Shown: positions 1 through 64,000 of the stretch, piece by piece | How positions within the stretch are numbered: position 1 is the first letter of the stretch | Layout: each line of letters opens with the position of its first letter | Origin: Siphonodentalium dalli | Lineage: Eukaryota; Mollusca; Scaphopoda; Gadilida; Siphonodentaliidae | Direction: 5' to 3' | NCBI GenBank assembly: GCA_032622095.1 | Contig: CP136061.1 | Location: 253,097,582 to 253,161,581, forward strand | DNA length: 64,000 nt | Notes under the pieces: model-generated | Told to the model about the DNA's origin: nothing | Databases searched by the model: none | Seen by the model: only the letters and a program-made list of their open reading frames with translations | Program-made: the position numbers and the translations under genes

Positions 1-48
1 CTTAGGTCACGCACCAAACCCTGCCTCTTCCTGGTTAGGTCTTCAAAT

Positions 49-450
49 ATCGTAAGTCGGGATTTTTTTTACCCTGTGCCAATGCATTCTCTTATATATG
101 CGAGTCGACCATAGGTCGCCTCGCATATATAAGAGAATGCATTGGCCTAACAATTTTTTATCATTTTTTTTAAATAAATGTTTCTTACAATTTTTAGGAC
201 ATAAAATAAAAAAACATCCATTACCCTGCAGGGAGCCCCACACATATATAGAAGCATATAGAAGAGTGTCGTCTGCTCATGTTTGTCTGGGGCTCTGTAT
301 GGGTGAAATTATAAAATTGTTAAAGAATACAAGAAAAAATTATTAAAATTGTAAAACATTGTTAGGCCAATGCATTCTCTTATATATGCGAGGCGACCTA
401 TGGTCGACTCGCATATATAAGAGAATGCATTGGCACAGGGTAAAAAAAAA
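49..450. mobile_element. Double-hairpin MITE, right end truncated
   Basis: It contains two near-identical 69-bp palindromes in inverted orientation (about 77-146 and 366-434) around an AT-rich spacer. The left end CGTAAGTCGGGATTT matches the inner ends of the element at 6165-6670, but the right copy of that end is missing. On both sides lies a copy of the host LINE sequence CTTCCTGGTTAGGTCTTC; on the right it is expanded to three short tandem units (about 452-512). Confidence 0.7.
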
Positions 451-574
451 TACCTCTTCCTGGTTAGGTCTTCCTGGTTAGGTCTTCCTGGTTAGGTCTT
501 CAAATATTGTGATCTTCGTATTACCCTTCAATTTCTTTTTTGATTTATAGATCAGGTCTTTGATGTCCCAGTCA

Positions 575-965
575 TTAAACCTTTACCCAACAGAACGACC
601 CTGTGCCAATGCATTTTCTTATATATGCGAGTCGACCATAGGTCGCCTCGCATATATAAGAGAATGCATTGGCTTAACACATTACAAATTATAAAATTGT
701 TAAAGAATGTAAGAAAAAATGGTAAAAAGAAGTTTTTTTTTAGGCCAATGCATTCTCGTATATATGCGAGGCGACCTATGGTCGACTCGCATATATAAGA
801 GAATGCATTGGCACAGGGCATAACTGTAACCGTCACAATGTGGTCAATGAGCCGGTTCCAATGATATCCATATTTGTATGGTTCTATTGAGACAGACCGA
901 AGATATTTTAGGCTGTTGAAGCTTTATTTGGCCGGTTTTGGCCGGTTTGTTGGGTAAAGGGTTAA
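575..965. mobile_element. TTAA-flanked double-hairpin MITE (family A, copy 1)
   Basis: It begins TTAAACCTTTACCCAACA and ends TGTTGGGTAAAGGGTTAA, so TTAA plus an inverted CCCTTTACCCAACA terminus lies at both ends. That layout is typical of piggyBac-type insertions. Inside are two 69-bp palindromes and an asymmetric 150-bp arm with CCGGCCAAAACCGGCC. No coding capacity. It splits the LINE ORF1 pseudogene. Confidence 0.8.
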
Positions 966-1424
966 ACCTGGCAATGACATTAACAACCCTGTTGCCAGGG
1001 CCTTGTGGTGATGAGGAATCTGTTCCCATATTTATATCATTTTCATCACTGGATCTATGATAATTTGTAGGATCCCTGGCTGGACCAAGTGGATGACAGC
1101 GAGCTATGTCGATGGGTTGAATATCTATTTCAAGGTAGTCATTAATGAATTTGGTCAGCAATCTTTACGTTGGCATCTTTCTAAGATCTTTCGTATCAGT
1201 AGGAACCGGAAAGTTAATAAATCTTAGACTTAGCTCTCTGCCATGAGATTCTGAATCTTCCAGATTATCACTTACCTGTGCAAGTGATGCTTCAATTTCA
1301 GCAATTCTCTGTTTTAACAGAACATTAGTAGCTTTCACTGTTCAGATTAGCTTTGTGAGTGTTTGTATTTTCATCGAAGGTTCGATTGCTGTTTTCACTA
1401 CAGTTTACTTGTTGGATACCCCTA

Positions 1425-1825
1425 TTAACCCTTTACCCAACAAACCGGCCAAAACCGGCCAAATAAAGCTTCAACAGCCTAAAATATCTTCGGTCTGTCT
1501 CAATAACACCATACAAATATGGATATCATTGGAACCGGCTCCTTGACCACATTGTGATAGTTACAGTTATACCCTGTGCCAATGCAATCTCTTATATATG
1601 CGAGTCGACCATAGGTCGCCTCGCATATATAAGAGAATGCATTGGCCTAAAAAAAAAAAAAATTTTAACACTTTTTACCATTTTTTCTTACATTCTTTAA
1701 CAATTTTATAATTTTTAATGTGTTAAGCCAATGCATTCTCTTATATATGCGAGGATACCTATGGTCGACTCGCATATATAAGAGAATGCATTGGCACAGG
1801 GCCGTTCTGTTGGGTAAAGGGTTAA
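1425..1825. mobile_element. TTAA-flanked double-hairpin MITE (family A, copy 2)
   Basis: Same family as 575-965, in the opposite orientation: the long CCGGCC arm is on the left. Ends are TTAACCCTTTACCCAACA and GTTGGGTAAAGGGTTAA. Its two palindromes lie at about 1577-1646 and 1728-1796. Inserted in the same LINE ORF1 pseudogene. Confidence 0.8.
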
Positions 1826-1972
1826 CACGTTCGATAATCTTCGCTTCCAAGTTATTGGTAATATTCTCATGGATTTTAGGTAGGAGTGCATCAACGACAT
1901 GAGGAATCGTTTTACTGTTTGCCTTTGCTCCTTTACGTGTTTTTGGTGTTAGAGGTTGTGACTGCGTGAATG

Positions 1973-1973
<1 letters not shown>

Positions 1974-2003
<30 letters not shown>
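1974..2003. repeat. (ATT)n microsatellite
   Basis: About ten ATT units sit immediately upstream, on the minus strand, of the first methionine of the LINE ORF1-like pseudogene. Confidence 0.9.
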
Positions 2004-2356
2004 AGATACATTTAGAGCGCATTATACAATAAATTAGTTTCAATGCGATTACAATACAGACATGGCACCCATCCTAAAATAATAGTAAATAACGAACAGA
2101 TAAAATTATATACAAAGTACCTAACTACAAAATACGCAAACTTAACCTAAATAAATAAATAAATAAATAACAGTTTGTATAGCGTAAAATCCACCGAAAT
2201 GCTCTAAAACGCTTGACATGTTAAACATAAAATACAATTGCAAATATAAGACATAATTTTGGACATCAACAAAAAACGTAAAACTATAAGTGAGACGTTA
2301 CTAAGAAATACAAAAGCACATAATATTACAAATCGAAAAAAAAATATATAAAAGTT

Positions 2357-2452
2357 ACTGGTAAATTGGGGGTGGTAACATGGTAAATTGGGGGTGGTAA
2401 CATGGTAAATTGGGGGTGGTAACATGGTAAATTGGGGGTGGTAACATGGTAA
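2357..2452. repeat. 22-bp tandem repeat, about 4 copies
   Basis: The unit GGTAAATTGGGGGTGGTAAC plus two bases is repeated with almost no divergence. Short open frames across it (minus-strand peptides with repeating YHVTTPNLP) follow from the repeat and are not evidence of a gene. Confidence 0.85.
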
Positions 2453-3251
2453 AAAATGCTACTCTCATGGATACTCTCATGTCCATCCATTGGATATAAA
2501 GACGTATCAGTGTCCATTGATGTCCTTTTCATTGATGTCCTTTTCATTGAACGAACATTTATGTCGAGAGGAGAGACTTCCTTTCTCTTCATCAGGTTTG
2601 TGTTTCCGATACTGTCTGAGGCCGGTTTTTGGCGTGAATGATGAACTTTGTGTTGTAGTGGCTGATCCGGAAACGCCTGACCGAGTAGTCATGACAACAG
2701 TTTATTCGCCTGATCAGGTGGCGATTCATTTTTGCACGAAAATAGGTGAGAGTCAAATAATGTCGTGAGTTGGCCTGGGTTTATATCATTGGGATGGAGA
2801 TTTACCAATTAGCTGTGACCGCTAGATGATAGTTACAATATTGAACCTGATTGATTATACATATTGTTTATAGACGATAGCTTTTAGCCCGAATTAGTGA
2901 GCTGTTTGTATTTTTTTTATCACATGGGCACCATCGCGAGCAGGAAGTTAGAAAAGTGCGACTGCATCCTAGAATAATTATTTCTGTCGCGCATCGGACG
3001 GTCAGATGTGATCCATTTGGCTAGAGTCCAAACAGAGGTAATTGTTTCTAGCAGGACCGGTTCCCAGGGGGGTGATTATTTCGCACATCGAGCTTGAATT
3101 ACTTGCAGTGCTCGTAAAAAAGAACTCACATGACACAATGTGCGCATTATAGACAGAGACACATTACTGCGTTCATTTGTGCGATATACAGTGCAGGGCT
3201 GACGTAGTTTTTTCCGGAATTGGGATTTTGTAAAATTGTTCCAGACCAAGC
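2453..3251. other. Intergenic, no recognisable gene
   Basis: This stretch lies upstream of the Cys-loop receptor and probably includes its promoter and 5' UTR. The short frames at 2456-2768 show no recognisable domain. I see no clear TATA box or initiator that I would defend. Confidence 0.5.
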
Positions 3252-4596
3252 ATGATGAATTTAGTTACTATTTTCACGAAAATGTGCTGCCTGTTTCTGC
3301 TTTGTTCGACATTAAATTTTTCTTTCGGAACAGAGGGTCGTAATAACTCCACATGGCGATTTTGCAATGATCGATCGGAATACCAAATTAGAAACCTCAA
3401 TGTTCGACGAAAAGAGGAAGGACCTATCGGACGAGGACCTCATGGAGACGCGACTTCTAGAATATATTCTGAATGATTACAACCCACGAGCCAGGCCACC
3501 GAAACAGAGTAAATACTCTTTTGGTATAGCTGTGCTCGTGACAAACCTTCTGTCGGTGGATCCGTACACTCAGGTGGTCTCGGCTAACGTTCAATTAACA
3601 TTTAGGTTCTTTGATCGGAGACTCAGATGGAACAAAGCTCTATACGGTAACATAACGGCAGTTATGGTTGACATTGATGATATATGGCTTCCGCCATTTG
3701 TTCAAGTCGGCGCTGAGAAGGTTTCGAGACTCGGTTTCGATAAGATGAAAATAGGTGTTGATAGCAATGGATTTGTCATATGGACGATTGATGATGTGTT
3801 CGCATTTCCGTGCAACCTAAAGGTGTCCATGTTCCCATTTGATCACCATACGTGCAATCTCACCTTCCGTACAACGACGATGACTCCAACACTAAACTTA
3901 TACTTTACATGCAGAGACTGGTCACTGGAGTATATCGAACATACCGTGAAAAATCCAGAATGGAATGTAACCAATTCAGTATGCAAATCTAAATATAGAG
4001 GGATCTTCAACGTGGAAATTGACATTGCACGGAAGCCTTGGTTTCATGTCGTCAATCTGTTCGCTCCGATGTTATGTTTGGCTGTAATGAACAGTTTCAC
4101 TTTCTTGCTCCCCGTGGAGGCGGGTGACAGAATTGGACTTTGCGTTACCATTTTTCTTGCATTTACTGTTTTCATCAGTTTCGTTGCTACGACCGTTCCA
4201 ACGAGCTCAGATAATGTGGCATATATATCATACGTCCTCGTCACGCAAACTATCGTCAGCATTCTCACTTTGTTCATCAACGTTCTGATAGTCAACTTTC
4301 ATCATACGACGCATGATATATTCGACAAAATATTGCTACCTTGTGGCCGTGGACGAAAAGCTCGTCATGACAACAATACTCATGACAACGAGAGCACGAA
4401 TGGTGTTACTAGAACACTTCTGGTCGCTCGTAAACGAGACCCAGAATGTGACCCGGATGTAGATCCTTCAGAAGAACGGTGTGTATCAGCCGTGAGTACG
4501 GACAGAGGGAGAACGGTCGATATAGTCTGTTTCATCATAACTTTGGTTGTATACCTGGCGCCGTTCGTGATCTACTTAATTTTAGTATTGACTTAA
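3252..4596 (+). CDS. Nicotinic acetylcholine receptor-like Cys-loop channel subunit (frame break near N-terminus)
   Basis: The main frame (3367-4596, 409 aa) is a pentameric ligand-gated ion channel subunit of the plasma membrane. Seen in it: extracellular ligand-binding domain to about residue 224 with IWLPPF (106-111); a canonical Cys-loop, Cys149-13 residues-Cys163, containing FPFD; M1 about 225-249; M2 about 254-278 after EAGDR; M3 about 284-311; a short cytoplasmic loop of about 70 residues; M4 about 384-408. Loop C has one cysteine (VCKSKY), not the vicinal pair of alpha nAChR subunits, so agonist specificity is open. A good signal peptide starts at 3252 (MMNLVTIFTKMCCLFLLCST) but sits in another frame; the frames must join between 3316 and about 3405, by an indel, a sequencing error or a very short intron. 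Otherwise the receptor region has no introns. Invertebrates often have large families of such subunits. Confidence 0.85.
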
Positions 4597-5756
4597 AGAT
4601 GCCCTGTTCGACTTAAAACCATAAAACCAGTTTACATTTTTCTATACCAGAAACTAATATTAGATGGTACTCATGGTCAGATTATTATGAAGTGTTGGTG
4701 GCTAAATATCAAATTTCAAGGACCTTTAATCAATTTTCAGAGAAATATCTTAACGTTTTGAATCCTCACACAACTTACAATGGTCGTCTTGGGGAAGGGA
4801 GTCCATGCTTTCGTTTCCCAAGGACGGTATATAATAAAGAGCGTTCTCTATTACGAGCTTATGTGATCGTTGTCGACGTTTTACTTATGGATCGTTTTGC
4901 GTTTTTTTTAGATACGTGTGTGATAAGTATAATGGTGATTGAAGGATATTTCATTCGCTTCTGCCTTGTATATGCTGACTTTTATGGAGTCAAATCGGAC
5001 CGAGCATCTTTAACAAAGAATCGCGAACATTCAGTGAATGTTCAAACTTACATGTATCACAATTTATCCAAATATATTAACTTGAGCTCCGAAATTACTA
5101 CCAATTGCATCGTTATTGTTAGTAGGCACACATATGTTAACACCTTTAAAACTGTGTAAGTGGTAAGCAAAATGTAGATGTTCTGTCTTGCATATATCAA
5201 CAAATAAATGATTTTCATGGCGACATGTCAAACATTTCTTTGAACATTCACATATTAGCTCTTTAAAAAATCGTCAGTTGTGGGTTGCACCCCACAAATT
5301 ACTCAAACAAAAGATCGCAACCCACAAGTATTATCTGACCAGTGCGGTCACCCCACAACTATACTCTGACCAGTACGTCATTGTCCCTGTCCGGTAAGCA
5401 GTGATTATACACGGATACCAATTCAATTATTACGATCGACTTCCCTTAAATAGACTTCGTCAAGTTATATATAAAACGAAAGAACATTGTATGTACTATA
5501 ACATCATATCTATATAACATCATATCTATATAACATCATATCTATATAACATTAGATAAAGTATACACTGGGACATATTTTGGCTGTTGACAATTTTTTA
5601 GAATTATTGAAGATATTAGGCGGACAGAGAGACCGACGACCCGTTTTACTCCCAAATTTCCAGTAGATATTGCAAGTTTTCGGTACGATGCCTCGACTTC
5701 CCTTCGATTGATATTATGGAATTACACATGAAAAGAAAGGAAATGTCATGGCCAAT
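4597..5756. other. Probable 3' UTR and intergenic DNA
   Basis: A possible polyadenylation signal AATAAA lies near 5202. At 5285-5365 the phrases CAACCCACAA / CCCCACAA and TCTGACCAGT recur in a small imperfect repeat. A 155-codon open frame at 4692-5159 shows no recognisable domain and is probably untranslated. Confidence 0.45.
5499..5555. repeat. 18-bp tandem repeat, about 3 copies
   Basis: ATATCTATATAACATCAT is repeated head to tail with essentially no divergence. Confidence 0.85.
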
Positions 5757-6000
5757 AAGACACTGACATATTTTGTGACTCATTTGAACGATTTTGAGAA
5801 GCTATTAGTATTAGCAATATGATAGATGGTGTGTTTTTCCCAAAATCGGACTTGTGAACATTGTCACTGGTATAGTATAATATACTATACCAGTGACAAT
5901 GTTCACAAGTCCGATTTTGGGAAAAACACACCATCTATCATATTGCTAATAGCTTCTCAAAATCGTTCAAATGAGTCACAAAATATTTCAGTGTGTCTTA
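5757..6000. repeat. Near-perfect 244-bp palindrome (foldback element)
   Basis: The two arms, about 120 bp each, meet at TATAGTATAATATACTATA near 5879 with almost no loop. The outer ends are AAGACACTGACATATTTTGT and its imperfect complement. The left arm has a three-base insertion (TATTAG / TAT) relative to the right. No coding content; the same peptide read on both strands is a result of the symmetry. Confidence 0.9.
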
Positions 6001-6164
6001 TATATTTTTGAATTTATAATATTATTGGTATATCTGCTATTTTCCCCACAGGCTCCTCTGATACAATGTGCATCTCTGGATTGTCAGATGTCCATTGTTC
6101 GAGCGAGCAATATAGCCAAAAATGCAGTCCTGGAGTGTGAAATCTTTAGAGCATATCCAAGTGC

Positions 6165-6670
6165 TATATGTGACCCGCCATATAAAATCCAATCGTAAGT
6201 CGGGATTTGTTTACCCTGTGCCAATGCATTCTCTTATATATGCGAGTCGACCATAGGTCGCCTCGCATATATAAGAGAATGAATTGGACTAACAATTTTT
6301 TATCATTTTTTTTAAATAAATGTTTCTTACAATTTTTAGGACATAAAATAAAAAACATCCATTACCCTGCAGGGAGCCCCACACATATATAGAAGCATAT
6401 AGAAGAGTGTCGTCTGCTCATGTTTGTCTGGGGCTCTGTATGTGTGAAATTATAAAATTGTTAAAGAATACAAGAAAAAATTATTAAAATTGTAAAAAAA
6501 ATTGTAAGAAACATTTATTTAAAAAAAATGATAAAAAATTGTTAGTCCAATGCATTCTCTTATATATGCGAGGCGACCTATGGTCGACTCGCATATATAA
6601 GAGAATGCATTGGCACAGGGTAAAAAAAATCCCGACTTACGACTGGATTTTATATGGCGGGTCACATATA
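6165..6670. mobile_element. Double-hairpin MITE with GTGACCCGCC termini
   Basis: It is bounded by inverted repeats of about 50 bp starting TATATGTGACCCGCCATATA, followed inward by CGTAAGTCGGGATT and then the same paired 69-bp palindromes found in family A. The centre matches the interior of the element at 49-450. No TTAA ends, so it is a different family carrying the same palindrome cassette. Confidence 0.8.
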
Positions 6671-8055
6671 CAATGTCGGATACTTTTCCACACAGTGATG
6701 GTGGTTGACTTTTAGTCGATAAGAGCGCTATGCATTTGTATCACTAGTAAAATCAGCCCACCGTCAGTATTGCCAATTTTGATATATCATTTATGGACTA
6801 TAACTACTTTGTTCTGTGTTCTCACTCGGTCACCTGTCCCAGCTTGGTCTTCGCTTGAACCCTTTCTATACTAAATTGGTTCTCCAACACAGTTATAAAA
6901 ATTTGGCAGTCAACAGGAAATCAGGATAATACCCATTGTCGCCGCATGCACACTTTATACCTTTAACCCTTTGATGGTTGGACATATTTAGTGTGACCAA
7001 CAACGTATATATACATTACACATATTATTATAGACATTGATAGTTGTGTGGGCGCAGAGGATCCGAGCACACGTTACGGAACTTATCAGAGCCCCTCTCC
7101 TCTGGCATTCGGCTGCTAATAAATGTATTTAGAGATAGGTTCAAAAATTTCTGTGTAAAGTGGCTGTTGCTGTTTGAAGTGGCTATGGTCTCGCGTTAGG
7201 GGAGTAGGATAACATTTTACGAGAAGCGGTCAGTCGAGGAAATAAATGAATGGACTGTCTTGAAAACGCGCGTATTTATTGTTTCACTGTAGTGCGGAAT
7301 GCCAAACAGGAGATCTTTTTCAGAGAAACTCTCAAACATTGGACACTCAAGGACTATTTGTAGGATGATCTAATGCATCTCATATCTTGACTGTGACATT
7401 TGACCATTTTAATAAACATTGTTAGCACAAGTAGCACTATTGGCTGTGGAAATGTAAAAATGTACATTTGTGGCATGATTGTGAAAATCAAGTTGGAAAC
7501 GTGCGATATGATGCTAACCGGCCGTAAAAGGATGTAATCGAAATGTTACCGTGCGTTCAATACAAATAATAAAAAAATCACCGTGCGTTCAATATGTTTT
7601 TGTCAGATCTTACTGTGCGTTCAATTCTGTTGGAGCACCACGCTTTGAAATCGGGCTCGTATGTCGAGAAAACACAGGAAACAGGGGACAGTCGCTAAGC
7701 GTGGCTTTCAATGGGATATTAAGGCATCCAAAACATGTCTTTGTTATGTGCTTTTGATCGCAAACGTGACGTGTTTTTAGCACGAAAATAGGAGGTTTAA
7801 CCTTGATTTACGAGAGAACAAGACACGACACTGAAACGAAATTAGTACAAAAATGTAGCGGAACATACCCCTCATCGAGGCAGATTGGCACCCGGGCTTG
7901 GATTTTTACACAATTGGAGGGAAAGACGAAAATATACGTACCGTAATCAAGCTGAGGCGAGCGACTTTTATTTATGTCCGATTACCGCGATACAGCGTTC
8001 ACTTCCGTTCATACACAGTGGTAACGTATATAACGTATGTTCTTTGTCTGATTGA
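6671..8055. other. Intergenic, no recognisable gene
   Basis: Several short frames (for example 7551-7757) lack recognisable domains. A TTAA/CCCTTT remnant with GGTTCTCC lies near 6855-6900 and resembles sequence at 42535 and 54207, suggesting another old TTAA-element family. ACCGTGCGTTCAATA is repeated three times at about 7549-7625. Confidence 0.4.
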
Positions 8056-8376
8056 TTCCAAACCCAGACAAAGACCATAAAAATACCTGCACATTTTAGA
8101 CCCATTAGTCTACTTAAATGTTCGGGAAAACTTTCCAAAAGAATCATTAGCACCAGAATATCAAACCACCTTGAAAATCAAAACTTTTTCAAATTCCAAA
8201 GCGCATATATATCGCAAAGGCAGCGAAGGTATCGAGCACATATACATAATAGTACAAGATATGCACACAGCACTATAGGCATGTATGGACTGGGAGGGGG
8301 CTGCCATCTTTTAAATGTCGAAAAGGCCTTCGATTTAGTTTGGCATTACGGCCTTCGATACAAACTAAAAAGCCCG
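8056..8376 (+). pseudogene. LINE reverse transcriptase fragment
   Basis: An uninterrupted but start-less frame of about 107 codons contains FRPISLLKCSGKLSKRIIST, matching the RPISLL motif of non-LTR (LINE) reverse transcriptases, then SNHLENQNFFKFQSAY, and ends with VEKAFDLVWHYGLRYKL, the region of catalytic motif A in which the pattern is usually D-x-x-KAFD. The first aspartate is replaced (NVEKAFD). A stop follows at 8377. The 5' and 3' parts of the element are missing. A Jockey/CR1-like origin is likely but not resolved. Confidence 0.75.
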
Positions 8377-9009
8377 TAGTATACATGTACATAGCATGTA
8401 CGACAGACTACGGAAACGGGAGTCCATACATGCAAGCACCATGCAATCAGGCCACAATAGAATGACTGGATTACAACAATTCACGACTCAAAATGATAGT
8501 CATAACGACACATGACCACACAACTCACACAAGAAAACAAGGTAAGTAACTGTCGCCGGTCTTGGTTCGGAATGGGGGGGGGGCCGGGGGACTGCTTCTT
8601 GTTGTGGTAGCATGCACCCCATATATACACAGGCTCGAGGGTCATTGAGTGGGAGTGCATGCGTGAAAATAAACAGACACGAGAGTGGCAAAAACAATGG
8701 CAGACGACAGCTAGATAGCAATTTTCATTCACAAAGCTGTCCTATAAATTATATCAACTTTGAGACGAAAATCATTCATTAAACTGTACTTTTACTTCCA
8801 GACACTAACTGTTGTTGTCAAACCTACACATAGTGTGTCTAACCCTTAGAGAGCCCCACATAGACTGGAGCAGACGACACTCTGCTGTGCATACTTCCAA
8901 TCGGCAAACCTCGGTGATTTCCGTAGCAAATAACGATAATCCGAGAAGTTACTTCCATCTGTGTGATAAAACTTTGTGTTTTGATGTGGATGTTTTACAT
9001 TACTCATCA

Positions 9010-9140
9010 AGCCTGCAAATAGCGTGTCTGTCATTTGCAGAATGAGGTCCACAGAGTGTGAATTTAGTGATGCAATCCCGCATAGCGAGCTAGCATCACT
9101 AAATTCATTCTGCAAATGACAGCCACGCTATTTGCAGGCT
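9010..9140. mobile_element. Family C foldback element
   Basis: Ends are AAGCCTGCAAATAGCGTGTC and its inverse. Inside is an inverted pair of the conserved core CATTTGCAGAATGAGGTCC...GTGAATTTAGTGATGC around a CGCATAGCG centre. The core recurs at 10200, 26933, 27165, 36185, 50320 and 54422. Confidence 0.75.
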
Positions 9141-9196
9141 TTGTTTCTTTACTACATTTAACTGTAGTGCAGTTATTGTTTTACCACAGTTACAGG

Positions 9197-9675
9197 TTAA
9201 AGGTACTCAACCCGATAAAACTCCTCTCAATTACTATTTCAATGGCTTCGGGGGTCAAAAATATTTGATTCGAGTCGAGGAAGTCACCCATCAAAGCTCT
9301 GATTTGTTAGATATCGATTTTAGAAATCTATTATTTTTCATTATCGGGAATATTATCTGGCCCAGAACTCAGTCAAAATTGCGTTAAAATTACCACTTGA
9401 TTTTAGAGTTATTCATCCTTGTCTGTTTGAATAGATTTGGAGTACACATCCAGAGCAGATTACGGCAGTTATTGGTACTCATCTCGAGAACATAACAAAT
9501 TTGAAAAATCAATATCTAATAACTCTGAGCTTTGTTTGATGGGTTCCTCGACTCGAATCAAATATTTTTTTACCCCCAAAGCCAAAAGAAATAGTAATAT
9601 AGGACCCTCTGATCGGATTGTTGTTGTTGGAATCTGTTGAGATGGGGACCCTCTTTACGGGTTGAGTACCTTTAA
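9197..9675. mobile_element. TTAA-flanked palindromic MITE
   Basis: TTAAAGGTACTCAACCCG at the left is answered by CGGGTTGAGTACCTTTAA at the right; inner arms containing AAATATTTGATTCGAGTCGA also pair. No coding content. Confidence 0.75.
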
Positions 9676-10070
9676 TAACCCCCATTACTGGATCAATTAC
9701 TCAAGGCAGTCTATAGTACATTTTAAAAACTGCCAACTACATGTAGAATAAGCCATGCAGAATTGATTAAGTTTTCATGATAACTGATGCCTTACTTCAA
9801 TTTATTATTGAATTGAGGGCATCCAAAATGTACTGGTATACATGTACATGTATTAACATTCAAACAATAGCAATCAGTTACATGGATTTAGAGAATATTA
9901 CAGACTTTTCGCTAGAGGGGCAGTGGGTACCTTTTAGGGTTTCTTTTCCCCTCAGGACACATAGCCCTAGCCTATTCACAGATTGATAGCTACAATTTCT
10001 GTGTTTCTCCCACTATATACAACCAACAGGGAAATGAGTAAACGTTTATATAATTTCATTTTCCAGTAAG

Positions 10071-10197
10071 CCTAGTCCAAGTCTTCTCGTATTAAAACCA
10101 GCTAAGATATTGGGATGGGGATGCTGGTATTTATTTAAATACCAGCATCTCCATCCCAATATCTTAGCTGGTTTTAATACGAGAAGACTTGGACTAA
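10071..10197. repeat. Near-perfect 127-bp palindrome
   Basis: Both arms read CTTAGTCCAAGTCTTCTCGT...; the centre is ATTTATTTAAATA near 10133. The one visible mismatch class is GGGG versus GAGA near the centre. It abuts the family C element on its right. Confidence 0.9.
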
Positions 10198-10199
10198 GT

Positions 10200-10583
10200 A
10201 AGCCTTGAAATAGTGTGTCTGTCTAGCATCACCAAATTCACCCTCTGGAGACCTCATTCTGGTTAGGCCTCATCTTCTGGGAAGTATCTATAGTATCAAA
10301 TTAAAATTGTTTTTAGTTAAATTTCCCTTCTAGGAAGTTTCTATATCCCCTAATTTGCAGAAGATAAAATTTAATTAAGGTGCCCAATGGTGAACATCAC
10401 CAACTTCAACTGGGGAACTTCAATCTGATCCTAGATCTATCATATAGCAGTTGAGGGCCTAAGCAGAATGAGGTCCCCAGAGGGTGAATTTAGTGACGCT
10501 AGCCCGCTATGTGGGATAGCGTCACTAGGTTCACCCTCTGGGGACCTCATTCTGCAAATGACAGGCACGCTATTTGCAGGGTT
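10200..10583. mobile_element. Family C foldback element, longer form
   Basis: It starts AAGCCTTGAAATAGTGTGTC, contains two copies of the GAATGAGGTCCCCAGAGGGT core hairpin, and ends GACAGGCACGCTATTTGCAG. The spacer (GGAAGTTTCTATATCCCCTA and flanks) also occurs in the copy at 54422-54897. Confidence 0.7.
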
Positions 10584-10843
10584 GGTTGTTGTCAAATTTC
10601 GCGCGATAGACTGGTCCTTGTCTTTGTTCATCGAATAGTTGAAAAAATAGTAACGTGACCCTTCCTGCCATACACAGAAGGCAAACACATACTGATTCAA
10701 ACTCCAGGCAGCGCCCTCTACGTTATCACTGCCGGAAGGGTGGTACTTTGCGGACCGAAACATCTATTTTTACGTATCGTCGGGACTAGATTTAGTCACC
10801 TATTATCTTATTTTGACCACCAACAGTAATGTTTGCAATTAAG

Positions 10844-11406
10844 CAGGGGGTGGGAGAGAAAAAATATTTCGGGGCACGTATGCCGGGGTGTGTGGGTGGT
10901 CGATGGGGGGGGGGGGGGGGGGTGGGGATCAACCAACATTTGTGTTCCGCAACTCAAAAAAGGTTTTTCCTGCAAGTTTTTTTTACTGTTTTTGCAATGA
11001 GTTTGGCTTAAAACACCTTAGAATAAGAGAAATAATGCAATTCTAACTGCTAAACTGACTGCAGGCAGTTAATGTGTTGTATTTTGTTGCATATTTTGAA
11101 ATCCAAGATGGCCGCTGGCAGCCATGTATTTTTGGCCGCATGACCCCAAAATGATTCGTTCCTATTTACATGTCAATGTTAATATCCATGACAAATAGTA
11201 TGCACAGAAATTCACATACAGCTGTTTACAGTGAATTTCCCCCCCGAAAATCTCTGTTTTAGTGTTAAAAGGGGGGGTGGGTGTCCAAAAAAAACCCGTC
11301 GGAAAAAACTGCCGAAAACTGAAGGTGGGGGGTGGGTGGCTCCCAACAAGGGTCGAAAGTCAAAAATCAGCATACGTGCCTGCAAATTTTTTCCGACTCC
11401 CCCCTG
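10844..11406. mobile_element. Non-autonomous hAT-like element, G/C-run rich
   Basis: The ends are inverted: CAGGGGGTGGGAGAGAAAAA with GGCACGTATGC inside on the left, and GCATACGTGCC...GACTCCCCCCTG on the right. Flanks CAATTAAG and CAATAAGT resemble a decayed 8-bp duplication. It contains an 18-G run (10905-10922). Short frames inside show no transposase. Confidence 0.6.
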
Positions 11407-11962
11407 CAATAAGTGGTAATTTATTCGGTATTGATAAGAACAATACGAACTGAGCCAGACAATAGACAATTGTTTTACCCACGGCTTCATAATCATATTC
11501 TATAGACGAACCACTTGTTTTACCCACAAAATGATGATATTGCACCACAGCTTGGAGAAGCTACGCTTTGTGTTAGATGCTCGATGTTTAGTTTGTCGTC
11601 TGTAAGCAAGCTACATGCAGAGTTCAGTCCCCTACGCAGGACTTACCCGCTGCCCGCACCTACACGTATAGTAATGTGAAGAAATGGCACATTTATTTAT
11701 TTGAGATTTTTATAGATTACAATCTTCTGCATAATTCTGAGAAATTGAACTGTCCATATTTCTTTAAGAAATGTATGTAGATCAAGCCAGAATGAATTGT
11801 AACTGACAAAACACTTCGATAAAAAAAAATTTAATTAAGAAAATACACATGCCGGCAGCGTTCAGTGATATCGTAACGAGGGGACTGAACTCTGTTTTGC
11901 AGCTTGCTCTGAAAGTTCTATATAATATCCATGACACCTGCCAGTGTTTCACCGATTTAATT
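11407..11962. other. Downstream flank of MOCS2A-like gene; no recognised gene
   Basis: This is the expected position of a MOCS2B frame if the gene were bicistronic as in mammals. None of the minus-strand frames resembles MoaE/MOCS2B. GCAGAGTTCAGTCCCCT occurs near 11618 and, inverted, near 11885. Confidence 0.4.
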
Positions 11963-12229
11963 CTAGCCACCACTGAGAGGTGGAATAACAGCTAATGTGT
12001 CCCCTTCATTTAGAATGACTTCTTCAACATTAACATCAAGATATTCTTCATTCAAGGCCAGAAGCACATTCTTTGAAATAGCTGTGAGTCCAGGATACGT
12101 TTCTAACAGTACTTTCATTAAGTCTGTATACAGTGTTTTCTTTGGCAGACGGATCGTACCCTCACTTTCTCCAGTTATTTCACGACCCTTAGCAAAGAAC
12201 AAAACTGTTATCTGAACTGACGAATCCAT
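11963..12229 (-). CDS. MOCS2A: Molybdopterin synthase sulfur carrier subunit (MOCS2A/MoaD)
   Basis: An intact 88-aa frame from ATG to TAG, the same length as human MOCS2A. It belongs to the ubiquitin-like MoaD/ThiS family: it carries the thiocarboxylate on its C-terminal glycine and, with the MOCS2B (MoaE) subunit, converts cyclic pyranopterin monophosphate to molybdopterin in the cytosol. Seen directly: ITVLFFAKGREITG near the N-terminus (vertebrate: VEVLYFAKSAEITG), TYPGL near residue 44, GDTLAVIPPLSGG at the end, including the obligatory terminal Gly-Gly. There are no introns within the frame, whereas the mammalian frame is spread over exons. No MOCS2B frame overlaps its end. It may be an intronless locus or a retrocopy, but the frame is undamaged. 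Confidence 0.93.
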   Translation of the reverse strand: MDSSVQITVLFFAKGREITGESEGTIRLPKKTLYTDLMKVLLETYPGLTAISKNVLLALNEEYLDVNVEEVILNEGDTLAVIPPLSGG

Positions 12230-12491
12230 GAGAATTTAAAACATAAATTTATTTCAGGAAGTTTTGATCAGTCTGGTACCATGCACTGACCACACACAGC
12301 TGAGCGCGTCTGTCGTATCGACCCGAGTCACGTGTCGAGACCAGTTTTTATTTGACTTAGCTTTTTTCTCTGCGCATGTGCGCCAGTTCACGGGGTAGAA
12401 TATATGTACTATAGAGTTATGCCTCTTGGATCTGTCTGAGCAAATATCCCCATAAGAACCGTTGACACTAAGCTTGAACAAGGCGATCACC

Positions 12492-12533
12492 GGGGGGGGG
12501 GGGGGGGGGGGGGGGTGGGGGGGGGGGGGGGGG
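12492..12533. repeat. Poly-G tract, G24-T-G17
   Basis: Forty-one guanines with a single T lie on the plus strand, about 260 bp upstream of the MOCS2A-like start codon (so C-rich on the coding strand). Such a run can form G-quadruplexes and is prone to length change. Exact length may be affected by sequencing error. Confidence 0.9.
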
Positions 12534-12675
12534 TGTCGTTAAAACGAGTAAAATATAAATTGATATTTGCCAATTATAATACACAAGCCAATTATAATAC
12601 ACAATTCTAGGATAAACTGTTCCAAAACTTAGAAAACAGACGCTGAACACAAAAATCACGGAGCCCAATAAAGGG

Positions 12676-13742
12676 TAGGGGAGAGCGGGGCATGTTGGGA
12701 CGTTTTTGATTCAATCACACATACAGCGAAATGTGAGCCTTTTTTCAACTTTTATTATAAAGTATATCAAAGACTTTAAATATGGCATATCATTTTGTAT
12801 AATCTATTTCGCTTTTACATGAAAAAAGTCGAAAATAAATTCGTTCCAACATGCCCCGGGTTGTTTGAAACCAGGGGCAAATTGGAACATCGACTGGGGT
12901 AAGTCAGAACACTGATCGTATAAGGAACACATATTAAATCAATGTACGGTATATAATAGACGTAAAACCACTAATATATTCCAAGAACTATAATAAATTG
13001 CTATTATGAAACATAATAGCTGAGTCCGGTAAATAAAGTATGTTCGAGAAATCGTCATCATTGGAATACGCAACACATCAAATGAAAACGTCGTTTCACA
13101 TACATGAGGGACGTAGCAAAGCAAAATTTGGAAGGGGGTTTAGTGCTATCGATACAAACCTCCCCATTTGCCACATACATAATTATTCATCAACGAAAAT
13201 GTATTGAAATCATATTTATGACATGGTTGGAAGCAACTGAGATGCATTCATCCATAATTTCTTCTGAGTTTTTCCATAATGGTTAGTTATACTAGCCCAA
13301 TGCATAATTTTGATGGGTTTTTCCCGTAAGTCGCACTATAGGGACACAATGGGGTGTTCCGACGTGCCCCAAACGTGGAACGATGGTCTAATGGTACACA
13401 TCTGGGAAAGACACTACTTAATCGCTAATTTCTTTTATTTATGACTGAAATGAAATGAAACTGAATCAAGTGACATACTTTAACCCTTTACTTCTCAAAA
13501 TTTTATCTTGAACATTGATGAAACCTGAAATTCGAAAAAATTACTTGATACCCCCCAAAAACGATTTTTTTGGCATATCTCTTACACTATTCCGAGAATA
13601 GTAAGATTTTTTGTGTGTTATTTGTGCATACAAGAGTGTTTTCCACAAATAAGTAGCAATCGTAGATGCTGTTTTATTTTTTAACAAGAGAGGTGGGGTG
13701 TTTCAATATACCCCACGTTCCAACATGCCCCGGTCTCCCCTA
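12676..13742. mobile_element. TA-flanked non-autonomous element, TAGGGGAGAGCGGGGCATGT type
   Basis: The left end TAGGGGAGAGCGGGGCATGT matches the right end ACATGCCCCGGTCTCCCCTA in inverse, with TA at the borders, as in Tc1/mariner-class elements. Related motifs recur inside: AACATGCCCCGGG near 12850, CGACGTGCCCC near 13360, and ACCCCACGTTCCAAC near 13710. No transposase frame is visible. Confidence 0.7.
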
Positions 13743-14270
13743 TGCCTAGACCTATCTCTACAGCACAGGAGAAAATATATTGTACATTTCAAAGTCAATT
13801 GTTATTATTACTAAAAAAAACCCCACATTTTGTACATTAAATCTTCATGTATCGATAGATCTAATGTTAATCTCCCAAATCAATCAGAAATTTAAGAAAC
13901 CGGATGACACCGGAGAGCGTGGAATATTGCCGGAAACTATATTTGCTGGAATGAAAAAAACATTTCGCGCGCTTTTTTGTAAACCCGGAAATGGCAACAA
14001 AACGAAACATCACAAAAATAATTTAGATAAAATGTTGGTAACAAAACAATTAGTTTTATCAATTGACCACTGTTATATAATTTATAAACATCTAACTCAA
14101 TATAGCATGCCGGTGAGTTCTTAAAATCGTACCTTTGGACAGTAGTTCCTAACTTTTATTTTTATAAAACAGAAAATTTAGAACAACTTTCCATAATTCA
14201 CTGCTACCATGGGCGTAGCCAGCTAGGGTTCGATGGGTTCGGACGAACCCGCCCTTGAAAACAGAGGTGC

Positions 14271-14402
14271 CCTCGTTGCCTGACTTCCCGGGTTCGACCG
14301 GTCGTTGGCTTGGGCAACTTCGGTGGTTCGTTAAGTTAATGCATGATCCCCCGAAGTTGCCCGAGTGAACGAACAGTCGAACCCTTGAAGTCAGGCGACG
14401 CG
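14271..14402. repeat. Palindrome within hAT shell
   Basis: GCCTGACTTCCCGGGTTCGA at the left pairs with the segment ending near 14395; the inner arm GGGCAACTTCGG pairs with CCGAAGTTGCCC. The loop is TTAAGTTAATGCATGA. Confidence 0.75.
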
Positions 14403-14552
14403 GGCACAGTCAGCAAAAACATGATCGGCCTATACTAGATTATTTCACATTAAATTGAGGTCCGTATAATGTTTCAGTGAAATCCACATATACGCAGGTC
14501 GACAATTTGATTGTAATGTGAATCAAATCAATAGTCCCATGGCATGTCGGCA

Positions 14553-15541
14553 TACTCTCTCCTGCCAAATAAACGTGACGTCACGTTTATTTATTTAAAG
14601 AAAAATATGACAGCATCACGATTATTAGGCGCCATCACGATTATTTAAAGTTCTTGCAAAGTCGCGGAATTTTCAGTCAAAAAGTTAGAAAAAACGTGCA
14701 GCTCACTAAAAAAAATAGAAGTGCACTTGACAAGTTGACAGGAATGTGGGAGAATCTCATTCCTAACAGGATTTAGGCCTCTAGATCATGATGTCCGTGT
14801 ATAAACAGACGGATTATCGCAGTTAATTACAACTCATCAAAGCTTATAATCACACAGTGACAACTAATTATCGTTGGGACGGAACCGACTTCTACTATCA
14901 AAACGGGACTTAATGCTAAAATCACATCACCAGGCTTATATTATAAAATAATCAGTGAAACTAATCTGAGTGACAACTGATGAACTAATTTAACTTGACG
15001 TGGCCGACTTCTCCAAACAATACTGTTATCGTGACCCAATTATGCGCTATCATGAAGACACAGAAGCTGTGAGTCGTGTGCACACATGCGTGACTGGTTT
15101 TGGCTATAAATGGAAAGTTACGACACCGCAGTAGCTTCTGTGTGTACACAGGAACATGTATTTAAATCTATGCAATAAAGCAATACAATAACATGTCCGT
15201 GTATTCAAAGCACAGTTTAATTATGAATGCGATGACTTGGCAACAGTTCCACATTATTAACCACAACTTACGTTTTATGTCGGATTTAAGTTTTATGTCG
15301 GATTTTAAATAGCCGATGTGCGACATAAGAAAGATAACTCTATACTCTATACCATACAGAGTCTGTATAGATCATGTTAGATCGTGCCATGAATCTATAC
15401 TCTATACCATACAGAGTCTGTATAGATCATGTTAGATCGTGCCATCACTATTATTTGGCACCATCACTATTATTAATAACACCCGAAAATGTGCACCATC
15501 ACTATTATTTGGCCATCACTATTATTAGGCAGGGGAGAGTA
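14553..15541. mobile_element. Nested element with TACTCTCTCCTGCC termini
   Basis: TACTCTCTCCTGCC at the left is matched by GGCAGGGGAGAGTA at the right. The phrase CATCACTATTATTTGG or close variants (with GGCGCC/GGCACC) recurs at both ends, suggesting subterminal binding sites. No coding content seen. Confidence 0.6.
15340..15446. repeat. 55-bp tandem duplication
   Basis: Two virtually identical copies of a unit beginning TATACTCTATACCATACAGA; the second is followed by further CACTATTATTTGGCACC copies. Confidence 0.9.
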
Positions 15542-16150
15542 TGACGTTGCTAGTCTAAAGTGGACAGCATTGTGTTCAGTTTCATTTAAAGTGACGCTGT
15601 ATGAATGTGTGCATGTCAAACTTGTCAATCATTGCCAATTATGAACGAACAGACACAGTGTATGCAACACTACATGTACATGTATATATACGGTGGTCAC
15701 GTGGTATATCGAAGACGATGCTTGCATTGCGAGGAATTGAACATAGTTTCTTGACATGAAGTCCCCCCCCAATACAGGGTTGTAGTTGAAGTCCCCACTC
15801 CTATCAACTAATAAGGAGCACATTACTGTTGGTGGATGGGATGTTAATTAAAACATGTTGTGTCGGACTGTATATACCCAGTAACTTTTCGATAGATCCG
15901 ATATAGCGCCAGGGTGGGAACAGATGGTTCGATTACAGGCCAAACAGCGCTAGTCCGATCCACTCCCAGAGTTCAATGGTCAAAGGGTTCAGTGGTCCGA
16001 GGATTCAATAGTCCGATGGTTCAAGGATACGATACTCCGGTGTGCGACAGTCCGACGGTTCAGTACCCCGAGGGCCGAGTGTCCATTAGCGGGACGTGGC
16101 GATGGGGATTTGTCTCCCCAAATTTGATAAAAATTCCAGTTGGCTTGTTA

Positions 16151-16343
16151 TAGGTCGCGGGTTATAGATTACATTTATATAGAATAAGTCAAATACAGTT
16201 TATTCATGTATATATTATTGGAAAATAAATATGCAGGACATTCCAAGCTTTACATATCATGTTCTACAAGCGTATATATGTAACGATAATGGGCTATATG
16301 CAATGAGTGATTGACTGTCGTTCAATTCCATATATAATATAAA
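16151..16343 (+). repeat. 190-bp dispersed direct repeat, copy 1
   Basis: It begins GGTCGCGGGTTATAGATTAC and ends GTTCAATTCCATATATAATAT. A second copy in the same orientation lies at 18654-18834, both inside the hAT shell. Confidence 0.8.
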
Positions 16344-18653
16344 CATATTTACTCAAAATATGGGACAACCTGGGTCGTGTGGTCACGCTTCCCGAGAACA
16401 ACCGAGAACAAACGAGCATATGGATATGGGTACGTTCATACACTCGCAAATTTGCCAGGCATTCATTTGCAGGAATTTCGGTACAGAAAGCTGTACAATG
16501 TACCAGAAACAGAATGTATAAATGCTTATACAATGCATCTATTCCACAGCTAGTAAGAGAAGTAAAAACTATATAGTTCCACTAGTATCGAAATTTGCCA
16601 GTAAATATCATGCACTTATCTCGAAAGAATAAACCATACAGGTATTTTGAAACAATGTGTTAACAGCACCGTTACATGTGGAACTACCAAAATTTTACTC
16701 CACATGTCGTTAGCTTTGGTAAACATGCTATTTATACGTATGTTACCGTTAATATTCTGGCATATTCTGAGAAAATGCATGAAAACAATTCCATGCAAAC
16801 TTGCCAATGTAATGAACGAAACCTAATTGAGAAGCTCTTTATCGTCCACTGCTTTTGTGAAACGAAATCATGGACGATTTTTATCAGGTACGATCATTGT
16901 AATTTTGACTTGCCTGACAAACATCAAGAACATGTTAAAACTGCACCTTCATCTGCGTTGAGCTTTGTTCACTATATATTATTATAATGGCAGTATTATT
17001 ACACTGACATTTATTCGAAAATTTGCATTAATAGATTTCACATGCTTGGAGCACTCAGACTAATTAAAAGATGTCGAAGCATGTTCTTTAGAAATATACA
17101 CACTCAAACGCAAATTAATTCACTAGGTAAAACTATTATATTTATTTTTAACAGAAACTGGGCGGCATGATGTAATTCCATTAAAAACGTTTAATTCATG
17201 AGTCGTAGTCAAACGAGTAAGTGCAATTTGTCCAATTTCGTACATTTTATCACCGAGATTATCAGATTCGGTGTATAATATATTGGAATTAAACTTACGG
17301 GGAATTATATACCGATAGCAGTCTACAGCGCAAATAAAGGTTTTGAATTTTATCTCGAGTTTATGTTGTTGCTTGTGGACACATGCACTAATTAGGTGTT
17401 ATTATAAACGAGACACTGGTAAGTGCGTATATATATATAAGCCAAACTTTAAGATGCAATGTCAAATTTGACACCAAAAAAACATCCTCTGTTTGTTTTC
17501 CATACCACAACAAAAATTAAACCGGACACAAGATCCCATGGATGAGAGGTTTTGATAGCCATATGCCGACTTTCGAAAGATGAAGTTTTAAATCGTTTGG
17601 ATTTAATTGTCAGCCTGGCAAAAAAAATCAATGATCGCCTCTTATAAAGAGCGTAAATTTTCGCCGACCAAATGTGTTAGGTTATAAGAGCGTTCTCAGT
17701 TGGATTTTGTGTACCTATTTTCAGTGTAAAACTTATACCTTAAACGTATTTAAATTCGCGCAGTGCTATTTTTCACGCACTCATCGGTGTGCGAATTTAA
17801 AACTGAGCGAAAAATAGTACAACTCCTGAGTTTATAGCGAACCACAGGGGAAAGCAGATGTATTATGTTGATGAGTTACATACATTACGGAAGGCTGGAC
17901 TGAATATAGGCAACTAGACCTGTTTTATACGGATATATATTACATGCGGGTGACTAACATAAAAATCATTACTCATAATTATGCAAATCAACAAATTATT
18001 GTAACATCGACGGTGTTGAAATACTTGTAAGAAATATACATGTGCTAGGCCGAAGGCGCACGAAAGTACGCCCCCTGTTGTCAACGCTGCATGTAGTGAC
18101 ACCATGACCAAACAGACTGAATTATTTATGCCAACACAACCCTCAGCCAAGTGTTGCTTTTTCTGAAGCCAACTGACTGGTATGTGGTTTTACTTCTTTC
18201 GAGTTTATTCCAATGCTGTTTTTAACTATTTCAATTGAGTATCTCTGATAATAAATCCAAATCTTTCAGGAAAATGTTGTTGTCAGTTTTGAATTCGCGC
18301 AACTAGGTGCACGAATTCAAACTGCGCGAATTCAAAACCAAGCGAAATATAGTACCGCGAATTTAAATAGGAGTAAGGTAGATGTTTTTGTTTATCGAGA
18401 TGCTGTGCCGTGCGAATGGTGGTAGGGGTGATTGGCTGTTTGCAGGTTTTCTTTTCAGTTTTCGTATGGTACAATTCTCGAATAGAAATTGTATGGTATT
18501 AAGCAGATAGTATGAAGATAATTAAACATTGGTTTGAAAATAATTATTCGAATTTAGAGAGCGTATATTGTTTAAGAATGTGCCCACTATTTGCAGCTGC
18601 ACGTTACTCTGGATCATAAATGCGTAATTTCACAGAAAGTATATATAGAAGGT
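16344..18653. other. Interior of hAT shell, no recognisable gene
   Basis: Short frames (for example 16676-16987) have no domain I recognise. CGAATTTAAA and CACTCATCGGTGTGCGAATT at 17750-17800 and GAATTCGCGCAACTAGGTGC at 18290-18340 form small local inverted repeats. Confidence 0.4.
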
Positions 18654-18834
18654 CGGAGGTTATAGATTACATGTATATATAATAAGTCAAATACAGTTTG
18701 TTGATAGTATAGGAAAATAAATACGCAGAACATTCCAAGTTTTACATATCATGTTCTACATGCATATATAGATCTAACGATAATGGTGACAATTAGTGAT
18801 TGACTATCGTTCAATTCCATATATTATATGGCCC
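18654..18834 (+). repeat. 190-bp dispersed direct repeat, copy 2
   Basis: Diverged partner of 16151-16343: it shares TTATAGATTACAT, AAGTCAAATACAGTTT, TTTACATATCATGTTCTACA and GACTATCGTTCAATTCCATA in the same order. Confidence 0.8.
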
Positions 18835-20002
18835 ACTTAAGCCAATAACATAACAATTTTGAGTGTAGGCCTTCATAAAATAACTTCATAATATCGCAAA
18901 GGGATATAATATGGGGATGGTAGGGTTTTGTCATCGTTCCTTATTACCCGAGTCGATACTACACGCGGTCACGTTCCCATACATGGAGACAACATTAGTA
19001 CATAAAACTTGACCATGTATGAAGACAAACACAGCTATGTCATATGTTCTCACATAATCGGTATATCAAATCCAAAACAGTATTACCTCTCTAATATACG
19101 TGCATATATTACACAAATAATCGTCAAATATGCTCCAGATTCGCACTTGATAGGTTCAATTTAAAAAAAACATTCCGGGGGAGGCCCCTCGGACCCCCAA
19201 CTGCGAGAAAGTGACACCCCTCCTGCACCTTCACACGCGCCGCGGTCGGAGCTTTTCACCTCGGTCCTGTGCCCCACAAGTTAATATTCGAACCCGCCTT
19301 TTAAAAATGCTGGCTACGCCCATGACTGCTACGGTAATCACTAAATCAAGTCTGGGAAATGTGAGAATTATTCAGCTATAGATTATACCCTCCACACTGA
19401 GTCCACAAGATCCAGCCAGTAAGTTTTATGCATCATGACAAAATTGTTGAAAATGCGCATCAAAAACGGTTTTCCGATGATGTGTTCATTTTGAGAAAGT
19501 GCTACCGCTCCTTGGAAAAGCAATTATGCTGTGTAGCGGAATCGTGTACAATTTTAAATTTTGGATACCAATACATCAGGTCACAAAGTTATGCAGGCTT
19601 AAAAACCATTTCAACCTGCCTGGACAAACATATCTCAAATAAAAGCGGACCTCCTATTTACCGAGAACAACCGAGAACAACCGAGAACAACCGAGAACAA
19701 GTCCAAAATTAATAAATAAGTCATAATAATGTCCAAGTATAGTGTATATATCACTCTTAAGTAGATATTGTACCATATTTGACCATTTAAATGACATATA
19801 TGTGGTTATTTTACGTATACCTAGAACTTGAAACGTCGCCGCCATGTTCTCGGCTGGCGGTAACACGAAGGCATGAGTCGTGCCTAAGTGTTAATTAACG
19901 GGACCTGGGTCTGTTTGGTGATTATAATTAATTGAGTTGTGTACACTAATATGTGTTACTGTTTGTTAATCACTGCGATGTGTGAGTGCATAACATTGTA
20001 GG

Positions 20003-21347
20003 CAGTGTTCACGCTGTCGGTAGCCAAATTAGCCAATGGCTAATTTTTTTCGAATTTGGCTAATAAAAATTTCATTTGGCTAAACTTTTGGCTAAACTTG
20101 TTTTTACCCCAAATGGAGACTGAAAGCATGGAGTCAGAAAGCTAAATCATAAAAGCGCTTAATAGATCGACATTCAAGACGAAGTTAGGTGACGAAAGTA
20201 TTTCATTAATTTCGTACTTATGAAATATCGTTCCGTAACAGCAAAAGATAATCTCTAACATTTAGTGTACAGTAAACATATTTTTATTTCCAAATCTAAC
20301 ATAAATTTTGGCAAGTGGGTTTTCAATTCTGTGATGTGAACGATCTAGTCCGAAAATATCGAAAGTTGGAATATATTGCCGACTGTACAAAGGGAAACCC
20401 GATCGCGGACAGTACAAAGGGAAACCCGATCGACAACCCTATCAACCAAGCGATCACACAGTGATATGCAATCATCTTTTGTTTTCACAAGACGGACATT
20501 CAAAGACGCATGGACATTAAACCGACCGTGGTTGAATCATGACAATGTGAAGAAAGCAATATTTTGTAAAGTGTGCATTGACGCTGGTATACAAGCAATT
20601 TGTTCGTAACAGGCTGTTTTAATCTGGAGAAAAATTACGTCATTCTGCACGAAACAGCAAAAGGTTATTATTTTACATTTAATCCCCTAATCCCCCATTG
20701 TCTGTCTGGTCACTCACGGGACTCCCGCACAATGCATGTTTATGATGACATTGTATTTATGTCGGTCGAAGTTTATGAGCACCAAGTGTAAGACAATAGC
20801 TTAATCAGCCAAATGTGAATCACGACAGATATTTTGTGGCTATTTGTCGTCAATACCGATACGGACAAAATAATATGCATGCTTTTATGACAGATTGTAA
20901 CTTGATAATGGCGTTACAATATTAAGTTATTAGTTTCCAGATGTCACTTAGATATTTTCGCAAGGATAAATATTTAATGATTTAAAAAAAGATATTGATA
21001 TAAAACAAAAAAATAATGACATTAAGAAGGACAATCCCGGGGGGTTACCCCCCCCCCCCAATCACTCTTTCACATAAAAATTAATAAATTTTTAATAAAT
21101 GATATATATAAAAATACTTCTAGTTCATAAAAATTATTTAAATTATTGTGTATTTTACCTGTGTCTGTTAGATTTTACGTTTTAGTAATTAATTGTGAAC
21201 CGACCAGAAAACGATGATTTAATTTGGCCAAAGTTTTTTTTAATTTGGCCAAAAAACATTTGGCTAAAGTTTTTTTCATTTGGCTAATAAAATTTTCATT
21301 TGGCTAAACTTTTGGCTAAATTTTTTTTCGGTCCAGCGTGAACACTG
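20003..21347 (+). mobile_element. Non-autonomous hAT-like element with exact 8-bp target duplication
   Basis: Ends are CAGTGTTCACGCTG and CAGCGTGAACACTG. The octamer ATTGTAGG flanks it on both sides (19995-20002 and 21348-21355). Subterminal TTTGGCTAA motifs are repeated about four times at each end. A frame at 20376-20609 contains TFKDAWTLNRPWLNHDN followed by FCKVCIDAG, similar to the N-terminal zinc-finger region (TTF-type) of hAT-derived proteins; the rest of a transposase is absent. Confidence 0.8.
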
Positions 21348-21418
21348 ATTGTAGGTGAGAAATATATTAAAGAAATAATTACAACTGATGCAAAAAAATA
21401 CCTTCTGTAATCTGTCAC

Positions 21419-22291
21419 TTGGAAGAACAAATCCTACTTCTCAAATCAGCAATTGAAACTGGATCTATAATTGGTATCGACGGAACATTTAATCTTGCAT
21501 CTTGCTATGTAACAACTATTATTTTTAAAAACCCTAATATTATAAGGAAATCAACTTCAGATCCACCAATACCTTTAGGACCTTTATTGTGGCATTGGGA
21601 TGGTAGGTTTTAATCTTACCATCGGTTTTTATCTTATTTATCAAGTAAATTAGCAGGCATTTCACAAGATAAAGTAACATTTGGAACTGGTGATGAATAC
21701 ATAACTTGTGAATGCCATAACATCTTGTTTTCCAAACAGCACGCATACACTATGCACACGCCAATTGACAATTGACAATGGCAGACATACGATGAGACAG
21801 AAGCTGACATACTTACGCAAAACAGACGATATTTGACAAATTCATTCATGCCGAGATTACGAACTAAAATATTTGACGCTCGAAAGCAAAATAAAAACAT
21901 TCCTAAATTTTGGACTAATAACAATTGTGAATCAATGAATAATATTATTAAATTATCAACCGATTGGAAAATATTAAAACTCCCAGACTTAACAGACAGA
22001 CTTTATGAAAGTGTAAATGATCAACTCAGGGATATTAGAAGTGCGCTGCACTCAACTGGTGACTTTCAGTTAGCGGAAAAATTCAAAGTAAGACATCAAA
22101 TTTGGATAAACTTGCCACCTGAACGAAGAGATATACGTCTAAAACAAATTCTACAATTCGTATCAGCTCCTTCGACTGTTTTGCTATCAACAGACGAAAA
22201 AAAAAAGTCCCAAAGGGCAATGTCACACACTCCCCTTAGATGGGGTAAATGTGCCTGCCGAGTCTCAAATGGTGGAGCTCGAGTGCTGTAA
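21419..22291 (+). pseudogene. MULE transposase remnant
   Basis: Three collinear pieces in shifting frames. At 21419-21613: TGSIIGIDGTFNLASCYVTT, the DGTF-type catalytic neighbourhood of MULE transposases, then IPLGPLLWHWDG. At about 21623-21735: RFLSYLSSKLAGISQDKVTF then GTGDE. At 21833-22291: KNIPKFWTNNNCESMNNIIK, the C-terminal signature with NCESMN, and a tail. Frameshifts between the pieces, and the hAT insertion upstream, mean no functional protein. Recognition is by motif. Confidence 0.7.
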
Positions 22292-23627
22292 TAAGTGAAA
22301 CAGCACAAGCACTTTAAACAAAACATAGGGGCACGTTGTCTGCCGGTCCAAAGCCCGGATAAAAGCTGATGGAAGTTTAAATTCGTGTCAAACCGAGAAG
22401 ACACTACAAACCGAGAACAAGCTTAATTAATTAAGCCGATACGCTGTGTGTTAAACGAGATCGTCGCTCGATGGCGCTTACAATTTGTTAACAATATGTC
22501 GGTTAAATGCATAAAAGTAAACATTTTAATGAAAATATTGATGTCTACTGTAAATATTTCAAATAAAACACTATATTTAATGTATATAAGGCATTTTAAA
22601 CCTTGTTCTCGGTTGTTCTCGGTTGTTCTCGGTAAATAGGGTGACCCAATAAAAGCACTATAAACACAAAATACCGGGCATATGTCAACTGTTTCCTATA
22701 AATAACATACTCAGCTACAACTCTGAGGGTGAAGGGACTTGCACACTGCAGTCCGACCACCCTACTAGTACCCGGCCTTCGGCCGGAAACGACTCAACAA
22801 CTCTGCAGCGATAAAATCGTTCCGGAGGCCAAATTAACGGAGTTTAAAAACTTTTTCACCGTTAGCAATGAGTGACTCGTCGCCATCCATATCGCCATTT
22901 TGTTTCTAAGCATCGTGGGAAGGGAACCTGTGTTCTGAAAAAAAAGTGCATGTGTTCCGAGATACTATATTCTTTGCAGAACACCAGTCTTTCCAATTAC
23001 CGATTGAATAAGTACCGGTATACGAAAACATTGAAAACATGGATCATGGCGACTAGAATGGTGAAAAATGTTTTAAACTCCGTTAATTTGGCATCTGGAA
23101 CGATTTTATCGCTGCAGAGTTGTAGCTGAGTATGTTATTTATAGGAAACAGACGACATATGCCCGGTATTTTGTGTTTAGCCGAGTGCTTTTATTTGAGA
23201 TATGTTTGTCTGGGCACATGGAAACGGCTTTTTGAGCCTGCATAACTTTTGATCCATATAGTAGCATACAACGATTTATAAACTCGATTAAAACCTTATT
23301 TTTGGTACTTTATGTCCACTAACTGTGATCGGGTATTATGTTTTGGTAAAATAATCATTTTTTATTTCAAGAGTTTGACAAGTCTTTTCCTGAAAAAAGC
23401 ATTCAGATCTGCCAAGATCGGAAGTCATAAGCGAAAGTTGGTTTTAAATTATATACATACAAATATAGAGTCCATAAAACAAATCATACCAGTAACAGTC
23501 TGTACATTAGCGTGAGTTGGCATTAATAATGCCGCATAGTGATGACCGAATCGATGTGACCTTTCGGAACACTTACTATTAAATTCATTCAAATAAAATT
23601 TACTGTAAAATGACAGCTTATATTACG

Positions 23628-24697
23628 TAGGGCCCGCAGTTCGATTCGAATTAGCAATTCGGAATCCTTCATCTGATTCGGCTGTCCTGATTCGAATTGT
23701 ATCGAATCATTGGCACCAGTTGCATTCTCAACGTACACCTTTGCTTTTTCGCAAAGATAGATTATTATACCAATGAAAGATCACACACACAAACACTGTT
23801 TGACTGAGCTATACTATATGTGGTTGCTAAATACTGTCGCCAATGGGGTCATTGTCACAATGCTTCGGTCATATTCGTATCCAGCTTTTTAAATCGATCA
23901 CAAATGTAGCCAGCTTTTCACCGGCGATCACATTCGTAGCCAGCTTTTTTAATTCCATGCTTGATATGGCACGAAATATGACGTTATCACGTTCGTGACT
24001 AAATTGTTGATGTCATGCTCCAAAACTGAATTCGTTTATCAACTTATATTGGAATATAATTCGAGCATTCTAACGACATTGATCGGAAACCTCAGGTTAT
24101 AAGATGTACTGTACTAATATCAAATTAAAAGTCAAGTTGTTTTTCATCCACCAACTCAGAAAAATGAGATTAACCTAATCTTGTTCATTGAGGCTCGCAT
24201 GAATATGAAAAGCTGGCTACAAATGTGATCACCATAGAAAAGCTGGCTACATTTGTGATCGATTTAAAAAACTGGCTACAAATGTGATCGATGCCTTGTG
24301 ACAATGACCCCATCAGCCTTACTGTCAGACTTCATTATTGCTTAAGATACTGTTTCATTATTTTCTAGCAGAGTGAGATGGACACAACAAATGTGCACTT
24401 AATTGGTTAAATGCGAATTTGATCCATTTATGGTTAATATTTACATTATTTTCCGACGAAATGCGAATTTGTTCCATTTATGGATAATATTTACATATAT
24501 ACCAACAATCACTTAACATCGTTACCAAGTGAGCAAATTGATACAGGTACATGTCTGACCACTCAGTCCAGTAATATCTATATCTTCACTCTTAAATTGA
24601 TACCACTGATGAAATGAATCGATTTGGGATTCGATTCGATTTGGAATCACTTGGCTGATTCGATTCGAGATGAAAATGCCCCATTCGCAGAGCCCTA
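23628..24697. mobile_element. Element with TAGGGC(C/T)C termini
   Basis: TAGGGCCCGCAG (left) pairs with GCAGAGCCCTA (right), followed inward by inverted GATTCGAATT/AATTCGATTCGA-rich stretches. A second inverted-repeat element (23843-24312) sits inside. The flanks do not show a clean duplication. Confidence 0.6.
23843..24312. mobile_element. Nested inverted-repeat element with six AGCTGGCTAC motifs
   Basis: ATGGGGTCATTGTCACAA at the left pairs with TTGTGACAATGACCCCAT at the right. Each arm has three copies of a unit close to CGATCACAAATGTAGCCAGC followed by TTTT, spaced about 30-40 bp. Confidence 0.8.
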
Positions 24698-24916
24698 CTG
24701 TACATCCCTGCAAATCAATAATAGACCATTCCGATGTGCCCTTTTTTAACTGACTGGGAGAATCCCTTTAGTATAGAAAGGGTTAAAATTAAAACCGTTA
24801 AAATATGATATGTAAAGAATCCTGAACCACAAATATTCTTTACTTTGGACTTATGATATAATTATTGCCAATATATTTTACAGTATTGAGAAGCATTTTA
24901 TCAGCATCCATGTCAT

Positions 24917-25060
24917 GAACCATGGAAGAGTCAACGTCGTGATCAATACTCAGTTCCGGTGAACCATAGAGCCTGAGTCAACATCGTGACCAATACTCAA
25001 CTTCCGGTGAACCACATTGGAGGAGTCAACGTGTGACCAGTTCTGGTGAACCATGGAGGA
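24917..25060 (+). repeat. Start-codon-spanning tandem repeat of mms22l exon 1 (4 copies)
   Basis: GAACC + (A)TGGAGGAGTCA-like units begin at 24917, 24961, 25009 and 25048. The last contains the used ATG (25053). The first has an intact ATG (24922) opening a six-codon upstream frame, MEESTS then stop, that mimics the real N-terminus MEESCS. Copies 2 and 3 have lost the ATG (ATAGAG, CATTGG). Confidence 0.85.
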
Positions 25061-25179
25061 GTCATGCTCTATGACTCCACCACTTTCTCCTATGGACTAT
25101 GATTTCATGGATGTTGACTTCTTCGAAGAGGAACAAGTTCAACCAGTATTGCATGATCTCTCACCATCCTTCAATAAAG
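25053..25179 (+). CDS. mms22l: mms22l exon 1
   Basis: Encodes MEESCSMTPPLSPMDYDFMD onward, acidic, 42 codons plus one base (phase 1). ATG in context ACCATGG, a good Kozak match, decides the start over the upstream six-codon frame at 24922. The donor AAAG/GTAAGT is the first of five tandem copies. Confidence 0.85.
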
Positions 25180-28100
25180 GTAAGTGTAGTGTAATTATAC
25201 TCCCGGGTACTCCCCGTAATAATGATCTCCCACCATCCATCAATAAATGTAAGTGTAGTGTAATTATACTCCCCGTAATGATGATCTCCCACCATCCATC
25301 AATAAATGTAAGTGTAGTGTAATTATACTCCCCGTAATGATGATCTCCCACCATCCATCAATAAATGTAAGTGTAGTGTAATTATACTCCCCGTAATGAT
25401 GATCTCCCACCATCCATCAATAAAGGTAAGTGTAGTGTAAATATACTCCCCGCAATGAGTTATGGGGGTGGTATATATCTGTATATTATATGAATCGGCT
25501 TGTCGGCCCACCTGTTTGGGCGTAGATGCAACTTTGTTCGAGCTTTTATTCTGAATATTTAAAAAAAAATCTTGGTACATATATTTAGTACCATGGGAAC
25601 CTGTGCATCTGCGATTATGAGGTCCGTCCAACTTATTTGTGGACTTATCCCCTTTTTTCAAGTTAATAAGTCTGTTATGGGATAATTCAGGTATCTAATA
25701 AAATGAAATTATTAGATAAAGCTTAGCAAAAAATGAAGTAGATATTCTATAATTTGGTTCATACCACCTTCTCGCTAATAAACTACAATATATACATTAT
25801 ATTTCTATGAATGTGCCAAATACGACTTTTAATTATAATGTGCCCCACTGCCCTGGTAATTTCTAAACCAAATAAAATCGAACACTGAAAAGCAGTTGAA
25901 GCACACAACTTGTTGAGATAAGTTTACATAACCATATGGTGTGTACTAATCGAAAGCCAATTTAATTATTTAAGCCATACCATTGCTTGTTTGAAGATAT
26001 AACTCAATTGAGCAAATTCTTTTGCCTTTTGAAAGCGAAATTAATACTTGGGGTACTTGGCTCTTCCATTTCGTTAAAGTGTTGTGAAACACTCCGGCAG
26101 TGTGATCAAATATAAATGGAGAATAATCTTGCTCAAAGTAGTTATTTTTACGAATATTAATCCAAATTGACAACACACACCATCATTCTGATATATTAAT
26201 TAAATGCAATGACGCTCGATGGCGAAATCATTTGTGTTTGTTTATCGTCGATAGTTGCGTCCAGAATCCAGATGTAAATATTAAAAAAAAATCGTAGTTC
26301 AGACAATATTTTCTATGAAGTGGTATTCTCGATATCTTTGAAATTTTTGGCGATGTTAGTAGAATGCTTTAGTCTCCAGGTTGGCATAGCGCCTGAGTAC
26401 TAACTGATCAGTTTCACGTACCGGAACAAGTCCATAATATGTCTTTAATACTTACAAATGCAATACTCTTGAGTGCCTAATAAACATACATGTACGATTA
26501 TTAAAATTGAGGTAAAATTCCCACCTGTATGATTGTTATTTGGCCCTGTATGTTTATTAAATTAACCAAAAGAAATAATTCACCAATCTTAAATTGTGTT
26601 ATTCATAAAGAAATGAACTCTGATTGTTGACAAACAGTTGTCAGCATGCTGCAGATTCCCAGACCTGGCTATCCATCGAAACTATTTCTGTCACATATGG
26701 CATCAGTAAACCAGTCAGATGGTGCGTTTTGTGGGGATGTATGGTACTAATATTTCCAATCTGTACGTTTATTCCGCCCTGTACTATTATTCAGTTACGC
26801 GACATTTTCCAACCTGTACTATTATTCCACCCTGTACTTTTATTAGGCACTCAAGAGTACCCAGCTAGCATTTTTACATGTGCTTGGTAAATAAATTGGC
26901 AGCGGCACCAGGCCTGAGAATATGGTGCCGGACATTTGCAGAGTGAGGTCCCCAGTGGGTGAATTTAGTGATGCTACCCCACACAGCGGGCTAGCATCAC
27001 TAAATTCACCCTCTGAGGACCTCATTCTGCTTAGGCCGAATCTGCTATTGGAGACCTAGACTCAAATTTAAGTTCCCATATGGTAAATATTGTGATGGGC
27101 ACCCATTGGGCACCTCGAGTATGTAATGTGTCGTCTGCTAATTTGGAGATATATAGAGAAACTTCAGGCCTGAGAATATGGTGCCGGACATTTGCAGAAT
27201 GAGGTTCCCAGTGGATGAATTTAGTGACGTTACCCTGCACAGCGGGCTAGCATAACAAATTCATTCTCTGGGGATCTCATTCCGCATAGCTTCATATTCC
27301 GCATAGCTTCATCTGCTATGCCTATGGGAGACCTAGACTCTGAATTTTGCTTGCCACCACAGTTGTTGGAAATTATTATCAAAATACAATGATAAATACA
27401 CACACACCATTACTTCAATAATACAGTCTAACGTACACTGCCATATAATTGCCTCAGATCTGTGGAGAAACACAGTGCAAGGCCATTAAAATTATTCCTT
27501 CCACAACACAGTTCCTGGGCATATACGCTATACTGAATACAAATATATAGACAAGTATGGAAAGCTGGCCAATTTACTGGATTCAGAGTCAACCGGACTC
27601 CCTCTACCACAACTAGTTTCAAGTCCTATTTCAGCATAAAAAATGTATCAGTTGTAAAAATGTTTCTTCCACTCAATCAACTATATATATGTCTTGAAAG
27701 CAACACTGCAAATCCGAAATGATTTGGCATTTCTTGCAACATTTATTAATGTGAATTTCCAACAACACAAAAATTGAAAATCTGACAAGTCGCTATCCGA
27801 GTCACAGGCTATAATTAGAAGCACGGATTAGTTATGATGTTACAATCTCGGATGGTGACTCGTCAATCTCACACAGGAGTTTTCCATACTTGTCTATATT
27901 CTTATTAAAGTAATGGTACGTGTACTTATCAGCGGATTTTGATAAAATCTTCCAACAACTGTGCTTGCCACAAGTCACTCGCGAAAACAAATATTTGTCT
28001 CTGTCCCTCGGTAGCGGGGTAATTTCGCCAGAGCTATACTTGTCCTTGACCTCAATAAATGGTATACTCGAAGGGCGTGCATCTATAATCTCAAATCGAC

Positions 28101-31100
28101 TCCATTCCACCTGCATGTGCAATTTGACTTGTATATCAAGATGTTCCACCCACTTTGGTGTTCTAGAAACCACCCGAAAAAGACCCGTTAATTTGTTGAA
28201 TATAACGTGACTGCAAATTCTGAGGTGAAGGTCGAGTATAGCTCTTGCGACATTACCCCTCCAGTGGCCTCCACCCTGTCACTCATGAGATAAATGTTGG
28301 TATCCACTCAAAATCTCTAGATATCCTCGATATATCTTCCATGTTTGTTTATTTTTTATATTTAACAGATGATGACATTCCTCTTCCTATTTGCTTCAAT
28401 TGTGATATCTCTCAACATGATAGCGCGATGTCACTCAACTCAAAAGGGGTCATCAGGTCTGGATATCTCGACAGGTAATATAAATTCATAAATGTCACTG
28501 AACTCAAAAGGGGCCATCAGGTCAAGATATCTCGACAGGTTATTTCAATTCATATACAGTTATGTCACAGAACTCAAAAGGGGCAATCATGTCCAGATAT
28601 CTCCACAAGTAATTTGAATTCATACATAAAGAGGTCCTTTGGTCTGGATATCTCTACAGGTAATAGTAGAGGCTCTTATGTACTCCCGTGTGCACTTTGT
28701 GAAGAAATATAGCGACTATGCCAATGACGTTGCTTGATATATCAGGCACCAGAAAACAAATGTTAGACACCATGGGGTCGCGACTGGGTGGATTTATGAC
28801 GTCATCAAGATGGCCGCCATACACAATTTCACAGTATGCACTGAGTCAGTTTGATCAATATCTACTTGTGAATTTATTATAGAAATTTGATTATCTCACC
28901 ACTGACATGAAACTAATACCCCATACTTCCATTTGACAGAAAAGTGGCCACCATAAACCAAGATGGCCGCCAAAATGGCGACTGAAATTTGGAAAATTGA
29001 TGATTTTTCACACTTTCCTCTTGAATCATTAACCGATGTTTGAAATTTGTAACGAATAAAGACCTAAATTTGAATAAATTCTAGTATCCAACCATTTCTA
29101 CAACATAATATGTCATATTTCGGATCTCATTCCTGCCAGCAATCTTTAAAATGTGAATTCAAATATGTGCTATGAAAGTTAACCAAAATTCAATTATGTG
29201 ATTCTAGCCAAGAGTTGAACAGAAAATAACTAAATTTGATGAAGATAATGTAAACATATTTTAAATATGTGAATTGCCATATAGTTACACTGAAAATAGT
29301 GCATTTTCATTTAAGATGTCGGCCAAGATGGCTGCCAAAATGGAGAAATCACCAAAATCTGTCCAATTGTTATTGATATCACTCATGTGTTGGGGAAAAG
29401 TAAATATGTGAATATGTGCTACTTTTTCGCGTAAATCCATGAACTTATGGAATAATTTGTAAATTTGGTGAACCATATAGGTGCTTATACCCAAGAATTC
29501 ACAGAATTATACCACGAAAATATTAAGTCAAATCATCTTCATGGCAGCCACACAAAATTGCAGAATGGGCACTGAGTGAGGAAGAAAATTTAACACAGAA
29601 AATAAACAATATTTCTACGGCAATGATAAAATTGCACCAAGCTTCCTTTTGAAAGAACAAGATTGATAAAAACAAACTAAGATGGCTGTCAAAATGGCGA
29701 CCGAAATATAGAAATGTGTTGAATTGTTACACATGCCCCTTACATCATTTTCGGTTATTCGTAAACTGTGGCGAGTAGGACTTGTCTTTGTTTTTATCAG
29801 TCATGACACCAAGTACTTTGGAAATCATATTATGCTGTAATTTGTGTCTAATTGTTGTCCATACTGCGAAAAATGCAAATTAAATAATGCGCTATATAAC
29901 TTCACAAATAAACTTGCTTCTCGAGGTTCTAGATTAACATAGAACAGAAATAGGCATAATAAAATAAACAAAAGTGTACACAGTTTTAAATATCGTTAGT
30001 GTCATTCAATTACACTCGACATTGATCTATTTGACCCAAGATGGTCGCCAGAATGGCCGCCAAAACTCAGTTATAAAATGTGACCAATGTTTATATTCTC
30101 AAACGGCATTTAGGAAAGGAGTTGGATATATTCGCCCAATCTAAATTAGATACTATCATGTTAAGGTATATTGTGACTATGTTTGACCAAACATAGTTTG
30201 TTTATAATCGAGAATATATCAGAATGGACTCTTAGAAACCTAATATGAAATTGCCCAATATAATTTAAACGATCCTGCACGTTTCCTGGGAAGGAAGTCA
30301 AACCGGATATGTGCTGACTGAATCATTATAAGAGCAATAACGAGTACTCGAACGCAAAATAATCGCTGCAGTTATAATAAAGACAGAAATCCAACTTTAT
30401 GGCTATAGTATTTCGTTTGGGGCAGATCTGCTTTATTCGTTGCCTATTCTTGATGAATTGTTGACCACGTTGATTTCTCCCGGCTACAAAAATTTAGAAG
30501 ATTCAGGGAAAATATCACACCTTGACTTCATCGAAGTCGAAGTTGCATTGCTATCATACTGCCGCCGGGAAATATAATTGCTCAACTTAGAAATACACAG
30601 GCATTACATGTTAGTGCAAACAGTATTTCGTATCTAATTATGAAACAGTTGTGTCTAATAATATACAATAAGGGGAGATTGCATGGTTCATTTTCTTGTT
30701 TTTGGCATATCTGTGTTTCATCACCCGAAATTCGTTTGAATAGTTGAGACATTGTCACACTTCTCAAGACGTGAGTCAGCACATGTACCACTCTTGTTAC
30801 TTCGTCCAATAAATGGTCACATTGATGGTAGTCTATCTACAACCAACTCACCCCGGCAACTACAGTTGAATTACAAACTCATCTCGCAAGCTAACAGAGC
30901 TCACCACAAAACTTTCCGACTGCATATCAGAGAATCCATATAGAATGTTTGCTTCGGTTGTGGAATGGAGACTCCATGATACAGATTTAATAAATAAATT
31001 TCAATACGACCACTGACCTCATAGCAGATACATTGCATATTCACTTTGATGTAGACTAACAGAGCTGTGCATATAACCGTGTTAATGCTTGTCAGTTTAT

Positions 31101-34100
31101 TTTAGAATATGTCAAAACATCAGTATCGGGCAAAATGAGCCTAAGGTTTGTCATTCTCCATGTCGAGTCCAGCAAGTGAAAATAACGGTTCCTCAACTTC
31201 TTCCTGGTTGTCAACGAAAATATATTGTGAAATTAAAATGCCTATGCCTAGTGCCTGGATATTTAGCGATGAAATACCTCATCGAAACACCAGAAGCTCG
31301 TCTTTGGTCCATGCCATATGGTGGTGCATCGAAGTAATGAATACAGTGACGGGTCATCAAGATCATTTAATGGAACGTTATTCAGATTTCTTGCAAAACG
31401 TCCACATGGGGACATTCATTAGCATTATACATCAACTGTTAATTCACAGAAAGTAAAGATCTCGAACGAAATCCTTTAATTGTCCATCGAACAAATGTAG
31501 TTTATAGAATTTGCTGGCAAACTATACAACCATAATAGTCGGATCCACAAGTAGGCCAATAACAAGCTTGGAATATATATACTGCGCAAAAGTTGGAAGT
31601 AATAGATGACAATGTTATGCTTGAATTGAGAGAAGATTGTGGATTGTTAGCTATTTGAAGAGTCCATAACTGAAATTTACTTCAACTATTGCGCACGAAG
31701 GTATACGATTACAACGTTTAACGACCTGAGTTTTCTGCAGACCTGATTTCATTGTAGTGGGATATCAAATGTTCCTGTATAAAACATCTGGAAAGAATAC
31801 TACAAACTTTCCACCCAATAATAATACATGTACCTCAACATGTCGGTGAGTTTAATTGCCTCTACAGCCAAGTCGAACTGTGCATTAGTGCGACAAATTA
31901 TTATCAATTTTATCTGGAACATTGCCGATAGCCGATGAAATTACAGAAATGCAGGCATTTAAAGAAAATTTGGTGTGAATATGTTTCTTGTATGACATTT
32001 TGATGAGAACGCATAACGCAAGCATGAAAGAACTTCGATAACACATGTGACAAATATGACATGGGTGTATCTAATATAAACTTGATGAGTGCATAAGTTC
32101 ATAACAGGAAGGTGTGGATCATACACGGAACGAACTTGCAGTATATGCGATGTCCAGAAAGCTATCTTTGTGGAACTCAAATACACATGTATAACAATTG
32201 AACTCATTATATGAGGCTATCTTCCTATCCTAGCTCGATCAAAATCAGCCACGCTTTCGCAAATCTTGGGTGTGGAGTAAGTGAGTTGACCTATGAGCTG
32301 ACCAGAGCTCCACAGCAGTTTCTGTTTTGGTACAAACCTGAACATAATTTATATCTAGTCGCTATATATCGCATGTAATAAGCAGAGGTCTGGTAGAAAT
32401 CCGCCAATGCGATTCTTTTTCGCAGAAGACACATAGAGCTCACATCTGAACGCTCTCGTTTGGTAGTCTGCTACAAAGCAATTGCTGTCATATAATCCCC
32501 TGATGCACACACAATTTGAACTAGATGTTATTCAAGGACGGGCAATTGTAAATTTTCTCAGTTTCACAAAAGTATACCCTGTGTTTTCGTACATGTATAT
32601 TAATAGGAACGAATCACACAAATATTAGCTCCTATTCTTATATTTGTACTAAGTATACACTAATTATTAAGCTTGTTAACATGGAAGATGTCTGTAATGT
32701 CAACGCATTATATGCCGCTACTGTTTTTGGGTACTGCATTGTGTGATGTCCATTCAATTAATTTCCGTGAGCAGCTGAATTTCGGTAGAATTGACTTAGT
32801 ATGATGGCATTACATGAGCAATAATGGAGTCAAGTGAAAAATTCTTAGCCAAACCCCATAAGGGGGCGATATCAAGGGGAAGTAATTAAAGTATTGCTCA
32901 ATACCGACAGCCTTATTGTTGAGGTAGGGATTTTTCTCCAGTCGAGTCACCCAATCAGGACATTTCTGATGTACATGTAATGATGGATGTAATCAGCATA
33001 TATTCAGATTTTGATATTTTCAAATAGGTCAACATCAGATGAATTTATCTACTTTTCATGGTTTCTGTTTCCATTCTCATGAAATCTCGAATATAAGCAG
33101 CTACTATTCGCAAATATTCATATTGTATCAGATTGTATCAGCATTCCTGGCACTTTTGTCAACAGGGGAACAAATGTGTTTACCAGTAGTCATTGAAACC
33201 CACATTAGGAGCGTTATCAATGAAAATAGCAAATTTGGATGATTTCTCCATTTTGGTAACCATCTGAGTCACCATCCTGAATTTAGATTCATATGGATAA
33301 TAATATGTTAATCTAACATATCATGGTTGTCGAATGATTAGATAGTATAATTCATTCAAAATAAGGTTGCTAGTAGCCACCGATTTCAAACCGCTGTGAA
33401 TAATTTAAGAGGCGAGTGTGAAAAATCATCAATTATTAGAATTTCGGTCGCCGTTTTGGGAGCCATCTCGGATTTTGAGGTCCACATTGCACCGTCAAGA
33501 GGAAGTGTGATCCAATGGTATTATTGGTCGCGAAACATAATCATTTCACTATCTAAATTTTCCTCCCAGACTCAATGCCAACTCTAAAATTGTTCATGGT
33601 TGCCATTTTGATGATTTCATCTCATTTTCGAAGTTTTATTCTCTCGAATTCTTGAGTATAAACAGCCATTGTTCACAAACTATTCATATTGTATCATGTC
33701 TCCATGTTATTACGCCAACATGGAGCAAATATATTCACCTATATTCACTAAATCGCACATTAGGAGTGATATCAAAGAGAATTGACACATTTTAGTGATT
33801 TATCAAATTTGGCAACCATTTTGGTCGCCATCTTGAATACAGATGCACTTTTTTGGTTGTAACTATATGGAAATATATATGTTTAAACCTGTTGCAAATG
33901 TGTGTCATCAAATTCAGCTATTTTCTGGCTAACACTTGGCTTGAATTACAAAATCGATATTTGGTAAAATTTCATGGCATATTTATGAATTCACATTTTG
34001 ACGACATTTTTTATGAATAAGACCCAAAGTATGAAATATTATCATGTTCAAATGGTTCGGTATTCAAATGTATTTAAAATTAAGTTGATATTAGCCACCG

Positions 34101-37100
34101 ATTTTAAACAACCGTGAATGTTTTAAGAGACATGTGTGAAAATTCATCATTTTTCCGAACTTCGGTCGCCATTTTGGCGGCCATCTTGGTTAAATGTTGT
34201 CAATTTTTCTGTCAAAGTGAAGCCTGTTATCTTAGTATCACATCAGTAGAGAAATATTATATTTCCTACCATAAGTTCACTAGTAGCTATTAATCAAACT
34301 GATTCAGTGCCTACTCTGAAATGTTGGATGGCGGCCATCTTGATGACGTCATAAATCCACCCAGTCGCGACCCCCAGGTGTCTAACATTTGTTTTCTGGT
34401 GCCCCATATATCAAGCAACATCATGAGCATAGTGGCTATATTTCTTCACAAAATGCACACTGGAGCCTAAAAATGGACATAAGAGCCTCTACTATAATAT
34501 CAATTCATACATGTTTGGAAATTCACTCACAGTGGGTAAATATGCAAAAAATCTAAAGTCTGTAAAAAAAAACATCATCATCAAGAAGAACATGGAGAAA
34601 TAGATCAACTTTGTTCTTATATTCATTATTGATAGTTCTCCAATAACAAAATTTTGCATATTGAAACCATTGTTATCATACAGTGATTTGTCAACAAACA
34701 TCGCAGATCGTGTTGTAAAAATATAGAGATCCAGGGGGGGCTGGGAACACCGCAGAATACAGGGGTAAACCTGTCTTCGGTAACATGGACAAAGGTATAT
34801 AAAATCTATGTACACATTCCGAAGCGCCACTTGGACAATTTTAGTAGTCAGATAAATGAAAAACAGGAGTATAACAGAAGTATGCTTGGTGTTTTGAAAT
34901 TTAGAAAATGTAGGTATACTATATGACAAGCATATGCGTACCAGTATTGTAGAATCACGCACCATCATAAAGGAAATTCATATACGTGGGAAGTTATAAC
35001 TTTTAAGTATCATGATTCATGATTGTCCCATACCGGTAGTTTCAGTATAAGATGGGACCGTGGTACATGTTGGGTTTTTAACTTTTACCAATTTAGAAAT
35101 TTAGAACATATGCGTAGGCCGCGAGGCATCGAAAGGGTTAATTTTGAAATTTTGAGTTATGTACATGAGTAAGTAGTTGTATATATGTTAGTATAAGTGT
35201 AGGTCTGTAGTAATAAATACAAAATATCACTGGAATCGTCGTCAGTTCTGTACCCGGTGATGGAGTGTTTAAGCAACAAACCACCGCTTTTCGGCACTTT
35301 AGTTTAAAAATATTTAGTCTATTGGATTATTAACCTTTTCATGACTGGAGCTGCACTGATGCAGCATTAAGGATCATGTGCCAGTGCATTCTCTTATATA
35401 TGCTAGTCTCCCCCACATATATAAGATTATGCAATGTGTTACAAGGTCAAGGTAAATATTTGTTAGGCCAATGCATTCTCTTATATATGCAAGGCTTCCT
35501 ATGGGAGACTCGCATATATAAGAGAATGCATTGGCACAGGGTTTTCGCCAACTTTCAGGAAGCTCCCGTCATCGAATGGTTAAACTACACTTCTACAGTG
35601 TACGACAATTTCAACTTTATTTTAAGTTTAAATATGCTGTAGTGACATATTGTAATGGTAATAGTGGGAGAGAAATGACTTCTCCCTATGATAACATCAG
35701 GGAGACTATTATGGAGAAGTAACACAATTTAAGGTAGAAGATATCTCCCAAGTCGCCCTCTAGGCTGGTCCCTGTCTCCCAAGTCACCCTCTAGGCTGGT
35801 CACCCTCCTAGCTGGTCCCTGTCTCCCAAGTCACCATTTGGGCTGGTCCCTGTCTCCCAAGTCACCCTCTGGGCTGGTCCCTGTCTCCCAAGTCACCCTC
35901 TAGGCTGGTCCCTGTCTCCCAAGTCGCCCTCTAGGATGGTCCCTGTCTCCCAAGTCGCCCTCTAGGATGGTCCTCTTGCAAGTCGACCTCTAGGCTGGAC
36001 GCAATTAAGATGCATAAATGGTGATTACTTTATTTCCAGGTTGCTGCATCAGTCCAGATATTCAGCACCGTTGCCTGAGGCAGACTGTGAGATATTTGGC
36101 TACCAATTCTCTCATGACTTCCTCAACAATCAGGAACTTGACAGACTGTTCCTCTTAGCTCGGTGAGTAAACTACATAATAACCAGGCATGAGAATATGG
36201 TACCGGACATTTGCAGAATGAGGTCCCAAGAGGGTAAATTTAGTGTCGCTACCATGCACAGTAGCTAGCATCACAAATTTCATCGTCTGGGGACCTCATT
36301 CTGCATGGCTTCGTCTATTATGGGAGACCTAGACACAGATTTCATCCTCTGGGGACCTCATTCTGCATGGCTTCGTCTATTATGGGAGACCTAGACACAT
36401 ATTTTATCCTCTGGGGACCTCATTCTGCATGGCTTCGTCTATTATGGGAGACCTAGACACAGATTTCATCCTCTGGGGACCTCGTTTTGCATGGCCTTGT
36501 CTATTATGGGAGACCTAGACACAGATTTCAGTTCACAGATGGTGTGCACCTCGATTATGAAATGTGTCATCTGTCAATTTTTTTTTGGTCAATTACAATA
36601 TGCAGGAAGTGTTAAAATAATTGGATTTTCTCATATTATAAAAAGATGCAGATACCACATAAAAATGTGCACAAAGTTAAATGCAAGACAGTTGAGAAGA
36701 GGAAAACTGATAAACTTATTTTGTTACACGGACTGGACAATTATTAAAATAGATCAAACAAAATTGTACTGTGATTGTTGTATAAAAAATTTAAAAAAAC
36801 ATTGAATTAAAGAAAGATCAGTTTTCCCTCATAAGCCAATTATGGAAATTAACAGTTTTTTCTTAAAGTCGCTAAACTATTTGTCAGGCACACTTTTGGA
36901 AATGTCAGACAGGTTACTTTAAGAGCCTGACAATGTGTCAAGTGATCCAAAAAAAAATATATATTCCGGCTTGGTTTCCACTAGGGTTGGGGAAATGGGA
37001 CCCCTATAGCTGCTGAAGTAAAATCACAGTCCATGCAACCATCTTCAAATATCTAATATAATTAGTAAATCAGCCCATACCGGTAACTTAAGCTCAAACT

Positions 37101-40100
37101 ATGAATGTTTACTGTAATATATGTAACTTAATTCAAAGAATCGCGACTGTTTTTATTTTTGACAAACAAAGGTTTACATGATCAGTAAAAATCGGGATAG
37201 TATCATAGCAACATGAATGTAATTGCGACATACATTAATGCCCTCAATAATCGACTCCTTAACCACAGCAGAATTATGGGTAATTTTTGAGGATTTAGTC
37301 GGAAATATGGCTTGTTGCCATTCACCGGAGAGCACTCGGGGAGTGCTTTCTGATGAATGGCAACAAGCCGTATTTCCAAATAATCCTGAAAAATTATCCA
37401 TAATTCTGCTCTGGTCAAGGAGTCGATTATTTAGAGCATTACTGTAACCTGGCAGAATCCTGAGGGAACTTCTCGCCAATGAGAATTTAGTAAAGAAGGG
37501 TTAAGCATTGACATTTTACAGTGATTGAATTATGATATGAAATTGCTATGAATTTATAAAACAATTTAATTCCAGACAGAGAATTGACAAACTTGATATG
37601 GCTCCATCACAGACCTACATTTTGAATGACAGTACGTATGCAAAATAGTACAGAATCAACAATTTGAAAACAATCAAAAGCGTAATTTTCACTCATCTAA
37701 TTTATTGAATTTGGCTTCAGATTACAGAAGCATTTTCATATTTCAAAGTAATCTAAGGTTATTCTCTGACATATGCAGGATTATTTATTTATTTTTTTCA
37801 AGTCTACTATCATTATCAGCGGAACTAGTAACTGACGGTGGTTTTAACCGAGAGATTGATGTTTTTGGTGCGACAATAATCTGGTTTCAGTTCTGTTCAG
37901 TTTTGTTGTCATCCTATAATAAATCTTGATTATTTGGAGCTTACCCAAGCCCAGAAAAGGTACGGTATACTTTATCAGCAAAATACATGAAATATGCTGG
38001 GTCTAGCTTGTCTAATATTCACATTAAATCAAAACAAGAGTTGAATGCCTCTCTTGCACTTAGAGAAAAAATAAATATATGTCGACGAAATCATCAGGTA
38101 TCCACCCTCAAAAGTCAATTTTTTAAAACTTGGCAGATGTATTTAGTACTATGGGACCTCTATACCTGCAATTATGAGGTCCGTCCTAAATTTGTTAGTG
38201 GATTTATTCCTCTTGTTTCACATAGAAATTTATTGAAACATGTATTATTTTGTCCGAGCTTGTATTCTTGTCTAATTTTTCTTTAAAAAATCAAATATGT
38301 TAATATGGCTACCCTTAACCCTTTGAGTGCCAGGTCCGATTTTTGTATCAACCCATATACCCTGTGCCAATGCATTTTCTTATATATGCGAGTCGACCAT
38401 AGGTCGCCTCGCATATATAAGAGAATGCATTGGCCTAACAATTTTTCATCATTTGTTATTATTTTTTACAATTTTTTACAATTTTAATAATTTGTTCTTA
38501 TATTCTTTAACTCTTTCAGTATTTTGTAGGTTTAGTGCCAGGGAATCTTAAGTTTTTCATGGGCATCAAAATTATTACTATGAATACTTGGTGATAGTTT
38601 TGAGTTATAACATGCCCCTAAGGTTTTATCCAGTTTGTTTTTATTAAAAAATTTTTAGGGCCGATTTTACAGACTGTAAATTAGGGCCGATGAGATCGGC
38701 CCCTGGCACTGAAATGGTTAATTCTGCCCAATTGCACTTTAGGTGTCATTAGTCCAACTGGGACAGTCTCACCTCTAGTTGTCTTTATGATAATAAGAAA
38801 AGATCTGTTCCTCATTTTCAGGTGTTTGTGGAAACCATCTGGAAATACGTAAACAGATCAAGATGTTCTTTGAGTTCATAAAGAGATTATCTCACAGGTG
38901 GGTGGTTTATCTTACATATGGGTGGTTTATCTTACAGGTGGGTGGTTTATCTTACAGATGGGTGGTTTATCTCACAGGTGGGTGGTTTATCGTACAGATG
39001 GGTGGTTTATCTCACAGGTGGGCGGTTTATCTCACAGGTGGGTGGTTTATCTCACAGGTGGGTGGTTTATCTCACAGGTGGGTGGTTTATCTCACAGGTG
39101 GGTGGTTTATCTTACAGATGGGTGGTTTATCTCACAGGTGGGTGGTTTATCTCACAGATGGGTGGTTTATCTCACAGGTGGGTGGTTTATCTTACAGATG
39201 GGTGGTTTATCTCACAGGTGGGTGGTTTATCTCACAGGTGGTGGTTTATCTCACAGATGGGTGGTTTATCTCACAGGTGGGTGGTTTATCTCACAGGTGG
39301 GTGGTTTATCTCACAGGTGGGTGGTTTATCTTACAGATGGGTGGTTTATCTTACAGATGGGTGGTTTATCTCACAGGTGGGTGGTTTATCTTACAGGTGG
39401 GTGGTTTATCTCACAGGTGGGTGGTTTATCTCACAGGTGGGTGGTTTATCTCACAGATGGGTGGTTTATCTCACAGGTGGGTGGTTTATCTCACAGGTGG
39501 GTGGTTTATCTCACAGGTGGGTGGTTTATCTCACAGGTGGGTGGTTTATCTTACAGGTGGGTGGTTTATCTCACAGATGGGTGGTTTATCTCACAGATGG
39601 GTGGTTTATCTCACAGGTGGGTGGTTTATCTCACAGGTGGGTGGTTTATCTCACAGGTGGGTGGTTTATCTCACAGATGGGTGGTTTATCTCACAGGTGG
39701 GTGGTTTATCTCACAGATGGGTGGTTTATCTCACAGGTGGGTGGTTTATCTCACAGATGGGTGGTTTATCTCACAGGTGGGTGGTTTATCTCACAGATGG
39801 GTGGTTTATCTCACAGGTGGGTGGTTTATCTCACAGGTGGGTGGTTTATCTCACAGATGGGTGGTTTATCTCACAGGTGGGTGGTTTATCTTACAGGTGG
39901 GTGTTTATCTCACAGGTGGGTGGTTAATCTCACAGGTGGGTGGTTTAACTCACAGGTGGGTGGTTTATCTCACAGGTGGGTGGTTTATCTTACACATGGG
40001 TGTAAACCTCATTACTCTAGAGTCTAGAGTGCCTAATAGTACTACAGGTAGGAATAATGGTACAGGGTGGAAAATCTCTAAAATTTTAATAACAGTACAG

Positions 40101-43100
40101 GTCAGAATAACAGTACAGGTCAGAATAATAGTACAGGGTGTACCGGTACATCCATATAAAAGTATCCACTATACTAGTACGTTGTTTCTTTTAAATGTTA
40201 AGAGATAGACACCAGTGAATATAAAGATAAATATGCACACATTAACTGCAGTATATACTTCTATTCTTTTGAGCAGTTTATAATTTAAAATTTAATCATC
40301 AAAGTATAAGGCAGCTTCACATATTGGTCTTGGCAAAAATTAATAAACGTACAGGGCCAAAAAAGGATTATACAGACATCCATGTTTCCTTAAAACAAGG
40401 ATACAGATGTGTATTTTCGTTCTTATTCAGATCCGACTGGGCTACTCTTTCTTTAACCATCGCAGAATGATTGCGGCTGTACACCAATACTATGTTTATT
40501 GTTTATATGTAATTTTATTGGCAGCTTTCCGCAATAAAACACTTTACTATCGCAAGTGGGGATGTGCATGTAGTGGGGAAAACCTTTCATTTCATTTGCT
40601 CTCCATGTACTAGACACTCACCCACTCATTCAACACAGACTACTGAATGAAGAGAGTAAAAATTTAGTGAAAATTTCGTGGGAAGAAAGATAACTCTACT
40701 AGTATGTCTCTTGTGTGCACTTTTTTGGAAAATGGTGGTAAATAGAATAGAACAGCCACCAATGGCAAACTATCTCTCACAATTGCAAACCCGTCTCATT
40801 TTAGTTATCAATCTATAACTTGATTGTTAGCAGCAAATGTGTGAGTAAATAATACAGTTGAAGTACATTTGCAGAAGAAACACATGCAATCGTCGCAAAT
40901 TTGATGACATTTCAGTTTGGGTGGGTGAAAAATAAAATTGTGGGCTACGGGTAACCTGTTAGATCAGTCGATTGAACATCGTCCTTCATTGGCGCGTTGT
41001 CGTACCAAAATTATTCTCCATGATCCTGCTTGATCTGATATGTAAAGACGCATATGGAAATGTTCATGACAATCGATGGCTGTTAGATGATACATCGTCG
41101 TGTGCTAATATCCTACACTCATGGAAACACAAAATAAAAGTAATTCCCTTTAACAAGGCATCCCAACTCAACTCGGGTGCAATGTTACAGAGCAGTGATG
41201 TTGTACATGTATTTGCATGTTTTTCTTAAATTCCCGAATTTGTTTGTTGTGATAAAGGGGCTGTTTTCTGGCCACAATCAGTGTATTTGTATCGTAATAA
41301 TCCAAATTTCCTGCCAGAACAACGATTCCTGACCTGCAAATATGGTAATGAATTGAGCGCCCAAATCAAGCATTTTCGAGCCACCCAAATTCACCTGACC
41401 GGCACGCCTAAATTAGGCCCGGATTACTGCCTGCCACCATATGTTTTCTATAGCATATCATAATTATATCAGATGCATGAGAAATAATTCCTCGTTTAAA
41501 AAGACTAGGATCCGATTAGCAACATGCTCTACACATATAACTTCAGGTTTACTATTCTGTATCTGTATGTGTACGTCCCAGTGACCAGTTTAACATATAT
41601 GGCACAGGAACTTGGTAAATTATCAGGGCAGACTTTGGGTGGGTCTAGCTTAATTATCATGGCAGACTTTGGGTGGGTCTAGCTTAATTATCATGGCAGA
41701 CTTTGGTTGTTTCTGGCTTAAAATTGCTGATTGCCAAGTTAATCCTTGTTATCTCAGTAGTCTTCAACAATGAATTTTTGCTGTCTGCAGTGCGACACTA
41801 AGATAATATCTGCAGCAAGTTGTTTCAATTGTGCACAAAACATTGGTGGGTTCTGAGATTTGCCATGGTAAAAAAATAGCTGATAAAATTTGCTGCAGCT
41901 GCGTGTATTTATCTCTTAACCCTTTACCCAACAGAACGGCCCTGTGCCAATGCATTCTCTTATATATGCGAGTCGACCATAGGTCGCCTCGCATATATAA
42001 GAGAATGCATTGGCTTAACACATATTAAAATGATAAAATTGTCAAAGAATGTAGAAAAATAATTAAAATATTATAAAAATTGTTAAAAAATGTAAGAAAA
42101 AATTATAAAATTGTTAAAGAATGTAGGCCAATGCATTCTCTTATATATGCGAGGCGACCTATGGTCGACTCGCATATATAAGAGAATGCATTGGCACAGG
42201 GCATAACTGTAACCATCACAATGTGGTCAATGAACCGGTTCCAATGATATCCATATTTGTATGGTGTTATTGAGACAGACCGAAGATATTTTAGGCTGTT
42301 GAAGCTTTATTTGGGCATTTTTGGCCGGTTTGTTGGGTAAAGGGTTAAGAAATGTTCAGATAATAAGTTCAACTAATAGATTGTTTGTTGAACTTATTAT
42401 TTAATCATTTCCTACCAATAATTAGGAATTGATTTTCGCTTTTATTAATTTTTGTCTGCTCATATTTCCTGAAAAACCCTGCAGATGAATAATAGACCAT
42501 TCCAATGTGTTCATCTATGACTGAGTGGGAGAATCCATTTAGTAATTAATGGGTTAACCCTTTATATATTAAATACTCATTACGAGTAGTTCCCGTAGGA
42601 AATGTTTAGATAACAAACAAGGTCATTTCCTGAAAACCACTTCAGATGAATTATAGACCGTTCAGCCCTTGAAATTAGGAAAAAAGTCACACTGCAAATT
42701 TAATACTGTGGCATTATAGATTCCACATGTTGCCACAGCATCTCCCACGGCATTGCTAGTGGACTGGACCATTCCATATATTGGAATTTCCAATGTATAT
42801 TTTTTATGACTTAGTGCGTGAATCAGTTTAGTAAAGAATGGGTTAACCCTTTACCCAACAGAAGGGCCCTGTGCCAATGCATTCTCTTATATATTCGAGT
42901 CGACCATAGGTCGCCTTGCATATATAAGAGAATGCATTGGCTTAACACATTAAAAATCATAAAATTGTTAAAGAATGTAAGAAAAAATGGTAAAAAAAGA
43001 TTTTTTTTAGGCCAATGCATTCTCTTATATATGCGAGGCGACCTATGGTCGACTCGCATATATAAGAGAATGCATTGGCACAGGGCATAACTGTAACTAT

Positions 43101-46100
43101 CACAATGTGGTCAAGGAGCCGGTTCCAATGATATCCATATTTGTATGGTTCTATTGAGACAGACCGGAGATATTTTAGGCTGTTGAAGCTTTATTTGGCC
43201 GGTTTTGGCCGGTTTGTTGGGTAAAGGGTTAAAGTTATCTCTGTGTCCTTGTTACAGGTTGCTGACTGATATTCCAGCTTCACCGACGGATTCTGTCAAG
43301 TCACTTGTAAAATCATTGTGTTCGTTGATGAATCATATCGGCCGGCTTTCAGAATCATTCCACAGTGTCTTTCTCAGCTCCACCTTTAATAAACATTATA
43401 AGGTAAATCTTTTGCTGTTGAAATAGTCATGTCTGTTAAAACCGCCACAAACGGAAAGAATATTAAAATATAGACAGATTTTGTTCTTATACCTATCATA
43501 AATGTCACATAAATAACATGTGTCTTGTTAGTAAACAAAAGCCATGTTATGATACAATTCAGTATGTAAAGAGCGTGCGATATGCAAAACACTCAACACT
43601 GATGAGACCTCACTAGTTAATCTTTGGTTAAAACTGCCACCATGTTGTTTAAAACATACTGATATAGCGTTCAATGCTCGCCACCTTGAATCACTCTTTC
43701 AAACAATCACCACGGTGTTGAGTGTTTTGCTTATCGCTCACTATTTACGTGCTGAAAATAAACAAATGCTCAGCTCCCACAAAGTGTGTTTTGTGGATAA
43801 TATCACATTCATACTATCATTAAACTATGCTATTAGTATATTATTGAGGAAATTCATAATTTAGTAAATTGTATTTCTAAATTATAACCTACCACCAAGG
43901 CCATCAGTGCCTTTAAAGTGATGTGAAACGTTCCGGTTGGGTGTTCAAATAGAAATGGAGAGTAATCTTGCTCAAAGTAGTTATTATTACGAATATTAAT
44001 CAAAATTTCCATATATGAATTATATGCAATGACTTTCGATGGCGAAATCATTTGCGTTAGTTTATAACTGATTGTTGTGTCCCGATTCGAGATAAATAGT
44101 TCACATGATGATATCTATGGAGTGGTATGGTTGATTTCTTTTAGATTTTCAGTGATGTTAGTAGATTTCTTCATTCACACAGTTAGCGTAGCCCCTGCAT
44201 ACTAACTTATCAGTTTCATGCACCCAAACAAGTCCGTAATATGTCTTTAAGTGAAACCACTTCTTGAAGACTTCTTGTATCCTCTTTTACTTGTATTAAC
44301 ATTCCACAGGCAAAGAATACAGACTATCATAGATTTCATCTTGGATTGGATATAAATTTAAGCATCATGGACATAATGTATTATATATACAACAAGTGTA
44401 CAGGTTAGTATGAATTATTCACTATGTTTGTTCAACTTATTGTCCTAACAGTTCCCATCAATGAATAAGAATCCTTCTGCACCTATACACCTATATTGTC
44501 TGTGTTTTCAGTGAAGGATCCAGGGATTTTTTGGGGACACCTGTTTTCAGGCAATGATATACTGAAGGCATATCCCGAAGGCCTGAACAGGGGGAGGTTC
44601 GGGAGGGGCTATCACCCTGCTGATTTAAAAAAAAATCCATTGCATTGAGAGCATCCTGGAATGTTTATTGCCGTTGATAGTCGAGATGACAGTAGCCATT
44701 TGTCTGTCTTTCAGATTTCCATCCTGGAATGTTTATTGCTGTTGATAGTCGAGATGACAGTAGCCATTTGTCTGTCTTTCAGATTTCCATCCTGGAATGT
44801 TTATTGCTGTTGATAGTCGAGATGAAGGTAGCCATTTGTCTGTCTTTCAGATTTCCATCCTGGAATGTTTATTGCCGTTGAAAGTCGAGATGACAGTAGC
44901 CATTTGTCTGTCTTTCAGATTTCCATCCTGGAATGTTTATTGCTGTTGATAGTCGAGATGATGAACTGCAGGATAGACGATTAGTTGAGCAAATAATCGT
45001 CATCCTTCTTTGGGATCTAGTTGCCATGGCTTCAATAATATACAACAAAGTAAGTATTATGTTATTTGTTACATTTTCATTTCGCTTTCACAACTCACAT
45101 AACCTACAATCTTTTTCCATCTGTATCGATTGAAATTTATGTTAGATATTGGTGAAGAATTTAGAACAAATGCTTAGCAGTTACGTTAGATATACAAAAG
45201 TTCATGATTGAATCGAATAATGAGTCAAACATTGAGTATTGACTCTACCCTATCCAGTTATTCATTACCAGATCCTATTAGCTGATATTTTGTCCTTTAC
45301 AGATGAACACAGATGAGTGTTTGACGAGGACGCCATTTTTCTGTGTCTGCATTAAGGAATTGTGGATCATGTTGATACATGTCACCCAAAGCAACTACCA
45401 AAAGTCGCGAGGTCCGGTAAGAGTCACCCAAAGCAAATATCAAAAGCAATGATTAAAAATTGCGAGGTCCGGTAAGAGTAACATTCATTTGGGGGTGGTG
45501 GTCAGCGCACACGAGTCGGATTTTCACTCCGGTCATATATGCATGCTATGGTCACTGTAGAATATAGCCAACTGGTGTGGTCAGCCTATCTAGCCAGTTA
45601 CTATATAGCTAGTCATGGTGATTTATATTAATATGTATTTCTAAAGACTAATATTTATTATTAATAAACTAAATAAATATATTAATAATATATTGATGTC
45701 ACGAGCAATAGCCGTAATATACCTTTCCACAGCTGCCGCCCTCTTGTTGCGATTATTATACAGGCACTCATTTTTTGCCCACAAGTCTACCAGCCGTTCC
45801 TTATCGGTCGAGCAGAATTCTAGATTTAATTTCGAATAGCGGTCGTTTTCGCAGAGACAGTTAGGTGTGAACATATTTCTGGAAACTTTCTTCGAAGTTC
45901 AAAACATTTCCGAAAGATCCTGGTGCATATTTATAAACCATGTCCGGCCAAACAGTCGAGCGCATGGTTCCATTGAGAAACAATTACACTGAAAAATGTG
46001 AATATGGAAACATGGATTATTAAAATTCCTTACTGGGAAAACAAGCTTTCTCATTCTCAACGCAATAGGCATTATGATGATATGTTCCCGAAGACTGTAG

Positions 46101-49100
46101 ATCAGTCGCTGAGGGCATCTTCACATTTACACACGTTTAATCAAAGACTAACGTGTCTTTTATTTAATTGTGTCGGTATTTGTAGTTGATTTTTATGGTT
46201 TTTGCTGCTGAAGTGCAATGGCATACACAAATCATTCTAGTCAAACTAGTAATATAGCCCATTGGTATATAATATATAGCATCATTGGCATATAATATAT
46301 AGCATCATTGGCAACCAATCGTCTTCACACCCTTCATATCAGCGATGTCTATATTGTTCTATAAATATGTCAAACAACTCATACGGTATTACTAAAACCA
46401 TCATTAGTGTAATAGATCAACTGGAGATAACAGAGATATTCTGTCCATACAAATATTTCAGCGATGGATGAACTGAAATTTGATATCCAGATTTTTTATC
46501 GATCTCTCATACGAGGGGCCAGCACTCGTGGTTCAAACTGTTGTTGGCAAGACACCACAAAACATGCCAAATGTGTGATGGGCGCAAGTATAGGCAGCTC
46601 CAGTGAGTGCATTCTAGTTGTCTATGCTATTGTGTGTATAACATCTATTTTGTAAAATTTAGCTTTACACCTTACCGTCTGTATAAATTTCTACTAAATG
46701 TAAGCTTCATTTCATGTGTTAAATGTTTATACCCATCGCAGAACTACAGAAAATATTTCTTCTGTTACATTCATTTGAAATTTGAACTTAAATATGAGGA
46801 AAATCGCCTGCATTTCTATCAATCGTAGCTTGCTATTTGTATACGATCTAGGAAACATATGAATGGGAATATCAAGTGACTGACGGCTTAGAAACAGGCT
46901 GACGTAAAGGTATTGATCCTTATAGCATCGTGATTTATGTTTTTGATTACTTGCTCGGTGAGGATACACATTAAAAGTAAACAGTAGAGAAGTTGAATTC
47001 GTGGAACAAATGAAAAATAATTATGGAATAAATTAAATACACCCATAGTAGCCGAGAGTACCAAATTTTTACCACTCGCTGTATTGTGGTTTTAACCACT
47101 TGCCAAAAAGGCTAATGGTTTAAAACCAAAATTACACTCGTGGTGGATATTTGGTACTCTCGGCTACTATGGGTGGATTTTATATAAAGATAAAGTGGTC
47201 AACTCCTACGTTTCTTGTTACAGACATTCTGGGACGTCTTCAGGACAATACTCAATACAGAAGAGAGTCAAGTGGATTCCAGTAATAAATGCGGTCAGTA
47301 AATATTGTAAGATGTTAAGGTGACATGCCCAGTTCTAATGCCCACATGGTATTTGTTTACATCATCATTACACATATGAATGTAGGCCATTAAAGTGATA
47401 TGAAATACTCTGGTATGGTGATCAAATAGAAACGGAGAATAATCTTGTTCAAAGTAGTAATTTTTACAAATAGTATATCCAAATTGACAACACACACCAT
47501 CATTCTTATATATGAATTAAATGCAGCGACTCTCGATGGCGAAATCATTTTCGTTAGTTTATCGCCGATAGATGCATCCCGAATCGAGTAGTAAATATTT
47601 ACAATTGAGCGTAGTTCAGAGGATGTTTTCTATGGAGTGGTATGTCGATTGGCTTCAAATTTTCGGCAATGTTAGTAGAATGGTACATTCCTCCAGTTGT
47701 CATGGTGCCTAAATACTAACTTATCAGTTTCACGCACGCGAACAGGTCCATAATATGTCTTTAAAATAAAATATCGGTGTTGTTAGATGATTAGATCTCA
47801 ATTTAATGATGGAGGCTATTTTTTTTTTTCTCAAAATCATGAGAACATACTCCAGAAACAGAAACAAAATAATTTTCGTTGTTCAAATCTAATAGAAAAT
47901 ATTGAGAACAATGTTTGACGAGGTTTAAAAAAAAAAATATTTCAGTGACAAGGGAGAACTTTTGAGTAGAGTACGGCGAACAATTTAAAGGCAGTTCTAT
48001 CTGGAAGAGTTCAAAGCTCATTCTAATTCAACAATTTATCCACAATTTTAAATTTAGATAGGTTTATGTTGAAGACATAATGATTAAAATGCATTGGATT
48101 ATACACTGCTTGGAAAATTGTAGGATATTTTACGATAAAATTACCCATAGATCCATTAATTTCTGGAATTCTTTGAGACAAAAAGACTCCCTCCCTCAAT
48201 GACCCTCATCCAGTTTCCCATATGTAAATGCCTGAGAACATAGGCATTTATTTTTAACCCTTTCGTGATGGGAGCTGCGCTGGTGCAGCATTAAGGATCC
48301 TGTGCCAGTGCATCCTCTTATATATGCGAGTCTCCCATAGGTAGCCTCGCATATATAAGAGAATGCAATGGCTTACAAGGTCAAGTAAATATTGTTAGGC
48401 CAATGCATTCTATTCTATATATGCTAAGCTCCCTATGGGAGACTCGCATATATATGAGAATGCATTGGAACACGGTTTTTGCGAAATTTCAGGAAGCTCC
48501 AATCATGGAACAGTTAATGGCCTAATTTTTGTTACCTTAGTATTTCCATTTTTCAGATTCTAATATAGTTTACCTGCCACCTAAACTTGAAGTGAAGAAC
48601 AGGGATGGATTCAGCTTATGGGTGCTCGTACATGTAGCTGGTCTTATGGAGTACGATGTCAAAGGGAACATTATTGAGGTCTGTCTTTTCTATGCGCTAA
48701 AGTCAGTAGTCAGGTTCAGCAACAGTAATGCCCTAAATAATCGACTCCTTAACCACAGCATAATTATGGGTAATTTTTCAGGATTTAGTCGGAAATATGG
48801 CGTGTTGCCATTCATCGGAAAGCTGTCACTGAGAGCTTTCCGATGAATGGCAACAAGCCAAATTTCCGACTAAATCCCGAAAAATTACCCATAATTCTGC
48901 TGTGGTTAAGGAGTCGATTATTTAGGGCATTACTGTATTGTCCTGGCTTCTGACCTATTGTCTACACATACATATTTTACGATACAATAGCATGTATCTT
49001 TGACCAGAAGGGAGGGATGCTTTCGTGTTAAGATAATGCAAATAAATATTTAATGGACAGAATTCCGATAAAAACAAATGGCTGTTTTTTTAATGGGACC

Positions 49101-52100
49101 CAATCGTCGCGTTCAAAGTTGTATTTTATGACTTCATTGGTCTTACTGTCTCGTAAATAGGTAGTTTAGATATTTATCGACCTATTTATAATACCGTGAA
49201 AAATTTTCTATGACTTTGATGCGTCTTTCTGGGAAATATAATGCTTGTAGAAAGGTAGTTTAAGTATGTATCAACCTATTTCGATACCAGGAAAAATTCA
49301 AAAGCAAATATTATTAGGTGTATTTTTGACCGCAAATCACCATGTGGCTTTAAGTAATAAACTAAAGCTATTCAATTGTAAATACGTAGAGCCAACAAAC
49401 ATATCAAGGCTCATCGAGATAATAGGTGAACATTAATGTCTATAATCGAGATAATAGGTGAACATGAATGTCTGTGATCGAGATAATAGGTGAACATGAA
49501 TGTCTATGATCGAGATAATAGGTGAACATTAATGTCTATGATCGAGATAATAGGTGAGAACAAAATTGTCTGCGTCACATTTATTTATTGAATAACTTCT
49601 GTTTTATTCACAATCCAGTCTGATGTAGCTGATAACTATCCAGATCTACAGAAGATACTCAAAAGAATTCTTCTCAATGTGAGTTCTTGTTATGAAGAAT
49701 ATATCAATTGTCCTTTACCACCCGAGTAAAGCATATCATTATTTCCCATCTCCAAGATTGTGGGTATGCTGGATTATGTGCGTCCGTCGATCACTGGAGC
49801 AAATAGCTCAGTCATTGGTTGTCGGATCTGAATAAATTTGGTATGAATGTCAGCCACCAGGAGGTAATAAAATCACTATTTTCAAGACAGATATGTTAGT
49901 TAAAGACATATTATGGACTTGTTCGGGCACGTGAAATTGATAAGTTGGTACTCGGGCACCATACCAACCTGGGGAATGTAGTATTCTACTAACATCGCCG
50001 AAAATTTGAAAGAAATCGACCATTCCACTCCATAGAAAACACTCATATGAACTACTCTCAATTGTAAATATTTACATCTCGATTCGGGACGCAACTATCG
50101 GCGATAACTTAACACATATGATTTCACCATCGAGAGTTTTGGCATTTAATTAATATATAATAATGACAGCATGTGCTTTCAATTTGGATTAATATTCGTA
50201 AAAAATAACTACTTTGAGCAAGATTATTCTCAATCTCACTACCTGAGTGTTTCACATCACTGAGTAAGACTCCAAATTACTCTCATAATGCAGCATAATG
50301 TGGGTATGTTTTTATAACAAAGCCTTGTAATAGTGTCTGTCATTTGCAGAATGAGGTCCCCAGAGGGTGAATTTAGTGATGCTACCCCGCATAGCAGGCT
50401 AGCATCACCAAATTCACCCTCTGGGAACCTCATTCTGCTGAGGTGTAAGCAGAATGAGGTCCCCAGAGGGTGAATTTGGTGATTCTAGCCCACTATGCGG
50501 GGTAGCATCACTAAATTCACCCTCTGGGGACCTCATTATGCAAATGACAGACACTATTTCAAGGCTTGTTTATAATCCCTGTGATGAAATTATTGGGTGT
50601 GGGGGTATTGGAATTGACTTGTCTGTCTGCCCATCGGGGCATATCTCCATTCGTGGATGCAATTTTGTCTGATCATGCTGGATCATGTATACCTATAGTT
50701 TCTGTCAATTTTTTGAAACTTGGCACAGATATTTATTATCAGGAACCTGTGCACTTGCTATTAGGAGGCCATTCCAGTCTGACTTTTTTAAGTTGAGTTA
50801 TCCCCCTTTTTTGACATCACATATTATTTTGACATTAATATAACATCTTAATGATACAACTGAGATATTAGATAAATATTCATCACCGATTATCAAATCG
50901 AATCCTGACGTCGAATCAAATATGATTTGGACTACCGAATATTCGCAGAACCATACAAAACAGGTGGCATATTACATACCGCTATGTTCGCCATCAGTTA
51001 ACAATTGAGAATGTACAGATGGATGATTACTGCTTTGGCAGTTTGTTTTTACATTAGTTAATATACTGAGGTGGGAGGAGTTTTTACAGTCATTGTCAAT
51101 ATAAATGATACTTCTCTATAAATGCCCCATTGTATAGTTGTCACCAAAAAATTTCGACCCAGATAAAAAAATAGTCACATGAAATTGATTTTATAGAAGA
51201 AAGTTAGTTCTGTAAAATAATTCTAAAACCGCTGTACAAAGTGAAGAGCTTTGCATAAAGTATTCAGTGACATATTTAAAAACTGCAACAAGATCTTTAT
51301 AAAGTCCGTCTTTAAAGGGGGACTATACACTAAATCCGGCCATTTATGGTACCATCTCCTTTTATACTCGACAGAGTATTTGCAACAAATGAATAAATTT
51401 GAGCCATGGATTAGTGCAAAAATACACTCACTCTATGAATGATGCAAACAACAAGGGAATTATAATTACCATGTTGTTTGCATCGTTCGTAGAGCACAAC
51501 AGTGTATTTTGCACTAATCCATGGCTCGTGTTCATTCATTTGTTGCATGTATTCTGTTGAGCATAAAAGAAGATGGTCCCATAAATGGCCTGATTGAGTA
51601 TACAGTCCCCCTTTAAATTTGTTTTATATTTCATATATACAAAGGTATCGTTAGATCTATATAAATAATTTTATTAAAGACACCCTGTCTATCTTATAGT
51701 TGGCATGTGGATACATAGATTTAAAACCCTGTGCCAGTGCATTATCTTATATATGTGAGTCTGCCATAGGGAGCCTTGCATATATAAAAGAATACATTGG
51801 CCTCACAATATTTACCTTGACCTTGTAAGCCAGTGCATACTCTTATATAGGCGAGTCTCCCATATAAAGCCTCGCATATATAAGAGAATACATTGGCCAA
51901 ATAATATTTACCTTGACCTTGTAGGTCAGTGCATTCTTTTATTTATGTGAGGCTCCCTATGGGAGACTCGTATATATAAGAGAATGCACTGGCACATGAT
52001 CTTTGAAAGGGTTAATGTTTTCAGTAATTTCTACTTTTTCAGTCAGAGATGACAGAGCATGAGTTGAGATGTCACCTGAGGTGTGTGTTGTATCTATCAC

Positions 52101-55100
52101 ACAAGTGGCCAGCAAGCACTGAGGTGCTGATACCGCTGTGGGATTATTTCTTCAAGAGACTGGTCAGTATATCTCATATTTTAGGCCAAATAAAAAATAT
52201 TATGACATGATTAGCACTATTTTCCAATGTAATATTCGAGCGTAATAGACACGTGTAATATCGTCGCGTACAATGATGTCACGCTGCTCTTTGGGCCAAA
52301 ATTCGCAGTTCGCTGGCTGCAGTTAATTTTTTTTCTTTTTTCGATAAAATTTTAACGATTATTTGATCATGTGATAAAAAGTATCTCAAACTCGTTCTAT
52401 TTTATACGTAATTTATCAACCTCGTCCACTAAATTCTATTTTAGCCTCGGTAAACCTCGGCTCAAATCGAATTTAGTGAACTCGGTTGATAAATTCCATA
52501 TAAAATAGTAACTCGTTTGAGATCCTCTATTTCTCAGACGCCTGCGCATTGAAATAAATGGCCCGAATTGGATGTTTTATTTCGATTTTGATTTTATGAA
52601 TAAAATAAGTACATTTTTTTTTTTTTTATACTGTTTTGATACGTATTTACCAACATGTCCATGTGTGTATTGAGCATTAATTGCAACTCATTAGAATGTT
52701 TGGTAATCACTATGACATACACTAGTTGCACAATGTAATTTTGATATCAGATTAAATGAGTGTATATGCTAAACAAAGTTCCCTCTACATTCTCTGACTA
52801 TTACTAGACAAGGGAAGCTATCATGATCCATGCTTATGATGTGCACACAAAAAAATAAAAATAAAGTCCTCCCTCCCTCATTGATTCGGGAAAAAAATCT
52901 CAAATTATCTGATAATATGGTGCTGGGAATTGGGCACCTCCATTAATTTGTTAAGCAATTATTATACCGCCCATTTAAAAAAAAAGGGAGTGTGGGGCTA
53001 TAGCCTATACTGTTTTGCATCTGTCGAGGCGTCTGTCCGTACTTCCGTTTGATGTCTGTTCAGGTCACAACTTGGAACAGTAGTGCTCAGATCTCAATGA
53101 AATTTGGTATGCATGTTCACTACTATGAAGACATTCAATCGAGTTATTCAATCGTTTTGTTCAGGTTTTCCGTTTTTTAATTAGTCATCTTTGTTTATCT
53201 GGAATGTTGGTCATCTTTGTTTATCTGGAATGTTGGTCTGTCTGTTTGTTTGACCTATGTCTGTTCAGTTCATAACTTGAACAGTAGTGCTCAGATCTCA
53301 ATGAAATTTGGTATGTATGTCAACTATTATGAGGACATTCAATGGAGTGTTCAATCGTTTAGTTCATGTTTTCCATTATTCATCATTGTTTATTTGAAAA
53401 TGTTGATTTTTGGGTGCGTCTGCCTGAGTATCTTAGTTATAGATATGCCCACACTAGGTGGTATGCCATATGGGGGCATGCACCGGACTACAGATCATCT
53501 CTTGTTGACAATCTAAGTATTATTTATCCCACAGAGTTAGAGTGAAAGACAACAACTGGAATGTGTTAATAGCTACCTGTTTAGAAAAACATAATTATTT
53601 ACAGGAAGCCGATACAATAAATATAGTAGTAACAAATACAAACATGTGGGTGACAATATTTTGAGGCACAATAACTGCATATAGATGTAGGCCAAAAGGG
53701 GGCAGACATCAATCGAATGTGTATTCGAAATTCCCCAAAACACAAAAAATGAGGAGGGAGGGATGGTTTTCAAAATAAGCGACTGGCTTCGCCGATCTAT
53801 TTATTGGAAAGAAAGTTAACACAACCGCTTCGCGCATCCCTTCCAGCAAAAATTATAGTTCCCATGATTCTGCTCTGCGAATTGGAATAACTCGCAGACT
53901 AAATAGCATTACTGCCAAAATACAATGTACCTGTACTTTATAATTATGTTTTAATTTCATCTAAGTACTTCGCAACATCAGTGTATAGCTTACTTATCTG
54001 AAATGTCATGCGTTATGGTGTAGTGATCTATGCCAGTGAAAGATCTCGCTACCAAACATGTTTGTGTTTGAACACAATTTTGCTTTAAATTCACGCACCT
54101 GATTAACCCTATGGGATAAAATAAGTCGCTCTTATACGGCTATGTTATGGCGAGGAGTGTTGCCAAAAAACACTGTTATTTTTTGAGTTGCGTACACATT
54201 CTTTATCCCTTTAGTACTAAATGGATTCTCCCATTCAGTTATAAAAGTCTACATTGGAATTGTCTAGTATTCATATGGAGGGGCATTTTAATAATATAAT
54301 TACAGAAAACAGTTACTTACCTTGAAATATGCCCCACTTTGTTTAAAACAATGCACACCAAGAACATATGCAATTACTAAGAAGCAGATTGGACAAAACC
54401 ATATTCAAGTGATTGCAGAGTCAAACCTGCAAATAGTGTGTCTGTAATTTGCAGAATGAGGTCCCCAGAGGGTGAATTCAGTGAGGCTATTTCGCATGGC
54501 GGGCTAGTGTCACCACATTTATCCTCTGGGAACCTCATTATGCTTAGGCCTCAACTGCTATGGGAGACCTATGATCTATATCCCCTAATTTGCCGAAGAT
54601 AAAATACATAATCGAGGTGACTAATGGATTCAACTGGATTTTCACCCATTAGTCACCTCGATTATGCATTTTATCTTCTGCAAATTAGGGGATATAGAAA
54701 CTTCCCAGAAGGGAAAAAGTAACTAAAACAATGTTAATTTGAGATTATAGATACTTCCCAGAAGATGAGGCCTAAGCTGAATTAGGTCCCCAGAGGGTGA
54801 ATTTGGTGATGCTAGATCGCTGTGTGGGATTGTGCCGCTAAATTCACCCTCTGGGGACCTCATTCTGCAAATGACAGACACACTAATTGCAGGCTTGTAC
54901 AGAGTGCATCACTATAGTGATAATATATCGGGCCATATAAAGTAAATTTCCAGAAAATTTTGAAAAACATGAGATTGCTCAGTTTTTAATTATATTTTTA
55001 TTTCTGGGGGCACACACCAATGAAGCATTCCTGGATCGGCTACCTCTGGGTTTAATTTGGCCATTATTGCTTGAACAGATGTTCATAAAAAGTTAGATCG

Positions 55101-58100
55101 TAAAATCTTTGCAGACGTAACTCATCATGATTGGAAATTTGAATCCGGAAATGGGTATGTTCGATCTCAGTTCAGAGCAAGTTTGTAATAAAAACACGCA
55201 GGCTGAGAAACGGGAAATTAACTGCGTGGGCTCATGGCTATTTTTTTTTCCAGAATAACAACTTTCAAGCAACAGCATCGACACTTCAGGGATTCACATC
55301 AGAGTGGTGTGTATACTTTAGTTATATCACATCAGAGTGGTGTGTATACTTTAGTTATATCACATCAGAGTGGTGTGTATACTTTTTTCACGATGTGCAT
55401 AGTTTTTCACAAATTTCAATGAGGCAGCTTGGTGTGCAGGATGTTTTTGGCTCCCATCCGATCAGAATTCATGTTGATGATGGGTGCTGTGCCTTTGCCT
55501 GATATTAATTTGATTTCTAGCTTATTTCATTTCTGTGTTTTGGTTATGTGAAAGAAGTTTGTTTTAGGTTTGATTTGGGTATGAGCGTGTTTTATTGGGA
55601 TATAAAACACATCAAACAATTGGCAATTGACCATTCAATGGACAGGATTTATTTTGAAATACACAGTCTATGTAAATATTTGTTTATATTTTCCCCCTCA
55701 TATTCCATATATTAATACACACCTCAAAATATATAAGTTCCCTCCTGACATATTGCATTATAACGCAATGATCCTGAGGCTGATTGTCAGGAAATTTCCC
55801 CTGTGTGATCAGTATCATACGACTAATGATTTAACATGCATGTTAACACATTGAGTGCCGGAACCCTATAGTGTAACATTCCAGGGTGCCAACTTTAGAT
55901 TATGTATTAAATAGTTAGATTGCACCATATAACCACCCTCAAACCCAAAAACTGGGCATGTATCAGCTTGGATCACATAAAAACATGCCACATACGCACT
56001 ACAAGATAACTCGTAGTCGGCACAGAGCAACACCATCTCATGGTATTTTGGCTGGGTGCCGACTATGAGTTATCTCGTACCCACGAGTACTTCATCAGAT
56101 GATCATATTCGATATTGTAAATAATAAACATGTGCTGGTTTGACCTTTTGTAGTAGCCTGCACTTGTTCTGATTATGACATAACTCGTCACAGCTGAGGA
56201 ATATCATGTCCCACATTCCAGGTTTAGATTGGCGGCGCTTGGTGCCGACTACGAGTTTTCTCGTACCTAAATTTTGACAAATACAATCTTACATGTGTGA
56301 TCATGCTACTTCACAATTGATGTCTATATTGAAATACACGAACTTACTAGTTATTCGGGACTGCAGAATGTTGGGCTTTTGTGGATCTTATCATAAAATG
56401 CCAATTCAGATGGCACAATTGAGTTAGGGGTCAATGCGTCAGTATAACCATACTTTCGGCATCAATTAGGTCGCTTTATTACAGAGATGTAGTGGCATCA
56501 CTCACATCACATATATATTTGAGCTTCCTAAGATGGTTGAAATCATGTGTATGTGGGGAACTCAATTTCTGAAATTTCTACAGAAGAACATCGAGACTCC
56601 ATATAAAGTATGAGATAACTCGTAGTGGCACCCTGTAATATAGTGTAATACAAGATAACATGTAGCCGGCACTCAACGTGTTAACTCCTTGTGTGTTTGC
56701 ATGTCTGAGTACTGTGAGGAACATTTGTATGTAGGAAGTGCTCAGCTCAAAAGTCACAAAACCATTATTAAGTTGTAAAACTCATTTCAAGATGCACGTG
56801 AAGAAGAACTTAGTACTTCATATTCCATGTAATTCCATGCTATACCAAGTTTGCTCTGAAATAACTGCCCCTGACAGGAGTGAAGGTTTTAGGCATGACT
56901 AAATGTAGGCACTGTGCTCACATTTTAATGAATGGACACTGGACTGTCTGGACATATGGCTGCTATTCCCCTTGCAGTTGCTGAGTATTCTCATAATGTT
57001 TTGTCATTATCCACTCTTTTGTTGACTGCTTGCGTGGCCCTTTTGGTTCCAGGTTCCAATTCACCAAGGAGAGGTCCACTTGTCGTTAACTGAGAATTCT
57101 GATATTTAAATGTGACCAATTGTCCAGCATACGTGGACATGTTACGGAAATGCCCTAAATAATCAACTCCTTAACCACAGCAGAATTATGGGTAACCATT
57201 CAGTGAGAGCTTTCCGATGAATGGCAACAAGCCATATTTCTGACTAAATCCTGAAAAATTACCCATAATTCTGCTGTGGTTAAGGAGTAGATTATATACG
57301 GCATTACTGTACCTCTTAACCCTTTACCCAACAAACCGGCCAAAACCGGCCAAATAAAGCTTCAACAGCCTAAAATATCTTCGGTCTGTCTCAATAGAAC
57401 CATACAAATATGGATATCATTGGAACCGGCTCCTTGACCACATTGTGATAGTTACATTTATGCCCTGTGCCAATGCATTCTCTTATATATGCGAGTCGAC
57501 CATAGGTCGCCTCGCATATATAAGAGAATGCATTGGCCTAAAAAAAAACTTTTTTTAACACTTTTTACCATTCTTTAACAGTTTTATAATTTTTAATGTG
57601 TTAAGCCAATGCATTCTCTTATATATGCGAGGCGACCTATGGTCGACTCGCATATATAAGAGAATGCATTGGCACAGGGCCCTTCTGTTGGGTAAAGGGT
57701 TAATGAACCCAGCGATTTTTGGAAAGTCGACTCTTCCCATTCAATTAGTGTTAATTCAAGCATGTTGCCATTCACCATATCATTAGTTATATGATATGTT
57801 GGTCTCATACAAGATTATCTTCCCCAAGTTTTGTTACATTCTAATTTCCACATCTGGTTCAAAATATCAAGGGGGATCTTACTTTTTTTAAGGTGTTTAG
57901 CTTAATTCTGTTGGTTTTTTTTATTTTGAACATATTTATTTCAGTAAGACTCCCCTTGGGTTATTACAACAGTGTAAGAAATGGCAGTCAGATAATCAGG
58001 AAGGGTGAGTTATATACTTGTCAGATAATCAGGAAGGGTGAGTTATTTACTTGTCAGATAATCAGGAAGGGTGAGTTATTTACTGGTCAGATAATCAAGA

Positions 58101-61100
58101 AGGGTGAGTTATATACTATTATGGATCAGATATGCTGGCCTATGTCAGAACATAGTAGTATTCCCCACTAAGAGTTCCTACCCACTAATCTATATGGTAT
58201 ATCTCTTCTATGTTCTTGGTACATGAAGGGTGAAACACCTTTTTTTTAAAATTGGTATGGATTATGTCAGAACAATGGTATCTGTTCTTTAGGGAAACCA
58301 TACACTTGCATAATATATTGTCATGTGTGGATATCTAGTGTTGTGAAAATAACATTTGTCTCTTTCACGAATGACAACATTATCGGTATCCACTCAAAAA
58401 CACTTCTTTTTAGCTCACTTGACAAAGTCCTTTGGCATACTCTGAGGGCCACATCCCTCATCCGATCCTCACTAAACATCATATGTATCTTTGGGGTAAC
58501 CTCATTGTGGGAGACTCACATATATAAGAGAATGACACTGGAACAGGATCTTTAATTCTGCACTATCGCAGCTCTTGTCACTTCTAAGTGAAATTGTGCA
58601 ACATCATATGTTTTTCCTGTGTTTTTGGTATTAACAAATGAACATGCCTTGAAAAGGTGTTTAATAGAACGTTTGTTGTTGTTGGAAGAGCTAGAGCAAT
58701 TTAAACAAATATAGATAGGTTTATGCTGGAAGATATTATGATAAAGGTTGGTGCTGGACAAATGCTATAGATTATTAGGTGAGGCACATAATGAGTTTAG
58801 CTATAATAGTTGAACTTAGATATTGCTGTTTTGTGAATTTGATCCAAAATCATATTTCACAAAAATGACTCAAAATCAGTGTCGCACTAATTCAGTAACA
58901 TGATTGTTTTTGTGATGAAATAACATGCCTCGTAGGATGTGAATGTTTAACCCTTTACCCAACAGAACGGCCCTGTGCCAATGCATTCTCTTATATATGC
59001 GAGTCGACCATAGGTCGCCTCGCATATATAAGAGAATGCATTGGCTTAACACATTAAAAATTATAAAATTGTTAAAGAATGTAAGAAAAAATGGTAAAAA
59101 GTGTTAAAAACAGATATTTTTTAGGCCAATGCATTCTCTTATATATGCGAGGCGACCTATGGTCGACTCGCATATATAAGAGAATGCATTGGCACAGGGC
59201 ATAACTGTAACCATCACAACGTGATCAATGAGCCGGTTCCAATGATATCCATATTTGTATGGTTTTATTGAGACAGACCCAAGATAATTTAGGCTGTTGC
59301 AGCTTTATTTGGCCGGTTTTTGCCGGTTTGTTGGGTAAAGGGTTAATGCAGGGTCCGCGCTGGACTAAAATTTACTTTTGCCAAATAATTTGCCAAATGA
59401 AAATATTTTTTGCCAAATTCTATTAGAATGTGCCAAATGTTATTCCCGATAGTATCATTTTCTGCAACCTTGTTTGGGTTTTATGTTTCGACATTCTCGG
59501 TTTGAACGACGTTTGATATCGTCAGGAAAGCAGTTAGTTAATAATTATACTCGCATCTCTATTGTGGTTTATCATGCAACAATAAACCAATCACTGAACA
59601 ATAAAATGGTAGAGGAATTGCTTCATCAGAAGGGAACATCACAAGAGGATAAGCAATGTAAACACCACCGTGTATGTAATCCATCCACCCATCGATTATA
59701 ATGTTACCAGATTATCTGCATCTTAATGGAGGCGTTAACTTTTCCGAAACTATAAAACACCACTAATATAATTTTATTGTAATAGTTTGCTAAAATGAAT
59801 GGTATTGATTGACCGATATTTTTCAAATATATTGAGGAATTAAAAAGTGACTTGCCAAAACTTTTGCCAAATGAAAATATTTTTTGCCAAATGTGAATTA
59901 TTTTTGCCATTGGCAAATTTGGCAAGTGGCGGCGCGAACTCTGGTTTAATGATGATGCAGCCCTGTTAATTGGCGTCGGCTATCAGCTAATTGCCTAGGT
60001 GAAAAGAAATTTTGTGGGCTATTTTTTAGGAAAATTCAGAGCCTGCCAATGTTTTGTGCAAAATTGAAACAAATTTATGGAGACATTGCCTTAATGTTGC
60101 ACTGTGGAAGTCTGCAGACAACAAAAATTCATTGTTGAATGCCAAGGACTACTATTATAACAAGGACTACTAAGATAACAAGGACTACTGAGATAATAAG
60201 GACCACTGAGATAATAAGGACCACTGAGATAATAAGGACTACTGAGATAACAAGGACTACTGAGATAACAAGGATTATCTTGATAATCAGTAATTTTAAA
60301 CCAGACTCAACCAAAGTTTGCCACTGTTATGATGGAGTGATTAATTGAAATAAGTTGGCGCAAACGCTTGCAAAACAAATTTTATTTGATGTAATGTAGT
60401 GAAGAGTGCAATTTGGCTCTGCACTGGAATGTGCGATCGCAAATTAAAAAAAAAAATTGGGAAGTAGCGTATTTGCCACTGTTGGATTCAACTATAACAG
60501 ATAAATATAACTATAATATTGAATAACAAGTCTTTCTAAAATACTTGACATATATTTTAACCCTTTCATTCTTGGAACTTTCTGATTTTTTTGCGAATAC
60601 CCTGTGCCATTGTAATCTCTTATATATCGAATCCTAATCGAATAGGGACAAGCACTGGATGGATAAAATCATAACTGACCATCGGATATCCTTCTAATTA
60701 TTGTTCACTTATTTTTCATAAAAGCCGAGACTTTTTTTTCAAATAAGAATCAAAGAACCTAGACAAAGTTCACAGACAAACATTTTGCCAGTGACATCGT
60801 TCTCATGACATATACGTCATCTGAGCACAGAACTTCAGGCCTGCAGGTTTCAAAATTATGTATAAACTATTTTCGTTTGCCTGGTTTGTGCTTATGTAAC
60901 CCATACCATAGGTTAGCAGGAAAGTTACACAAACTGTTATAATCACTACAACTGGTATTAATAATTACAGATGGACAACTCATTGAACTACCGTAATAAA
61001 TTTGAATGTCTCATTTTGGGACTTTATTGAGCGAAAATTAAGGTTATTAGTTATTGCGAGACCTACATTTATTAAACTTTGGCACGACCTGTTTTTCGTT

Positions 61101-62406
61101 CGCGGGATTTTCATTTTAGATAACCTCCCGACGAACTGAACATTCGTTTACCTCAAATTTGCAAGCCTGGAACTTGACCACTATAAAATGAGTAAACACT
61201 ACTAAAGACTACTCTAGTATAGTGTATGTATTTAATAGTGTTTATTAATTAATTTGATAGTCGTCAATGACTATGACTGTATTCTAAGGATTTCAGAGTC
61301 TCATGTACAATCATGCTGTATCATAAACAATGGCATGAATATTAATGCGCATGACCCGCCATATCAGTACCTGGCAATCGGCCAACCTCAGTTATTTCCG
61401 TACGTAAATATATATTTCTGCCCAGTACGATAATCCGAGAATGGGCTACTTGTAATAATGCATTCCGTTTGACAGGAGGTAACTCTATATAACCAGCATT
61501 TATATTTTATCCCTGAATTTATAATAAAAGATTACATTGCATGGCTTTCTTTTCCATCGGAATGCATTTATGTGAGGGACCATCTTAACATTTTAAATAT
61601 ATAGGTTGATCGTAGGATATTAACAGTATGGGGGAATTAATATGTATTAATATGCAACTAGCATAATTATGACACTAAACACACTTGTTAACATAGATAT
61701 GAATGCAGGTTTAGATCGATTAGAAGAAACTGTTTCTAACACTTAACTATATAACAGTATATGGACCGCAGATGTCTTGACTTTTGATCTGTATATAGTG
61801 ATTATAGTCACGTATATACTACATTTTGCCCCAACATTGTCTAAGAACCACCAATATTATGGGTGTAACACATAATGACATCCGTGAAAGGGTGTCGGAC
61901 TGCCATTGGACTTAATAGCTTAATTAGAATAAACTCAAATTACATCATACATGGCACTGGAGAGACCTCCAGATGGGAAAAAATGGTACAATGTGGCAAT
62001 TGCCCCATCTATTGAGCTCCATTTTAAAATAAACAAATTAGTTGTTTGTCCCCATAAAGGGGAAAGAATGGGTCGATTCGAAAATATTTAAAATATATAA
62101 GAGAATACATTGGCCTAATAATATTTAACTTGACCTTGTAAGTCAGTGCATTCTCTTATATATGTGAGTCTGCCATAGCATATATAAGTGAATGCGCTGG
62201 CATAGTATCTTTAATGCTGCACCAGTGCAGCTCCCATCCCATCATCATTAATGGTTTTAGCTCACAAATAGCACAGCTTGTTTTTTTTTATTTCACAGAA
62301 TCAAACAGGAAAATAGTTTTCATCTCTTCGTTAGAATCCTGATTCGTCATCTGTCAAAGTTAGTCACAGCAGGAAAACACCAAGAATGGAGACAGATGAA
62401 AGGAAG
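25053..62406 (+). CDS. mms22l: MMS22-like protein, N-terminal 16 exons (gene continues past the window)
   Basis: The product partners TONSL; in vertebrates the complex binds newly replicated chromatin and promotes RAD51 loading at stalled or broken replication forks. Sixteen exons with AG/GT borders and matching phases join into 1565 coding nt: 25053-25179, 28369-28474, 36040-36162, 37576-37631, 38822-38897, 43258-43402, 44310-44403, 44919-45049, 45303-45416, 47224-47293, 48557-48678, 49619-49678, 52043-52162, 55254-55306, 57945-58004, 62299-62406. Landmarks matching human MMS22L in order: EIFGYQF (EIFGIQW), IRKQIKMFF (IRQQCVLFL), HIGRLSE (YIGHLSE), CIKELWIMLIH (CIKELWVLLIH), GFSLWVLVHVAGL (GFSWWIITHVASL), PLWDYFFKRL (ILWEYYSKNL), WRQMKGR (WKQVKGR). 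This is slightly under half of a protein of about 1240 residues. Seven exons have tandemly repeated edges. Identification is by remembered similarity; exon structure is predicted, not transcript-supported. Confidence 0.92.
25161..25440 (+). repeat. Donor-spanning tandem repeat at exon 1 (5 donors)
   Basis: Copies of the exon end plus donor (GATCTC.CACCATCC.TCAATAAA-G/T-GTAAGTG) have donors at 25180, 25249, 25308, 25367 and 25426, spaced 69, 59, 59 and 59 bp. The first and last read AAAG/GTAAGT; the middle three read AAAT/GTAAGT. Using a later donor would soon meet a stop in the third unit. Confidence 0.9.
25441..26061. other. mms22l intron 1, dispersed-repeat DNA
   Basis: The segment 25450-25680 (TATTTAGTACCATGGGAACC, GCGATTATGAGGTCCGTCC) resembles 38100-38230 and 50600-50820 and so belongs to a dispersed repeat family of unknown class. 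No gene seen. Confidence 0.5.
26062..26455 (-). repeat. Dispersed repeat family D, copy 1
   Basis: A unit of about 380 bp containing AGTAGTTATTTTTACGAATA and TCGATGGCGAAATCATTTG and ending CAAGTCCATAATATGTCTTT. Other copies: 43895-44252 and 47388-47765 (same orientation) and 49900-50270 (inverted). On the minus strand each reads a peptide close to YFEQDYSPFxFDHxxGVFH. Confidence 0.75.
26465..26859. mobile_element. Element with ACTCTTGAGTGCCTAATAA termini
   Basis: The left end ACTCTTGAGTGCCTAATAAA pairs with TTTATTAGGCACTCAAGAGT at the right. Subterminal repeats TGTACxxTTATT and CCCTGTACTATTATTC recur. Related sequence, possibly another copy, lies at 40010-40360 (GAGTGCCTAATAGTACTACA; CAGGTCAGAATAACAGTA repeated) and a remnant near 63650. 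Confidence 0.65.
26933..27310. mobile_element. Two family C foldback copies in tandem
   Basis: Core hairpins at 26933-27035 and 27165-27310, each preceded by GGCCTGAGAATATGGTGCCG and separated by GGAGACCTAGACTCAAATTT-like sequence, so the pair is a tandem duplication of a composite unit. A third, diverged composite with CATGAGAATATGGTACCGGA lies at 36185. Confidence 0.7.
28369..28474 (+). CDS. mms22l: mms22l exon 2
   Basis: Starts phase 1, ends phase 2. Encodes DDDIPLPICFNCDISQH... and GVIRSGYLDR; PICFNCD aligns with the PYFSCAVD region of vertebrate MMS22L. Acceptor TTTAACAG, donor GACAG/GTAATA. The donor region is repeated four times. Confidence 0.8.
28420..28664 (+). repeat. Donor-spanning tandem repeat at exon 2 (4 copies)
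   Basis: Units like TCACTxAACTCAAAAGGGG...GGATATCTCGACAG/GTAAT have donor equivalents at 28475, 28539, 28609 (degraded, CACAA/GTAATT) and 28660. Spacing is 64, 70 and 51 bp, so the array is older and less regular than those at exons 8 and 15. Confidence 0.85.
28665..34493. mobile_element. 5.8-kb foldback element in mms22l intron 2
   Basis: The left end AGTAGAGGCTCTTATGT pairs with ACATAAGAGCCTCTACT at the right. The arms pair onward: GTGCACTTTGTGAAGAAATA, CAAATGTTAGACACC, GTCGCGACTGGGTGGATTTA and TGACGTCATCAAGATGGC on the left have inverse partners at 34310-34470. Arms are long (well over 1 kb) and imperfect, with repeated CAAGATGGCCGCCAAAATGG motifs. The centre (about 30300-33000) is unrelated to the arms and I see no transposase. 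Confidence 0.75.
30300..32990. other. Central part of the 5.8-kb foldback element
   Basis: The frame 31148-31456 (102 codons) and overlapping frames have no recognisable domain. No RNA gene or strong repeat noted. Confidence 0.4.
34494..35329. other. mms22l intron 2 remainder
   Basis: A 158-codon open frame on the minus strand (34492-34968) is hydrophobic and low in complexity, without a recognisable domain; I do not call it a gene. Confidence 0.4.
35330..35583. mobile_element. Family A-prime TTAA MITE (254 bp)
   Basis: TTAACCTTTTCATGACTGGAGC at the left and CGTCATCGAATGGTTAA at the right. It carries two decayed copies of the 69-bp palindrome whose centres are TCTCCC/GGGAGA instead of GTCGACC. 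Relatives: 48254, 51721, 62092. Confidence 0.75.
35741..35996. repeat. 31-bp tandem repeat just upstream of exon 3
   Basis: About eight copies of TCTCCCAAGTCACCCTCTAG + GCTGGTCCCTG, ending about 43 bp before the exon 3 acceptor. The unit is pyrimidine-rich and contains CTCTAG/G, so it holds cryptic acceptor-like sites, but it is not derived from the exon. Confidence 0.9.
36040..36162 (+). CDS. mms22l: mms22l exon 3
   Basis: Phase 2 in, phase 2 out. Encodes LLHQSRYSAPLPEADCEIFG... and QELDRLFLLAR. EIFGYQF aligns with EIFGIQW and LFLLAR with LFHLFR of human MMS22L. Donor CG/GTGAGT. Confidence 0.9.
36185..36312. mobile_element. Family C foldback copy
   Basis: TTTGCAGAATGAGGTCCC...GTAAATTTAGTGTCGCTACC pairs with TAGCATCACAAATTTCATCG...GGGGACCTCATTCTGC. 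Its right edge merges into the 62-bp tandem array. Confidence 0.65.
36286..36540. repeat. 62-bp tandem repeat, 4 copies
   Basis: Unit TCTGGGGACCTCATTCTGCA...TATGGGAGACCTAGACACAGATTTCATCC (split here), derived from the right edge of the family C element. In mms22l intron 3. Confidence 0.9.
37231..37446. mobile_element. Family E palindromic MITE, TA-flanked (copy 1)
   Basis: Its arms pair across about 215 bp: ATAATCGACTCCTTAACCAC and GGAAATATGGCTTGTTGCCA on the left, inverse on the right, around a CTCGGGGAG centre. TA borders and an ACAGTAATGCCC-type end suggest a Tc1/mariner-class MITE. Copies at 48722-48937 and 57143-57311. Confidence 0.8.
37576..37631 (+). CDS. mms22l: mms22l exon 4
   Basis: Phase 2 in, phase 1 out; encodes QRIDKLDMAPSQTYILND, aligned with QQLYNLETLLQSSCDFG. 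Acceptor TTCCAG, donor GACA/GTACGT. A 56-nt exon, supported mainly by phase and position. Confidence 0.8.
38315..38721. mobile_element. TTAA element with GAGTGCCAGG termini, carrying one family A palindrome
   Basis: TTAACCCTTTGAGTGCCAGG pairs with CCTGGCACTGAAATGGTTAA. GGTCCGATTTT pairs with AGGGCCGATGAGATCGG. Inside lies a single 69-bp palindrome (about 38366-38434) and the usual AT-rich spacer. It ends 100 bp upstream of exon 5. Confidence 0.8.
38822..38897 (+). CDS. mms22l: mms22l exon 5
   Basis: Phase 1 in, phase 2 out. Encodes SVCGNHLEIRKQIKMFFEFI + KRLSHR, matching the IRQQCVLFLHYVKVFIFRYL region. The last 11 bases, TTATCTCACAG, are the first unit of the 20-bp minisatellite, so the donor CAG/GTGGGT shown is only the first of dozens. 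Confidence 0.85.
38887..40002 (+). repeat. 20-bp minisatellite spanning the exon 5 donor, about 55 copies
   Basis: Unit TTATCTCACAGGTGGGTGGT, with C/T and A/G variants (TTATCTTACAG, CAGATGGG). Every unit holds an acceptor-like TTTATCTCACAG and most a donor-like CAG/GTGGGT. One 19-bp unit occurs near 39236 and degraded units lie after 39900. The very long open frames across it in all three forward frames arise because the unit lacks stops; they are not genes. Confidence 0.95.
40003..41915. other. mms22l intron 5, left part
   Basis: 40010-40360 is a degraded relative of the element at 26465. 41640-41715 holds three short tandem units (CATGGCAGACTTTGGGTGGG). The 85-codon frame at 40972-41229 has no recognisable domain. 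Confidence 0.4.
41916..42348. mobile_element. TTAA-flanked double-hairpin MITE (family A, copy 3)
   Basis: Ends TTAACCCTTTACCCAACAGA and GTTGGGTAAAGGGTTAA; two 69-bp palindromes. The spacer is longer than in other copies (a partly repeated AAAATTGTTAAA stretch). Confidence 0.85.
42843..43232. mobile_element. TTAA-flanked double-hairpin MITE (family A, copy 4)
   Basis: Full-length copy that ends 25 bp upstream of the mms22l exon 6 acceptor, so its 3' terminus lies in the expected branch-point region. It sits next to an older TTAA remnant at about 42540-42846. Confidence 0.85.
43258..43402 (+). CDS. mms22l: mms22l exon 6
   Basis: Phase 2 in, phase 0 out. Encodes LLTDIPASPTDSVKSLVKSL... and NHIGRLSESF; HIGRLSE aligns with YIGHLSE in human MMS22L. 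Acceptor CTTGTTACAG, donor AAG/GTAAAT. Confidence 0.9.
43895..44252 (-). repeat. Dispersed repeat family D, copy 2
   Basis: Shares AGTAATCTTGCTCAAAGTAG, ACGAATATTAATC and TCGATGGCGAAATCATTTG with the copy at 26062. It ends about 57 bp before exon 7. Confidence 0.75.
44310..44403 (+). CDS. mms22l: mms22l exon 7
   Basis: Phase 0 in, phase 1 out. Encodes AKNTDYHRFHLGLDINLSIM then DIMYYIYNKCT, aligned with WHLLHLHLDIHWLVLEILYM. Acceptor TTCCACAG, donor ACAG/GTTAGT. Confidence 0.9.
44647..44960 (+). repeat. Acceptor-spanning 68-bp tandem repeat at exon 8
   Basis: Exon 8 begins ATTTCCATCCTGGAATGTTT; that sequence with its acceptor GTCTGTCTTTCAG recurs upstream. Acceptors fall before 44715, 44783, 44851 and 44919, exactly 68 bp apart, plus a partial unit from 44653. 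Only the last copy leads into the full exon. Copies differ by single bases (GCTGTT/GCCGTT, ATGACA/ATGAAG). Confidence 0.95.
44919..45049 (+). CDS. mms22l: mms22l exon 8
   Basis: Phase 1 in, phase 0 out. Encodes DFHPGMFIAVDSRDDELQDR then VIVILLWDLVAMASIIYNK-like sequence; ELQDRRLVEQIIVILLWDLV aligns with the LFEEHCETLLCDLISLSLNR region. Donor AAA/GTAAGT. Confidence 0.88.
45303..45416 (+). CDS. mms22l: mms22l exon 9
   Basis: Phase 0 in and out. Encodes MNTDECLTRTPFFCVCIKEL then WIMLIHVTQSNYQKSRGP; CIKELWIMLIH is the strongest local match to human MMS22L (CIKELWVLLIH). Donor TCCG/GTAAGA, duplicated 54 bp downstream. Confidence 0.95.
45390..45480 (+). repeat. Donor-spanning duplication at exon 9 (2 copies)
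   Basis: GTCACCCAAAGCAA...GCGAGGTCCGGTAAGAGT occurs twice with donors at 45417 and 45471. The second copy is imperfect, and using its donor would run into an in-frame TGA after about eleven codons. Confidence 0.85.
45690..45874 (-). pseudogene. MADF/Myb-like DNA-binding fragment
   Basis: The minus-strand frame includes DKERLVDLWAKNECLYNNRN then KRAAAVERYITAIARDI. The pattern L-V-x-L-W...CLY-N...R...A-x-x-x-I-A is that of MADF domains, common in Harbinger-type transposons and arthropod/lophotrochozoan regulators. It ends in low-complexity ATTATTAATA and no partner transposase is seen. It lies antisense in mms22l intron 9. Could be chance. Confidence 0.35.
47040..47175. repeat. 136-bp palindrome
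   Basis: ACCCATAGTAGCCGAGAGTA and its complement bound the element, with inner pairing GTGGTTTTAACCAC-rich arms. It ends 48 bp before the exon 10 acceptor. Confidence 0.85.
47224..47293 (+). CDS. mms22l: mms22l exon 10
   Basis: Phase 0 in, phase 1 out. Encodes TFWDVFRTILNTEESQVDSS + NKC, aligned with SFWNWLNKLLKTLLEKSSDR. Acceptor TTGTTACAG, donor TGCG/GTCAGT. Confidence 0.88.
47388..47765 (-). repeat. Dispersed repeat family D, copy 3
   Basis: Same landmarks as 26062: CAAAGTAGTAATTTTTACAA, CTCGATGGCGAAATCATTTT and a CAGGTCCATAATATGTCTTT end. Confidence 0.75.
48254..48517. mobile_element. Family A-prime TTAA MITE
   Basis: TTAACCCTTTCGTGATGGGA at the left and ATCATGGAACAGTTAA at the right; two diverged palindromes. 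It ends 39 bp upstream of exon 11. Confidence 0.75.
48557..48678 (+). CDS. mms22l: mms22l exon 11
   Basis: Phase 1 in, phase 0 out. Encodes DSNIVYLPPKLEVKNRDGFS then LWVLVHVAGLMEYDVKGNI; GFSLWVLVHVAGL aligns with GFSWWIITHVASL. Donor GAG/GTCTGT. Confidence 0.93.
48722..48937. mobile_element. Family E palindromic MITE (copy 2)
   Basis: Begins ACAGTAATGCCCTAAATAAT and ends in the inverse, GGGCATTACTGTA. This is the best-preserved copy; its arms are nearly identical over about 100 bp around CACTGAGAG. It starts 43 bp after the exon 11 donor. Confidence 0.88.
49413..49556. repeat. 32-bp tandem repeat upstream of exon 12
   Basis: About five copies of GATCGAGATAATAGGTGAAC + ATGAATGTCTAT, ending about 62 bp before the exon 12 acceptor. 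Contains TAG/GTGA motifs but is not exon-derived. Confidence 0.9.
49619..49678 (+). CDS. mms22l: mms22l exon 12
   Basis: Phase 0 in and out; encodes SDVADNYPDLQKILKRILLN, aligned with the MRKVESNWNFVEELLKKSIS region. Acceptor AATCCAG, donor AAT/GTGAGT. Confidence 0.82.
49900..50270 (+). repeat. Dispersed repeat family D, copy 4 (inverted)
   Basis: Starts near AGACATATTATGGACTTGTT and contains AATAACTACTTTGAGCAAGA; opposite orientation to the other three copies. Confidence 0.75.
50320..50567. mobile_element. Family C foldback element, complete
   Basis: AAGCCTTGTAATAGTGTCTG at the left pairs with CAGACACTATTTCAAGGCTT at the right. It contains two complete core hairpins with GCTACCCCGCATAGC-type centres. 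The most intact member of the family here. Confidence 0.85.
51311..51617. mobile_element. 307-bp palindromic MITE, TTTAAAGGGGGACTATACAC type
   Basis: TTTAAAGGGGGACTATACAC pairs with GTATACAGTCCCCCTTTAAA, and GAGCCATGGATTAGTGCAAA with its inverse; the arms join around ACAAGGGAATTATAATTACC. Short frames inside reflect the symmetry. Confidence 0.85.
51721..52015. mobile_element. Family A-prime TTAA MITE with three palindrome modules
   Basis: Contains three diverged CTCTTATATA...TATATAAGAG palindromes instead of two, with TTAAAACCCTGTGCCAGTGC at the left and CTTTGAAAGGGTTAA at the right. It ends 27 bp upstream of exon 13. Confidence 0.7.
52043..52162 (+). CDS. mms22l: mms22l exon 13
   Basis: Phase 0 in and out. 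Encodes SEMTEHELRCHLRCVLYLSH then KWPASTEVLIPLWDYFFKRL; the H-L-x-C-x-L pattern and LWDYFFKRL align with HLHCCLTL and LWEYYSKNL. Donor CTG/GTCAGT. Confidence 0.93.
52382..52524. repeat. Palindrome in intron 13
   Basis: ATCTCAAACTCGTTCTATTT and TCAACCTCGTCCACTAAATT pair with the segment ending CTCGTTTGAGAT; the centre is GCCTCGGTAAACCTCGGC. Confidence 0.8.
53022..53420. repeat. Tandem duplication of about 200 bp
   Basis: TAGTGCTCAGATCTCAATGA followed by AATTTGGTATG recurs about 200 bp apart, with an inner exact repeat of TCATCTTTGTTTATCTGGAA. Similar 'GTCCGTC...AATTTGGTATGAATGT' sequence at 49790-49850 and 63800-63890 marks a dispersed family. Confidence 0.7.
53521..54421. other. mms22l intron 13, no recognised feature
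   Basis: A TTAA-type remnant (CCCTTTAGTACTAAATGGAT) lies near 54207-54260, related to 6855 and 42535. Otherwise unremarkable AT-rich intron. Confidence 0.4.
54422..54897. mobile_element. Family C foldback element, long form
   Basis: CAAACCTGCAAATAGTGTGT at the left and GACACACTAATTGCAGGCTTG at the right (20-base core GACACACTAATTGCAGGCTT). It contains two core hairpins and an inner palindrome (GGTGACTAATGG around 54615-54660). Confidence 0.8.
55254..55306 (+). CDS. mms22l: mms22l exon 14
   Basis: Phase 0 in, phase 2 out. Encodes NNNFQATASTLQGFTSE; following exon 13 ...KRL it mirrors NLNSSFSISWLPFKGLANT. The donor is ambiguous: TG/GTGTGT (55306) or GA/GTGGTG (55303), both phase 2. Found by phase and position, so weaker than its neighbours. 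Confidence 0.72.
55295..55390 (+). repeat. Donor-spanning 33-bp tandem repeat at exon 14 (3 copies)
   Basis: CACATCAGAGTGGTGTGTAT + ACTTTAGTTATAT begins at 55295, 55328 and 55361. Thirty-three is divisible by three and the exon frame stays open through all copies, so later donors would add 11 or 22 residues (WCVYFSYITSE per unit). Confidence 0.93.
55843..56684. mobile_element. 842-bp TTAA element with repeated ACTCGTAGTCGGCAC motif
   Basis: TTAACACATTGAGTGCCGG pairs with CCGGCACTCAACGTGTTAA. AACTCGTAGTCGGCAC or its complement, with variants, occurs at about 56012, 56055, 56235, 56605 and 56650, on both strands. Its ends resemble those of 38315-38721. Confidence 0.75.
57143..57311. mobile_element. 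Family E palindromic MITE (copy 3, internally deleted)
   Basis: Same arms as 48722-48937, but part of the left arm between ATTATGGGTAA and the centre is deleted. It abuts the family A MITE at 57316. Confidence 0.8.
57316..57703. mobile_element. TTAA-flanked double-hairpin MITE (family A, copy 5)
   Basis: Long CCGGCC arm on the left, like copy 2. Ends TTAACCCTTTACCCAACA and TTGGGTAAAGGGTTAA; two 69-bp palindromes. Confidence 0.85.
57945..58004 (+). CDS. mms22l: mms22l exon 15
   Basis: Phase 2 in and out. Encodes KTPLGLLQQCKKWQSDNQEG, aligned with KSPLSMLEMVKTCCCDKQDQ. Acceptor ATTTCAG, donor AAGG/GTGAGT, repeated four times. Confidence 0.88.
57986..58115 (+). repeat. Donor-spanning 33-bp tandem repeat at exon 15 (4 copies)
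   Basis: TCAGATAATCAGGAAGGGTG + AGTTATATACTTG: donors at 58005, 58038, 58071 and 58104, exactly 33 bp apart. In the exon frame GAAGGGTGA stops at once, so later donors would truncate the protein. Confidence 0.95.
58495..58576. mobile_element. Family A-prime remnant
   Basis: GGGAGACTCACATATATAAG + AGAATGACACTGGAACAGGA, then CTTTAATTCTGCACTATCGC, matches one end of the 48254/35330 elements; the other half is missing. Confidence 0.55.
58947..59346. mobile_element. TTAA-flanked double-hairpin MITE (family A, copy 6)
   Basis: Complete, with TTAACCCTTTACCCAACAGA and GTTGGGTAAAGGGTTAA ends. A hAT-like element begins three bases after its right end. Confidence 0.85.
59349..59943. mobile_element. 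Short non-autonomous hAT-like element
   Basis: Ends CAGGGTCCGCGC and GGCGCGAACTCTG. Flanking octamers GGTTAATG and GTTTAATG differ at one base. Subterminal TTTGCCAAATGAAAATATTT motifs occur at both ends, analogous to the TTTGGCTAA repeats of 20003-21347. No transposase. Confidence 0.75.
60147..60282. repeat. 18-bp tandem repeat, about 7 copies
   Basis: AAGGACTACTGAGATAAC/T with ACTACT/ACCACT variants. Stop-free in two frames, giving spurious repetitive peptides. Confidence 0.92.
60557..60640. mobile_element. TTAA MITE fragment
   Basis: TTAACCCTTTCATTCTTGGA, then CCCTGTGCCATTGTAATCTC and TTATATATCGA: the left end of a family A-prime-like element, truncated within the first palindrome. Confidence 0.6.
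60641..62091. other. mms22l intron 15, no recognised gene
   Basis: At 61370-61450, CAATCGGCCAACCTCAGTTA and CGATAATCCGAGAA resemble 8897-8950 near the family C element, so a dispersed repeat fragment. Nothing else identified. Confidence 0.4.
62092..62251. mobile_element. Family A-prime TTAA MITE, left-truncated
   Basis: Right half matches 48254-48517 in inverse: CTTTAATGCTGCACCAGTGC, AGCTCCCATC and a terminal ATTAA. It ends 47 bp before exon 16. Confidence 0.65.
62299..62406 (+). CDS. mms22l: mms22l exon 16 (last in window)
   Basis: Phase 2 in and out. Encodes IKQENSFHLFVRILIRHLSK then LVTAGKHQEWRQMKGR, aligned with YTIFLCILAKVVKK...HPWKQVKGR. Acceptor TTTCACAG, donor GGAAG/GTATGT. The next exon (vertebrate IYSKFHQKRM region) was not found before 64000. 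Confidence 0.93.
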
Positions 62407-62699
62407 GTATGTATACTGAGTTACATACTAACTGGAGTACTGTATTCACCCGTCAGTAGTCTAAGGGGGCCGGTGATTTTTTTGGACCTAAAAACTTGCG
62501 AATGGGCCTCCCTTCGAGCACCACATCTAAAATCTAAATTTGCAACACAGTGCTAAACTAACCTCATATTTTATATGAATTATAATGAATATTATTTTAT
62601 TTAATAAAAAATAAATTTGTTTCTGTTTTTTTTTATAAATAGATAAAAATATTATTAATATAAATATTTAAAATAAGACATAAAGATCATCTTATATTT

Positions 62700-62846
62700 A
62701 GGAGATAAACGTACCCTGTTGAGTTGTACGTTCTGGGATTCGAGCATGAAATCAGTTTGCAAACGAGCCGGCTTGCCGGCGAGTTCACCAACTGTTTTCA
62801 TGCTCGAATCCCAGAATGTACAACGAAACAGGGTACATTTATCTCC
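62700..62846. repeat. 147-bp palindrome in intron 16
   Basis: GGAGATAAACGTACCCTGTT pairs with AACAGGGTACATTTATCTCC, and TTCTGGGATTCGAGCATGAA with its inverse. The loop contains GAGCCGGCTTGCCGGCGAG. Confidence 0.9.
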
Positions 62847-62849
62847 ATT

Positions 62850-64000
62850 GTAATTCAATCTAGCAAGGAAGTCAATTAGTCATTTTCATGACACGAATTG
62901 ATACTTTCATTTTGCTGTTGTCACCATGCACAAATCGTTGGGTTTGTTCATTGCGTTACTCGGAACACTGCTCCATAACAATTTCCTGTTGGGTGGGTTG
63001 GCTCGTTTCGCTACTCCGTTGTGCGCCGATGAAATTTTACCGTGCTACATTCAGATTTGATGCACACTGAAACGGCCGATGAATGGCATCTATAGACAAC
63101 AACGCGCGGGTGTGCTCGTTTTGCTACTCCGTTCTGCGCCGCTGAAATTTTACCGTGCTACATTCAGATTTGATGCACGCTGAAGCGGCCAATGTCGGTG
63201 AATCGAAAACTAAAGCTAGCCGCTCTCAGCCAATCAGAATGCTTGTTTTTAGTGACAAATACTTAATTGAATTACAAATTGCAATACAGCAATACTGGGA
63301 CAGGTAGTATAAATGAGTTTTCCAGAGAAATTAGCTGAAGTAATGCTATTTAATTAGACTCTTATTATGACAGCTCTTGTAAAAACACCACTATCAGCTG
63401 CAGTTAAAAACAGTGACCAGCCTAGTGGGAAACTTGGGAGGCATCTTCTCCCTGAGATAGAAGTGACTTCTCCCTCATATACCAGTATGCTTATGTCCCG
63501 ACAGCATGTTTAAAGTATATTTACTGATTATCATGGTGTAATTACTCACTACAATGGTTTTATTACTCACTATAATGGTGTTATTGCTCACTATAATGGT
63601 TTTATAAATGGGCTCTTGTGTTGCATAATAATTATTGGATCATACTCTCAGGTGCCTAATAATAGCATCAGCACGTTTATTAATTTTAGAGAAAATTCCC
63701 AAAGATCACTATTATTTGGCATTGAAACAGAGTGAAATTGCTATCACTATTATTAGCTCAACTTTACTTTGTAAAGTTTGAGCTATTGCCATGGCTTTGT
63801 CGTCCGTCGTCCGTGTGTGCGTGTGTACGTGATGCGTCAACAATACAGGCTACAGGTCGTATCGTGGGTCGGATCATTATGAAATTTGTCATAGCTGTTG
63901 ACATTAACATTTAGACTGGAATGATTAATTTTGGGGTTATTTGGAAAAAAAACATGGCCGCCAGTGGCCATTTTGGATTTCAAAATTCAATCCATTAGCA
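62850..64000. other. mms22l intron 16 (to window end)
   Basis: A direct repeat of about 110 bp: GCTCGTTTCGCTACTCCGTT...GAAATTTTACCGTGCTACAT at 63000 and again at 63116. Three short ATTACTCACTATAATGGTxTT units lie at 63540-63605. No exon recognised. Confidence 0.5.

Follow-up and report, generated by a model that had tools for sequence, protein, structure and literature searches.

Tandem duplications across exon edges of the MMS22L gene of Siphonodentalium dalli resemble the mirage minisatellites of lancelets

Tandem repeats running across exon-intron boundaries have been described gene by gene in lancelets as "mirage" minisatellites, partly by means of RT-PCR and haplotype data (PMC3087553, PMC3902484). 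The amphioxus genes concerned include Adh3, the globins BflGb6 and BflGb9, troponin C, and PGBD5, with units of 10 to 72 bp in Adh3, 150 to 160 bp in the globins, and 60 and 108 bp in PGBD5 (PMC3087553, PMC3902484). The pattern that we report for MMS22L is thus already known as mirages, and MMS22L is an extreme case of it. As in the amphioxus mirages, many units carry AG/GT signals and the unit lengths overlap; unlike those gene-by-gene cases, ours comes with a rate in a sample of other genes (13 of 174 control donors) and involves 10 junctions of a single gene, and it is known from the sequence of a single assembly (2.23 Gb, 9 contigs) rather than partly from RT-PCR and haplotypes. Human genes in segmental duplications also contain minisatellite-like internal tandem repeats at exon-intron boundaries, with a mean unit of 30 bp; there they alter splicing or coding in recent paralogs, whereas here the homology-supported reading keeps the coding sequence (PMC2812944). 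The potato gene that gained an intron by tandem genomic duplication shares with our case the link between introns and tandem duplication, but there the intron is new, whereas our arrays lie at one end of long introns (PMC4974935).

The window, that is, the whole stretch of 64,000 nucleotides analyzed, carries the gene on the forward strand, and its exon-intron boundaries are predicted from sequence throughout. Its identity as the DNA-repair gene MMS22L follows from four of seven joined-exon segments scoring above the Pfam cut-off, with E values of 4.7e-87 and 2e-20 for MMS22L_N and of 1.8e-17 and 9e-8 for MMS22L_C; among the joined-exon segments searched, exons 1 to 4, 20 to 21, and 25 had no Pfam match, and PDB searches with two of the exons as query returned no relative. 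Searches of the genome for cuticle and molluscan haemocyanin domains (PF00379 and PF14830) were negative, as they were in every control genome, and so carry little weight as to phylum. We placed 15 exons in the window, where the first-pass annotation had counted 16, and its exons 14 and 15 are our exons 13 and 14. The first four were set by eye: exon 1 (25053-25179, coding from the ATG), which has no match of its own in Pfam or tblastn but whose frame stays open into exons 2 to 4 with consistent phase; exons 2 (28369-28474) and 3 (37803-37867), each agreeing in phase with both neighbors; and exon 4 (37979-38097), an open frame. Exons 5 to 15 lie in Pfam-matched segments. Exon 5 (38822-38897) agrees in phase with exon 6, and exon 13 (55254-55306) with exons 12 and 14; joined open frames cover exons 6 (43258-43402), 7 (44310-44403), 8 (44919-45049), 10 (48557-48678), 11 (49619-49678), 12 (52043-52162), and 14 (57945-58004). 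The donor of exon 9 (45303-45416) was set without phase support, and exon 15 (62299-62406) has edges free of duplication. Beyond the placed exons, at least two more are expected from phase or homology, one between exons 4 and 5, which is likely because their phases do not match, and one between exons 9 and 10.

Seven of these 15 exons have a tandemly copied splice edge (six donors and one acceptor), and an additional array covers the start codon. All of the arrays that the first-pass annotation named are present in the sequence. The imperfect start-codon array (24923-25039, 47 bp × 2.5, 77% matches; TRF) repeats the start-codon context (ATGGARGAGTCA) in the 5′ leader, where the upstream ATGs soon reach stops in their reading frames. 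At the exon 1 donor, TRF reports a 59-bp unit in 4.3 copies plus the exon copy (25143-25458), giving four decoys besides the true donor, one of them equally strong. The exon 2 donor array (28428-28664, 64 bp × 3 plus a decayed fourth copy; TRF) has three decoys, the decay of the last lying elsewhere in the unit. By far the longest is the array at the exon 5 donor (38887-40002, 20 bp × 55.9; TRF), where GT is kept in 37 of the 54 decoys and the strength of the true donor in 35. The acceptor of exon 8 lies in an array of 68 bp × 4.6 (44652-44961; TRF) that presents TTTCAG four times, the last being the true site. A diverged two-copy duplication with an offset of 55 bp and an indel spans the exon 9 donor (45381-45482) and is absent from the TRF output. 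Exons 13 and 14 both have 33-bp units at their donors, repeated 2.8 times with two identical decoys (55294-55385; TRF) and 4.0 times with three identical decoys (57987-58117; TRF); in exon 13, the copies are indistinguishable by frame because the unit is open in frame.

In the 3′ half of the gene, which lay outside the earlier reading, 2 of 10 donors and 1 of 11 acceptors are duplicated, so that over the whole of MMS22L a tandem repeat spans 10 of 50 edges and 8 of 25 donors; acceptor 24 scores 30, exactly at the threshold used to call a junction duplicated, and 3 of the 10 edges (exons 1, 2, and 25) belong to exons without Pfam support. TRF alone, which is stricter, gives 5 of 25 donors and 1 of 25 acceptors. 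The ten units are mutually dissimilar (best cross-score, 18), which bears out the first-pass view that the array sequences are unrelated and the duplications independent events. Its phrase "in one gene" is misleading, however: the arrays are indeed in MMS22L, but kinesin, dynein, and mTOR-like genes show the same pattern.

In these control genes (dynein, kinesin, and FAT), the junction-copy test found 21 duplicated edges among 351, with 13 of 174 donors and 8 of 177 acceptors positive. Duplicated donors number 12 of 100 in kinesin, with 2 of 103 acceptors, and one of the six exons of the mTOR-like FAT sample is duplicated at both edges. Dynein has 5 of 68 duplicated acceptors and no duplicated donor among 68, a null that holds for the 300-bp search window only, since at L037, in a pair dropped from the sample, the exon end and donor recur about 660 bp downstream, the scored L037 donor being the second copy. 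With TRF alone, the values were 8 of 80 donors and 1 of 83 acceptors in kinesin and 0 of 68 and 2 of 68, respectively, in dynein. The dynein sample was reduced from 96 matches to 76 neighboring pairs and then to 68, eight being dropped for poor or impossible joining. For kinesin, 115 of 123 match rows were used; removal of six near-identical paralogue rows left 109 rows in 106 regions, 100 of which were scored. All six FAT matches were taken, with the ends of L182 and L183 trimmed and the edges of L180 set by eye. Donor positions were likewise set by eye for eight kinesin positives, as was the L110 acceptor, and the rest by splice-site score, on which the dynein acceptor positives L005, L055, and L062 rest without inspection; the kinesin positives include the weak L146 (score, 33) and L118 (four exonic bases). 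Two further families were set aside as controls: FancD2, with only seven matches, mainly to very long exons, and the myosins, many of whose matches are near-identical copies on C4. The 56 matches obtained for DHC_N1 exons do not enter the counts.

The arrays are strictly one-sided. MMS22L and the controls together give 31 positive junctions (21 donors and 10 acceptors, so that both 5′ and 3′ boundaries are affected, as in mirages), and every one has its copies on the side of the intron and none on that of the exon. Without exception (31/31), the copied segment includes fewer exonic bases than the distance to the copy, and therefore no coding sequence is repeated within an exon. When the exon-proximal copies of MMS22L are joined, none of the seven segments contains an in-frame stop. 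The earlier description, in which one copy joins the exon and the others are intron-side decoys, accordingly holds, and the one-sidedness also supports the reading in terms of purifying selection that had been proposed with it. Donor decoys, counted in 16 of the 21 donor arrays, mostly keep their splice signal, with GT retained in 75 of 92 and a site as strong as the true donor in 65 of 92.

We consider it likely that these arrays are mirage minisatellites, produced by local duplication, with selection clearing copies from exons and sparing those repeats that extend across a splice site into the intron. On this account, the genome would yield many short local tandem duplications in many places, with units of about 20 to 170 bp and mostly 2 to 10 copies. 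A copy falling within an exon would alter the protein and be lost. If a duplication spanned a donor, the original exon and donor would stay upstream and the surplus copies would enter the intron; if it spanned an acceptor, the last copy would stay beside the exon. Surplus copies of splice edges probably do little harm, because they land inside the intron, and the arrays could survive and expand like any intron array because splicing at the exon-proximal site would yield the same mRNA as before. The spliceosome presumably passes over the decoys by exon definition, and selection would be the filter behind the one-sidedness. MMS22L is then an extreme case within an array-rich stretch, noticed for that extremeness.

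The frequency of arrays within introns bears on this account and on its main rival. In shuffled introns, a second copy was retained at 0 of 148 control donors. A nearby copy was found, however, at 10 to 11% of arbitrary intron positions in MMS22L and at 5.1 to 5.8% in the control genes (dynein and the first 83 kinesin exons, excluding the last 20 kinesin exons and FAT), which makes the array density of the genome the right baseline. The first unit of an array takes up 3.1% of intron positions; measured against this share, control donors (7.5%) are in excess (P = 0.0036), and so are those of the first four kinesin batches (9/80 against an expected 2.1%; P = 6e-5), unlike what pure neutrality predicts. 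Also to be set against the favored account are the array starts around 148 kinesin and dynein donors, 8 of them in the final 100 exon bases and 13 in the first 300 intron bases. The donor excess lends some weight to the possibility, which we regard as rather unlikely, that splice donors are favored starting points of duplication, perhaps because transcription or splicing leaves a lesion close to the exon end, and that selection then keeps the intron-side duplications. It would also fit the preponderance of donors over acceptors among the positives (21/199 versus 10/202; P = 0.04), the lack of enrichment at control acceptors (P = 0.16), and the 8 of 25 donors in MMS22L. Against total array coverage (5.6%), by contrast, the control donors show no significant excess (P = 0.17), and pseudo-donors within control introns are positive just as often (12/146 at +100 bp and 13/133 at +140 bp, compared to 9/148 true donors). 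The control families disagree, with dynein at 0 of 68 donors and kinesin at 12 of 100, and 168 of the 174 control donors come from just these two motor-protein families. Nor do the units sit at a clearly preferred place with respect to the junction (Kolmogorov-Smirnov P = 0.26 for hand-entered unit lengths), although the test gives P = 0.04 with raw copy distances, which in many cases cover several units. The proposed process favoring junctions is weakly supported: the first-unit comparison at donors speaks for it, but coverage, acceptors, and pseudo-donors do not. A mild mutational bias toward donors may exist. That donors are duplication hotspots, with arrays starting in the last tens of exon bases more than elsewhere, seems doubtful to us; if true, about 1 donor in 13, and 1 in 3 in MMS22L, has strong decoys that the spliceosome must skip by position alone.

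MMS22L itself is a significant outlier, but one picked after the fact: its donors are duplicated more often than those of the controls (Fisher P = 0.0014) and more often than the share of first units in its introns would predict (4.1%; P = 5e-6), whereas the 3′ half alone is consistent with either rate (P = 0.19 and P = 0.06, respectively).

A role for selection in maintaining the surplus sites, for redundancy or alternative splicing, is highly improbable. The decoys are largely intact, and the 33-bp unit of exon 13 would insert 11 residues in frame and without a stop. Yet the splice-site core is mismatched about as often as the flanks (3.6% versus 2.7%; P = 0.30), so the decoys are no more conserved than the rest of the unit, and the selected redundancy suggested earlier gains no support; because the decoys were detected by aligning sequence over the junction, ruined ones may escape this count. 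Of 32 measured rows, 10 have a raw copy distance divisible by 3, the share expected by chance (the rows include a second L062 junction with a score of 17, below threshold and excluded from the counts).

Slightly less credible still is the route, also raised by the first-pass annotation, in which the arrays are stages of intron birth through tandem duplication of AGGT-containing exon segments. AG|GT is present at five of the eight duplicated MMS22L donors (exons 1, 2, 5, 23, and 25) but lacking at donors 9, 13, and 14. Such a route places the intron between two copies, whereas in 8 of 10 MMS22L junctions, namely all those with a placed neighbor (exons 9 and 25 lack a placed next exon), the array does not include the opposite splice site, which is 249 bp away at exon 8 and up to about 9 kb away elsewhere. 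An assembly artefact is the least probable reading, for although the copy number of long arrays may be wrong in any assembly, the copies each have substitutions and indels of their own, and distinct arrays are present on several contigs.

For gene annotation, the arrays are a practical trap, because predictors can lengthen exons into the decoys. For the study of splicing, they offer natural constructs, with up to 54 near-identical donor copies after one exon, for probing how the spliceosome chooses among equal sites. More broadly, the rate at control donors suggests that splice-site-spanning duplication is a common and tolerated mutation in some animal genomes, and such tolerated duplications may be a stock from which alternative splicing or altered exons could arise.

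The tandem repeats that the first-pass annotation had read across the edges of seven of 16 MMS22L exons were all borne out by TRF and by reading of the sequence, with small details changed: seven exons have a duplicated splice edge, but out of 15 placed in the window; the start-codon array is present but irregular; the exon 9 duplication is present, but as two copies that have diverged and differ by an indel; and the duplicated edges of its exons 14 and 15 are real but belong to exons 13 and 14 in our numbering. Its view that the units are unrelated also holds, the ten MMS22L units showing no match to one another. We applied a uniform junction-copy test, in which each junction was locally aligned with the neighboring 300 bp and was positive at a score of ≥30 with the junction covered; edges of some positive cases were set by eye. 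In the window half of the gene, 6/15 donors and 1/14 acceptors were positive, and in the 56 kb right of the window, the half that the annotation had not seen and that was examined independently, 2/10 donors and 1/11 acceptors. There, the last 65 bp of exon 23 recur 171 bp downstream (with a repeated 25-bp piece between the two copies), donor 25 carries a 73 bp × 2 duplication, and a 41 bp × 6.4 array ends at acceptor 24, where little exonic sequence is included and the score falls exactly on the threshold (30). A 36 bp × 9.7 array that stops 3 bases before exon 23 was left out of the counts. Some 29.5 kb past the right end of the window (L075:9483-9589), a 39 bp × 2.7 MMS22L repeat with the in-frame reading NPEIADAEVECFI may be coding or a further donor array.

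These counts rest on a 26-exon model in a 2.23-Gb assembly of 9 contigs, in which the window occupies C1:253097582-253161581. MMS22L begins at about 24917 in the window, runs rightwards, and extends about 55 kb past it, where Pfam models match; 15 exons were placed within the window and 11 to its right. A tblastn query with an approximate human protein sequence locates 16 of the 26 exons used, several weakly; for exons 1 to 5, 11, 13, 14, 22 (without a donor), and 25, placement was by eye, guided by open frames, splice signals, and phase. The reading frame was built with predicted splice sites and the copy adjoining each exon. Four of the seven joined exon segments (exons 5-9, 10-19, 23-24, and 26) match MMS22L_N or MMS22L_C above the curated Pfam cutoffs, and the segments of exons 1-4, 20-21, and 25 gave no Pfam match. 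Joined exons 10-19 form 343 stop-free residues, and the remaining six segments, built with exon-proximal copies, are likewise open. At exons 1, 2, 5, 8, 14, 23, and 24, the choice of the exon-proximal copy is backed by phase or because the frame, when extended, soon meets a stop; at exon 13, the 33-bp unit is open in frame, so that the copies are indistinguishable by frame, and at exons 9 and 25, where the next exon is missing from the model, the choice is presumptive.

Several other features were seen in and around the gene. MMS22L introns hold 164-bp satellite-like arrays of about 11 units (window 63848-64000 into L073, a stretch right of the window, and L073:5768-7674). An element built of inverted halves (GCAGAATGAGGTCCCC...) occurs dispersed, at window 50346-50541 and at four further loci (L018, L025, L053, and L084), TRF giving 103 bp × 1.9 at several loci. 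Left of the gene lie a run of about 42 G (window 12492-12533) and an open frame of 171 residues (window 21776-22288) that, judged by eye, resembles a mobile-element protein fragment.

As controls, exons of the dynein AAA1 domain, kinesin motors, and FAT domains were cut with their flanks and put through the same test. Positives numbered 0/68 donors and 5/68 acceptors in dynein, 12/100 and 2/103 in kinesin, and 1/6 and 1/6 in FAT, compared to 0/148 control donors with shuffled introns. Among them, about 10 donor copies follow a kinesin exon ending in ...NLVDLAG (L092), and another kinesin exon end lies in about 11 repeats (L176). The pattern therefore reaches well beyond MMS22L, across several contigs. 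The FAT exon L180 (C4:297559724-297562906), mTOR-like as judged from its residues, has its splice sites duplicated at each edge, with an acceptor copy at 54 bp and the exon end and donor in several downstream copies. At C5:102297617-102299474, a dynein AAA1 exon has its second half, donor included, repeated in the intron about 660 bp farther downstream, beyond the 300-bp search and thus outside the counts. Within one gene, two overlapping dynein AAA1 matches (profile 81-121 and 74-125; C1:55453649-55458187) separated by about 3.4 kb are possibly a duplicated exon. FancD2 (C5:255752019-255765015) is split into a small number of very long exons (one open frame spans 568 residues), whereas the other genes sampled have many short ones. 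In a region of C4 (158-292 Mb) with many myosin-head copies, 12 of the matches listed share one TAG in the same profile stretch (∼376-435).

At every positive junction, we searched the exon side as well. The copy lay downstream at 21/21 donors and upstream at 0/21, and upstream at 10/10 acceptors and downstream at 0/10, so that all copies are intron-side, as the first-pass annotation had described for its MMS22L cases; the distance to the copy always exceeds the exonic part of the copied segment. This one-sidedness is what loss of coding duplications would leave.

Whether neutral survival suffices is a question to which several baselines give conflicting answers. Since a donor-straddling array without repeated coding sequence must straddle with its first unit, the share of intron positions in first units is one baseline, and it amounts to 3.1% (69/2198) in controls and 4.1% (123/3000) in MMS22L; the positions were taken at 20-bp steps and are nonindependent, which makes the p values approximate. 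The first-pass annotation had proposed comparing arrays at exon borders with control positions, and in the sampled genes, such an excess appeared in part: control donors (13/174, 7.5%; 168 of the 174 from two motor-protein families) exceed the first-unit rate (p = 0.0036) but not plain coverage, with a downstream copy at 5.6% of positions (p = 0.17), and acceptors (8/177) show no enrichment over the first-unit rate (p = 0.16). MMS22L donors (8/25) stand above controls (Fisher p = 0.0014), and MMS22L was picked because it is extreme. The chance of at least 8/25 at the control rate is 3.3e-4, so that, assuming some 20,000 genes per genome, a handful of such genes is expected.

A transcription- or splicing-linked process that makes donors hotspots of tandem duplication would account for the donor excess over the first-unit rate. 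Within control introns, pseudo-donors were positive in 8/148, 12/146, and 13/133 cases at +60, +100, and +140 bp, and pseudo-acceptors at the same offsets in 3/151, 9/151, and 12/140, compared to 9/148 and 6/151 for the true junctions of those sets. Intronic pseudo-junctions are thus positive as often as true ones, and with this control taken into account, we regard such hotspots as unlikely. Of the array starts at 148 donors, 8 lay within the final 100 bases of the exon and 13 within the first 300 bases of the intron. The placement of units about the junction fits a uniform distribution for hand-entered unit lengths (KS p = 0.26) but not for raw copy distances, which are often several units long (KS p = 0.04).

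Similar arrays have been termed mirages in amphioxus, where PMC3087553 describes tandem repeats across exon-intron boundaries in Adh3 and in globins, and PMC3902484 adds PGBD5 and cites troponin C; there, RT-PCR by the authors and the data on Adh3 point to normal splicing. Amphioxus mirages and the present arrays are alike in unit sizes and two-sidedness. A related human set appears in PMC2812944. Our literature search, covering few subscription papers, found neither a genome-wide mirage rate nor mirages under that name outside amphioxus.

We identified 92 decoys, spread over 16 of 21 donor arrays, by alignment across the junction, so that ruined copies may be missed; 75/92 keep GT, and 65/92 match the true donor in strength by a simple weight matrix (38/38 and 30/38, respectively, with exon 5 excluded). 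Copy numbers are those of one assembly. The splice core, with a mismatch rate of 3.6% versus 2.7% in the flanks (p = 0.30), is neither enriched nor depleted in mismatches, and as far as the sample tells, decoys are neither destroyed nor preserved. Judging from these predicted sites, correct splicing, if it happens, must rely largely on position.
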